The notes beneath the pieces are model-generated. The model ran no database searches. It had not been told where the DNA came from and worked only from the letters and a program-made list of their open reading frames with translations. The translations under genes and the position numbers were made by a program. From assembly GCA_026874595.1 (NCBI GenBank), contig CM049310.1:77741056-77805055 (forward strand): DNA of 64,000 bases, in the 5' to 3' direction. Shown here piece after piece: positions 1-64,000 of this stretch (the stretch's first letter is position 1; every line of letters begins with the position of its first letter). Origin of the DNA: Sipunculus nudus. Lineage: Eukaryota > Annelida > Sipuncula > Golfingiida > Sipunculidae.

Positions 1-1393
1 GCAAAAACATTAAGTTGAACTAGTTATTTATGTTTATAGAATGTAAATAAATACCGAATTCTTTGATTTAGTCTATTTCTGGCAAATTGAAGTTAAAGTC
101 AGTAAAATAATTTCATGATAAATTAAGATTATGTGGTTATATAACATTATCAGCGATGTAAGTATTTATTTGAATATATTAACAAACCATAATCCACTCT
201 CAACCCATAAAATGCCACAGAAGACTAAACGCCACTGGAAGCTCCGTCGTATTGAAACTTGATCTAAATTGCTACCATCGATGATTTTACTGCAATTTAT
301 TAATTTCTGGGAAAGGTTATTATTCCAAACATATATAATACCAACAACAAATGTTGAAGAACCGCCCAACAGTTCATCATATATTCAATAAGTCCATGGA
401 TTTGCCTGTAGCTCTTTTCCCTCCTATCCAGATACATATTATTTTAGATAAGTGTTAACAAATATTGGTTTATGATACATTTTCATTATCGCATTTACCA
501 TATAATATGATCGAGATGTATTTGTGCCCTGATAAATAATGATTAAAGGTGTTGACAATTCAATAAATTGTTTCAATCACCTGGATTTCTCGTAAATACG
601 ACTTCAGATATAGCTTTCGAAGGGGATGGTTTCACTGATAAAGTGTATATATACTAGTATATTCCCTATATATTCTAATTATATGGGTAATTTATCTTTA
701 TAATCCTAACCATTATGCAATTTTTTTTATTAAAATGAAACATTTCTTATCTTCTCCAATATTTTCAATTTCAGAACATGAGAGCTTTTAAACATACTCA
801 CATGATACATTTTCACATCAATGGATGACGTGACCTTTTGACCTGAAGCGACCTACAATTATACTTTAACATCAATTCGTCACAATTTCTACTATAACTG
901 TTCATGATATTTCATTATGGTGTTCTTATTATGTATATTGATTAATTTAAAATGAGTTTGAGAGTCAATCGAGTTTACAACATCCCGTTTATTGTTGTAA
1001 ACATGTGAAATTTTACGTAAAATCCTGTTATTTTGGACTCGGGCCTGCTGAAAGAGCTAGAAACCGAGTTCGGGTAGGCACCCCCTCCAGAATGATCAGG
1101 ATTGACCTGTAGATGCTTCATACCAAATTTGGTGCTTTTATCCGGCGTGTAACGATAATTCCGTTAAGCCACCTGACTATTTTTTTTATATGTAAGGGCC
1201 CTTTTCCATACGCGCGCGCTGAAAAATCGCAACAGTGCAAATCATGTGTCCCTTTCCCATGCACGCGGAAACGTGCGCGGATGAGTCTTCTTGTGGTGGT
1301 CAAGGACGCGAATGCAGTCTGCTTGTAGCCGCCCTAGCATAAGCCATGGTGATAAATTATACTTAATTGCTGCTCTGCTTGTTGACTTTAATG

Positions 1394-1428
<35 letters not shown>

Positions 1429-2445
1429 AAATGTATAATTATGAGGGGGATGTTAAATACCCATGCATACCCGCATGTCAATAACACACTACCGTAATAA
1501 AACTATACGTTGCTGCAAATTTATTAAAAAAAATTAAATGCATGCATGAATACAGTGAGCTGTACATAACAGATACATGCTCGACATATTGCCGGGAACG
1601 CTTTAGGAAGGGGAATCCCTTTTGAAAACACGTCACGCGAAGGGGGGATTCCGTGGAAACCCTCGCGTTTCCGCGCACATGGAAAAGCTCAATTAAACGC
1701 GGGTTTTTTTAGCGCGCGGAAGGATATTGGAGCAAATTTGAATGGTCTCATCACAGGAATTGCATGACAGGCCATTATCTGTTTCTCACACTCGTACTTC
1801 TATAAAACATATTTCTGTTTTTAATAGACCCAGCTAATTTCATCTAGACAGTTAGACAGCATCGTATTTTGCTGTTTGTGAGCGGGTTGTTGGATTAAAT
1901 TTGGAGGATATCCAATGCATGTTGGATACGATTTCCATTTTTTTAACAATAATAAATAAGAATGACCCAGCAAAGCACATTTGAACCCAATTAACTGTAC
2001 AGATATGGCACGTCAACTGACTTATCACCAAATACCGTGTCCTGCCAGGAGTGTTCTGCTTTCTTTAATTAAAACCCAATTTCCTCAAGGCATTTCCCCA
2101 CTCTTGTTAGTTTTACCAGATACCAAGTTCTGCATTTAGATATAATCTGTTTGTGAGTTTTAAGTTTATGATATATATGGAGTACGGTGGCTGTCATTTT
2201 ATTGTTCTCTAAGACAAGTAACATCCTTTATATTCTATATAATATTCATTTCGACATCACTGAAAATGGTGTTATGTCCTTCAAGAACATAGTGCATGAG
2301 CATTTTATGCCATGTCTAAGGCTACGCCCTGCACCCCAGTTTACTTCTTGCTGTGAACCACTGGGGTATCTATCACAGTGCAATGATGCCTTTGCTAGTT
2401 CATTAAATATTTTAATCTTCATGGGCTATTGTTCACTTTAGCATT

Positions 2446-2498
<53 letters not shown>

Positions 2499-2940
2499 TT
2501 ATATATATATATATTAAAAAGACTAATTTTGTTTGGTATTTATTCCATCAAATACACATAGACAGTTAAAATTCTTTGCCTGTGTCACACTATATTCAAT
2601 AATCCATGAGTTGGGAAACATGTTCCAAGAGATACAAAATGTTCTGTTTTCATGCAACATGTTGCACGTGGTGAGGTTACACAGGAAAACAATGGAAACA
2701 TTAGTTTTAAGGTCAGATCACTAGAACCTCCAAGATAATAAATATTAAGACAGAAGAGTACTGTAAATGGACAAGACGAAAACCTGTTTTGGGCACATGT
2801 TGCATGTACGTATGTTTCGGGGTCGTCTTCATGTAATGCAACCTCTGAAAAAGATATACATGTACAGTATGTAGTACAACATGTTGCGCAACATCTTCCT
2901 AAATGTATTTTTTTTTTGCTCATGCGACTATTGACATAGG
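1..2940. other. Left flank, non-coding
   Basis: I see no supportable gene here; the short open frames have no family signature and no splice context. The stretch is AT-rich, with two (AT)n microsatellites (about 1394-1425 and 2449-2515) and a GC-richer patch at 1200-1720 with CGCG-containing runs and two NF-kB-like decamers (1610-1619 and 1643-1652). It lies outside the inverted duplication, whose left arm starts near 2945. Confidence 0.6.
2449..2515. repeat. (AT)n microsatellite
   Basis: Nearly uninterrupted AT dinucleotide run of about 67 bp with one TTT interruption. A shorter run of the same kind is at about 1394-1425. Confidence 0.95.
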
Positions 2941-4300
2941 CAGTAAGACTGGAATTAATGGGCTTTCAATTTGTGAAATACTGTTTTCTCAGATATTGTG
3001 CTGCTTGCATGCTGATAAATGCTAATCATGCATGTCTACAATTAGGTGACAGTGTTTTCTTTAACCATAAAGAAATAACCCTTGTTCTCTCCTTACAGAT
3101 TATAAGTTTCCTTTAGAACACATGCACATTCCGAAATGCTTCAGAAAATAAGTTTATATTTTACTCACATTACCTGTGGTGCAAGCAAACATATAAACAC
3201 TCTCCATTCATATTATATTGAACACAACGTTTTAAAGGGGCTTATTCCGATATCTGACGTCTGTCAACAAAACATAATCCCTCAAACCTTTAGAAAAGGG
3301 AAAGTGCCGATCCCAGCCTGAAGTTTCTCCTTTCTGTGCAGGGGATCTAACATTTCTCTGGTTTTAATATAATTTTATTTAAATTAGATTTCCTGTTATA
3401 TGTTTTCATGTGTAAATTATCACATTTATTTTTCTTTCGGATCCCCATACTGCCACCAACCATCACAGATCAGATTCGATTATGGGAGCTGGAGAGAGAC
3501 AACTTTAAGTTCACCGAGGGTGTAATGTACAATCAGTTTCTGTCACAAAGTGACTTTGAATTACTCAGAATTGCCCAGGGAGTTGTTGCTTATATAAACA
3601 TACAGAGAGAAAAAATACTTCCTCATTTATACTTGCTGTTTAGGTTAGGAATACAATGAATCCGGTGATGGAGAACAAGAGTCAGGAATTGGACTGGGGT
3701 CCGGACTCGAATACATTTCTTTGGGGACTCGGACTTTGACGCGAACGTCCCGGACTCGGACTTGCACTTGGACACGGAGGTAAGGATTAGAGAAATCAGG
3801 CTGAGACCACTGAAGGAAACATTTGTCACACACCAAAGCATCTATATGTATACATGTGCGAACTACTTTCAGAATATTACGACAAAAAGACCATGTATCA
3901 AGCGTCAGGTCTGCATCGGAAGCATATTGTATCAGAAGCACATTGACGCAAGTTAATTGTCAAGAGATGTGGAAACGGAGTTTTATCAAAGAATGGCAGA
4001 CGTTTTGTTTCAGTGTATCCCTGACTTCCGTGCTCTCTCCCTGCGGTTCGCTTGGAATGGTAGTACGTTCATTTGTCGAGAAAACTAAGATCCTAGTTTA
4101 TTAAAACTTGAATAAACAGTAATTTCGGCCTTTTTTGTTCACTGAATATAGAATAAAAATCTCTGACTGTATAAAAATAACTGCCCCTGATCCACAGATA
4201 TTAACAAGCTAAGGACATAATGCACTTTCATGTGGCCATTTCAAGTGACTCGCGTGGTCTAGCCTCCTGTTTTCTCAATAATTTAGGTTATATAGGTCAG

Positions 4301-4454
4301 TGTTGAATAACTAACTCAGTAAACTGAAAACAACCTTTTATCCGCCATAATACATCCTCGAGAGTCCGGTCTTTGCGAGACTCTCGTTTTGATGTCGCGT
4401 TCAACTATAATCTCCAAAATTATTCCCGGGATTATTGCAAACAGGAACACAACA
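4301..4454 (-). repeat. 3' LTR of the Gypsy element
   Basis: Downstream LTR in element orientation, 154 bp, same TG...CA ends as the copy at 7930-8086. Visible differences from the other LTR indicate an insertion that is not recent. No clear polypurine tract is seen next to it. Confidence 0.82.
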
Positions 4455-4595
4455 TATTTTCGCAATTTTAAAACCAAGACCTTTATACTTGATTCTGGTG
4501 TACAGTCACAAAATTATGATATGGGTACAAGTCCTTCTGTACTTGGCACGCCGGTAAATAAATACTCGAATGTAAACAGGTTTTACAATTACACA

Positions 4596-4760
4596 TAGTC
4601 ATTTAAATAACGCGGAGGACTACGGGATCTCCGAGGACGTCCACCGTGCACCAGAGGTTGTGGTGCGACGGCAGGCCCATCACAAAACATGTCGAGAGGA
4701 AGAGCGGTGTCCGACGATTAACACGTTTGGGATGTAGGCACACATCGTCGTGCATTCCAA
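4596..4760 (-). pseudogene. Gypsy pol C-terminal tail
   Basis: Minus-strand reading from about 4705 to 4596 gives an Arg/Pro-rich tail ending SPPRYLNDYV and a stop, the usual end of Ty3/Gypsy pol polyproteins. It joins the integrase across a frame change. The 140 bp to the LTR are non-coding. Confidence 0.65.
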
Positions 4761-4782
4761 ACAGTTCTATAATTCAAAAAGG

Positions 4783-5400
4783 TCATACCTGCTGATGTAT
4801 CTGTTTTGGATCCGACAGGACTGGAGACAGTTTGTGATGCTGGAATGGTCGCTTATGCCGAACATAATCGCCAGACTTAAGTTTTGGAATTGTCTGTATG
4901 GTCTCTTTCAGGTTTCTTCCATCCGCTAAGCCGGTTTTCAGTCCCTCTTTAATAACGCGATTGAACCTTTTCACAGCGCCAGTACTCTGAGGGTTGTATC
5001 GAGCTGTGAGTTGATGCTCACTCCTCAGGGACTTCAAGTAGCCTTGAAACTCATGGGAGGGGAAATGTGGGCCATTATCCGTGACCACAGTATCTGGTAG
5101 GCCCATCTCGTGAACAGATTTATTCAGAATTGATATGATCGTGTTTGAAGTAACAATACCTGGTAATTGTGAGTGCATGTCATGCACGACGACGATAAAC
5201 GTTCACTGAAGGGTGCAACTTTGATTTCTCCAAATATGTTTATCTGGATCTTTTGCCAAGGACAGTGTGCCCATGTGATAGGTTGTACAGGAGGCTGATC
5301 GGGTTGGTTAGCTTTGTTGCTAATAGTACAAACTACACATTGCTGAACGTGGGCTTTGATATGCGAGTCCAATTTTGGCTACATCGCTGTTTCATGCGGA
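4783..5400 (-). pseudogene. Gypsy integrase remnant with altered catalytic residue
   Basis: Two overlapping frames (5124-5372 and 4783-5187) give the integrase. The first has the Cys-x2-Cys (CVVC) end of the zinc-binding region. The second has the second catalytic Asp in VVTDNGPHF and the block RYNPQSTGAVKRFNRV. In that block the third catalytic residue, Glu in the family, reads Lys (codon AAA on the minus strand). Together with the frameshift this means no integrase activity. Confidence 0.88.
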
Positions 5401-5861
5401 GAATTCCCAGATGACCCGCAGGGGCCATGCCTAGCACTCTTTGGTACAGCGATTGTGGTATAACTGCTTTAGTGCACCTTGCCAGGAAATAGGTATTCCA
5501 CACAGACAATTTGTTTTCACGTGTAAGTAGGGTTTCAAGTCATCCGAAACGATTTTTTTGCCATCCATCAATGGTGTACTATCTTACCAGTTGAAAAGGA
5601 TCGGTCTCTGAAGCGGCTTGTAAGTCAGATGACGTGACTAGGGATGTGTTGATTTGAAGAATATCAGCATCATGCAAGTCCTGCACATATTCCATGGGTT
5701 GTATATTAGAACTTGGCTGGTGCACTAGTCGACTGAGCATGTCTGGACCACTATTTTTGTCACCAGGTGTGTACTCAACTTTGAAGTTGTACTGGTGAAG
5801 TCTGTCAGACTAACGGTAGATACGCAGAGGTTTATGCACCGAACCTGTTGTATCTAAGAGT

Positions 5862-6100
5862 TTAGTAAGAGCAGTACATGCCAGAGCTTACAAGCAAAGA
5901 CGCAGACTCAAGCGTCGCGTTCTCCGGTGGAGTATTTACGCTCTGTCGGCGACAGAGTCCTGGAAGCAAACGCGACTGGATGTTCAACACTCCCAACTTT
6001 CTGTGACAACACAGCTCCCAAGGCGATTTGCGATGTGTCTGTAGCAACGATTTCTGGGAGTTCCGGATCAAAATGAGAGAGAGTTGGTGTTGACATAATG
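5862..6100 (-). pseudogene. Gypsy RNase H remnant
   Basis: The minus-strand frame at 5908-6096 matches the start of the Ty3/Gypsy RNase H domain: a HFDPELPEIVATDTS-like first Asp motif, then ALGAVLSQ, then PVAFASRTLSPTERKYST. It lies immediately downstream of the RT segment, as expected. Stops and frame changes follow, so only the first half of the domain is readable. Confidence 0.85.
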
Positions 6101-6419
6101 CGTTCTTTTCAGTTCAATTAAAGCTGTACGTTGTTCATCGGCCCATTCCCGAGCCTGGTCTTGGCGTAGAAGTTTGCGGAGCGGTTCTGCAATGTCAGCT
6201 TAAATGGCCCAGATTTCAGATCGGAGTTAGCTGCGTCCAAGGAAGAAGAATCTTCCTTTCTGTTCTGTGGTTCTGGTAGGTCTGTGATAACCTGTGTGTT
6301 TTACTGTAAAGGCCACAATCCTTCTTTGGAAACATGGTACCCGAAGAAATAAATTTCCTCGACTGAAAATTGATATTTCTTTTGATTCAGTGTGAAATTT
6401 TGTTCAGCAAGTCTTTTGA

Positions 6420-6985
6420 GAACTTCTCCGAGTCTCTGATCATATTGTTCTTACTATATCATCAAGGATGTGCACAGTGCCTTCACATCCTGATAAGACT
6501 GTAGAGAGTATTTTTGGAAAGCACTTGGCGCTGACGAACGTCCGTATGGCATGCGACAGTACTGGAAAAATGACATATAAATGCAGTGAGGTGTCGAGAT
6601 TCCTCAGCTAAAGGAATCAATCTGAAGATAGCTGCGACGCAGATCAAATTTTGTGAACAGTATGGCACCTCTTAATATTGTGACAGGTCCTCCATGGTGG
6701 TACTTATCAGGTATAATAGCCTTATTGACTTGTTTCAGGTTGATGCACAGTCTAAATTCACCTGGTTTCCTTCGTGCTATCACCAAATTGGATATCCATG
6801 GAGATGTATCAACTTTCTCTATAATTCCTAATTTATGGAGTTTGCAAAGTTCTTGTAAAACCACAAGGACTGTTAAAGGAAGTCTCCATAGCTTCTGAGA
6901 CACAGGAGTAACAGAAGTGTCCCATTCAACTGGAACCCTGCTTGGTGACATCGATTGGGAAACTTTGAATAGTATGGTCTTTGTA
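6420..6985 (-). pseudogene. Gypsy reverse transcriptase remnant
   Basis: The frame at 6604-6951 carries the early RT blocks: a GIIEKVDTSPWISNLV-like stretch, then PGEFRLCINLKQVNKAI and FTKFDLRRSYLQI. The catalytic box is just downstream near 6455-6480 and reads ILDD, where YxDD is expected. The frame breaks between the two. The product would copy element RNA into DNA. Confidence 0.85.
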
Positions 6986-6989
6986 GCTG

Positions 6990-7345
6990 ACCGGGAGATT
7001 TACTATCCCCAACACTTCTATTGTCTTGTTATTATATGCCACTAAACTAATCTGTGGTGAAGTAAGTGCATGATCTGAGAAATGCTGTTTGTAAAGTTCA
7101 TTACTGAGAATGTATACCTTTGCTCCAAGATCGACCTACAGATTTATTGAAACATTGGCTATGCTGAATGTACACTGTTTAAGGCTATCTTGACCACCAA
7201 CAAGAGTCACTGAATACACAGTAACAGGCGCACCTTGTATTCGGCGCACACTAGCTGGAGGATGTTTTGTTCTACAGCATTTAGCGAAGTGATTGTTCTT
7301 ATATTTGACCGCCTGAACACATGCGTCCGAATGTTGAAACCTCCA
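6990..7345 (-). pseudogene. Gypsy zinc knuckle and aspartic protease remnant
   Basis: Around 7245-7290 (minus strand) a HFAKCCRTK-like tail of a CCHC zinc knuckle is readable. At about 7110-7130 the protease active-site region reads VDLGAK, where the family has Asp-Thr/Ser-Gly; here the middle residue is Leu. Following residues (about 6995-7110) fit a retropepsin body. The catalytic triplet change and an upstream stop indicate a dead enzyme. Confidence 0.65.
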
Positions 7346-7437
7346 TCTATACTACTGGCAGTATTACTAGACATTAGTTTGGATTTGTGGATTGCAGTCT
7401 CTATTTGTATTTCAAGCGTAGAAACACATTCTAGAGT

Positions 7438-7930
7438 CTACGTGTCTGGCTGAATTAAGAGTCTTTCACGAATGCGTGGAAACAGTGTTTTTCCTATTAA
7501 CTGATCACGTATTAACTCATCACATAATTGTCCAAAGTTACATGCGGAGGCTAACTCAGTAAGAGGTGCAACGTACTCATGGACAGATTCGTCTTGCCGC
7601 TGGACTCTCTGGCGGAGGCGGTATCGCTCCATCATGGCTGATTTGTGAGGTCCGAAGTGGTTTTCTTATGCAGTAATAGTTTCTGTGTACGTAAAAGTAT
7701 CAATTCCAGGCATGGAATGAAACAGTCTTTGGCCCTCCTTTCCCAAAAAGTGACTCAGGATGGCGCGTTTCCGCACGTCAGACGTTGCTTCTGTGTCGAG
7801 AGCATTTGTCATCATTTATGTTTGGAAAGCGGTAAACAAGCGCTTCCATGGGTCTGTCAGTTTCCCCGGGTTCTGGAGGAACGGGTTTGGTGGCGGCAGC
7901 TTGATGCTCACCATCGTTGTCGCCAAATAT
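7438..7930 (-). pseudogene. Gypsy gag remnant
   Basis: The minus-strand frame at 7438-7635 contains the pattern of the retrotransposon gag domain: a basic stretch, then DESVHEYVAPLTELASACNF, then an LCDELIRDQLI-like helix and a IRERLL motif. The segment above it, to 7930, would encode the gag N-terminus in other frames. Gag would form the particle core of the element. Frame breaks make it non-functional. Confidence 0.78.
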
Positions 7931-8086
7931 GTTGAATAACAGACTCAGCAAGTTGAAAACAACCTTTAATCCGCCATAATACATCCTCGAGAGTCCGGTC
8001 TCGTGAGACTCTTGTTTGGGTGTCGCGTACAAAATAATATAATATCCAAACATATCCCTGCTATTATTGCGAACAGGAACTCAACA
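7930..8086 (-). repeat. 5' LTR of the Gypsy element
   Basis: In element orientation this is the upstream LTR (157 bp). It shares most of its length with the LTR at 4301-4454, including the block around 7976-8005. It starts TG and ends CA on the plus strand. The primer-binding site would lie immediately below 7930 (minus strand, TTTGGCGACAACGATGG); I did not assign a tRNA. Confidence 0.82.
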
Positions 8087-9099
8087 GTTAGCAACAGTCA
8101 TGTTTTATTAACACACATAAACAGTCATGTTCTATTGACAGATATCGGACATAAACAATCATTTCGCGTTTAAAATTAATGAGCAATGACGGGAAGTATG
8201 AAAAATCCTTGGTTCTTTTATTATCGAACACCTGCTGATTCTGAGTGTCAGACGATCTTCATTTCTGCAATATACTAATATTTCATATTTTTCCTATTAT
8301 ATTAACACACTCAGAAAATTTTTTTTCTGTACGAACAGAAGTAGACAATATGGTAATAATAAACCTTCAAGTAAAACGCTCGTGTACACTTAAATAAAAT
8401 TTGATTTTAAATTTCAGTTTATAAAGAGGTTTTATTGGACCCGGACATGGAATCAGGTTTCAAATGACTCTGACTCGAAGAAGGTGGACTCTATGAACTA
8501 GTTTTATTTGTGAAATACAGTGAAACTGTATAGTTACGACCATTTGGTTAATCCCCAACTTTGCATTATCCGAAATGCAGACAATGAAAATATATTCAAC
8601 AATGAATTGAGTTTCGATTTTTCTGGGCTAAATAGTAATAATTCCAATGTATGTTACATGATAAATTGATTATATTGATGGAAAATCAAACAAAAATGCT
8701 GTTGCCAATGTGTACTATGAACTAGCTTCATTGATTCATGTCTGTCATTCTCTGGTAACTTCCGGTGCCCGGTGACAGGTTGGCAATCATGGTAAATCGT
8801 GTGAAAACGTTTCTTCATTCAAACTATTGTTTATCTGAACAAAAACCCTGTCCCTGATCATTTTAGATAATCGACGTTCTACAGACGTATTGCCAGCTAA
8901 ATGTTTGTTAGTTTAAGAATCTATATGGTGTTATATTATTAATTGATGATGTTGTAATCATTTGTTACATGATCTTGGTGTACCGACGTACATGGGACAA
9001 CCCATCCAGGAGAGTAATGCTTGTAACACGAGCAGGTTTCGATGAGGTCAAACGCTCCTGGAAGAGACATTCTTTCAATATAAATATGGAAGACTAGAT

Positions 9100-10990
9100 C
9101 TTTACTTTAGCATAAAATTCCAAACATCATATTTTATTAAGGAACTTGTTACCCTTACACTAACAAGAAGTAATGGACATGTTGCTGATGTTTAGCTTAA
9201 ACCAAACTAAAAAAAAATGTGTTATATGCATATTAGTGTACCATATTCGCATATGCCCAGGTCAAGGTTATATGACTCTCCTTGAGTGGGTGAAGGTCAT
9301 ATGAACTAAAGTATGAATTGGATTGTATGACAAGAGTCTTTCACCTTTGTGGAAATAAACCTAAACCTAGGTGCCGTCCAATTTCTGTTTGAGGACTTTC
9401 AATTGAATAAAATGACAAAGTGATACACCATTTTGGACACTTTACACATCTTATCCCTAAATTAAGGGTCATTTATAGGTCATAATTCAGATCAGCCAGG
9501 GCTGATACGTTTTATGGTAAAATGAAAGAAATGAAAACGTTGAAAAAAATTGTGTTATGAATTATGCAGTTTGCTGTTTAGTTTTCTTCAGTTAAAAATG
9601 AACTACACCTTAGATTTAGATCAACTACACACGCTAGCATTTTACCCCATTCCCTGCAAAGGCAGCTTCCATAGAACAGATTCAATGATTTCGGTTTACC
9701 AGCCATACTGTAATCTATATATGTTTACAAAGTATCCTAAAGAAAACCACATGCCTCCTTCATGTTACATATTTAGTCCCCAATTGTAAGAAGGGATATT
9801 AACTTAAATGGTCCACGTCTGTCCGTCCGTTCTGCCCCTTGCTTTTTCCGAATATCTGTAAAGTCCCTGCTGCTTTCATCACCAAATTTTACAGTCATAC
9901 TGAGCATATAACTAATGTGATAATCATCTGCAGGTCGCGCCAACTCTGTTTAGCAATTTTCTGTGACCCAAAATGATCTGTTTTACTTTCCTTCAGATAT
10001 TTATGTAAATTATAACACTTTAGCCGGCAGATCATATGCAAGGTTTCCTTGAAGCCACGGAAATTTAATGAATATTATATTTAATAGAATTATTTTCTGT
10101 TTTTCTGGGTTTTTTTTTTATATTCGGCAAAATCTTTAATCTTTTATTTCATGAACCACTTGTTCAGTCATTTCTAAATTTTTAGACATGATTAAGAATT
10201 TCAGTGCTATGTGACTTTTGCCTGAATATTGCACTAACTCTCGTATAACATACTCTCTAGAAAGTGAAATGGTATTTTCTGTTGAATTCTGAGTTATTCA
10301 GATAATGATGAAGTTTTAGCTATCCTGTCAACTGTAGCTATGACCATGGGAAATTAAATGTGTGTGACATAAATGTTTATCTTCAATATGGCTTCCTCGT
10401 GCAAATTCAAATGATACCAATAAAATATTTTAGGATTTCAATTATTTACATACATGATGTTAAATCAAGTACCAAATATCCAAGCAACAGCAGGAGCTAT
10501 TAACTCAAAATGTTGCAGGAACACCTCTTTGCCGCATTCGAGACAGATATCTTTGATGACCTGTCCCTCTGTATCTCTTGTTCAAATCTGTCTAGTTTAC
10601 AAATTACATACCCCATTGCTCCCAGTAAAAGAAGGGTCATCTGGATAATTGCTAATCATGCATTTTCTGTTTTAAATCTAGTTTGTATTTTGCAAGTATT
10701 TTGAATTTGAAGTGGGTTCTTTGCAAGGTTTGGGGATATTTGAGTATCATTGATGCCACACTTTCCCATTTAAACACATGGCGGTGTACTATTTGTGCCT
10801 TTAGGCCCTTGTTAGGTCTTTAAGAAGAATATATTACATCCGATATAACAGTGTTTTTACATTCTTGTTTTTCTTTCAATTTATGATCAATTAATATTAG
10901 TTTTGAGTTTATTATTTAATATTGATCTTTGTGTTAACGTTATATGTGACGTTTATGGGAAATATATTAGTCTGAGTGATAATCACTGAA
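9100..10990. other. Non-coding part of left arm
   Basis: No gene supported. Parts (9230-9640 and 10750-10870) still match the reverse complement of 33080-34250, the region downstream of GTF2H4, including a block at about 10820-10865 that pairs with 33105-33150. The rest is AT-rich with no clear content. Confidence 0.6.
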
Positions 10991-11010
10991 GTTTCCATCA
11001 ATAAAAACTA

Positions 11011-11734
11011 AAGCCTGTCGCCGTCTGGCTTTTAGTTGGAAATTTTATCTACGACTGGTCAAAGACAGTCGACTACCGTCTTCGACTGCTTGCGACTAGG
11101 GTGGAAGACTCAAAATCACGGAGTTTCCCGCGGTTCACAGAGTTAATAAACTAAACAAGCAGAACTGGACGTCAAGAATAAACGAGGGTAGAAAATGGCA
11201 TAAATATACTGTGGCAAATTTGAAACACATGCCAAAATCATATTAATATTGATGGCAATGGACCAACTATACCACGTTAAACTATAGAAATAACTTGTAA
11301 GCACTATCACAGTATCTATCAGTCTAAAATCCGTAGAACAACCCAGTAGTTCGAATATTATATTCGCATGTTCAGACTGTATTGTAACTGTTGTCGTAAG
11401 AGGATGGTATTAAGCCAGACAAGCGCAATCAGTTCGATCGTCTTGTGACCAAATGAAAATTTCTCCAGAAGACCTCTTTCTTGCTACAAACCGGATTTGC
11501 ATCGAGTGGCTGTCCGGTCACTTGAATATTTCCCTTTTCCTATTGGATGATGTTCAGTCGCATGGAAAGCGTTGCCCGTTCAATACAATCGCAACATTTG
11601 CAAGGAATCGCCATGCGAGAAATTTGCAATCGTCTGCGAAAGGGAGTCGCATCTAATCAGCGACAAATCGCATATCCCTTGCGAATGTAATCGCATTGCG
11701 TCGCAGAAAAAAAATGCCAGTGGGCGGCAGGCTT
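11011..11734 (+). mobile_element. Non-autonomous TIR element, family B (TCGCA-rich end)
   Basis: About 724 bp with imperfect terminal inverted repeats, AAGCCTGTCGCCGTCTGGC at the left and (reverse complement) AAGCCTGCCGCCCACTGGC at the right, flanked by TA on both sides (11009-11010 and 11735-11736). The last 170 bp are crowded with TCGCA/GCGAT words in both orientations, like subterminal transposase-binding repeats. No ORF for a transposase. Related sequence is at 28985-31656 and 31657-32068. Superfamily not assigned; TA flanks would fit Tc1/mariner-type insertion. Confidence 0.65.
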
Positions 11735-11739
11735 TACAT

Positions 11740-13900
11740 GTGATTCATTTCGTGTAGTCTTTTTAAAATAAACTTTATTTTACATGGATTGTACAACTAG
11801 TTATATCTAATACGAGGCACTGTCAATGGCTCGAATGGTGACGCTCGGTAGTCTGTTGATGTGGAAGACCCGGAAAAAACACTGACCTTTGACGGGCCAA
11901 TACAACCCACTCTCATAGCAAGGCCGGGAAATCAAACCCGGGTGACCACCTGAATAAGTGAAAACTGGTGAACATTGCTTAGAAATGAAGTGATCCGGCT
12001 GAGGAACCAGGACATCGTTTTGTATTATTCAGTTAGTTTACCTTTAATGTCCTTTCCAATTAAAAAACAAAACTTAACTCTCTCATAGCGAACGGGAACG
12101 TGTGATCTCGGCCAAGAATGTATAGAAATAGAAGATCTCGGAATGGAATGTACAGAAAGAGCAGAAGAAGTAATAGGAAACCCGCTTAATGTTTGCCAAA
12201 AGCTGTTTGCTCAGGGATTTAGGCCAGCATAGACCATGTTGTGATAACATTCATTTTAGAGCTTTAGATGTTGCTTTTAGAGGTTGATCGACCATCGTTT
12301 GATTACGCCCTGACCAGGGCACATTTGAAGTATTGGTTGCTTGGCGGATTTAGAGGGGGTAGATGGGGCACGTAGTTCCTCTTTTACGACCGAAAAATCT
12401 TTCACAATTGATTAATAAACTGAATATTGATAAGGAGAGCCAAATTTTATGTCTCGCATCTTTTCTTCCCTATACTTCAGCAATATTCTGAAATTCTATA
12501 TCCGCCCCTGATTGGGTAAAACGTTTGAAATAGATTTATAGATTTATAACCATTACATAAACGCCATGCAGTGCCATAATATAAAACTTGAGGTTATTAA
12601 AAATTTAAAATTAAAAAATGAATAAAATGTAGAATTTCTTTCTGTTTTAACGTTTCCAAAAGAGAAGGAACGATAACGCTTGACCTCTTGGTTTAAGCAT
12701 GATATGGCTTATCGACGTTATAATGAAAGCCGATTAAGATTTTACCAAAACGTTAATACTTCCGATAGTGGGTACCTTTAAATATTTGATTTATATTGTT
12801 TATGATTATGTGATGAGCTGTATTTACGGGTTCAGTCAGATTAATATTATGAGGCAGGTCAAACAATTTTGGATATGCAATTTGAAGCTGATAATGAGAT
12901 CTAGAACGTACAAAAATCATACAAGGTAAATTTATAATTATTTCATTGGCACGATGAGTTCACGGAAGAAATATATGTAATTGCTCTGTTCTTAATAAAA
13001 CTTCTTATGTGTACCAAATAAGACTGACTAAATACCTTGTACGTATATGCATGACAGGCACAAACAATTGAAGAGGAATGTTAGGTACTTTGCGCAAAAC
13101 GGAGAGACTTCTGCTGGGACTAACCAGGCATGCCTTAATGATCAGTCAATGTCTTGTTTTCAGGTTACAGGTTTAACAGGATAATGAATTATAGCTTTTT
13201 GGTCAGCATGTGCCCACAGAGCATAAAATGAATTGAACAGCAATAACTGGGACTATAACCAGCCTTATAATCATGTGCCTTTTTTGGCGACTTTTGTTGC
13301 CCGCAGTTTGATTAGAGATTGGGTGTGTACACGCACATGTTTGCGCCAGCGGAGGCAGTTCTGTCACGAATTCTCTCACCAGTATATACCACATAAAGAC
13401 AACCAGTCTATACTTTCAACATATGTATAAAAATGTACATTAAGGTATTTCTACAACATTAGTCTAAACCTGTCATAAGGGCCTGGGTGTGATGGAACGC
13501 TGCAGACACAGGCATTAAAATTATACAAGGGTACCAGCAGTCGCTATCAATACATATATATGTACATATGCATGTACATGTACGGGATCTGAAGATCTTG
13601 GAACATCTCCTACCAGAAGGTTCATGCAATCGACTCTATTTGTATATGGATGACTGCTTATTTACAACTTCATGTTCGTAGGTATAGTATCAGTGGAATT
13701 GGCATCATTTACACATGAGATATATTACTTGCATAAGAGAACACAGTTCCAGTTGAAGTAACCTCTTTATAACACGGTTCTTATAATGGTACCAATACTC
13801 TGTCAATAAACAAAATGTTAATACAATGTCTCTAGAAGGAACATTTACGACAGCAATAAATACAGTCTATACTAAACCACTGTGTTTTTGCTGGAGATAC
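11740..13900. other. Left arm, non-coding, paired with 26.4-28.4 kb
   Basis: Blocks at 12060-12320 and 13040-13900 match the reverse complement of 28130-28340 and 26450-27310. I see no open coding segment. The 12 kb block is the degenerate counterpart of the exon-like segment at 28213-28387. Confidence 0.55.
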
Positions 13901-13903
13901 ATA

Positions 13904-16430
13904 ACAAGTGACCCATGGGTAATGACGCTCAGCTGCCAAGCATGACCTGTGACATCATGGGCTGAGATTCACAACTTCCCGTCAAATGTTTGAAGAACCT
14001 TTTTCCCAATTTTGTTGAAACTTTCTACGATGACAGAAATATTCACATATGTCTGGTTAAAACACAGGGATTTGATGATCTGAGGCAAAATGTATGGTTG
14101 ATGAGCAATCAGGAACTAATCCCTTAGCTTGCTTGATACCTGTCAGTCTCAATGAATACCAAACAGGCCAAATATAAGATCAACATAAAAAGCAAAAACT
14201 TTAGAAATCACAGCAAGAATTATTTAGAAACGGATGCTTCTGTATGAATTTTTATTCAATACAAACCAACTGTACCGGACATTCATAAATGATGGTCATA
14301 TTTCCAAGTAATCTTTGATCCAATCCTTTGCAAGATTACATTTATATACGTCCCACTGCAAAAGGAGTTTAAGAATGGCTATCTAGTGGGCATATTGGAT
14401 TTCTGAAATCCGACAACGGACACCCTCTAAAAGAGACCAAACATTAAAAAAATCACAGAAACTACACTGACAAACGGATTTCTAAGGTGGCTAATTGGCA
14501 GACATAATAAATTTCTCACAAGTCTGACATTTGATATCACACATCCTCCAATAAGAGACCAAACTTGTGGCAATTGCTAAAAAAATGTTAAAGTATTGAA
14601 TGTCCAAAACAATTCAAAAGGCATGATCAGATTGGAGAGCTCTCATATAAGATTTACGGACATGCAAAAAAATAGTGTAAGTCCAATATTTTTTAAGTAT
14701 CACCTTGCTTTTTAGCGGATTCAGAAGGGTAGGTAAATTGCAAAACCTGAAAGACAAGAAATGCAGAAAGCATCACTAAGGGTCTTGTAGAACAAATAAA
14801 GCCATCCTAATTCCAGGTACAGACCCACATATTATCAGAACAAACACTTGCTTATATATCTGATGATTTATATAAAAATATTTAGATATCTAGGAAACTA
14901 GGTTTATTGCTATGATTCCATAATATAAACTGCAAAATGTTCCCGCCATCTTATAAATCAGGAGCTAAACCTTAATACAATACTTATAGTCTTAATGCCT
15001 CGCAGACGCATTTAGTAATACCTCCTCGGGCAACAGAGTGTTTTTGTTATATATACTAATGATGCCCGTATCATTCAAAGGGCTGATAAAAAAGGGAGTC
15101 TTATATCACAAGTGTCGCTCACAATTACGGGCATACAGTGAGATGTACCAATTGTAGTGCAATGGGTATATATACAAGAAAAATAGAGATGGTCTACAAA
15201 GTAAGTTTTTATTGTAAACATCCCTGACCTCTGACCTTGGCCTTTTTCCCACATATCAATTGGATTCTTTCTAGAATGATGGGTAACTACTAACCACTTA
15301 AAACTGCAGTAATCACTTGGCAACCAATGTGTGAATAACTTTGACCTGCAACCTTTTACCTTGTGACCAGCTGACCCCAAAATCAATAAGTTATTTCTTC
15401 AAGCAAACAGACCCATAAATATGAAGTTTGTATCAAATTGAACGATGCATAGATGAGGCATATATGAAAGACCGAAGGTCTGGGATGAACAATTTAGCTT
15501 GAAATATGTTCACAAACATTTGGAACAATTAAATATTGTGACCTTGAACTCTGACCTTTTGAACTCAACATCAATAGACTTCTTCCCCTATTGGTAGGTA
15601 AGCCATATAAGAGACATTGGAAGGTATAGGTTGAACAGTTTGCCTTAAAATGACTTCACGCAAGAAGTGGGTGCTGTGAACTGGATCTTTGACCTTAAAA
15701 AAAAACAGGTCTTTTCCCCCGTTAGCAGAGAAGCAATAAGTCAATGCTGGAAGAATTGGAATGAAAAGTGTAGCTTGAAATGTGTCCACAACCTTTTTAA
15801 AGAAGTTAATCCTGTGACCTTGACCTGTGACGTTTTGACCTCAAAATCTATAGGATTCTTCTCCCACTTGGTATGTGAGTCATATGTGAAAGATCAAAGG
15901 TTTGGAACGAAAGGGTTGGCATAAAATGCATCCACAAGCTTTTCAAAGAAGTGGGTCCTGTGACCTTGACCTTTGACCTTGTTGACCTAAAAATAATAAT
16001 GGTTCTTCCCTGTTCCTTGGTGAGTTGATATGAAAGATGGAAGGTTTGGGATGAAAATTTTGCCGATAAGAATTAATTCTTGGGGATGCAAACACACCCC
16101 GTAACTCAAAGAATATAGGTCGCAGTGACCTTATTTTAGGTATGCGTGAAGATCTTTTTAGAACCTCTAAGATGAAAATTTTGCCGATAAGAATTAATTC
16201 TTGGGGATACAAACACACCCCGTAACTCAAAGAATATAGGCCGCAGTGACCTTATTTTAGGTATGCGTGAAGATCTTTTTAGAACCTCTAAGAATGCATA
16301 GGGTTCATGATCCTAGCCCTTACGGTTAAGATTTGTGCCCTACTAACGGAGGGACGGACGAAAAAGACGGAAGGACGACGGACAAAGACCCATCGCTATC
16401 GCACAGCATGACTAAGTCAGCTGAGCTAAA
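13904..16430 (+). mobile_element. Constant-end element, TGACCT-type interior
   Basis: It starts with ACAAGTGACCCATGGGTAA, followed by GCTCAGCTG, and ends with a GGAC/GGACGA tract (16345-16385) and GTCAGCTGAGCTAAA. The interior from about 15200 to 16300 has diverged repeats with the TGACCTTGACCTTTGACCT core, the same family as the array at 43.6-49.2 kb. Two copies of a roughly 105-bp block (about 16050-16160 and 16170-16290) are nearly identical. The right arm lacks the element: homology is continuous up to GATACATA at 13896-13903 and then leaves, giving an independent left breakpoint. Confidence 0.75.
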
Positions 16431-16639
16431 TAGGGAAACCTGCAAAAAATTTATTTAATTTTAAAGAAAAACGACCAATCATCAATAACATATAATCCAT
16501 GAATTGGCACACAACTAATATATATTCACATACGTGGGTGTGCTACATTCTTAACATAGATACAAATTATAAAAACGCATAATAAAAATATATTTGTGGA
16601 TACTGATAAATCTCACGAGACCTGCCTTCTCTCATTTTC

Positions 16640-17062
16640 CAGGTATTGGCGAAACCAAAGTCAAATATGAGACAGACAAGCAGTACCTTAAAGTACTAGT
16701 ATTTGATCTATGAAAACACACCGAATGACAAGGATGCATGGGCTGCCGGGGGAAGTAGGGACATGGACAAGTTTAAAACCAAGGGATCACTTGCAGAAAC
16801 GGTAGCGTTAAGTTTATTTAAATATATATCAGGTCCAACCACAATACAGTCACAAACCAGGGATATTGTATATTCAATGCTTCTCTTCAACCAAGTATAG
16901 CCATATTCGACCATTGTTCCTCCAGACGCGGAAGAAGAGACCAAAGCGAGGCTCGACAGTCACTTTCATGTGTATCGTTAGTTTTTTTTTATTTTCCTAA
17001 CCGTGTGCTGCTGTGTAAAAGGTGCTGTGTTTTCAAGATGCAAGTCAAGTCTTACAGTTAGA
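16640..17062 (+). pseudogene. Broken left-arm copy of a membrane-protein terminal exon
   Basis: Inverted partner of the open exon at 24379-24858. The acceptor TTTTCCAG and the segment NDKDAWAAGGSRD are kept, as is the final FSRCKSSLTVRF followed directly by TAA. A 6-bp insertion creates a TAG near 16700, another stop follows FNQV, and the middle is frameshifted. Because the two arms agree on where the reading frame ends, this frame was probably coding before the duplication. Confidence 0.6.
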
Positions 17063-17065
17063 TTC

Positions 17066-17570
17066 TAAACGAATGTACTGATTATTAAAAAAAAAACATG
17101 AGAGGCCCATCAGGCTAATCAACTGTCAACTAGGCTATGGAACATGTTCAGCATGCAGTGGGGCGGGACATAAATTCAATGTGACAAGGTGTAGCCTAAC
17201 TCTTGGCCTATATTCAGAAAAAAAATCAAATTAAGAGCATAGTATTAAGCGAAATTGAAGCATATTAATGGAAACAAACTTCTCAATGCCTTAGATGACA
17301 TTTTCCCCAAGCAGTATCTAAATAAAAGTACACATTGGCTGCATGGTATAGCAGTACCAGTAAAGGTTGTTTTCAATAAGACCGTTTTCCCAAATATATG
17401 TATGTATCTGTACATACATTTCTCTATACCAAGCTATAAATGAACAAAACATACAGGAAAAAGAATACATACATACTGACAAATCTCGAACTGTAATAAT
17501 ATCAGAAAATTTCAACAACTTTGTATGAATACCGTAATTTTTATCTCAGTATCTATACAGATCCATGCCA
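17066..17570. other. Spacer, no gene seen
   Basis: AT-rich unique sequence between the end of left-arm homology and the 3' end of the LINE. Only short open frames without family features. Confidence 0.55.
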
Positions 17571-18551
17571 TTAGCTATTTGTTCAAATGAAATGTTGACA
17601 ATGTGAGAATCACTTCCATAAATTTATTCTTTAATAAGGCAGTGGAGAGATTTCCACTTAATTTCATGCTGTAGCAGTTTTTCTCTTTTGAGGGCGATAT
17701 ATTTTTCAATATTATGCATTTCTTTAATAAACATTTTACACTTCCTAGTCGTTGGTTGTTCTCTTCTACATCTACTAATATATAAGTACCTTTTGATAAG
17801 TGAAGTCATGAAATTCAACCATCTTGTATTGTAACATCCTAAGATGACATTATGAGCTGACCATATAAATGAGTTTGAGCTGCTCCATATGATTTAAATA
17901 TAGAAAGAATATCACTCCAAATCAATCTGGAAAAGCAACACTCCCAAAATAAGTGTTAAATGGTTTCATCCTCATTTTTTGCAAAAACTACATTCTGCAG
18001 AGTTAATTATATTTATCCTATAAAGAAAAAGGTTTAAAGTAATTCTGCGGTGTAGTATATAAAATTGGAACATCCTTAATTTTACAGATATAGTACAGTT
18101 AAATATATTACTGAAACCTTTATATACTTTCTCTTCAGATTTTGTTTGAAGTTCAGATTCCCAATTGTTGATTGCAGAAGTTGGCTTCTCCAGGTTCTTC
18201 TAAATCACCTTGGTGTATACACTTTTAGTCGGATATTTAGTCCTAATTATACTATCAAAGTTAAAATTATAAGGCGTGGCAATTGTTTCTGGCTTTTTAT
18301 TTTCAAGCAAGCTTTTCCATAGTTATCGGATGGCATTAATTATTCCATTACATGTTACAATATCTATTTTAACATTAAATTTATGACATAGCTCATTATG
18401 GTTTAACCAAACATTCTTTGCACCATCTGTTTTAATTATGTCAGATATATTTTATCCCTGCCGCATATAATAATCTGAGAAATATAACTTTATTTCCTCG
18501 TTTAATGTGAGAAATGAACCATATGATTTGATTTCTAATATCTGTGCGAGT

Positions 18552-19440
18552 TTATGGTGAGTGGTAATTATATATACACCAAGATGGAAATACATCTTTC
18601 CAAAATATGGATGGTTTTACAAATATCTCTAGGAGGTCATTTCTATGTAAATTGCACCTGAATGACTCATCAGACAGCTTGAGACCTTGTATGAATATTT
18701 GTCTCCATATATCATTTTCTGATTTAGACAGTATTCGTTTTATCCAAGCTATTTTTAATGTTATGTCCTGTGTTGGTAGATGCATCATGCTAAGCCCCCC
18801 ACAATCTATAGGTGCATAAAGAATATTCCTTTTAACTGATTCTCTACCTTTGTACCATATGAATTTAAATAGCAATTTCTCTATTTCTTTCAAAATTTGT
18901 TTTGTTGGGGAAGTGAGAACTGTTAATAAATAAATTACCAGGGAAATAAGAAAACTCTTTATAATAGTATTTTTTCCCAGAGGTGTGAGTTTTCTGCGAC
19001 ACCATACAGATATCACACTCTTTATTTTTTGTATTTTTGGAGTATAATTTAAATGTACAACATTTTTCATGGAAGGTGTTACAGTTATTCCTGATAAATT
19101 TAATTGTTTGTCAGCCCAGGTCAAACCTAAATTTTTAACTATATCTTTTTCTTTATATTTCTCTTCTGTTAAGGGGATTATAGCTGTTTTGTCTCGGTTG
19201 ATCCTTAAACCTTTGATATTATTAAATTCAGAAAATACATTATGAGTTTCTTGTATGCTAGCGATATCTTTTGTGAACACCACTATGTCATCTGCATACT
19301 GTATTTTTTTAAAAACACCATGTTTGGATAAGATTTCATTAATTTTTTTATTTGATCTTATAGCCTCTGCCAGTAATTTAATAGCAAATATAAATAAATA
19401 GGGGGATAGGGGACAGCCTTGTCTGACTCCTCTACTTACT
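18552..19440 (-). pseudogene. LINE reverse transcriptase, C-terminal half
   Basis: An open frame of 243 codons (18552-19283) follows directly on the catalytic QYADDIVVFTKD motif at about 19265-19300. It contains the thumb-type block GLRINRDKTAIIPL and the later NTIIKSFLISLVIYLLTVL and NILYAPIDCGGLSMMHLP blocks typical of L1/Tx1 RTs. Upstream, SRGVRQGCPLSPYLFIF is readable at about 19380-19435 after a break. The enzyme would prime cDNA synthesis at a nicked target. Confidence 0.88.
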
Positions 19441-20436
19441 TAAAAAAATTCAGAGATAAAACCATTATTTATAACACAGCTGAAAATGTTAGTATTCAAT
19501 GCTTAATCATAGAGATAGTATGCAAATCAAAGTTCATTTATTCTAAAATTTTATAAATGTACTCCCATTCTAAAAAATTGAAGGCTTTTTCAAAGTCGAC
19601 AGCCATGAGGAAAGCTTTTTCTTCATTTTGTAATAAATATTCAGACAGAGTCATACTTTTGCAACATTTTCCCCCATATATCTTCCCTGCATATACCCTG
19701 TCTGGTCCCACTGAATTAAAGTTGGGAGAAACTGTTTAATTCTGTTCACAATGCATTTTGAAATAATTTTAAAATCGCAGTTCAAGAGTGTAAGGGGTCT
19801 CCAGTTTTTTTCAGACAAAGTTTATCTTTTCCCTTTTTAGGGAGAAGGTTAATTTTACCCTGCCTCTGTGTTATTGATAAAAGCCCTGTACTAAAACTAA
19901 ATCTGATGCTGTCCATATAATATCTCTTTATGTCATTCCAAAAAAAAAAATTGTAAAACTCAACGGGGAAACCATCTGTCCCTGGCGATTTTCTATTTGC
20001 ACATTTTTAAAAACTATTTAATATTTCGTGTTCTGTGATTTCTGGAGACATTGTTTTTTCAATTTATTCAATTTTATATTATATTTTTCACGAGAATTTT
20101 CAACTTTACTAACATGATATTGTTGATTTGAAGTATAAAGTTCCTGGAAAATACTTTTTCTTTTTCTAATATTACCTGTGGATTGTTTATTCTATTTCCA
20201 TTTATAATAAGTTTACTGACAACCTTTCTGTTTTAATTCCTTTTCTCTATATCTAAAAAATATTTTGTTGATTTCTCACCCTCCTCATACCATCTAGTTT
20301 TGCTTCTGATGCCCCTCCCCCCTACCTTTTTCTTCTATATACTTATATAGTTTTTGTTCCTTCTCTTTTAATTTATGTTTATCACACTGCTCAGCGTCTG
20401 TAAATATTTTGTTTTTCAAGAATATTATATTTTTTT

Positions 20437-21350
20437 CTAACTAACTAATTTCTTCTCTGGTATTCTTTTGTTTTTTCTATGGTTGTGGCATGTACATGTT
20501 CTCCGGATAGTCATATTTATGGTATCCCATAATAATGTAGGATTAGCTTCTTTATTTTCATTTACAGTGGTCAATATACAATCCTCAATTTGCTGCACAC
20601 ATTCTTCATCATATAATAAAGAGGTATTGAATTTCCAGAATCCTGGTCCTCGTTTTCTTTCATGAGGTTTCCTAATTAGATCAATCCCTGAGTGATCTGT
20701 GTTATACCCTGGTAATATACTAGCCCCTTTAGTTAGCCTTAAAAGACCCTTTGATAAAAGAAAAAAATCTATACGACTCCCAGTATATGTTGGTTTATCT
20801 CTCATCCATGTGTATTGTCTATTTTGGAAGTGAAAATGACGCCAAACAAGTTCTTCAATCCATTCATTCATTAAATTGCTAAGAGTTGTGTTCCCTAGTT
20901 GTCCACTTGACTTATCTAATTTAGGATTTATAACGGTGTTCCAGTCACCTCCAACTATATTATTCTCATTGTGGCTCTGTGCTAAATTATCAAAGAAATC
21001 AGAATAAAAGTCTGTTTTAATTTGGTTGGTCCATACACATTTGCCAAATTAAGGCGTATGCCTTCTATAGTAATGTCTAGCACTAATACCCTCCCATCTT
21101 CATCTTTGTATTCATTATGGATCTGATGTGACACAGTTTTTTTATCAGTATTGCCACACCTCGGGAACTGGTGTCTCCATGACTAAATATTATATACTGT
21201 GGCCCCATTTTGCTCTCCTCTGATTAGCAAAGTTTGGGGAGCTGTGCGTCTCTTGGAGAAATATTATATTGTGACTTTTATTCTGCAACCAATAAAATAA
21301 TTGTCTTCTTTAGGGGTAAGACTAAGACCCCGGAAATTAAGTGAGAGCAC
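20437..21350 (-). pseudogene. LINE AP-type endonuclease remnant
   Basis: The 144-codon frame at 20437-20871 holds the C-terminal endonuclease motifs SRIDFFLLSKGL and TDHSGIDLI, followed by RGPGFWKFN, which links to the RT in this clade. Upstream at about 20930-20960 GGDWNTVINPKL is readable, and near 21030-21060 NLANVYGP. Frame breaks separate the pieces. Confidence 0.82.
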
Positions 21351-21432
21351 ATTGATATTACACATTCAAGTGTAAATTAAAGAGACTGTTATGAATGTTA
21401 ATGTAATAGTGATAATTAATCTGTTATACCAC

Positions 21433-21433
<1 letters not shown>

Positions 21434-21474
<41 letters not shown>
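21434..21474. repeat. (AT)n microsatellite
   Basis: About 40 bp of pure AT dinucleotides between the LINE and the candidate exon at 21791-21994. A C homopolymer of about 22 bp follows at 21676-21697. Confidence 0.95.
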
Positions 21475-21476
<2 letters not shown>

Positions 21477-21790
21477 CCATATCTGTTATGGTTAAAATAT
21501 TTTTTGATGTACGGCTGTAAAGTTCCTAGACACTTGTACACTCTGACTGATGCCTATACCATAATGTGAGCGCCCAACACCTCACCTTCAACCCCTCCCC
21601 CTTCCTAGATGCCGACACAAATCAACCTTTTCCCATTCCTGGTGGATCACGGTATCAGTTCTCTTCTCTCTATAACCCCCCCCCCCCCCCCCCCCCCATT
21701 GAATTTTTTCCCACTGTATGTATGTTATGAACCAAATAGCTATATCAAGCATGATTGTATGTAATTTAAGTAAATAAAAAAAAAACTTAC

Positions 21791-21994
21791 CCAAATTTGC
21801 TTGTATGATTCGGTGAAAAGTCTGTACGTGCCATTCACATCATCGGGAAACGCTTTATCGTCGACATGCGGGAGTTTTTCATCGCCTTTTTCCTCTCCGT
21901 AACGGTACAGAAGTTCCCCAGACAGGACAAAGTAGGGGCAAACGACAAAAACACACCACAGTCTGATCCCCCATACGTAATGGCTGCCCTCCAT
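21791..21994 (-). CDS. Candidate first coding exon with signal peptide, unknown gene
   Basis: A 68-codon minus-strand frame starts ATG in a good initiation context (AAAATGG) and ends exactly at a strong donor (TGG|GTAAGT). Residues about 9-26 are hydrophobic (GIRLWCVFVVCPYFVLSG), a likely signal peptide or signal anchor. The rest is acidic and polar with PDDVNGTYRLFTES, where NGT is a possible N-glycosylation site. I do not recognise the protein. It lies in the spacer of the inverted duplication, outside the LINE, and any next exon would be at lower coordinates, where none is evident down to the LINE. It could be chance, but start, signal and donor together are hard to get by chance. Confidence 0.45.
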
Positions 21995-22561
21995 TTTGGC
22001 CAGTCTCCCTACACTAAGCTAAGTTTTGCCAGTGTAGAAATCGTTTGGCGTTTATTTCATGTATACTGTCACCAGATCAGGAATCGTGCGGGCTTCCAGC
22101 CTCTGATTTGGGAACTGAGGAGCTTTCTTTCACTTATATCCCCCTTGCTGTTTATGAGGCGGATCTTGTGCGGGGCCTTTCTGATGGACAGGGACAGGGA
22201 TAGCTCAGAAGCGTAGGAAGTTGAAAGAAGAAAAAAAGAGTATATAGTACATTGAGGTTGGGATACGAACAAACATTCCCTACCCGTTCATTATTTTTCA
22301 CTCTGAGACCAGTTTATTTAAATATTAATAGATGACACAACAACACACCTGTGACAATTTTACATTTTGCTCAATGGACCATAAAAATAATTTGTCCAAA
22401 AATAATTAGTAAATTAAGTTTACCTCAATTCCTACTTACCACATTTTTATCAATATAATCAGTGTGTTTTGATGCTTATTGAACATTGAACAACTGAATA
22501 TCTTGTTATGACTGACTTTATGAGTCACAGAAACTGTAAAAATACGGAGGACTTTATTCCC

Positions 22562-22847
22562 CAGGGCCGTAGCCTCGGCGGGGGGGAGGGCCGCAGCTGC
22601 CTCCCCCGGAATTTGAGGTGCAAAAAAATTGTGAAAAGTTGATATTTTTTTTTTTTCTTAGTGAGCATTGACCAATAAATGACAGCAAAACTGCACCAGA
22701 ATGCAGCAGTATACATAGAGTTTTTCAAAATTCTGCATAACATTGGAGGGGAAAACCTCCTACATACCCTCCCCCTCGGGGGCTTTGCCACCTCACATAC
22801 TGCATCCCCCCCCCCCCCCCCCCCAATTTGGTCAGGTTACGGCCCTG
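22562..22847. mobile_element. Small TIR element (hAT-like ends)
   Basis: About 286 bp bounded by CAGGGCCGTAGCC and its imperfect inverse GGTTACGGCCCTG, ends typical of hAT-type MITEs. The interior has C- and G-rich tracts near both ends (a run of C at about 22806-22824) and no coding capacity. An 8-bp target duplication is not evident, so the assignment rests on the ends. Confidence 0.6.
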
Positions 22848-22849
22848 GT

Positions 22850-24170
22850 CCCTGCTTCAGAGTAATAAACGATCTCTGCCTTGATACACAATCGTAGTTA
22901 CCGACAGGTAGCGCTGCGATAGCCCCTTCCAAAAAATAATATGTACAAATAAGGGAAAAAAAACCCTTTATTTTGCATTATTCACAATAGTTGAAGACGA
23001 AACACCTGCATATCCTGGTCGTGGCCCGGAGGAGTTCCATGACAAAAGTCCAATGCGACCACCGTCAAATATAATATAGATGTACACGTATGAAAATCAA
23101 GCAGTCAACTTTTAATTTACGACCGAGTTTGTGATATTTATTTTTAAAGGGGTTAACTGCTTAACTTTTTGAATAAGAAAAACCCCTTTTTTTCTTATAT
23201 TTAAAATAATTATCAGTTATAATTGGACAAAAAGAATATTCCTAGGCGCACATATTTCTCAAGATGAGTTATATAAAAATAGTGGTTTTTAATTGTAATT
23301 AAAAGTCTACATGTATCAAATATGGTATAGCGTTCAAACACCTTTCAGACAAGCATGCAACGCGGTGACTGCATTGGAGAATTAAAGAATTCGCTAAGCA
23401 GGAAAGGGATTGTCCCTGAATATTTAGCTGGGATAGGGATGTTATCAGAATATATTTATTCATAATTCTTAACATAGTGCTAAGGACCATGAAAATCATG
23501 TAGAAAACATGCAAGATGCCGAGCCGGTACATATGATCAAAATCTCTCAACACACATTCCGCATGCCGTATTCCGTATACATAAAGAATCTATATATAGC
23601 TAAGGCTATATGATCGATAATTTGATACGCAGCACATTCTGCAAAGGAACATGTAAAACTATAATTAGCTTTTTTTCCCGTTTTTTAACATTATAATACA
23701 TCTTTTTTCCCTCAGTCTTTATACGTCTGTTGTTCGATCCTGGATGGAATAACCGTTAATATTTGATCCATTGGCCTTAACATGTGTGATTTTATATCGA
23801 TGACAAACTCATGGCGCTCCATGCTGAACCTTGAAATCTATGCTGCTACTACAAGAAAAACATAAATATTAAAGTTCTTTAAACGAGAATGGGAACTAAA
23901 ACTGGCCTGTATACAAACAAAGAAAAAATAAAACAACATGCACCTTCATTAAGATACTCCTTGAAAAAGAAATGGCATCCAAATTATATTGCGCTATGTT
24001 TCCATGCATTAATAAAAAAATGCTCCAATTTCGCTCAACATTATGCTCTTATTTTCCTTTTGTATATAGGCCTAGTTACACCTACTGCTGAACATGTTCC
24101 ACAGCCAAGTTGATCAGTGTGATGGATCTCTCATATTCTTAATACATATACCCACAGCATTCGATTTATA
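22850..24170. other. Spacer, no gene seen
   Basis: AT-rich sequence between two small TIR elements. Open frames here (such as 23299-23553) lack start context, splice sites or family motifs. Confidence 0.5.
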
Positions 24171-24172
24171 TG

Positions 24173-24394
24173 CAGAAGCGGATCCGGGGGGCGGGGGGGG
24201 GGGGTCCAGGGGGTCCGGACCCCCCCCCCCCTTTTCATCAGAAACAACTTTTTTTAAGGGCTTCATACAAAATTTTGCCGCCTGGACCCCCCCCCCCCTT
24301 TTTCAGACCTGAGGACCTTTTTTGAGGGTGTCCATTTGTCCCCCTTGGTTGGACCCCCCTCCCCCCTTTTCCTAAATCCTAGATCCGCCCCCTG
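24173..24394. mobile_element. Small TIR element with poly-C/G tracts
   Basis: About 222 bp. The left end reads CAGAAGCGGATCCGGGG and the right end, inverted, CAGGGGGCGGATCTAGG. Inside are long G and C tracts and two copies of a TCCGGACCCCC-like block. The outer right end abuts the last coding bases of the exon at 24379-24858. No clean 8-bp target duplication was found. Confidence 0.6.
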
Positions 24395-24858
24395 GATATG
24401 AATCTAACTGTAAGACTTGACTTACATCTTGAAAACACCCCAGCTATCACACAGCAGCACACGGTTAGAAAAATCAGGAAAATAACGATACACATTAAAG
24501 CATCCGTCGAGCCTCGCTTTGGTTTCATCTTCCGGGTCGTATCTTCACTTTCCTCAGGCTCTGTCAAAGGACCAATGTTGTCTGGAAGAACAATGGCCGA
24601 ATATGGCAAAACCTTGTTGAAGAGAGGCATTGAATACACAAGGTCCGTGGTTTGTGACTGTGATGTGGCTGGACCTGGTATATATTTAAATGAACTTAAC
24701 GCTGCCGTATCTGCAAGTGATCCCGTGGTTTTTAAAGTGTCCACGTCCCTGCTTCCCCCGGCAGCCCATGCATCCTTGTCATTCGGTTTGTCTTCATAGA
24801 TCAAATACTTTAACGTGCTCCTTTTCTGTCTCATAATGGACTTTGGTTTTGCGAATAC
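24379..24858 (-). CDS. Candidate terminal exon of an unrecognised membrane protein
   Basis: The minus-strand frame runs from a good acceptor (TCTTTTCCAG at 24859 upward) through 159 codons to a TAG. The first 100 or so residues are polar and Ser/Thr-rich (NDKDAWAAGGSRD, then KYIPGPATSQSQTTDLVYS). Next come an acidic-basic stretch (EPEESEDTTRKMKPKR), one strongly hydrophobic Cys-rich segment suited to span a membrane (ALMCIVIFLIFLTVCCCVIA), and a short basic tail. This is the layout of a single-pass protein with a short inner tail. The broken copy at 16640-17062 ends in TAA right after the shared VRF. Here a small TIR element sits at that point and supplies six new codons and the stop. Upstream exons are not identified, and I do not know the family. 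Confidence 0.5.
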   Translation of the reverse strand, partial: VFAKPKSIMRQKRSTLKYLIYEDKPNDKDAWAAGGSRDVDTLKTTGSLADTAALSSFKYIPGPATSQSQTTDLVYSMPLFNKVLPYSAIVLPDNIGPLTEPEESEDTTRKMKPKRGSTDALMCIVIFLIFLTVCCCVIAGVFSRCKSSLTVRFISRGRI

Positions 24859-25059
24859 CTGGAAAAGATAGAAGGCAGGTCTCGTGAGATTTATCAGTCA
24901 TCCACGAAGATGTTTTTATGATGCTTTATTGCTAAATATTATCTATATTGTAGCACACACACGTGAGTATTAGTTGTGTACATTGTGTATTAGTTGATTT
25001 TATATTATCCAGGACTGGTCGTTTTCCTTTATAATCTAACTAATATGTTGCATTTTACG

Positions 25060-25779
25060 TGATCGATCACAAACGATAACGTATGGACATGCAAATAAAG
25101 TCAATTTATCCAGTAAAGTATATTCTAACCCTGTTAAAGATACACGAAAGATAGGACACACCGTTGTAAACAGTATTAAACTTAACCTTGGGCAGCAAGC
25201 AAATGTCAATCATTAACCTGGTCGTTATCTTGACTTTTGAACGTATAGATATATAAAAGAATCGATAAATAATCGATCGTTTGTCTTATTTTCTTCAATC
25301 ATCGTGCATGGTTTTAACACAAAATAAAAAAATAAAAATAATAATTATATGTATACGTGTGTGTGTGTGAGTAAGGACATGTTTGGATTCCAAGAACTTT
25401 TTCAAATCTCAATTTCTTTAAATATGAGCTTAAATCTGTATGCACGGAAAGAAGCTTAACATAATATATTCAAACATGCAAATGACAGAATATCTATGTG
25501 ATAAACATCGATGTACTCATCAGTAAAAAGGGGGCATATTGGTCAACGAATTTCTATTATAGAAATCTGGGACCTATATCAAAGTTTACTATAGCACTCC
25601 CTGCAAAGGGTGTTGAGCACCCCCCCCCCCTCTCTTTCTCTTTCTAAGAACCTGTATCCGCCCCTGTACATGTTTTAATGATTTACAGGAATTACGCTGA
25701 CATGTATGGAATTTTTTGTTATAGATAATTTGATAGATAAGTAGAAAGCTGAATACGAGCCTCCGCCATGCATGTGTGT

Positions 25780-25810
<31 letters not shown>

Positions 25811-26390
25811 GGGGGGGGTTGGCTATAGTGGAAAGCTCCCAAAACCGTGTTTGCATTCACTTATTCGGCCCATATTCCCAGGTTCATTCGTGTTAAAGTG
25901 TCTATACATTTGTGAATATTCCTTTATGACGTTCCTGAGTCAGAATAATGCACCGGATCCACACAGAAATATAATCGACTTTTCATTGCCTCATTCCCGA
26001 AAATGTTATGAGATTCCGTTCGTGATTGCGTGAGTAATTGCTTGTACACACACACGAACGGGGATGAACGCATGTCCCCCCCCCCCCCCCCCCCCCCTTA
26101 GTTGAGGCAAAATGTAAAGTACAGTACTGGAGCAAGAAAAAAGTGAAGGAAAAAGTACCTTAACTAGCACCTTTGCGTGCTGATGCGACATATATCTTTA
26201 AACTATCTTTGGTATTGTTAACTTGCCAAAGTTACGACCGTTTATCTTCAGTACTAATTGTTTGTTCCAGTCTGAAATAAATAATGCAACTATTACTGAT
26301 ACAACATCATGTACACAGCTACACGTTGGATTGCCATGCTGTCAATAACTGACAAACTAATAGTGTATAAAAAAGTATATCCCTCGGTCC
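25060..26390. other. Right-arm private segment, no gene seen
   Basis: Not matched in the left arm. It holds simple-sequence tracts only: C runs near 25620, a (TG)n-G tract at 25772-25818 and a C run at 26076-26097. A GTATCCGCCCCTGTA-like end near 25652 resembles the TIR of the element at 24173-24394, so a decayed relative may be here. Confidence 0.5.
25772..25818. repeat. (TG)n followed by G homopolymer
   Basis: About 22 bp of TG dinucleotides running into about 25 G residues. Such tracts are frequent in this window (also 26076-26097 and 27869-27889) and can be sequencing-length errors. Confidence 0.9.
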
Positions 26391-28212
26391 ATGGAACATT
26401 ACCTGGTTGTTGTCTGGATGCAGTGGCCAAGTCCCGGTAGTCTCCATTTTTATGTATCTTCAGCGAAAACACAGTGGTTTAGTATTGACTGTATTGATTG
26501 CTGTCGTAAATGTTCCTGCTTAATCCATGGTATTTACACATTGTTTATTGACAGAGTATCGGTATTATTATAAGAACCGTGTTTTAAAGAGGGTACTCCT
26601 TCCTTCCTTCAGCTGGAACTCTGTGGTCTCTTATGCAAATAACATATCTCATGTGTAAATGGTGCCACTTATACGCTGATAACATATCTTAAACATGAAG
26701 CAGTGAATAAGCAGTCATCCATATACAGATCTCATGAATCTTTTGGTAGGAAAGTTCCAAGATTTTTTGATCCCGTACATGTTCATGCATATGTACATAT
26801 ATGTGTATTAAAAGCGACTGCTGTACCCTTGAATAATTCCGATGCCTGTGTCTGCAGCGTTCTAATACACCCAGGCCCTTCAGACAGGTTTAGGCGAATG
26901 TAGTAGGAATACATTAATGTACATTTGTATACGTGTGTTTAAGGTATAGCTGCAGACTGCTTGTATCTTTATGTGGTATTTACTGGGGAGAGAATTCGTG
27001 ACAGAACTGCTTGCGCCGGAGCAAATATGCGCGTGTACACACGCGATCTGCAATCAAACGGCGGGCAACAAAGGACGCCCAAAAAGGCATATGATTATAT
27101 ACGGTGGGTTATTGTACTCGAAGACCTGACATCTATGAGGTGTTTGATATGTGCTATTGAACCCATTTTATGCTCTGTGGATAACACATGCTGCCCAAAA
27201 AGCAGCTATTCATTATCCTGTCACACCTGTAACCTGAACAAGACGTCGACTGATCATTAACGCATGCTTGGTTGGTCCAAACAGAAGTCTCAGCTGAGGA
27301 ACTTACATTTTTTCTTCAGTTGTTTGCGCTTGTCATGTATATAAATGCGATTGTATTTAGTAAGCCTTATTTGGTATACGAAGGAATATAGTAATTACAT
27401 ATATTCTTTCCGTGAACCCTTTGTGCCAATAGAATAATTATAAATAAACCTTGTATGTTTTTGCACGATCTAGATCTACTATGAGATCTATTATGAGTGA
27501 ACCTGTGAATATAGCTCACATGATCATATACAATATAAAATCACATATTAAAAGGTACTCACTACCCACCAGAGCTCGGTATAAAAAGTGTCGTCAAATT
27601 ACTTAAACTATTGATATGGATTCTTCCCGTAAATCCAATCCCTCTGTTTGGCAACGTAAAGAAAGCAACATATATTATTAAACTAACCAATAAAATATAA
27701 TTAAATATATTTTTAATTTGAAAAAAAAAATAAAGAAAAATTTCTTCAAATTTTCCATCATCCCTGATGGCATCGCATAGCAATGTCCGTTAAAGCCGTT
27801 TGATGTGATGATTAAATCTAGATATCTTTTTTGCACCCACCAGGGGAGGATAAATGGTTTTAGAAAATGGGGGGGGGGGGGGGGGGGGGCACAGGGCACA
27901 GGGAAAAAAGTGTGACGGGAGTGCTAGTAGTCATTCTGCAATACTAGCGTACGCAGAATTACAGAGAAGAAGGTTACAGAGACACAAAATTCGGCTATGC
28001 TTTTCGGTATTCAGTGTATAATATTCTATTTTTCCAAGATTTGTCGGTCGCAAAAGAGGGAGCACGTGCCCACTCCGCCCCCTCTAAATCCGCCCGTGCA
28101 ACAAAAACCCCGAATGCGCCCTGGTCAGGGCGTAATCATATGAAGGTCGATCAATTTCTAAAGGCATCATCTAAAGTTCTTGAATGTATGTAATCACATG
28201 CTCTTTTTTCGT

Positions 28213-28387
28213 TTAAGTCCCTGACCAAACAGCTGTTAGCAAACATAAAGCTGGGTTACTATTGCTTCCTGTACTCCTATACATTCCAGGTCCGGCGAGA
28301 TCACATTCCTCAACAATCACGAGAGAGCTCGATTTATTTGAAATTATGTAAGACACAAGGTCTTCAGGCCTAATGCGAACCTGTGAA
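28213..28387 (-). other. Weak exon-like segment in right arm
   Basis: After a ATTTCACAG acceptor-like site the minus strand is open for about 55 codons (VRIRPEDLVSYI, then VVEECDLAGPGMYRSTGS) to a stop. The left-arm counterpart at 12060-12190 has kept some DNA similarity but not the frame. No family recognised. It could be an exon of the gene ending at 24379, or chance. Confidence 0.2.
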
Positions 28388-28499
28388 ATGGGATACACAT
28401 TTGTGTATAATGATTCCCTGATAACTTGCTTTCCAATTATTTGAAAAGTGTTTGATTACTTTTCATGTACATGTGTGACAAGTACATGTGCAAAGCTAA

Positions 28500-28985
28500 T
28501 ACCAAACATTTTGAACCAGAGTACAAGCAGCAATTACACAAACGTCTCTCTTGAAATACTGGCATGCAAGTACACAACGCAAAATGATTGTAGGTGGCGT
28601 AACCTTTATTGTGTATGAGAAAGCCGCTGAAGATGTATGGACATGCAACATTTCATAAAGATACGTCAAGCACTCTTTAGCTATGTGCACAGATGCATGC
28701 AACCCAAAAACAAATGTAGGTGGCCCATAAGTCTTGTACACGACAAAACTATTCGATATTTATGGACATGTAAATCCCTGAACAGCACAGTCGTACTCTT
28801 GTTAGTCCGGGTCTGTGCAGTTTGGGACATACACTGTACAAAAAGTATTGTAGGTGGTTCCCCCGGCATTGGATATGAAGACGCTATCCGAAATGTATAG
28901 TTATGCACAATTTCAGGCTGATATATCAAATTCCTCCTGAAAAAAAAAAACAGGGGAAAACACCGCACAAAAAGCGTTGTAGGTG
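28500..28985 (+). repeat. Short tandem array, GTAGGTGG-type units
   Basis: Four units of about 124-135 bp, each with a GTAGGTGG/GTAGGTGA landmark (28590, 28714, 28849 and 28977), followed about 40 bp later by ATGGACATG-like words. They resemble, in diverged form, the GGTGGCGCCACC units at 62.9-64.0 kb. Confidence 0.6.
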
Positions 28986-30165
28986 ACGATCCCAGTCTTG
29001 TGGTACCAGACAGCCGGCCATCGTCTGCGACTGCCTACGATTGGGGATCGGCGACTTATAGCAGACTCATGGTCAGGGAGTGTCCCGTGATTCTGAAAAT
29101 GTATAAAATGAACAAGATGGTGTCTGCACATGTACTGAACTTCGAAAATAAACGGAGGTAGAAGATGGCATTATATTAAATAGAGATTTTCAAACGTATT
29201 CCCAGTCATATATGTTGGCCATGAATGAACTAATCCTTATTCAGCCATAGAAATACTGATAATTCGTATACACTATAACAGCATCTATCACTATCAGCCA
29301 GTAGCTCGCCTATTTATATTCAAATGTTCATACTTAACTGGTCATATTCTGGCAGGAAGGAGATAGTTGGTCAGACGAAGTTGGTCAGTAATTAGTTGGA
29401 TCGTCCCTTTTGTCTGATGACCAAAGGAAAAGAAGATGAGTGATGTTGTAGCTGCTTATTTATTCTGGGAGAAAATTGGGCTTGGGCAACATGCACTCGC
29501 ACAATTTAAAGAGATAAAACAACACTGTTTTGCTGGAATAAATTTTAGAGCCTAAACCTTCATATTATCAGGACTGCATATTATTATTTTAACTCATAAA
29601 TGGAACAGAAAGATACTTACTAGGCTAGGTAGAAAGACTGCTCTTTATAAGTGGGTAGCTCTTTACCTGGGTAGCCGACATTGTCGTAAAACCAACCCCA
29701 AGGTGAAAAAGAAGCCATACCCTTGCCTGCCACAGAGGGCACGCAAAAGGATCCACTGCTCGATGGAAAGAGAGGGAATTTATGAGTTATTCCCAGTTGT
29801 ATACAGGCTACAGAATTATAATTTTATAACGGGTATATCGCCCATACTCAATGTGTTTACGGTTTCTAGGCCATTTTAGTGCTGAAAACGAGTGCCTGTG
29901 ACCCAAGGCATCGAAATATCTAACGTTTCTATACAAGTTCTGATTTTACATTAGATATAGGTGGTATAGATAATGTGCTATTGAAAGAGCGTATTGGTCT
30001 ATATATTCCGGCGCAAGTCGCATCGCAAGCATCGCCCATACAACCGCGGATGTTTGCAACGGTCACAGGAATCGCAAGTTTTCTTACATGCCTGAAACCT
30101 TGCTATCGCCCGCTCACGGGGGTATCGCATGCGATTATAACCGGCGGTCAGGGGTAGATCCCTTA

Positions 30166-31601
30166 GGCCCGTATGCACAGTCGAAGTTTAGTTAGACCTG
30201 GTTCATTGTTAAACCTGGTTTGGTTAAACTCAGTTTATCATTGACTGTAGAGTTAAACTCCTCGTATTTAGTCAGTAATGAACCAAGCCAGGAGGCTATG
30301 CAACACACGATAAATAAAAACAAGTGACCCATGGGTCATGAAGCTCAGCCAACTGACATGTTGACAATATGTCCGTGCACAGGCAAATAATTCAGATAAT
30401 GTGGGTGCCATCATCATTCATGCATATTAGCTTAAGTTCATTAAGCCCGTATGCACACCAAATCTGATGACAATCCATCCAGCCATTACTTAGGAATCTG
30501 CCAATCTGACATGGGTAAAAGAGACAAATTCAGGATTCCAAGGAAACTTTTTATGGACCACCCTGGATGTCAAGTCCAGATCCAGTGGTTTGTGCACTGT
30601 TTACAGACAACCACATCTTTTAAGGTATCAAAATAGAGAAAAATTCGAAAAAAAATACAGGTTGCGCCACCAGTCTGCAGAAACTGATGAAACGATCCAT
30701 TATCAATCTCCATGCAAAGAATCATGGTGGTCGATGCAATAGTTGTTCAGATACTTGAGCTTTTGTATCAAATTTTCCATTATTCTGGGGAATACTTTAG
30801 AGCCCCATAGCATGAAGGATATGGGTTACATGGACCTAATTACAGGTTTCCAAGGCGGCTTTTCATGGGCCTCCCTGCATGTCAAGATAGAAGCTTCTAG
30901 GCCCAGTTGTTACGATTTGTGCCCTGTTAACAGATGACCGCATCTTTCAAGGTCTCAAAAATACCAAAAAAAAAAAAAAATTGTAAAAATCGAAGAAAAA
31001 AAATACAGGTGGCGCCACCTGTCTGCAGAAACTTATGAAACACTCCATGATCAATATCCATGAAAAGAATCATGGTGATCAATGCATTAGTTGTTTGGAT
31101 ACTTGAGCTTTGTATCAATTTTTCATTATTCTAGGGGCCGGGGGGGGGGGTACTTCGGAGCCCCATAGCTAACAAGTTATGGGTTCATAACAGGGACCAA
31201 GGTTTCCAAGGAGATTTTTAATGCACCTCCCTGGATGTCAAGTTAGAAGATTCTAGGTCCAGCGGTTACGATTTGTGCCTGGTTAACGGACGGACAAACA
31301 GATGGACGATGGACAAAGAGTGATCGCAATAGCTCAGATGACTTTTAGTCAGTTGAGCTAAAAACACCATGGCCAAAAGGATTTAATAGTAGAAGTTTTA
31401 AAAAGTTGTTGAAGCTGTTTTATTGCTGGACATCCTCATAAACCAGCCCTTTAACCTACTCATAGGAGATTTATCTTTTTGGGATAAAACTGGATAGTTT
31501 AATCTTGGTTTAAAGATAAACCTCCTTTTGGCATATCACCAAATTTTTAAACCTACCTTTAAACCTGGTTTTAGGTTAAACCATTTTTGTGCATACGGGC
31601 C
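30166..31601. mobile_element. PIF/Harbinger-like MITE carrying a nested element
   Basis: Perfect 14-bp terminal inverted repeats GGCCCGTATGCACA, with TTA on both sides (30163-30165 and 31602-31604), matching the TWA target duplication of PIF/Harbinger. Near both ends are repeated TTTAACCTGGTT-like words. No transposase is encoded. A constant-end element (30320-31363) has inserted inside, leaving only about 155 bp and 240 bp of Harbinger flank, so the host element was originally about 0.4 kb. Confidence 0.82.
30320..31363 (+). mobile_element. Constant-end element, GGCGCCACC-type interior
   Basis: It starts ACAAGTGACCCATGGGTCA with GCTCAGCCAACTGAC just inside, and ends with the hairpin at 31330-31360 (TAGCTCAG...TTGAGCTA) plus AAAA. 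The interior has two about 350-bp units, each with a GCGCCACC(A/T)GTCTGCAGAAACT landmark (30664 and 31010), and a short GGACGGAC tract before the hairpin. Being nested in a MITE, both its ends are defined independently. Confidence 0.8.
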
Positions 31602-31656
31602 TTATTGTTTTAGGAGTATCGCATCGCAGCAAGATCGCCAGTTGGCGGCGGGCTTA

Positions 31657-32068
31657 AAAGCGCAAGGATCCTGCGACTGTCCATATATTCTGATGTCAAT
31701 CGCTGCTTCACGGGTCTTACGCAATACGACTTGAGAATATCGCTGCCGACTGGTTTAGACGGATAGATACTGTGATAGTGTTTACAAGTTATTTCTGTAG
31801 TTCAACGATGATTAGGTCCTTCAATGCCAACATATATAAATATGATTAGGGCATGTGTTTGAAAATCACTATTTATGTCAATGCCATTTTCTAACTTCCT
31901 TTATTCTTGAGGTCCAGTTCTGGTGCGGACACGGTCTTGTTCGGGTTATCAACTCGCGGGAAACTCCGTGATCTTGAGTTTGCGACCCCAGTCGCAAGCA
32001 GTCGAAGACGATCATAGACTGTCTGTGACTAGTCGCAGATAAAATTTGCAACAAAACGCCTGGCCGAC
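31657..32068 (-). mobile_element. Family B element copy, inverted
   Basis: Reverse complement of the head of the 11011-11734 element: GCGACTAGTCACAGACAG, then the GCGACTGG core and the AAACTCCGTGATC block. It pairs with the 11-kb copy in the large inverted duplication. The low-coordinate end shows GCGAT/TCGCA words. Confidence 0.55.
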
Positions 32069-32299
32069 AAACTCAAAAAGTCCGTTAACCACAGTACACA
32101 GAGTAGTCCCTTGTTTACACTTGTCCTGCGCACATGACAAGCGAGACATCTGTATGTTGCAGTGCCCAGCTAACCGTTTGTTCGCAGTGTTCACATAACA
32201 ATCATTCTATTTTTAGATACACGAACTCCGGCCACAGACGGTTCTTCCCTGGCTTACTGGTTTAACTCTCAAGGCACAGTTCACGCAGCACTCACTATT

Positions 32300-32695
32300 T
32301 AGCGCACAGACTTAGAGTCAATGTCTTTCACAGCTGTTATCTCCTGGAGTCATCCTGTTCTAGGTAACCGAATATGCTTCCATACAGCGATATCCAGTAT
32401 CTCCACAGTAACGAGTTTAAATCATGTCCTCGGTCTGTTCCTGGAAGCGCTCACAACAGGTGTAAATTCCTCAGGTTACCAGTCGGTCGGCAATAATGCG
32501 ATACTCGCTCTGAAGTCTGTTACAGAAAAATCACCGTGGCCTTCCTCTGACACTGACATTCTACGCTTATGGACATCTATCAATTGTTTTACCTCTGATA
32601 CATGCAGACCTACCCCTGGACTGCAGACATCGTCAGGCTTACAAGAATTTGTGAGTTGATTGGCACTTGAAATGAATTTTGTTTAAATCACCTCT
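32300..32695 (-). pseudogene. Decayed coding remnant, unknown
   Basis: One minus-strand frame stays protein-like over about 130 codons but holds three in-frame stops. Readable pieces include VSEVKQLIDVHKRRMSVSEE, GDFSVTDFRASIALLP and LVTVEILDIAVWKHIRLP. The plus strand of the same DNA is open for 112 codons (32321-32659) and ends at a donor-like GTGAGT, but its composition (Ser/Thr-rich, few charges) is less convincing. I recognise no family; a captured gene fragment or transposon remnant are both possible. Confidence 0.3.
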
Positions 32696-32699
32696 TAAA

Positions 32700-34205
32700 T
32701 ACGCTTGTTGTTGTTACAAATCTTGACCGTCTTCTGGCCAATCACCACTTCTTATTTTGCCGATTGCCAATTATTAATTAATATGGACACGCCTCCAGAG
32801 ACAAAACCATGAGAAAACCAAACTAAACAGGTGCATACCCTTTGAAGACTACAACAAACCGTCGTTACTTAAAGACTGCCAAACAGAGACAGCTCGCATA
32901 AAAGTAAATTGACTGAAATTAACTTCAAACAAGACACGTGTGATCTCTAACCAAAATTCTCACGCTAATATCTAAACAATATACATAAAAATGTATAGTA
33001 AATTATCAAAACAATTATCTTGTCATACTCCCTCCTACAACATGCAATACAATAACAAGGTCAAAATCCTCTGGTAAGGACTTTGAACTTTAACAAGCCA
33101 AGAATGTAAAACCCTATTATATCGGATATAATATATACTTCTTTAAAGACCTAATTATGTAAAATTAAGGTTGTGGTTTTATTTTATACTATTTATAAAC
33201 AAACATATAATACAGCATGTATTATATGGTAGATGGCAGTGTTGCAATTAATCTTCCAGGATGGGGGGAACCCACAGACACACACACATCTACACACACT
33301 TTTTAGTGTCTGTACGACACATTTCAAATATATTAGCGTCTGTATAACACATTTCAGATTTATTACAATTAAGTATATGGTTTTAGAAAATAAGGTACTG
33401 GTAATATGTTTCCATTACAATTTAATTCTAAATCAGGTTTAGATATAATATTTCATAGTCAACACATGAATGGAACAAAAGTCTATATACATCTATTTAT
33501 TAATATTTTTTATCATATGCAATATATAAATATTATTCTATAAATATTGGGGGGATGATTACATGGACCACCCCCCACCCCCCTTGACAAATAGTGGGGG
33601 TAGTATATACCCCCATCCTCCCCCCTCTATATTGACGCTCCTGGTAGAATCTGTAGAATCTGTTATGTGGATGCTGTATTTACATGAAACTGGGTAAAAT
33701 ACTGCTTAATCTCTATTGCCTTGCAGATGAACATTTGACACTTTACTAGCATATGTGGTTTTTAATACGTGTACACTTAGTTAATGCATGACATGACAAT
33801 GGGTTTACCTAAAACTGAGGTGTAGTTAGTTCTCAAATGAAGAAAAATAAACTGTACACTGCTGAATTCATAACAAAATTTATTTCACCATTTTTAGTTC
33901 TTTAATTTTACCATAAAAAGTATCAGCCCTGGCTGATCTGAATAATGACCTATAAATGACCCTTATTTCAAGAATAAGATGTATCAAGTGTCAAGCATGG
34001 TGTGTCCCTTTGTAATTTTATTCAATTATAGGTCCTCAAACAGAAAAGGGATGGAAATTAAAGGTTTAGTTCCCACAAAGGTGACAAACTGTTATGTCAC
34101 ATAATACATGCTTTTCAGTTCATATGGCCTGTTCCCACTCGAAGATATTCAAATGACCTTGATCTGAGCATATGCTAATACGGTCCACATATATGCACAT
34201 AATAG
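32700..34205. other. Region downstream of GTF2H4, no gene seen
   Basis: AT-rich with a short C/G-rich island near 33570-33625. Parts match the left arm at 9230-9640 and 10820-10865 in inverse order. No open segment with splice context. Confidence 0.55.
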
Positions 34206-34208
34206 CCA

Positions 34209-34214
34209 TTTATT
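34209..34214 (-). terminator. Candidate poly(A) signal of GTF2H4
   Basis: AATAAA on the minus strand about 316 nt past the stop codon, the first canonical hexamer I see after it. Transcript evidence would be needed to be sure that it is used. Confidence 0.45.
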
Positions 34215-34529
34215 AGTCTGGTTTAACTACCACCACTTCCAGTTTGATAAAGGGCACTAATTTTCTTGATATGAACATGATGTGCATTTTATGCTAAAGC
34301 AATGACCAGGTCTTCCAGATTTATATGGGAAAATGTGAAAGTCAGGGCTGTATCTTATCTCTGCTACAGATGATGTTTTTTGTAAATGCTGGGAAAAAGT
34401 CTCCAGTGGAAACACACTGTTATCATGTGTTCTGTTCTGGTTTCTGTCTGATCTCTGCAGGCAGTAGTAGACTGGCAGTGCTGTTCTCGCTTGGTATATC
34501 ACAGTTATATGGTTAAGTGTAGGCCACTG

Positions 34530-34649
34530 CTAGGATGATGCATTATTGTGCCGCTGTCTCTTCCAGAACCGTTTGACCTCATCGTGACCTCCTCGTGTGA
34601 CTATCATTACTCTCCTGGATGGGTTGTCCCATGTCAGTACACCAAGATC
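34530..34649 (-). CDS. GTF2H4: GTF2H4 terminal exon
   Basis: 39 codons and TAG. It encodes [20 protein letters not shown] and EVKRFWKRQ, the extreme C-terminus that forms the p52-p8 interface, with a slightly longer polar tail than in vertebrates. Acceptor ATTACAG. A dead copy is at 8971-9096. Confidence 0.96.
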   Translation of the reverse strand, partial: DLGVLTWDNPSRRVMIVTRGGHDEVKRFWKRQRHNNASS

Positions 34650-37600
34650 CTGTAATGAATGATTACAACATCATCCAATCATAATATAACACCAAACTGA
34701 TTATTCTTTACCTGCAAGCAGCCAATGACAACAATGTCAGCCAATTACATTAAGATAGTCAAGTAAATGCCAATGATTTAATAATTATTTTGGAAAAACA
34801 AAGACTGAAGCAAATATAATATCAATTATGTATATATGTATGTGTTCACATGTATCAAACATAAAGGTGTGTATTGTATTTTAGCTACAAGGTTTTTGTA
34901 TGATATTAAGATTTTCTTTGTCAAATTTATAGATCATATAATCACCAGACAGGTGATTTTGTCACATCATAAATTCGGCATGTTATGATGAACATTAATG
35001 TAACAAGAAGCTGATATTATGAAATTATTCCATAATTCAAACTAGTTCATAGAGTTCATCTGATCAAATTATTATACATCATTTATTCTTAGGTCTCAGT
35101 ATTTCAGATTTTCAATAAATAAAATATGCTCATTAGGCTACAATTCTGGCTCAATATAGCACAGTTTGAAACTTTCTTTCATGATACTTATAACTCGAAC
35201 AAGAAGTATAAATGAGGAAGTATTTTTTCCTCTTCTTTTTATGTAAGCAACAACTCACCCTAGCATAATCTCTGAGTAATTCAAAGTCACTTTGTGACAG
35301 GAACTGATTGTACATAACACCCTCTGTGAACTTGAATCTGTCTCTCTCCAACTCCCATAATCGAATCTGATCTGTGATGGTTGGTGGCAGGATGGGGGTC
35401 TGAAAGATCAAAAATCATTCATTACGCATGAAAACAGGTAATAGGAAATCTCATAAAATTAAAGCCAGAGAAATGACAGATCCTCTGTGCAGAAAGGAGA
35501 GACTTCTTCCTGGGCTAACTGGGCATGTGTTTAGATCGGTCAACGTATTGGTCAAGCCAGATATCCACCTACCTTATCTATAGAATTTATGTGATGTCTG
35601 GCTTACACTGCTTATATATTAATGAAATCTAGGTACCAGTAATTTCTGTCACGAAAAACTGTTGTAATGCCTCTGTGATAGATGTAAGGGTTTGTTTATC
35701 TACAAGCTGTTAGTAAACACAGCAATGTTAAGAAAAAAATAAAAAAAACATGTAGCCTAAGGTGGTTGGTTGCATATATGCCAAGGTTGAAAGACCATTA
35801 GTCTAAAACACACTTGGCAAGACTCTGGTTCATCTCGCTTGCCACCAGATGTCCTTGTTGAATGTATTCAGATTATTTTGGCAGGCCCCCCAGGTTATAA
35901 ACATGTGGATATAAACAAAACAAAAAGCCTGAGCCTGTGTGTGATGGGATCATTGTTTTCCTACCTATTTTAACAGGTCTTTAATAGACAGACATCAAAT
36001 ATCAGAATAGGCCACTTTAAAAATGATGTGTTCAATTTGATATGAATGGAGAGTGCATAAGACTTATACCATAAATTTCTCAATAGAATATGCATATTAT
36101 ATTAGGAATATGTCATTAACAAGTTTTGGAATTTTGTATGGAGTCAACATGTGTCTTCTAATTGGGGCATCAACATGATGCCAAACAGGCATTGATGCTT
36201 TCCAGTCATGTGCTGGGTGTAATTTATTGGTTTGCTGAATGTAATAAATTGGTAATCTCAGATTTTTTTATTAATGCTCTCATACAAAGAAGGAGTTAGG
36301 GGTGGATTTCAGCTAAATTTGGGTGCGTTTTTTATTAGGTACTCAATGTGCATCAATGAGTAAATATTCTGAGCATAAAGGGGGTGTGTTATCTAATGAG
36401 GGAGCATCTTCTGTTAAGAACTGTATGGTATGTGTAAACTGGCAGTAAAGGTAATGTGAGTACAATACAAACTTACCACGTGAAGCATTTCGGAATGTGC
36501 ATGTGTTCTGAGGAAACTTATTATCTGCAAGGAGAGACACCAGCTGGTTTTCATAATTGAAGAAAACATTGTCACAAAATTGTAAACATGCATGTTTAGC
36601 ATTTTTCAGCATGCAAACAGCACAAAACAATACTTCAAGATGGGTGAATAACCCAAAATCAATAGCTACCTGCTTCTACCTGTTAAACATTAAGAAAATC
36701 AAAAATTGCTGGTTTATAAACAGCCTATTCCTCATGCAGAAAAATCCAATCCACCTTGGGCTCAAAGTTAACAAGGAGCTAACACAGACCAATACATCAT
36801 AGATGTTGAGGGAAGGCTACATGAAGACTCTGACAGATTGTCTTTTACCTTGGAATGGCTGCACAAGTGTACCTTCGAACCCATAGCATGCTGTGAGTTA
36901 TGTCTGTTATAAACTCCACCCATGGTCACAATAAGGCCTTGGGGCGGGTAGTGATCTTTCTTTAACTCTGTCTGCTGAGGTTTTTAGTGAAAATTGCCAG
37001 GTTTCATGAACATTGTCCAGAATATTATGATGGGTTTGAGGGTTTCCATAACCTACTTTCCCAAGGAGCCAAAGGTGGGCTTAAGAGATTTAATCTACCC
37101 TCTCTGCCAAGGATCATAGGGTCAGTTTAACAAGTTTGTCAACCATCAAACCTTTCTGACTTGGCATAAGTGTTGGAAGGGCATATTCAGTGGGCTTGAG
37201 ATATTCCAGTGACTCTCTGTTAAAGGTACATAATCATTTGCAAAAACGTGTATTATCTCATGCTATTAGTTTATTTTGGCCAAATATAAAAGGTCCCGAA
37301 GTACACCATAATGGCACATGGACTATCTTCAGTTGATATGTGTTATGGTTCTGTGTGGGTGTAAACACAGGCCATGTGTGTCTGTTTACCATAACAAGAC
37401 TAGGGGACAAGAGGTCTTAATCTTGAGCATGCATGGCAACTCCCAACCATGAACAAGGGACCTATGGGTCACTGTGCTCAGCTGACGTTAACCTTGAAGG
37501 TAAAAATCTAAAATAATATCAAATGGAGATAAAGTGTAAGAGGAAGAGGTAATAAAAGCCATGGTTGGTTTATATGATTGGTTTGTATTGATGAGCAAGA

Positions 37601-40600
37601 AATTGTTGCAAATAATATGCTGAAACTTAAGCATGTGAGCAGTTTGTGAACAAATGATCTGTACAATTACCATGATCATTAGTTGGCTTTTCGATTAACT
37701 GTTGACATTTTAGTAGTTTACACATTTGTTCAATCAAATCTTTTTTTTGTATAATGTATATTATTAAATATATGTTTTTTTTTATGAAATGTATACAGTT
37801 GAAATATAACTAATTAACAACATAAAACATGGCAAACAAAGCCTGATCTCAAATTCTGCTGATGCAGGAAAATAATGAACAAATGTTTGTAATAAATCCT
37901 CATTTTTTTATCACATCAATTTTTTTTTTAATTTAAGTTTATATTTCTATACATTTTCAATATAACATATATATCTGAATATAAAAGTTGATTCATAATT
38001 CTCAATTGCATCATCATAAATCTCAATCTTGTCAGATAACACCACAAATATTTATTTATTTTTTACCACAAAAATATATCTTTTAAATCTGCAAAACAAT
38101 AAATATCTAAAAAAAATACTTGATTTAGATTTCACAATTTTTAATTGTGTCTTTATTAATCCATAATGTGCTTCATATTTTATCATAATTTAAGCATACT
38201 GATGGGTTCCATTATGATTGGTAAAATCATTTTAAAGAAAAATGATTTCTTTAAAAATGCTAAATTACACAACATTGCATCTTCTGGATTACACCTTGAA
38301 TTACTTTTTCAAGGAAAGTTTTTGCATATCAGAGTGGAAACAGCATTACAATTAAGGAGATACAGTGAAAACAATAACAATACTGCATAACACTTGGTGG
38401 GTTGGGTTGGGGGGGGGGGGGGGTGATTCAGGTGGTGATATGAGAATAACTGTACACCTGTCACAGCAGGGGATCTCCCCCAGTGACTGTAACAAATCAG
38501 AAACCCTGGCTGACTTCCAGTGACCTGGAGTGGGACCCTGCATCTGTAATCTGTAATCAAAGCAAATGACTACAATAGAGGCTCAAGAAAAAAATCAATA
38601 ACTAGCTTTATTTTCAAGCTTTTATTTCCAAATTTCAGATTTAAACAAATTAAATATTTATGTTTACATGCTGTGAAAATTAAATCAATGGTAATTACAG
38701 GAAAAAAACGTGCCATGGTCAAAGTTGGGCAAAATTTAAGGTACTGATTTTATTTTTATGTTAATTACTTAAAAAATTTACAAAATTCAGATCTAATTTT
38801 GGGTAAACAACTGAATCTTAATTAAACATAGTTATATACTTGGGAAAATAGACTCTAGTTTCAAAATTTTTCATGTTAAGTGAGTAAATATTTTTCCTGA
38901 TTTTTTACAAAGTCCATTATGTTTGGGCCCATAACTTAAAGAATTTATACTTAACAGACTTAATTTCTGGCATGTACATAGGAACTATATAGAAGAATAT
39001 TCATGGTAAATATGAGGAAAAACAGATGAGTGGTTTTGATATTAGGCAGTCCTGAAGTGTGAAAATAGGTTTTTAATAAAAAATTGAGGTTTTTCCTTAA
39101 TTTCTCAAAGGAATGAAGTCGCAAAGACCCAGTTTTCGGCTTGGTAGGAGATCTTGGGGACATCTAACATTATGCTGAATTTTGGATTCCTAGGTCTTAC
39201 GGTTTCAAAACGTGCCACATCTACGGACGGACGGATGGACGGACGGACAGACGGACGGACGACGGACAATGGACCACGACTATAGCTCAGATGACTTATA
39301 GTCAGCTGAGCTAAAAACATGAAAGAAGAAACACAGAAGAAAACTTCAGTCTGAAGCGATGATCATGTGACAGGCGTGCTATGTTTCTGTTTAGTGCCAC
39401 TGATTGTGCTTAATGCAAGTTTTTTTCCACTCATGTACAGGAGTAAGCAAACAGTTGTACAATGATATATTGGCAAATATTGTAATATGTTAAGGAGTAC
39501 ACACTGCATTGTATGTATATTTAACATATCTGGTATGTGAATAGATCCCTCTAAGGAATTGAAGCCACAGTTAATAGAGCCTCAGAGTTGGGTAAGAGGT
39601 TTGGAATGTTCCATCAAACCTCCTTGTGTGTTTGATTTGAAATATACAGAAGACTAAAGAAGTTTTAATAAACTATATTTTTAATCTACGTTAACAACAT
39701 TAGATTTTAACTGAATCATAACTGAGTCTACATGGTAGACTTTTTTTAATTTTCTTAACATTTGGGGGAACAGATATAAGTTGTCTCTTTAAAATAAAAT
39801 ACTCACACATACATGCCAAAATCCTTTAATTTGTTCATTAATTTTTCTGTACTTCTAACATTCCTCCCCAGTTTAATCTCCATCCACAATTAAGGTGATT
39901 TTATCCTTTGGTCCAATTAAATATTCTCAAATGAATGATAATTTTATATAAAGCACACACACACACACACACACACCTGTTCTGCTGTGATGCCCCTGCA
40001 CAGTGCTTCTCTTACACTGTCTCTGGTAATCACAGCAACTGACAGGTTTGGAAATCTATGAAGAAAAAAAAAATTAGGAGAATAATGATATTTTATGTTA
40101 AAATATTTATTGATTATCAAAATTATTTAATATAAAGAATATTCAAATGTTTATCTTGCAAAACAACATGTATATTCCATGATAATTCTTATGCAATGCA
40201 TTGAAAATAAACCCTGTCTATGCTCAATTAACTTATATGAAATTAACAATTGGGATGTAACTGAAATTAAGTAAAAAACTGCAGTGTTAACCGTATTAGT
40301 TTATTAAAAATACTCACCTGTATCTCATTTCACAAAATAACCCCAAGAGTGCCACTTGTAGAGGGGAATCTGCAAAATAAAAACAAGATATTAAACTTTG
40401 GGAAAAAAATCATGGAAAAATCATCATGGAAATAGGACACCAGAAGAAAGAGCGATGTTGGGCAAAATATGAAGGGATTAGAAGAAAATACAAGAATGAG
40501 TCACAAAATGTGTATATGAGTTTAAGAAGCTCGAAAGCACAGGAGAATGGACATAAAATGGTTAAAATTGTGGGTGGGGGCCATGAATCTTGGCTTGTGA

Positions 40601-43600
40601 TGCACATCACCCATGATGCATCTGTGTGCAAATTTAGTGAGATTTTAACTAACAATTGCTGAGAACAACTGCTAGAAGAAAGATTATAGACAATGGATAG
40701 ACACTGTCTGAAAGACCACTTGTCTTATCAGACCACCTGTCTCCACCTATCTATTAATTAAGACCATCCTTGAGTTAACCAAAAGCATGCACATTGGTTA
40801 TAACTGACCTTTTTTTTATTTTATTATTTTATTATATTAACTGACCTGTCACCTGTGAATTAAGACCACTTTTGGCCAGTCCCACAGATGGTCTTATTAC
40901 ACAGTATTCACTGTATATGCTTATATTACCCCTAACTTGGGTTACTGCACATGATTAAGCACCATAATCAATGACAAGAGTTATTACCTGTGTAAGCGTA
41001 TACCCTGTAGTTTGTTTCCACGACAATATAACCTGGACGACTCGTGTCTGCCCTGGTTTCTTTCAGACCTGACGCTAGGTTGATGGCTAACCTGGTTGGG
41101 TAGTACCTCTGTGATTTTCTCTGAAAACGAGGCAGAAAAACACATACTGTAAACTAGATGTGTTTGAACGACATGAATGCCCCTGCCTGGGGCAAAAAAG
41201 AAACATTTGTAAAATTTTGAAAAATTTTTTAAGTTGAGTAGGTGTCGTATGGTCAAAAGTAGGTCAACAAGGGCAAAATGCAAACTCGATCTGTAACGGT
41301 TCATTATCAAGAAACACACCAAAAATCATGCCAGCATATGCAGGCATTATGAAAAAAAATCCATACATGTGCATTTTCCATAAAAATTTCTGTCTTTCAT
41401 GAAATTTTCAATGTTTAGGAGCCGTAAAACAATGAAAAGTAGGTCAACCGGGATGAAACGCGAACTTGATCTGTAACTGGTCTATATCTGCCCACACACC
41501 ACCAAATATCAGGCCAATATCTGCAGGCATTGTGAAAAATGTCTGTACATGTGTATCTGTCATGAATATTTCTATTTTTCATGAAATTTTCTAAGTTTAG
41601 GAGCCGTAAAATGGTCAAAAGTAGGTCTACCGGGACAAAACACAAACTCGATCTGGAACTGGTCTATATCTGTCCACACACCAAAAATCAGGCCAATATC
41701 TGAAGGCATTGTGAAAAAAAATCCGTACATGTATATGAAATTTCATATTTTTCATGAAATTTTCTATGTTCAGGAGCCGTAAAACAGTCAAAAGTTGGTC
41801 AACCGGGACGAAACGCGAACTCGATCTGTAACTGGTCTATATCTGCTTATGGTACTTCTCCTTTGTTTGTAAATAGTGAAAATCCCCCCATATTTGTGGC
41901 CACTTTTTCCACAAACACTTAATGTGAAATATATATTTTTGGTGGAGAAGATAAATCAACTGATAATCCTATACTGGAACAGTTGTGTGTTAATTTTGCT
42001 TTGAATATCTGATTAGATTATTTTCACAACTGTCAACTGCATATAACTTATATTAACAATACTGTCCTATAAATAGAAAAGTTATAAATTTAAATATATG
42101 TAAAGAAAAATTATACATAACCATCCTTTTGTGAAAAACTATCTTTGATATTCAGGACGTTTGTATTTACAGTAATTCGTTAAAAATTGCTGACTTTGGT
42201 AAACAATGGTGTTGAAAAAGTATTTTAAGTATTTTCAACATTCTGGCAGTCTGTCTTTGATGTTTGTGAAGCAATTTTTCTCAGCAGTTTTGCAGTTATT
42301 TCAATACAATTCTTTTGCTTCAACTGTATGGTAATAGCTTAAATGATAGTTAACCCATGTTTATCAACAGAGCTGAGATTCTGGACATAACATATCAGAT
42401 ATAAATTAAAGGTTATAGTCTGACAGACTTCAGATTTCAGGAAATATTGATTCAGCAAAACATATATTTCGTGTATTTACAAATTCATAAGTCATATTCT
42501 ACTCACATGATGTGCCTATCTACACCATTTCACTTTCATATAATAAAGAGCAACACACAAAGAGCAGTTGAGATAACAGGTAAGCACAGAACATTTCTAG
42601 AGCACAGGTATTTTAAGTTTCCGTTTTACAATTACGAAACATTATCTTATTCTGGCATCATTTACAAAACTGTTTGATTTTGCTTTGTGATAGGGGCATC
42701 AGCTTCAGTAGAATATTGTTTGTTTAACAATTTACCTTGCGCTGATATACAAGACCAAATTCCCTCAGATGCTGGAGAAACCTCTGCTGGGAATCATTCA
42801 TGCCTTCTGTGGAGTAGTCCTGAAGTAAAAACAATGATGAATTATGGTAAAGGGCATCTGTAACATAAAATGTTTGTCACATATAGTGAGTGAAATCTCG
42901 AACAATGACCACTCCCCCTGAGATGGTCACTTACTTTGGTCCCCGACTAATGTATATCATAAAATAAGCCTCCTGATAACATGACCAGCCTGCTATTATG
43001 ACAACTATGGCTAAAGCCACAGGTTATCATTTTAATGAGATTTCACTGTTTATCAAAATGACTTCATGTAACTGTCTCAGAGTCAGATAATGAGATATGG
43101 GTATTCATACATATAGCCTAAAAAGGTTATCAACCATGAACCTCCCACATTAAGACTTAGTAGCTAAAACAATAAGAAATTCTTCAGAAATATTGCATAA
43201 CCACTCATCCATAACCCTAAGTGCAAACAGTAATCCCATCTAACTTTATACTTGATTATTTTCTTAAACCAATCATCCCTGTGGAGAATGATATGCAGTA
43301 AAAGAGCTGTTTTTCTTTTTCTCAGCAACATCCTTGGTGTCCAGATAAACATGCTTAATCTCATTATGATTGTGGAACAGGTCATGTTATATTAACTTAC
43401 CTTGCCTAATGTAGAGAAACTGAGTTGAAACAAAAAGGAAAGACACTCGACTAGGTCCATTCCTCGAGACTGCAATGACATCAAACAGATAAATATATCA
43501 ACTAGACATTTCTTGGCACTGCAGGTGCCAGAGTATCCCCAGACATAGTAGCCCCCCCCCCCCCCTTCAAGAATAGACCCCCATTTTTAGCAGCACATAC

Positions 43601-46600
43601 TGACACTTGGCATATTTATTGTTTCTTCCATCTAACAATCCACAATCTTGTTGAAGATGTTGGTCCTGTGACCTTGATCTTTTTAAAGATGTGTCCTGTG
43701 ACTTTGACCTTTGACCTCATGACCCCAAAATCAATTCAGGTCTAGCTTTTACAATGGGACATATGCAAGTCAAGTTTGAAATCTATACATCAATAAAGCA
43801 GGAATTATCATCCAGAAACTAAATTTTTGACAGATGGCTCCTGTGACCTTCACCTTTGACCTTGTGACCTCAAAATTGATAGTGTTCTTCCTCTCTTGGC
43901 AGGAGAACTATATGTGCAAGATGAAAGATCCGAGATGAAATGATTGGCTGAAAATGCATCCACATCTTTTTAAAGATGTGTCCTGTGACCTTGACCTTTG
44001 ACCTCATGACCCCAAAAACAATTTTGGTCTTGCTTATCCAATGGGACATATACAAGTCAAGTTTGAAATCCATACATCAATAAAGCAGGAATTATCATCC
44101 AGAAACTAATTTTTGGACAGATGGCTCCTGTGACCTTCACCATTGACCTTGTGACCTCAAAATTGATAGGGGTCATCCACTCCTGGCAGGTGAACTATAT
44201 GTGCAAGATGAAAGATCTGAAATGAATTGTTTGGCTGAAAATGCATCCACAATCTTTTTAAAGAGGTTTCCTGTAACCTTGAACTTTGACCTCATGACCC
44301 CAAAACCAATTAGGGTCTTAATTTTCCAATGGGCAAAATACAATTCAAGTTTGTAATCCATACATCAATAAAAGAAGGAATTATCATCCAGAAACTAATT
44401 TTTGGACAGATGGCTCCTGTGACCTTCACCTTTGACCTTGTGACCTCAAAATTGATAGGGTTCTCCCTCTCTTAGCAGGTGAACTATATGTGCAAGATGA
44501 AAGATCTGAGATGAAATGTTTGGCTGAAAATGCATCCACATCTTTTTTTAAGATGTGTCCTGTGACCTTGACCTTTGACCTCATGACCCCAAAACCAATT
44601 TGGACATATACAAGTCAAGTTTGAAATCCATACATCAATAAAAGCAGGAATTATCATCCAGAAACTAATTTTTGGACAGATGGCTCCTGTGACCTTCACC
44701 TTTGACCTTGTGACCTCAAAATTGATAGTGTTCTTCCTCTATTGGCAGGAGAACTATATGTGCAAGATGAAAGATCCGAGATGAAATGATTGGCTGAAAA
44801 TGCATCCACATCTTTTTAAAGATGTGTCCTGTGACCTTGACCTTTGACCTCATGACCCCAAAAACAATTTTGGTCTTGCTTATCCAATGGGACATATACA
44901 AGTCAAGTTTGAAATCCATACATCAATAAAGCAGGAATTATCATCCAGAAACTAATTTTTGGACAGATGGCTCCTGTGACCTTCACCATTGACCTTGTGA
45001 CCTCAAAATTGATAGGGGTCATCCACTCCTGGCAGGTGAACTATATGTGCAAGATGAAAGATCTGAAATGAATTGTTTGGCTGAAAATGCATCCACAATC
45101 TTTTTAAAGAGGTTTCCTGTAACCTTGACCTTTGACCTCATGACCCCAAAACCAATTAGGGTCTTAATTTTCCAATGGGCAAAATACAATTCAAGTTTGT
45201 AATCCATACATCAATAAAAGAAGGAATTATCATCCAGAAACTAATTTTTGGACAGATGGCTCCTGTGACCTTCACCTTTGACCTTGTGACCTCAAAATTG
45301 ATAGGGTTCTCCCTCTCTTAGCAGGTGAACTATATGTGCAAGATGAAAGATCTGAGATGAAATGTTTGGCTGAAAATGCATCCACATCTTTTTAAAGATG
45401 TGTCCTGTGACCTTGACCTTTGACCTCATGACCCCAAAACCAATTTGGACATATACAAGTCAAGTTTGAAATCCATACATCAATAAAAGCAGGAATTATC
45501 ATCCAGAAACTAATTTTTGGACAGATGGCTCCTGTGACCTTCACCTTTGACCTTGTGACCTCAAAATTGATAGGGGTCTTCCACTCTTGGCAGGTGAACT
45601 ATATGTGCAAGATGAAAGATCTGAGATAAATTGTTTGGCTCAAAATGCATCCACAATATTTTTAAAGGGGTTTCCTGTGTCCTTGACCTTTGACCTCATG
45701 ACTCCAAAATCAATTCAGGTCTTGCTTTTCCAATGGGTCAAATACAAGTCAAGTTTGAAATCCATACATCAATAAAAGCAGGAATTATCATCCAGAAACT
45801 TATCTTTGGACAGATGGCTCCTGTGACCTTCACCTTTGACCTTGTGACCTCAAAATTGATAGGGTTCTTCCTCTCTTGGTAGGTGAACTATATGTGCAAG
45901 ATGAAAGATCCGAGATAAATTGTTTGGCTCAAAATGCATCCACAATATTTTTAAAGGGGTTTCCTGTGACCTTGACCTTTGACCTCATGACTCCAAAATC
46001 AATTCAGGTCTTGCTTTTCCAATGGGTCAAATACAAGTCAAGTTTGAAATCCATACATCAATAAAAGCAGGAATTATCATCCAGAAACTTATCTTTGGAC
46101 AGATGGCTCCTGTGACCTTCACCTTTGACCTTGTGACCTCAAAATTGATAGGGTTCTTCCTCTCTTGGTAGGTGAACTATATGTGCAAGATGAAAGATCT
46201 GAGATGATATGTTTGGCTGAAAATGCATCCACAATCTTTTTAAAGATGTGTCCTGTGACCTTGACCTTTGACCTAATGACCCCAAAATCAATTTGGGTCT
46301 TGCTTTTCCAATGGGACATATACAAGTCAAGTTTGAAATCCATACATTAATAAAGCAGGAATTATCATCCAGAAACTAATTTTTGGACAGATGGCTCCTG
46401 TGACCTTCACCATTGACCTTGTGACCTCAAAATTGAAAGGGGTCATCCACTCCTGGCAGGTGAACTATATGTGCAAGATGAAAGATCTGAAATGAATTTG
46501 TTTGGCTGAAAATGCATCCACAATCTTTTTAAAGAGGTTTCCTGTGACCTTGACCTTTGACCTCATGACCCCAAAACCAATTCGGGTCTTGCTTTTCCAA

Positions 46601-49600
46601 TGGGCAAAATACAATTCAAGTTTGTAATCCATACATCAATAAAAGAAGGAATTATCATCCAGAAACTAATTTTTGGACAGATGGCTCCTGTGACCTTCAC
46701 CTTTGACCTTGTGACCTCAAAATTGATAGGGTTCTCCCTCTCTTGGCAGGTGAACTATATGTGCAAGATGAAAGATCTGAGATGAAATGTTTGGCTGAAA
46801 ATGCATCCACATCTTTTTAAAGATGTGTCCTGTGACCTTGACCTTTGACCTCATGAACCCAAAACCAATTTGGACATATACAAGTCAAGTTTGAAATCCA
46901 TACATCAATAAAAGCAGGAATTATCATCCAGAAACTAATTTTTGGACAGATGGCTCCTGTGACCTTCACCTTTGACCTTGTGACCTCAAAATTGACAGGG
47001 GTCTTCCACTCTTGGCAGGTGAACTATATGTGCAAGATGAAAGATCTGAGATAAATTTTTTGGCTCAAAATGCATCCACAATCTTTTTAAAGAGGTTTCC
47101 TGTGACCTTGACCTTTGACCTCATGACCCCAAAATCAATTCAGGTCTTGCTTTTCCAATGGGTCAAATACAAGTCAAGTTTGAAATCCATACATCAATAA
47201 AAGCAGGAATTATCATCCAGAAACTTATCTTTGGACAGATGGCTCCTGTGACCTTCACCTTTGACCTTATGACCTCAAAATTGATAGGGTTCTTCCTCTC
47301 TTGGTAGGTGAACTATATGTGCAAGATGAAAGATCTGAGATGATATGTTTGGCTGAAAATGCATCCACAATCTTTTTAAAGATGTGTCCTGTGACCTTGA
47401 CCTTTGACCTAATGACCCCAAAATCAATTTGGGTCTTGCTTTTCCAATGGGACATATACAAGTCAAGTTTGAAATCCATACATCAATAAAAGCAGGAATT
47501 TTCATCCAGGAACTAATTTTTGGACAGATGGCTCCTGTGACCTTCACCTTTGACCTTGTGACCTCAAAACTGATAGGGGTCTTCCTCTATTGGCAGGTGA
47601 ACTATATGTGCAAGATGAAAGATCTGAAATGAATTTGTTTGGCTGAAAATGCATCCACAATCTTTTTAAAGAGGTTTCCTGTGACCTTGACCTTTGACCT
47701 CATGACCCCAAAACCAATTCGGGTCTTGCTTTTCCAATGGGCAAAATACAATTCAAGTTTGTAATCCATACATCAATAAAAGAAGGAATTATCATCCAGA
47801 AACTAATTTTTGGACAGATGGCTCCTGTGACCTTCACCTTTGTACTTGTGACCTCAAAATTGATAGGGTTCTCACTCTCTTGGCAGGTGAACTATATGTG
47901 CAAGATGAAAGATCTGAGATGAAATGTTTGGCTGAAAATGCATCCACATCTTTTTAAAGATGTGTCCTGTGACCTTGACCTTTGACCTCATGAACCCAAA
48001 ACCAATTTGGACATATACAAGTCAAGTTTGAAATCCATACATCAATAAAAGCAGGAATTATCATCCAGAAACTAATTTTTGGACAGATCCTGTGACCTTC
48101 ACCTTTGACCTTGTGACCTCAAAATTGACAGGGGTCTTCCACTCTTGGCAGGTGAACTATATGTGCAAGATGAAAGATCTGAGATAAATTTTTTGGCTCA
48201 AAATGCATCCACAATCTTTTTAAAGAGGTTTCCTGTGACCTTGACCTTTGACCTCATGACTCCAAAATCAATTCAGGTCTTGCTTTTCCAATGGGTCAAA
48301 TACAAGTCAAGTTTGAAATCCATACATCAATAAAAGCAGGAATTATCATCCAGAAACTTATCTTTGGACAGATGGCTCCTGTGACCTTCACCTTTGACCT
48401 TATGACCTCAAAATTGATAGGGTTCTTCCTCTCTTGGTAGGTGAACTATATGTGCAAGATGAAAGGTCTGAGATGATATGTTTGGCTGAAAATGCATCCA
48501 CAATCTTTTTAAAGATGTGTCCTGTGACCTGGACCTTTGACCTAATTACCCCAAAATCAATTTGGGTCTTGCTTTTCCAATGGGACATATACAAGTCAAG
48601 TTTGAAATCCATACATCAATAAAAGCAGGAATTTTCATCCAGGAACTAATTTTTGGACAGATGGCTCCTGTGACCTTCACCTTTGACCTTGTGACCTCAA
48701 AACTGATAGGGGTCTTCCTCTATTGGCAGATGACTAATATGTGCAAGATGAAAGGTTTGAGATGAAATGTTTGGCTGAAAATGCATCCACAATCTTTTTA
48801 AAGATGTGTCCTGTGACCTTGACCTTTGACCTCATGACCCCAAAATCTATTGAAGTCTTGCTTTTCCAGTGGGACATATATAAGTCAAGTTTGAAATCAA
48901 TATATCAATAAAAACAGGAATTATCATCCAGAAACTAATTTATGGACAGATAGCTCCTGTGGCCTTGACCTTTGACCTTATGACCCCAACATTGATATCG
49001 ATCATCCACTATTGGCAAGTGAGCTATATATTCAAGATGGAAGACCAAGGATGAAAGTTTGGCTTAAAATGCATCCACAGTATCTTTTAAAATGCCAGTC
49101 AAGTGACCTCGACCTTTGACCTCATGACCCTGGAACCTATAGGGTTCTTACTTTAGTGGTAGGCCATACATAAGTCATGTTTGAAATCCAAATGGCTATC
49201 AACACTGGAGATATCATAATAGGGGTGTGTGATTTTCACCATATATGGCAATATTCAAGGTCAAGGCCACTTTCATAGGAAAGGTCATGACCCCAATTTA
49301 AATAAACATCATCCCATAACCCATACCTATGTATATGCATAATATAAAAGAAATCTGTCCATTAGTTTTTGACTTATAATTCTCACAGTACTGTAAGGTG
49401 GCAATTTTGGGGGTATTAAACGGCACGAAAACAAGTAAAGAATAATAGGTGGCGCCACCAGTTTCTGGAACATGACAACCCTATCCATGATCTTCCATCA
49501 GGTTGATTTTGGGATGAATCCATGCAAGATTTCTTGAGATATTAAAGAATTTGTGTGATTTTCCCCGAAATTGGACCTATTCAAGGTCAAGGACACTCTC

Positions 49601-52600
49601 CTAGTAAAGGTCATGACCTCATTTTAAATAGGTGTCGTCCTCTGACCCATATCTATACATATACCAAGTTTGGTAAAGTTCCGGAAATATTTTTTGGGTA
49701 ATCGCGCCAACAGGATTTATATGCGGCGGCGGCGGGACCGGTATGAAAACATAGTATCCCCCGACTTTGTCTGGGGATACAATAATTCTATTTTTGTTAC
49801 AGCTGCTGCATAATTTCTCTTTATATGCACAGTCACTCACACACAATCTATTTAATTGCCTCTGCCAGGAGATTATGCATTCATCCTTGTTTGTGTGTGT
49901 GTTTGTCACAACATAACTCGGACAATCATGAATTTTCAAGGCATTTCGGAAAGGGCCAATAAAGTTTTTGGTGTGGATCAGGATCATGATCTGGATTTAG
50001 GAACCTTCACAATTAATATTCACAAATGTACAGTCGTTTATGCATGAATGATCCTAAGAATAAGGGCAGAGTAAATGAAAGAAAACATAGTTTTGGGAGC
50101 ATCCCACAAAAGGGACCTGCCCATCGCATGGTGGAGGCCTGCATTACTTAGAATGCAGGTTGCTAGTTTATTCATTCATTTATTTGTCTCAAATTAAATT
50201 AAACACCTCAGATGCAATAATAGCCCTGTCAAGCATTCAAATTTATAACAGCTTATATGAGATCATTGTGACAATTTGTATAGCCATTTGAACAATGCAC
50301 TACACTGGCCACTGTACTGACCTGTATTGTAATCAGATATTACAACATAATGTACCAAAAATCTACTTACCTGTATCCAGGTACTGCAGCATGAAGTAAC
50401 ACACATGTACTGACCTGTACTGTATCCTGGCACTACAACATAAAGTACCAAACATCTACTCACCTGTACTGTATCCAGGTATTGCAGCATAAAGTACCGC
50501 ACCTTTACTCAGCTGCACTGTATCAATGTAGTGCAGCATGAAATACTACACCTGTACTCACCTGTGCTGTATCCAGGTACTGCAACATGAAGTACCACAC
50601 CTTTACTCACCTGTACTGTATCAGTGTAGTGCAGCATGAAATACTACACCTGTTCTCACCTGTACTACATCCAGGTACTGCAATATGAAGTACCACACCT
50701 TTACTCACCTGTACTGTATCAATGTAGTGCAGCATGAAATACTACACCTGTACTCACCTGTACTACATCCAGGTACTGCAACATGAAGTACCACACCTTT
50801 ACTCACCTGTACTGTATCAAAGTAGTGCAGCATGAAATACTACACCTGTACTCACCAGTACTGTATCCAGATACTGCAACATGAAGTACCACACCTGTAC
50901 TCACCTGTACTGTATAAAGGTAGTGCAGCATGAAATACTACACCTGTACTCACCTGTACAGTATCCAGGTACTGCAACAAAGTACCACACCTTTACTCAC
51001 CTGTACTGTATCCAGGTACTGCAACATAAAGTACCACACCTTTACTCACCTGTGCTGTATCCAGGTACTGCAACATAAAATACGACATCTTTACTCACCT
51101 GTACTGTATCCAGGTACTGTAGCATGAAGTACCACACCTGTACTCACCTGTACTGTATCCAGGTACTGTAGCATAAAGTATCACACCTGTACTCACCTGT
51201 ACTGTATCCAGGTACTGTAGCATAAAGTACCACACCTGTACTCACCTGTACTGTATAAAGGTAGTGCAGCATGAAATACTACACCTGTACTCACCTGTAC
51301 AGTATCCAGGTACTGCAACAAAGTACCACACCTTTACTCACCTGTACTGTATCCAGGTACTGCAACATAAAGTACCACACCTTTACTCACCTGTGCTGTA
51401 TCCAGGTACTGCAACATAAAATACCACATCTTTACTCACCTGTACTGTATCCAGGTACTGTAGCATGAAGTACCACACCTGTACTCACCTGTACTGTATC
51501 CAGGTACTGTAGCATAAAGTATCACACCTGTACTCACCTGTACTGTATCCAGGTACTGCAACATAAAGTACCACACTTGAGATGATGTGTCCATCAGAAG
51601 GAACTGGAAGCCTCCAGGTGTGATGAGAGGTTCTGTCCCTCCTGCTTCTCTACACAAATAATAAATAAAGACATGCTGCCCTCACTAAAAACTTATTCAT
51701 ATCATCATATGGTTAGTTAATACTGTAATTAAAAGCATACTTTCTTATTGTCAGTTAACATTGTAAATACAGAGATACAAGAAGTCTACCACTACCAGCA
51801 GTTTCGCATATATATCTGCCCTGCATAAAGTATTTTTCAGGATTTTGCAATAAGTTAGATTCCTGATATTGCTTGTATTGTTATATTGTTAGGGATGTTG
51901 CTGAGACCAGCCGATCCAAGACCATTGGATCTGAGACAGAGGAATTCTATCCAAGATACTGAGACCACATGTTTACCTGAATGCCATCTATTCTCTTATG
52001 CCAGAGTCAGTGTTGCCACAAAATATCAAGTAACCCTTCATAAGAATTAACTGTGATATTTCCACTATGCCAACATACAAACATACAAGCAGCGTGAATG
52101 ATTTACATCTTCTGCTAAGGACAGAAAAAAAGAGTACACATCAAATATCTGCATTATATAGTGCATACTTTATATATGAACCTCAAGTCAAAACTGTAAT
52201 CAAGTCCAACATCAAAAAGATTTCCTTTGAGATTCTAACAAGGGTCTAGCCGCCTAGATGTAGACCTGCAGAAATTGGTCTCAAAACTGGTCTTAGTCAA
52301 GACTGATCTCCACAGGTCCATCACTATTTATTGTCATTAACCAATATCAACAGCACTAAGAAAAACAAAACAGAATCTGGAATGGGGTCAGTCAACAAAT
52401 TTTACAGGGGTCTCATTAACGATGGGATTTTTTTTTGCTACGTGCAGCTGATTATGACACCATCAGGCCAGAGACAGAGTCAAGGTGTGGCCTTTAAGTG
52501 GGGTTTTGGGTATTTGGACCTTGGTTAGAGCTCCTGTAAGAGACTTTGCAAACTCAGGGTGCGGCTATAAATAGATGTGCGGCCTTAAAAGCAGGATTTA

Positions 52601-55600
52601 TGGTGTATCATTAAATATAAATTTTACATTGATTAGGGCACTGTACACTGCTACACTTACAGTTTCATGAGATCTGCACTTAGTAAAATCTGCACAATAT
52701 CTTGGCTCACTCCCTCTGTGCCCTCCTTGGAGCCCACCATGAAATGCAGCAAACACTGAAATATATGAAAGCCTAAATGACAAGAGGAATATTTCATACA
52801 TATTACAAAACAGTCATGTCATTTTCCAGAAAATCATTTACCATGCATCATGTTCAAAACTAAAAAGATAAAATATAAAATAACATATGAAAGATTTTTA
52901 ACATGACAGTTCAGAAATCACTATTCATTTTACCAATACCCATGACTAAAAAGTTATTCTTCTCCATGTTTTTTTTAATTTGTAATTTCAGAAAAATAAT
53001 ATATTTGTATAATTATTAATATTGCCACTATTATAGCAGTAAATTTTATGATAATTTAAGTTGTGGAATCTACTGATTCACAATCCTAGAACAAATTTTA
53101 AAATATTCGGTCTTCTGCAATGTATGAATTAAGGATTGACAATTTTTTTACACTTTTATTATATTGGAATTCAGAAAAATGCAGATATATAAAACAAGGG
53201 ACCTATGGGTCACGACGCTCAGCTCTTATATATGATAAAAAAATATTATTTAGAAATGAGGCACATGCTGGTTTTGTGTGGTAATAAATATAAGCTGTAT
53301 TATAAGTTGTTGTTGTTTAGCTTATGTATGATTTTGCTTATGTATGATTTTGATAGTACCTTTGGAGACAGGGAAGAGGATTGATTTCATTTATTTTATT
53401 AACAAATGGAGTACTATTGTCACACAGATTTTGACTTGGCCATATAACTTATAAGCAGAACATATAATATAAGAGTTTAACTATATATTAAAAAAAATTT
53501 CAAATATTGTCCCAAATAATTTTTATAAAAAATAATAAGAGAATCATATGATTTTTTTAAATATAACTGATATGATTATTAAAATAATATTAAAGAATAT
53601 ATTCATATATGCATTCATGAATACATTTTGAAAGTATTTGCACGAGTATTCATATACTTTCATTTTTACCTGAATTCCTATTCTTTATGCAAGAAATTTT
53701 ATAATGGAGTACATAATCATATTCGTATTTAAATACAATTACAAAGTATTCGCACCATGTCTGGTATTTATTCAGTTTCACCAACCAATGATGTTGAGAA
53801 TCCAGAATATACAAAATTCACACATTTAAATAATGATCATAAGTACCTGGTTTTATGGCTTTTATTTATATTAAAAAATAAATGGTAAAAAATTCATTTT
53901 GGACTAATTTCACATCAATGTACACACTAGACACAGTAGGAATCTAGATTAATATTATCAACTGCATCTTTGTCTATCATTAATTTCCTTCATATGATCC
54001 CTAATGATTAGTAATGAATAATATGATTTACTTCTTTATCATTAAAATTGAACTGAAAAATGCCATAGGTGACTGCATGGTGTTATTTGGAATATGTGAC
54101 ATTCTACCCATCGATACAAGATTCTTATATCATCAGTAACTGCAAGTTAATTTCCTGTTATTATAAACTAACAAATTCCTTTTCTATTTTTCTTTAATTT
54201 GTTATTAAAAACCAATAAAAATTTATTAATTTATTGTTTATTGTTATGTTGTTGGTTAAAACTACTCGATGAGTTGGGTTGGACACCTGGATCAACTGTG
54301 GCTGGCCATAAGCTGCCTGGATTCCTGTATGCCTCGCCTCAAGCGTGCATAATTTGATGAAAGGTCAACAAGGTCAACATATAGGTGACTCAAGAGGGGC
54401 TGGAGAGAGCCAAAGTCTGACAGGGTCTCATAAAAAACATTAATAAAAGCTACACTTTTTGGCCAATTTCTTTCAGCTTTCTAAACTAAAAAGCTGAAAT
54501 CCTAATGTGTGCATGATATGAAAATTATATCAACAGTGCTCACAGGACACAAACGTGCCATGGTCACAGTTGGGCAAAATTTAAGGTACTAATTTTATAT
54601 TTATACTAATAACTTGTAAAATTTGAAAAATTCAGAACTAATTTTGGGTATTCAATTGAATCTCGATTAAATAATGTTACATCCCTGACAAAAAAATCTC
54701 TAGCTTCAGCAATGCCCTTGTTAAGGGAGTAAATATATTTCTTGATTTTTTACAAAGTGCATTATGTTTGGGCCCATAACTTAAAACAATTACGCAATAC
54801 TGACATCATTCTGGCATGTGCATAGAGAATGAAAAATATGTATATTATTTATGATTAAAGTCAGATCAGTGGTTTTGATATTAGGCAGTCTTGAAGTGTA
54901 ACAATGGGTTTTTAATGGAAAAATGAAGTTTTTCATTAATATCTCGAAGGTATTAAGTCCTAGTGACCAAATTCTTGGCATGGTAGGGGATTTTGGAGAC
55001 ATCTAACTGTATGCCGAATTTAAGGAACTAAGAGCTGAAGCTGGGGAGCTGAGCTCTTGCAAACTGCATAACACTAGCTTGATGTAAACAATATGTTACA
55101 TGGTGCTTGAAAACTTATTAAAATCTACAGTTTTTGATCAACTGGTTTCAAATTTTTGGTGTTAACAGTTGAAATGCTAACAAAAACATGCTGTGAAAAT
55201 TAAATCCACAGTACTTACAGGAAAAAAACGTGCCATGGTCAAAGTTGGGCAAAATTTAAGGTACCAATTTTTTATTTTTATTAATATTTTAGAAAATTTA
55301 AAAGATTTTCATCTAAATTTTGGTATACAATTTAATTTTGATTAATTAAAGTTATATTACTGGAAAAATGGTCGATAGCTTTAACATTTTTTGTGTTAAG
55401 TGATCAAATATCTTTCCTAATTTTTTACAAAATGCATTATGTTTGGGCCCATAACTTTTTTAAATTAAATAATACAGACATAATTTCTGGCACGTACATA
55501 GGAACTATATAGAGGAATATTAATTGTAAATATGAGGAAAAACAGATGAGCGGTTTTGATATTAGGCAGTCCTGAAGTGTGAAAATAGGTTTTTAATAAA

Positions 55601-58600
55601 AAATTGAGGTTTTTCCTTAATTTCTCAAAGGAACGAAGTTGCAAAGACCCAGTTTTCGGCTTGGTAGGAGATCTTGTCTATCATTAATTTCCTTCATATG
55701 ATCCCTAATGATTAGTAATGAATAATATGATTTACTTCTTTATCATTAAAATTGAACTGAAAAATGCCATAGGTGACTGCATGGTGTTATTTGGAATATG
55801 TGACATTCTACCCATCGATACAAGATTCTTATATCATCAGTAACTGCAAGTTAATTTCCTGTTATTATAAACTAACAAATTCCTTTTCTATTTTTCTTTA
55901 ATTTGTTATTAAAAACCAATAAAAATTTATTAATTTATTGTTTATTGTTATGTTGTTGGTTAAAACTACTCGATGAGTTGGGTTGGACACCTGGATCAAC
56001 TGTGGCTGGCCATAAGCTGCCTGGATTCCTGTATGCCTCGCCTCAAGCGTGCATAATTTGATGAAAGGTCAACAAGGTCAACATATAGGTGACTCAAGAG
56101 GGGCTGGAGAGAGCCAAAGTCTGACAGGGTCTCATAAAAAACATTAATAAAAGCTACACTTTTTGGCCAATTTCTTTCAGCTTTCTAAACTAAAAAGCTG
56201 AAATCCTAATGTGTGCATGATATGAAAATTATATCAACAGTGCTCACAGGACACAAACGTGCCATGGTCACAGTTGGGCAAAATTTAAGGTACTAATTTT
56301 ATATTTATACTAATAACTTATAAAATTTGAAAAATTCAGAATTAATTTTGGGTATTCAATTGAATCTCGATTAAATAATGTTACATCCCTGACAAAAAAA
56401 TCTCTAGCTTCAGCAATGCCCTTGTTAAGGGAGTAAATATATTTCTTGATTTTTTACAAAGTGCATTATGTTTGGGCCCATAACTTAAAACAATTACGCA
56501 ATACTGACATCATTCTGGCATGTGCATAGAGAATGAAAAATATGTATATTATTTATGATTAAAGTCAGATCAGTGGTTTTGATATTAGGCAGTCTTGAAG
56601 TGTAACAATGGGTTTTTAATAGAAAAATGAAGTTTTTCATTAATATCTCGAAGGTATTAAGTCCTAGTGACCAAATTCTTGGCATGGTAGGGGATTTTGG
56701 AGACATCTAACTGTATGCCGAATTTAAGGAACTAAGAGCTGAAGCTGGGGAGCTGAGCTCTTGCAAACTGCATAACACTAGCTTGATGTAAACAATATGT
56801 TACATGGTGCTTGAAAACTTATTAAAATCTACAGTTTTTGATCAACTGGTTTCAAATTTTTGGTGTTAACAGTTGAAATGCTAACAAAAACATGCTGTGA
56901 AAATTAAATCCACAGTACTTACAGGAAAAAAACGTGCCATGGTCAAAGTTGGGCAAAATTTAAGGTACCAATTTTTTATTTTTATTAATATTTTAGAAAA
57001 TTTAAAAGATTTTCATCTAAATTTTGGTATACAATTTAATTTTGATTAATTAAAGTTATATTACTGGAAAAATGGTCGATAGCTTTAACATTTTTTGTGT
57101 TAAGTGATCAAATATCTTTCCTAATTTTTTACAAAATGCATTATGTTTGGGCCCATAACTTTTTTAAATTAAATAATACAGACATAATTTCTGGCACGTA
57201 CATAGGAACTATATAGAGGAATATTAATTGTAAATATGAGGAAAAACAGATGAGCGGTTTTGATATTAGGCAGTCCTGAAGTGTGAAAATAGGTTTTTAA
57301 TAAAAAATTGAGGTTTTTCCTTAATTTCTCAAAGGAACGAAGTTGCAAAGACCCAGTTTTCGGCTTGGTAGGAGATCTTGGGGACATCTAACATTATGCC
57401 CAATTTTGGATTCCTAGGTCTTACGGTTTCAAAACGTGCCACATCTACGGACGGACGGACGGACGGACAGACGGACGGACGACGGACAATGGACCACGAC
57501 TATAGCTCAGATGACTTATAGTCAGCTGAGCTAATTACTGCCGTGTAGACAAAAAATAATTCACATTCCTGTTCTATGTTTGTCACTTTTATGATATAAA
57601 ACAAGGGACCCATGGGTCACGGCGCTCAGCTGATCGTGATTGGACTATAAATGTTTCTCCACTGTGATACTATATCGAGTCGATAAAGCTTATGAATATC
57701 ATGTACATGTTGGGCTATTATAAAGGAATGTAATGTAATATGTGAGTAAATGATAAATGAAATTATCTGACTGATGGATAAATAGAGTCAAATAAAGTGG
57801 TTTATTTTTTATTTATTTAGGAGGGTTTGAAAATTGTGATATATTTGAGCAAATATGAATGCAATGACAGCAGTAATAAGCAGTAGTAGAATGATGATAA
57901 GGCTATTTGTTGAAGGATCTAAAGTGTATGGTAGTCTGCAAGCGTTCAATTAGACAGATATGATGTTATGATTAACTATGCTGATGAAGTGATTTATGAA
58001 TATGTGACTGTATGACACAATATCTCTTTAGTCTTGACAAGGTACATTATTGTGATGCCCACTATGTCTACATATTACACAATATTGACATAATTTCTGG
58101 CATGTTCATAGGTACCTATGGACGAATAGTTATACAAAATATTAAAGTATGAATATATCTGATTCATCTTGTTCTTGCTTACTGAGGCTGACTTTGGCAT
58201 GGGGTTCGGAGAAGGGAAAAGTGAGGGCAGCATGGAGGTGTATGTAGAAATATTCTATTGTAATATTTTTCATTTATATAAGAATATGAAAAGCTAAGAG
58301 GAAAGGGGCCCTCCTACTTGGTTATAGTAAAGTTCTAAATATATGATTGCAAACTAATACTCTGACAAGATGGTCATGAAGAAAAACAGTAAAAGTTTTG
58401 AGATACTGTGTTGCATACGAAAATTTACAGATGGACAGGCAAGTGGACAGAATGGACTAATACCTTTATTTCACTTTCAAGAGAATAATGCATTTTATAA
58501 TCCTATTTTATTTAAGCATATCCACTTTTTCCATCAAGAAGTTTTTATCTGAATCATTACTTTATTTACAGGTTTATAATTTTTTAATTAAAAAACCTGA

Positions 58601-60934
58601 AAATATAAGTTAAAATATTAGAATTGTTGCAAAAGTTGCAATCATTATATATACAGAGTAAAAAACATTGGGTCATATTATGCATACACATATATTTTAT
58701 TATTTTTAAATCATAAATGTTTAAACTGATTTTAAAAGAAAATAATGCCACAACATGGCATCTACAAGAATATTCCTTGAATCACTATTAAAAAGTTTTG
58801 CACATTGGAGTTTTCAGGACATGCTTAATTTTATTCACCAAAATATAATAAAAGTAAATTTGATAAAATAAAACATCTTTTCAAATAAAGTATACACACT
58901 GTTGGTTGAATGAGGGACAAACAATATCATTGTGCTAATTACTATCCCAGTTTTAATTAATTACTGGAATTAATAGTCAATTCCACACCTGGTGAAGTTT
59001 TTACTCTTCTGAAGTAAGGAATTACTTATCTCATGAACATCCACACTTTCACAGCAATACACCACTTTGTGGACACAATTAAATGTACACTTTAATCATT
59101 GTAACCCCGGTGGTTCAATACAAAATCTAAAAAGTAGCATGTCCAAGAATAAAATAAAATACAGAAAAATTATAACATTCATCTAGTTTATGTACCAGCT
59201 GAGGGGGGGGGGGATGAGTGCAGGGCAAAGGGGAAGCCTGCTAGTAGTGGCCAAGCTGGGCCAAGGTAAGCTGCCTGGGGTGGGTTACATAATGCAAGTG
59301 AAGGCTGTACTCCTAGGTGGGATAGATGTAAACAACACTTGACATGGTGTATGAAAACATGAATAAAAGCTATTCATTCCAATCAATTTCTTTTGAAAGT
59401 TCAGATTTTAAAAGATTAAATCCTTATACATATATGCTGGGAAAATTAAATCAACAGTGCCAAAGTTGGACAAAATTTAAGGTATTGATTTTTTATTTAT
59501 GCTAATAACTTGAAAAATTTGCAAAATTCAGATCTAATATTGGGTAAACAATTGAATCTTGATTAAATAAAGTTATATTCCTGAAAAAAGGTCTCTAGGT
59601 TCAGCAATTCTCATGTTAGGTGAGTAAATATATTTCCTGATTTTTTTAAAAATTGCATTATGTTTTGGCCCATAACTTCAAAATAATACCCAATACTGAC
59701 CTAACTTTTGGTATGTTCATAGAAAATGTATAAAAGAATGTGAATACTAAATACGATCAAAAACAGATCAGTGGTTTTGATATTAGGCAGCCTTGAAGTG
59801 TAACAATGGCTTTTTTTATGGAAAACAGAGTTTTTTTTCCTTAATATCTCGAAGGAACAAAGTCCTAATGACCAAATTTTCGGTATGGTAGGAGATTTTG
59901 GGGACATCTAAATTATGCAACAGCCTGGGGAGCATAGAGATGTGCACTGAATGACCTACAGTCATCAAAGTGGACTGCTTGACAATGTAAGGGAATACAA
60001 CAAGAGCCTCCAAAAAAAATCAATAACTAGCCTAATTTTGCAGCTTTTATTTTCAAATTTCAGATTTTAACAGATTAAATCCTTATGTATAGCTGGTATG
60101 AAAATTAAATCCACAGTACGTACAGGAAAAAAACGTGCCATGGTCAAAGTTGGGCAAAATTTAAGGTACCAATTTTATATTTTTGCCAATATTTAAAAAA
60201 AATTAACAAATTTTGATCTAATTTTTGGTATACAATAGGATTTTGATTAATTAAAGTTGTATTACTGGAAAAAAGTCCCTACCTTTAACACTTTTGGTCT
60301 TAAGTGACCAAATATCTTCCTGATTTTTTTACAAAGTCCATTATGTTTGGGCCCATAACTTTTTTAAATTATATAATACTGACTTAATATCTGGCATGTA
60401 CATAGGAACTATATAGAGTAATATTTATGGTAAATATGAAGAAAACCAGATGAGTGGCTTTGATATTAGGCAGTCCTGAAGTGTAAAAATAGATTTATAA
60501 TAAAAAAATGAGGTTTTTCCTTATATCTCAAAGGCACGAAGTTCTATTGACCCAATTTTTGGCATGGTAGGAGATTATGGGGACATCTAACTGTATGCCG
60601 AAATTCAGATTCGTAGGTCCAATGGTGTCGAAACGTGCCAGTCTTACAGACGGACATCCAGACAGACAGACGGACGGACGGACGACGGACAATGGACCAT
60701 GACTATAGCTCAGATGACTTAAAAGTCAGCTGAGCTAAAAAGGCATTTACAATTTTTTAAGACATTTGAATAAACAATTCTGGAGAATGATAAATTAATA
60801 ATTCTGTGATCTTTCTGATGACTATGACTTTTCTCACCTCCCATCGCTCCATGGCCTTCTGGTCCAGGAATGAGATATCTTTGGCATGTTTATCAGCTCC
60901 CAGGGCAGAACCAGTTCCAGTCCATGCTTGGCCA
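34530..60934 (-). CDS. GTF2H4: GTF2H4, TFIIH subunit p52 (5' end outside window)
   Basis: p52 (yeast Tfb2) is a core subunit of TFIIH, the nuclear complex for RNA polymerase II initiation and nucleotide excision repair. It anchors the XPB helicase and stimulates its ATPase, and its C-terminus pairs with the small subunit p8/TTDA. Eleven minus-strand exons (60838-60934, 52661-52755, 51538-51649, 43401-43469, 42736-42819, 40988-41120, 40318-40369, 39977-40055, 36477-36524, 35259-35399, 34530-34649) total 1030 nt. That is one carried-in base plus 343 codons including the TAG stop, in phase throughout. Hallmarks are [62 protein letters not shown] and EVKRFWKRQ. The animal protein is about 460 residues, so roughly the first 120 lie above 64000. 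All introns are GT-AG. Confidence 0.97.
35259..35399 (-). CDS. GTF2H4: GTF2H4 exon
   Basis: 47 codons, [20 protein letters not shown] then [20 protein letters not shown], the start of the p8/TTDA-binding C-terminal region. Phase 0 on both sides, acceptor CTTTCAG, donor AGG|GTGAGT. A dead copy is at 3441-3579. Confidence 0.97.
36477..36524 (-). CDS. GTF2H4: GTF2H4 exon (48 nt)
   Basis: 16 codons, [16 protein letters not shown], phase 0. Acceptor CTTGCAG, donor GTG|GTAAGT. A dead copy is at 3099-3147 on the other strand. Confidence 0.95.
37453..39317 (+). mobile_element. Constant-end element, one 670-type unit
   Basis: It starts ACAAGGGACCTATGGGTCA with GCTCAGCTGA inside, and ends with a GGAC-rich tract (39225-39265) and the hairpin at 39283-39313 plus AAAA. 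The interior has about 1.1 kb of AT-rich sequence, then one unit with landmarks CGTGCCATGGTCAAAGTTGG (38710), TGTTTGGGCCCATAACTT (38920) and GATATTAGGCAGTCCTGAAG (39038). It lies in the intron between the exons at 36477 and 39977. Confidence 0.78.
39954..39976. repeat. (CA)n microsatellite forming a splice donor
   Basis: About 23 bp of CA (GT on the transcribed strand), contiguous with the 3' end of the GTF2H4 exon at 39977-40055. Confidence 0.95.
39977..40055 (-). CDS. GTF2H4: GTF2H4 exon with donor inside a (GT)n run
   Basis: Completes an Arg codon, then 26 codons, [16 protein letters not shown] then CRGITAEQ. Acceptor TTCATAG. The donor is CAG followed by an about 23-bp GT dinucleotide run, so the intron start is microsatellite and lacks the usual A at +3/+4 and G at +5 context of its neighbours. 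Confidence 0.94.
40318..40369 (-). CDS. GTF2H4: GTF2H4 exon (52 nt)
   Basis: Very short exon encoding [17 protein letters not shown] with two bases at its start and two at its end shared with neighbours. Acceptor TTTGCAG, donor ACAG|GTGAGT. Confidence 0.94.
40988..41120 (-). CDS. GTF2H4: GTF2H4 exon
   Basis: 44 codons plus one base: [18 protein letters not shown], then [17 protein letters not shown]. This is the most conserved block of the protein. Acceptor TTTTCAG, donor ACAG|GTAATA. Confidence 0.96.
41160..41860. repeat. Tandem repeat, about 180-bp unit
   Basis: Four diverged copies, landmark GATCTGTAAC or GATCTGGAAC near 41291, 41470, 41652 and 41825, giving periods of about 179, 182 and 173. 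Each also carries AGGAGCCGTAAAA and AGTAGGTCAAC-like words. It sits in the intron above the exon at 40988-41120. Confidence 0.85.
42736..42819 (-). CDS. GTF2H4: GTF2H4 exon
   Basis: 28 codons, [14 protein letters not shown] then [14 protein letters not shown], phase 0. Acceptor TACTTCAG, donor AAG|GTAAAT. Confidence 0.95.
43401..43469 (-). CDS. GTF2H4: GTF2H4 exon
   Basis: 23 codons, [20 protein letters not shown] then LGK, in phase 0 on both sides. Acceptor ATTGCAG, donor AAG|GTAAGT. The upstream intron (8.1 kb) holds the minisatellite and the 6.2-kb satellite element. Confidence 0.95.
43534..49780 (+). mobile_element. 6.2-kb intronic element with satellite core and terminal hairpin
   Basis: The left edge has GTATCCCCAGACATAGTAG. 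The right edge (49754-49780) is a near-perfect hairpin, GTATCCCCCGAC - TTT - GTCTGGGGATAC, whose 3' half is the inverse of the left-edge word. Just inside the right edge is a GGCGGCGGCGGGACCGG stretch. The core (about 43640-49170) is the TGACCT satellite; then follow a GGTGGCGCCACC unit (49449) and degenerate copies. Left breakpoint is less certain than right. Confidence 0.6.
43640..49170 (+). repeat. TGACCT satellite, dimeric about 289 bp with higher-order repeats
   Basis: The unit is a dimer of two about 145-bp halves. One half starts CCTGTGACCTTGACCTTTGA and the other CCTGTGACCTTCACCTTTGA, each followed by a different body. By length there are roughly 19 dimers. Higher-order copies are visible: a block repeats at 846 bp (43870 to 44716, 44173 to 45019), one at 289 bp (45587 to 45876) and a four-dimer block at about 1133 bp (47012 to 48145, 47429 to 48562). 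Short open frames recur with the unit and are not genes. Confidence 0.93.
49790..50300. other. Intron segment, nothing recognised
   Basis: Unique AT-rich intron sequence between the satellite element and the minisatellite. Confidence 0.5.
50310..51574 (-). repeat. 49-bp minisatellite made from a GTF2H4 exon end and its splice donor
   Basis: About 26 units of 49 bp. On the transcribed strand each unit is 36 nt of exon (codons [12 protein letters not shown]) plus 13 nt of intron (GTGAGTACAGGTG). The first unit is the true end of the exon at 51538-51649; all others lie downstream in the intron. Units alternate in two sequence types over 50500-50900 (98-bp period), and a 341-bp block is repeated (about 50900-51120 and 51240-51465). 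Most units keep a consensus donor CAG|GTGAGT. The farthest units (50310-50450) are the most diverged. Confidence 0.95.
51538..51649 (-). CDS. GTF2H4: GTF2H4 exon whose 3' end seeds a minisatellite
   Basis: It completes the Leu codon, then encodes [20 protein letters not shown] and [13 protein letters not shown], the conserved ITxxGFQFLL block of p52. Donor CAG|GTGAGT. The last 36 nt (12 codons) plus the first 13 intron bases form the unit of the 49-bp array that begins at this splice site and runs into the intron. Confidence 0.95.
51660..52650. other. Intron segment, nothing recognised
   Basis: Intron between two GTF2H4 exons. No repeat family or coding signal identified; short open frames only. 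Confidence 0.5.
52661..52755 (-). CDS. GTF2H4: GTF2H4 exon
   Basis: It encodes [12 protein letters not shown], then [17 protein letters not shown], and leaves two bases (CT) for the next exon. Acceptor ATTTCAG, donor AAACT|GTAAGT. Confidence 0.95.
53194..57536 (+). mobile_element. Constant-end element with an internal 1.7-kb duplication
   Basis: It starts ACAAGGGACCTATGGGTCA, then ACGCTCAGCT, and ends with a GGAC tract (57448-57485) and the hairpin at 57503-57533. The interior has AT-rich sequence and paired about 670-bp units (landmark CGTGCCATGGTC at 54556, 55227, 56260 and 56935). An exact-looking tandem duplication (53972-55675 and 55676-57379) doubles the pair. It lies in the GTF2H4 intron between 52755 and 60838. 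Confidence 0.78.
53972..57379 (+). repeat. Recent tandem duplication, 1704-bp unit, two copies
   Basis: Copies 53972-55675 and 55676-57379 differ at only a handful of positions that I noticed (for example CTTGTAAAA/CTTATAAAA and AATGGAAAA/AATAGAAAA). The junction joins GGAGATCTTG to TCTATCATT, and the outer flanks share ATCTT/TTG with the junction, a short microhomology. Confidence 0.93.
57601..60740 (+). mobile_element. Constant-end element, module M1 plus 670-type units
   Basis: It starts ACAAGGGACCCATGGGTCA with GCGCTCAGCTGA, and ends with a GGAC tract (60668-60690) and the hairpin at 60706-60737. The first 1.15 kb (M1) is nearly the same as 61547-62768. From about 59340 come two units of the 670 type (CATAACTT and GATATTAGGCAG landmarks at 59670/59780 and 60352/60460). 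Confidence 0.78.
60838..60934 (-). CDS. GTF2H4: GTF2H4 exon (first one visible)
   Basis: It encodes GQAWTGTGS, then [15 protein letters not shown] and MERWE, matching the p52 segment before LHFMVG. One base of the first codon comes from the missing upstream exon. Acceptor AACAG, donor GAG|GTGAGA. The next exon is 8 kb away, across two large elements. Confidence 0.93.
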
Positions 60935-61546
60935 CTGTTAACATATATGTAACACTAAGTCTGTTGACAACTGAATCAGCATCCTATAAAGTCATCTGAT
61001 TCTCTTTTGTTTGATTCTATCTGAAGAGATATATACTTGCAATACATATGTAGATTTATCAATGTTTGAAGTATTTATCTGCATCAAATTTTTCAAATAT
61101 TTAATTGATCTACGTTACATTTAATCCTTTCATCCCAAAACTTTATACTTACTATTAATTCAATGATAACTTCTTTTTCATTTGATAATGGCTTACCCTT
61201 TAAACTAATTTCGTTTGCATGATATTGTATAGAAAATGAAACCAGAAAACATTCAATACCAACAAAAAGGGATGACATTTGTTGGATACATATACTGTTC
61301 CTCTCTTAAACTGAAATGATCTGTAAGAAAAAATCCTTACAATTCTTACTTAGCCCAAATCTTTAATTTCAACTTCAAAGAAATTTATTGAGAACCATGG
61401 GAAATCCAAGATACTACATGGACAAATAAACAAACTGAAAAACTGAATCAAACACATAATCACAGACACAGACCTGGGGCGCGGGGTTAAATTTCTTGGA
61501 ATGAACACACAAAGACATCTGTTGACCCCTGCCCACCCCCCTAAAT

Positions 61547-64000
61547 ACAAGGGACCCATGGGTCACGGCGCTCAGCTGATCATGATTGGACTATAAATGT
61601 TTCTCCACTGTGATACTATATCGAGTCCATAAAGCTTATGAATATCATGGACATGTTGAGCTATTATAAAGGAATGTAATGTAATATGTGAGTAAATGAT
61701 AAATGAAATAACCTGACTGATGGATTAATAGAGTCGAATATAGTGGTTAATTTTTTATTTATTTAGGAGGGGTTGAAAATTGTGATATATTTGAGCAAAT
61801 ATGAATGCAATGACAGCAGTAATAAGCAGTAGTAGAATGATGATAAGGCTATTTGTTGAAGGATCTAAAGAGTATGGTAGTCTGCAAGCTTTCAATTTGA
61901 CAGATATGATGTTATGATTAACTATGCTGATGAAGTGATTTATGAATTTGTGACTGTATGACACAAAATCTCTTTAGTCTTGACAAGATACATTATTGTG
62001 ATGCCCACCATGTCTACATATTACACAATATTGACATAATTTCTGGCATGTACATAGGTACCTATGGACGAATAGTTATACAAAATATTAAAGTATGAAT
62101 ATATCTGATTCATCTTGTTCTTGCTTACTGAGGCTGACTTTGGGATGGGGTTCGGAGAAGGGAAAAGTGAGGGCAGCACGAAGGTGGATGTAGAAATATT
62201 CTATTGTAATGTTTTTCATTTATATAAGAATATGAAAAGCTAAGAGGGAAGGGGCCCTCCTACTTGGTTATAGTAAGGTTCTAAATATATGATTGCAAAC
62301 TAATACTCTGACAAGACTGTCATGAAGAAAAACAGTAAAAGTTTTGAGATACTGTGATGCATATGAAAATTTACAGATGGACAGGCAAGTGGACAGAATG
62401 GAAAAATACCTTTATTTCACTTTCAAGGGAATCATGCATTTAAGTTTATATATAATCCTATTTTTTTAAGCATATCCAGTTTTTCCATTAAGAAGTTTTT
62501 ATCTGAATCATTTTTTTATTTACAGGTTTCATAAATTTTTAATAAAAAAAAACTGAAAATATAAGTTAAAATATTAGAATTGTTGCAAAAGTTGCAATCA
62601 TTATATATACAGAGTAAAAAACTGAAACTATAAGTTAAAATATTAGAATTGTTGCAAAAGTTGCAATCATCATATATCCAGAGTGTAGCCCATATTGGGT
62701 CATATTATGCATACACATATATTTTATTATTTTTAAATCATAAATGTTTAAACTGAATTTAAAAGAAAACTAGAATACGGGTAGTCGACAAGCGACTACG
62801 TGTATCCACCTAAATCAGAGTGGAACGGGTGAAGTGAGGCATGGATTGAGTGGCAAGGGGAAATAGAGTGTTGCATATTAGCATGGATGTCTGCAGCCAA
62901 ATTGTGTATGTAGGTTGCCCCCCCACCACAAAATCCAGAAAGCCGTCCAAGTTGTATACATATGCAAAATTTAAGGCAGATAAGTCAAACCACTACATGT
63001 ATATGAGTGATTTTAGCCTGTGGCAGACAAACAGATGGACGCAGAGCAAAAATGGTTGCAGGTGACGCCACCAGTTTTGTGTATGATAAAGAGCTATGTG
63101 AGAACTATACACATGCAAAACTTTGGCCCAATCGGTCAAACGGTTCCCCAGATATGAGCTTGGATGTCTGCTGCATAAACTAGAATGCAGGTGGCGCCAC
63201 CTGTCATAAAATCAAGAGAGCTGTTGGGGATGTATAAACCTGCAAACTTTTAGGCAGATATGTCAAACCACTGCTGAGATATGAGTGATTTTATCCCATT
63301 GCAGACAAACAGACAGGAGCTGTGCAAAAATGGCTGCAGGTGGCGCCACCAGTTTTGCGTATGATAAAGAGCTATGTGAGATCTATACACATGCAAAACT
63401 TTGGCCCAATCGGTCAAACGGTTCCCGAGATATGAGCTTAGTTGTCTGCAGCGTAAACGTGAATGTAGGTGGCGCCACCTGTCATAAAATCAGAAAAGCT
63501 ATCCAGGATGTATAAGCATGCCAAATTCAGGTGAATTAGTCAAGTCACTGCAGAGATATGAGTGATTTTAACCCAAGGCTGGCGAACAGATGGACACTCA
63601 CTGTGCAAACATGGTTGCAGGTAGCGCCACCATTTTTGGTGTATGTTATAAAGCTCTCCAAGGGCTACATTTGTGCAAAAGAATTTTCCTGATCGGTCAA
63701 ACGGTTCCCGAGATATGAGCTTGGATGTCTGCAGCATTAACATGAATGTAGGTGGCGCCACCTGTCATAAAATTGGAAAAACTATCCAGGATGTATAAGC
63801 ATGCCAAATTCAGGTGAATTAGTCAAGTCACTGCAGAGATATGAGTGATTTTAACCCAAGGCTGATGAACAGATGGACACTCACTGTGCAAACATGGTTG
63901 CAGGTAGCGCCACCATTTTTGGTGTTTGTTATAAAGCTCTCCAAGGGCTACATTTGTGCAAAAGAATTTTCCTGATCGGTCAAACGGTTCCCGAGATATG
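61547..64000 (+). mobile_element. Constant-end element, module M1 plus GGCGCCACC array (runs off window)
   Basis: Same start and 1.15-kb M1 module as the element at 57601, but after about 62768 it continues into a tandem array with GGTGGCGCCACC landmarks. Within M1 a roughly 71-bp block is locally duplicated (about 62545-62680). The 3' hairpin must lie beyond 64000. Confidence 0.78.
62900..64000 (+). repeat. GGTGGCGCCACC tandem array, dimer about 281 bp
   Basis: Landmarks alternate between a GCGCCACC(A)GTTTT/ATTTTT type (63062, 63337, 63618, 63901) and a GGTGGCGCCACCTGTCATAA type (63189, 63467, 63751). Same-type spacing is 275-284 bp, so the array is a dimer of about 140-bp halves. The halves also share GAGATATGAG and GGTCAAACGGTTCCCGAGA words. 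Confidence 0.92.

Follow-up and report, generated by a model that had tools for sequence, protein, structure and literature searches.

Helentron-type elements with tandem-repeat cores in Sipunculus nudus and their probable autonomous partners

The window considered here is a stretch of 64,000 nucleotides from the genome of Sipunculus nudus, and it harbours six elements with tandem-repeat interiors, E1 to E6, read here as putative HINEs, together with a stand-alone tandem array (Table 1). The word ACAAGKGACCYATGGGTCA, which a preliminary description regarded as the 5′ end of these elements and which is their true 3′ end, is found at six sites when up to three mismatches are allowed, all on the plus strand and exactly at 13904, 30320, 37453, 53194, 57601 and 61547. 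It is exact at five of them and carries one mismatch at 13904; 0.08 occurrences are expected, and six were reached in none of 100 shuffles, which upholds the claim of six elements with this word in common. Other parts described as shared are less uniform. GCTCAGCTGA follows the word exactly in three elements (37453, 57601, 61547), while the other three carry variants. All five complete elements do have a ...GAGCTA end and a stretch rich in ACGG/GGAC, but the TAGCTCAG...CTGAGCTA hairpin is complete in three of the five (37453, 53194, 57601), has one change at 30320 and lacks the TAGCTCAG arm at 13904, so it is not common to all of them.

Table 1. Elements, array and example termini in the window
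Feature	Coordinates	Strand	Description
E1, HINE	13904..16428	-	alpha-type 3′ end, TGACCT core (about 145-bp units)
E2, HINE	30320..31360	-	alpha-type end
E3, HINE	37453..39313	-	beta-type end, 670-bp-type core, 3′ module T2
Stand-alone tandem array	43677..49130	.	289/145-bp units, related to E1 core
E4, HINE	53194..57533	-	beta-type end, 670-bp-type core, 3′ module T1
ACGG (GTCC-type) microsatellite	57447..57487	-	adjoins true 5′ end
Example true 5′ end (E4)	57503..57533	-	TAGCTCAGCTGACT / TCATCTGAGCTA hairpin
E5, HINE	57601..60737	-	beta-type end, 670-bp-type core, 3′ module T3
Example true 3′ end (in E5)	57601..57633	-	subTIR TCAGCTGAGC, 4 nt, T, palindrome GACCCATGGGTC, C, terminal CTTGT
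E6, HINE	61547..64000, extends beyond window	-	beta-type end, module T3, GGTGGCGCC array

The true 5′ end of E1 lies at 16428, with a degenerate hairpin; the core of E2 matches part of an autonomous Helentron's leader (A, below) at about 80% identity, and the core of E4 contains a 1.7-kb internal duplication (99.8%). E6 had been set apart by its different interior, and its GGTGGCGCCACC units are indeed present; however, the 4 kb fetched past the window edge contain a 670-bp-type block as well, 94% identical to E5, so that E6 holds both cores and the reading of E5 and E6 as a clean core swap is no longer upheld. The GGTGGCGCC block of E6 is situated between the 5′ core and the 3′ part, and the true 5′ end was not reached within those 4 kb. 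Around the 5.4-kb E1-like stand-alone array, no such end words occur between 39400 and 53190.

Relative to the Helentron convention, the orientation originally given to the elements is reversed. On the other strand, the order is a 5′ subTIR with hairpin, a GTCC tract, the tandem core, a 3′ subTIR and a palindrome; because this is the Helentron layout, the terminal misfit with Helitrons that had been pointed out disappears. By eye, an 11-bp inverted subTIR is present in A and E3 (5′ GCTCAGCTGAC, with the complementary GTCAGCTGAGC at the 3′ end), and a shorter one of about 9 bp in elements with module T1. The 31 bases of the true 5′ end in E4 are identical to those of E3, whose 5′ hairpin (40 bases, DNA fold) reaches -10.4 kcal/mol with a z of -5.6, matched by none of 200 shuffles. 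The 3′ palindrome GACCCATRGGTC is recognised by its sequence in 25 of 26 elements, and its fold is no better than that of shuffles (25 and 104 of 200 were as good).

The flanks show T at -4, -1 and +1 in 25/25 cases, with TTTT^T as the target in 21/25. Empty sites without target duplication were found for six of the 25, four of them clean at the junction; for the HINE in locus L012, no match spanned the junction of the joined flanks. Homology between copies on different chromosomes stops at the element ends. Instead of the 5′ TC, 3′ CTRR and A/T insertion of classic Helitrons, these elements have TAGC...CTTGT ends and T^T insertion. MITEs of the DDE type are marked by target-site duplication and symmetric TIRs; here the duplication is absent and the ends are asymmetric.

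Across the 1.43-Gb genome, the true-3′-end word has 28,093 matches and the true-5′-end (hairpin) word 25,247, with a reversed control of 0 for each. Among the C1 matches listed, 55 of 100 form ordered pairs within 5 kb, as against a mean of 15.3 and a maximum of 32 in circular shifts; the ordered pairing of ends that had been proposed as a check is thus borne out.

The second proposed check, an autonomous Rep/helicase partner with the same ends, is answered by two elements, A (C17, 14,885 bp) and B (C1, 15,937 bp). Each has both ends, TTTT on one flank and T on the other, and a Rep/PIF1 gene, and the homology between them is confined to the element. The ORF of A contains Helitron_like_N, PIF1 and DUF6570 together with the putative catalytic motifs HIHMLMW and YIVSYVSK. 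Helentrons typically encode a Rep (HUH, two Tyr), a PIF1-type helicase and an AP-like endonuclease at the C-terminus; correspondingly, PF14214 and PF05970 exceed the cut-off in proteins P0001 and P0002, Exo_endo_phos_2 does so in P0002, and Exo_endo_phos reaches 20.5 of the 24.5 bits needed in P0001. The Helentron protein also has an N-terminal Herpes_teg_N-like domain. At L003, which shares about 92-93% DNA identity with A over the main 6-kb stretch, the ORF matches the endonuclease model above the cut-off; the flanks of this locus, whose ORF is close to that of A, are different, and the DNA fetched contains no end word. Because the ORF of A lacks the last SDH motif of L003 and its Exo_endo_phos match stays below the cut-off, A possibly lacks an intact endonuclease.

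Six further copies are linked through their 3′ ends. Three alpha copies (L055-L057; 98%) end at the same 3′ end, and a beta lineage about 70% identical to the A/B lineage (L053, L063, L064) has the same 3′ stop; L053/L064 and L063 are 99% identical, and their 3′ end is the variant carried by the 670-bp HINEs. A search of about 8.6 kb upstream of the ORF of the beta copy did not reveal its 5′ end. Among 17 autonomous-type 3′ tails, the end word is present in nine (two with one mismatch), diverged in two and absent from six, one of which (L059) is cut about 48 bp short of the expected end of its match to L043. The A/B leader is about 7 kb long and has two tandem-repeat regions. An E2-type core is present in both leaders, and GGTGGCGCC-type sequence precedes the ORF, with 3.5 units in B and about 0.6 kb in A. 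The 670-bp core is the commonest in the sample and turned up in no autonomous copy; of its partner, the 3′ end alone was seen.

Other candidate drivers were rejected. Fifteen Rep loci (L001-L015) were searched for a partner whose Rep gene runs in the original orientation, and full end words occur there solely as HINEs in or beside Rep genes (L009, L012); the E6 core matched the leader of the autonomous element on the opposite strand, which settled the orientation of the partner. Helentrons of the L001/L004/L006 type (Rep core about 35% identical) have no such ends in the L001 and L004 tails, and the 57% lineage (L054) has no such 3′ end in the tail fetched.

Judging from ends and encoded proteins, the elements are very probably HINEs, that is, non-autonomous Helentrons moved by the Rep/helicase/endonuclease of full-length Helentrons in the same genome, with tandem cores inherited from leader arrays. 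The suspected relationship to Helentrons is thus supported by the HINE-type ends and by the Rep/helicase partner that shares them. Proteins and ends also suggest rolling-circle transposition, in which Rep would nick at TAGCTCAG (5′), the strand would be displaced up to the 3′ subTIR/palindrome/CTTGT terminator, and it would be joined into a T-run, which the AP-like endonuclease domain may select. HINEs would have originated when several autonomous lineages lost their coding middle, the tandem cores being leader arrays of those lineages and the 3′ modules, where traced, autonomous tails. Each insertion would leave TTTT abutting TAGC at its own 5′ border; because this is again a target, elements would stack head to tail.

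The tails provide part of the evidence. Autonomous tails are matched by the 3′ modules of L027 (at 88% over 358 bp and at 85% over 126 bp), E1 (81% over 467 bp of the tail of the autonomous-type locus L061), L043 (78% over 343 bp) and six of eight T2 elements (75-77% over 152-178 bp). E3, itself T2, matches the beta tail at 74% over 106 bp only, the L034 match is limited to the end, and modules T1 and T3 (E4-E6) have no match in the autonomous tails on hand beyond short stretches and the end word.

An alternative is cassette exchange, in which ends stay fixed and cores are swapped between elements by recombination or template switching, resembling a published cut-and-replace idea (PMC7492417); this appears unlikely. 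It would account for the five types of 3′ module that accompany one 670-bp core among 23 complete elements, for the differing GGTGGCGCC block in E5/L031 and E6, which both have module T3, and for two of 11 alpha-ended elements (J1 left and L076) that start with 670-bp-type sequence. However, free exchange of satellite cores, as first envisaged, conflicts with the co-segregation of core and end subtype: in a small sample, mostly from C1, all 24 elements examined with beta-type 3′ ends have the 670-bp core, and alpha-type ends go with alpha-type cores in 9/11 when counted from the outermost 5′ end. The alpha figure becomes 11/11 from the inner one, because J1 left and L076 contain one more 5′ end word apiece, further inside, after which comes an E2-type core (J1 left) or an E1-type core (L076); both may be read as a 670-bp-type 5′ piece before an ordinary alpha element. 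Against exchange, too, E2-type and GGTGGCGCC arrays are already in the A/B leader, and E6 has both cores.

A slightly less probable alternative is that adjacent elements are concatemers, produced by rolling-circle read-through into head-to-tail multimers. Neighbours within 30 nt form 232 head-to-tail junctions (control 0), and among 100 listed the gap is 0-5 nt in 69. There are also two 5′ ends at the leader start in A and B each, two in J2 left and three in J6 left, and plant arrays have been reported with many 5′ ends and one 3′ end (PMC12628747). Spacers of 1, 3 and 4 nt (12, 18 and 13 junctions) are, however, about as common as none (14). Additionally, when the first 1,500 bp of partners were compared in the four testable of five zero-gap junctions fetched, three pairs were alike in the terminal 32-33 bp alone, and the remaining one in partial stretches, at best 76% over 376 bp; the single gap-3 junction tested joins partners 78% alike over 966 bp. 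Since zero-gap partners differ and short spacers are so common, neighbours look mostly like independent insertions, and the few junctions tested give the concatemer reading no support. That another mover, such as a MITE-type DDE transposase, is responsible and the Helentron resemblance fortuitous is scarcely credible: terminal inverted words at both ends and the first description of pearl elements as MITEs (PMC7492417) favour it, but the six empty sites, the asymmetric ends and the Helentron ORF between the same ends do not, and A and B already contradict it.

The strand distribution of elements is uneven. Among the matches listed, 61 of 62 5′ ends at C1:0.09-1.18 Mb point in one direction, 4/4 at 1.236-1.272 Mb in the opposite one, and 34/34 at 1.51-2.91 Mb back in the first. 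In this C1 start region, 18 of 19 alpha hits agree in strand with the nearest beta hit, part of which is expected because + is the commoner strand there. Beyond C1:0-3.5 Mb, 52 of 79 unmerged alpha hits agree with their neighbour (reached in 79 of 20,000 shuffles). For clusters merged from three lists at C1:3.5-15.5 Mb, agreement is 61/104 (891 of 20,000 shuffles), and the longest same-strand run of 12 was reached in 401; at C1:16.4-28.9 Mb agreement is absent (19/40). In sparse lists outside C1:0-3.5 Mb, one of three entered only as 44 places up to C9, agreement is 14/19 at 20-200 kb and 17/38 at 200-500 kb, and by eye no chromosome-end rule is evident. Target abundance was rejected as the cause of clustering, ATTTTT being strand-balanced inside elements (260 vs 261); outside elements and arrays in the window it occurs 60 vs 58 times. 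The first 7.1 Mb of C1 yielded few listed T-runs of at least 18, and these are mixed in strand. A speculative and rather improbable idea, by analogy, is that Helentron insertion might be coupled to the host replication fork, as reported for single-strand insertion of the bacterial transposons IS200/IS605 (PMC5371812); element orientation would then record fork direction, because a single-stranded element would enter one template strand.

Among known systems, Cg_HINE of Crassostrea gigas resembles these elements in its published layout: a 5′ subTIR, IR and microsatellite (GTCY/GTCC in several), a tandem core, a 3′ subTIR and palindrome, T-rich insertion sites without target duplication, and some related flanks with different cores (PMC7492417). 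In contrast to Cg_HINE, the HINEs here are linked to two full autonomous copies and to six further 3′ ends, and two cores are located in the autonomous leader; in that oyster account, a relation to HINEs could be established for none of the 10 autonomous elements (PMC7492417). A defining feature of Helentrons and HINEs is subterminal inverted repeats, identical over 11 bp or more within a family (PMC4067079). DINE-1/HINE and autonomous Helentrons likewise have a subTIR near the 5′ terminus, an IR, a 3′ palindrome and T-rich/TT insertion, with a Rep/Helicase/endonuclease partner that shares the ends of its deletion derivatives (PMC4067079). Unlike them, the present elements have TTTT^T (in the flank majority given above), two end subtypes, the long leader with its two tandem-repeat regions and the Herpes_teg_N-like domain. 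Bivalve pearl elements also have short core arrays between fixed flanks; they were later reclassed as non-autonomous Helentrons (PMC7492417). Classic Helitrons and Helraiser share the HUH Rep with helicase and the 3′ terminator structure (PMC4778049), and Helitrons are stated to make no target duplication (PMC7492417); they differ in their 5′-TC/CTAG-3′ ends and A^T insertion, where the present elements have T^T and an endonuclease domain.

HINEs are plausible, putative spreaders of satellites in this genome; the 5.4-kb E1-like array, for its part, lies in the window without these ends. The satellite-like arrays that were most abundant in the oyster, amounting to 49% of those detected, are reported to lie all inside HINEs, whose drivers that account leaves unresolved (PMC7492417). 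In the present genome, driver and derivatives share both ends, and the driver itself contains two of the arrays. Such satellites may be born as Helentron leader arrays and dispersed as deletion derivatives; with a driver that has both ends and internal arrays, an alternative to the view that transposons capture satellites therefore becomes testable.

The preliminary description placed a shared 5' word at six sites in the window, and all six were recovered, with no others at up to three mismatches; five are exact and the copy at 13904 has one mismatch. Its common 3' tract and hairpin held in part: an ACGG-rich stretch and a terminal GAGCTA occur in all five elements ending within the window, and the TAGCTCAG/CTGAGCTA arms are complete in only three. 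On the two strands of the 1.43-Gb genome there are 14,023 + 14,070 exact copies of the 5' word and 12,806 + 12,441 of the hairpin word, and reversed controls gave none. At the start of contig C1, the hairpin word lies within 5 kb after the 5' word for 55 of 100 plus-strand words and before it for 23. When the second list was shifted circularly 2,000 times, the average was 15.3 and no shift exceeded 32, so the ordered pairing proposed for these words is real in this region.

According to the available text of PMC7492417 and PMC4067079, non-autonomous Helentrons (HINEs) begin with a subTIR, its inverted repeat and a microsatellite, which several oyster elements have as GTCY/GTCC, and finish with a subTIR and a palindrome. 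The window elements agree with this layout once read on the minus strand: a TAGCTCAGCTGACT...TCATCTGAGCTA hairpin, a GTCC-type tract, the core, TCAGCTGAGC, 4 nt and TGACCYATRGGTCMCTTGT. The supposed 5' word is thus the true 3' end. Compared with shuffled sequences, the 5' hairpin has a far more stable fold; the 3' palindrome can be read in the sequence of 25 of 26 elements, and its fold is no better than that of shuffles.

Insertion sites were read from 25 complete elements, namely window elements E1–E5 and the first 20 of 53 clean C1 pairs (pairs no longer than about 4.5 kb, passing over one that exceeded this; all plus-strand matches within C1 0.09–0.50 Mb). TTTT directly precedes the 5' end in 21, the other four having one or two A inside, and T directly follows the 3' end in every case; T occupies -4, -1 and +1 in 25/25. 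Uninterrupted copies matching the joined flanks were found for six elements, the searched DNA being mostly HINE loci; the junctions are clean for L026, L027, L037 and L041 and less clean for L025 and L028, and none of the six cases has a target duplication. These six best empty sites all lie inside other HINEs, a biased result given the DNA searched. Read from coordinates, the new element is oriented as its older host in 6/6, despite ATTTTT being balanced between strands.

Elements are also stacked head to tail. A 5'-border word, 0–30 nt and a 3'-border word occur together 232 times (control 0), against a chance expectation of about 8 from both end counts, which is rough because the junction hairpin word is looser. 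Among the junctions listed, 69 of 100 have gaps of 0–5 nt, and gap bases are nearly all A/T. Four of five zero-gap junctions were testable: in three, the partners share the terminal 32–33 bp alone, and in the fourth they share partial stretches (best 76%). Because zero-gap partners are mostly alike only in these termini, neighbours are best explained as independent insertions, each using the T-run that borders an older copy as its target.

Orientation is near-uniform over the first 3 Mb of C1 in the lists giving both strands, a list of plus-strand matches alone being set aside; outside the start of C1 the pattern weakens, becomes mixed or disappears. Strand uniformity is kept as an observation, and the novel reading, in which orientation records the direction of the host replication fork, is improbable. 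Between 0.09 and 3.4 Mb, 95 of 100 listed 5' ends are on the plus strand; a minus block at 1.236–1.272 Mb recurs among the 3' ends of both end subtypes, alpha and beta.

The Rep/helicase partner with the same ends that had been sought does exist. PF14214 has at least 143 matches in the genome. The autonomous Helentrons A and B carry both ends. Their homology runs from the TTTT before TAGC to one base past CTTGT, and their flanks differ. The open frame of A (2,342 codons, P0001) has Herpes_teg_N, DUF6570, Helitron_like_N and PIF1 domains over cut-off, with the motifs HIHMLMW and YIVSYVSK; Exo_endo_phos stays under cut-off in P0001 (20.5 of 24.5 bits), and Exo_endo_phos_2 reaches it in the related L003 ORF. 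As an observation on structure, A and B each have two tandem 5' ends at the leader start and a single 3' end (L016, the A composite, 238 and 962; L052, 359 and 1421); the inner 5' end of A has one mismatch. The coding region of two autonomous ORFs (table) includes a tandem repeat of 21 residues (63 bp), and both ORFs have a domain at the N-terminus that matches Herpes_teg_N; deubiquitinases of this kind are the subject of PMC9741609.

Coordinates and members of the features described
Feature	Location or members	Remark
Locus A, autonomous Helentron	C17:35640362 down to 35625478	14,885 bp; both ends
Locus B, autonomous Helentron	C1:71789258-71805194	15,937 bp; both ends
Autonomous ORF	L002:903-7928 (-)	
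Autonomous ORF	L003:1254-8513 (+)	
Module T1	11 elements	
Module T2	8 elements	
Module T3	L031, E5, E6	
Own 3' module each	L027, L043, E1, E2, A	
5.4-kb array	window 43677-49130	289/145-bp units
Tandem array	window 50371-51576	49-bp units
Tandem array	window 41252-41846	182-bp units

Of 17 autonomous-type 3' tails, nine have the end word (A, B, L055, L056, L057, L061, L053, L063, L064; one mismatch each in L055 and L063), two a diverged form (L060, L062) and six none (L003, L058, L059, L054, L001, L004). L055–L057 are 98% identical to A as far as the 3' end plus a few bases, L053 and L063 are 99% identical up to the 3' end, and L053 and L064 also have their flank in common. The alpha 3' end is ATCATGACCCATGGGTCACTTGT (A). 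The beta lineage, at about 70% in the Rep core, ends in GCCGTGACCCATGGGTCCCTTGT (L053, L064), the form carried by HINEs with 670-bp cores; a search of about 8.6 kb ahead of the ORF did not reveal the 5' end of this lineage. Exact subtype patterns, with GCTCAGC also required, number 7,371 for alpha and 14,813 for beta. L001 and L004 belong to another Helentron lineage, with about 35% identity in the Rep core and, in L004, an OTU domain. The two copies are alike until just past the stop codon and then different; the ends of this lineage were not found.

Fixed ends with differing interiors had been proposed, and several core classes do occur, but in the elements examined, a small set mainly from C1, they go with end subtype. 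By single-linkage on blastn matches of at least 150 bp at 70% or more, the 5'-proximal core falls into the 670-bp class in 23 of 25 complete elements; E1 stands alone and E2 groups with A. The 670-bp core is present in each of the 24 beta elements studied, 20 of them sampled and the others E3–E6. The alpha set comprises 11 elements whose 3' end could be read (E1, E2, L012, the C1 pairs L074–L076 and five left junction partners; junction J3 was omitted, as its 3' end could not). Counted from the outermost 5' end, seven have E2-type, two TGACCT (E1) and two 670-bp-type cores. In the last two, a second 5' end word lies further in, and the core behind it is E2-type in J1 left and E1-type in L076; counted from there, alpha cores occur in 11/11. 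E2-type sequence (about 80%) lies near the 5' end of A and B, and GGTGGCGCC-type sequence, 66–71% identical to E6, lies ahead of their ORF; A has about 0.6 kb of it, and B has 3.5 units, each about 279 bp long. Followed beyond the window, E6 carries, in this order, a 670-bp block, a GGTGGCGCC array and 3' module T3, so E5 and L031 (670-bp block and T3) differ from it by the missing middle array.

Among the 40 longest matches, autonomous tails are matched over at least 150 bp by L027, six of the eight T2 elements, E1 and L043; for L034, T1 and T3, matches to the tails compared are limited to the end or to a short stretch. E3 matches an autonomous tail over 106 bp, and an open stretch in L027 resembles, by eye, a Helentron endonuclease C-terminus. 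Separately, the 5.4-kb window array is related, at up to 79%, to the E1 core, and no HINE end words were found between 39400 and 53190; the 49-bp and 182-bp arrays match neither the elements nor A, B or C.

In the available text of PMC7492417, none of 10 oyster autonomous elements could be related to HINEs, and no autonomous partner for bivalve HINEs is named in the open-access literature as available, including that paper, PMC4067079, PMC12628747, PMC12818792, PMC10294476, PMC5371812 and PMC4778049. In contrast to the oyster elements as described there, the HINEs of S. nudus can be linked to autonomous elements, through both ends in A and B and through the 3' end in the beta lineage.
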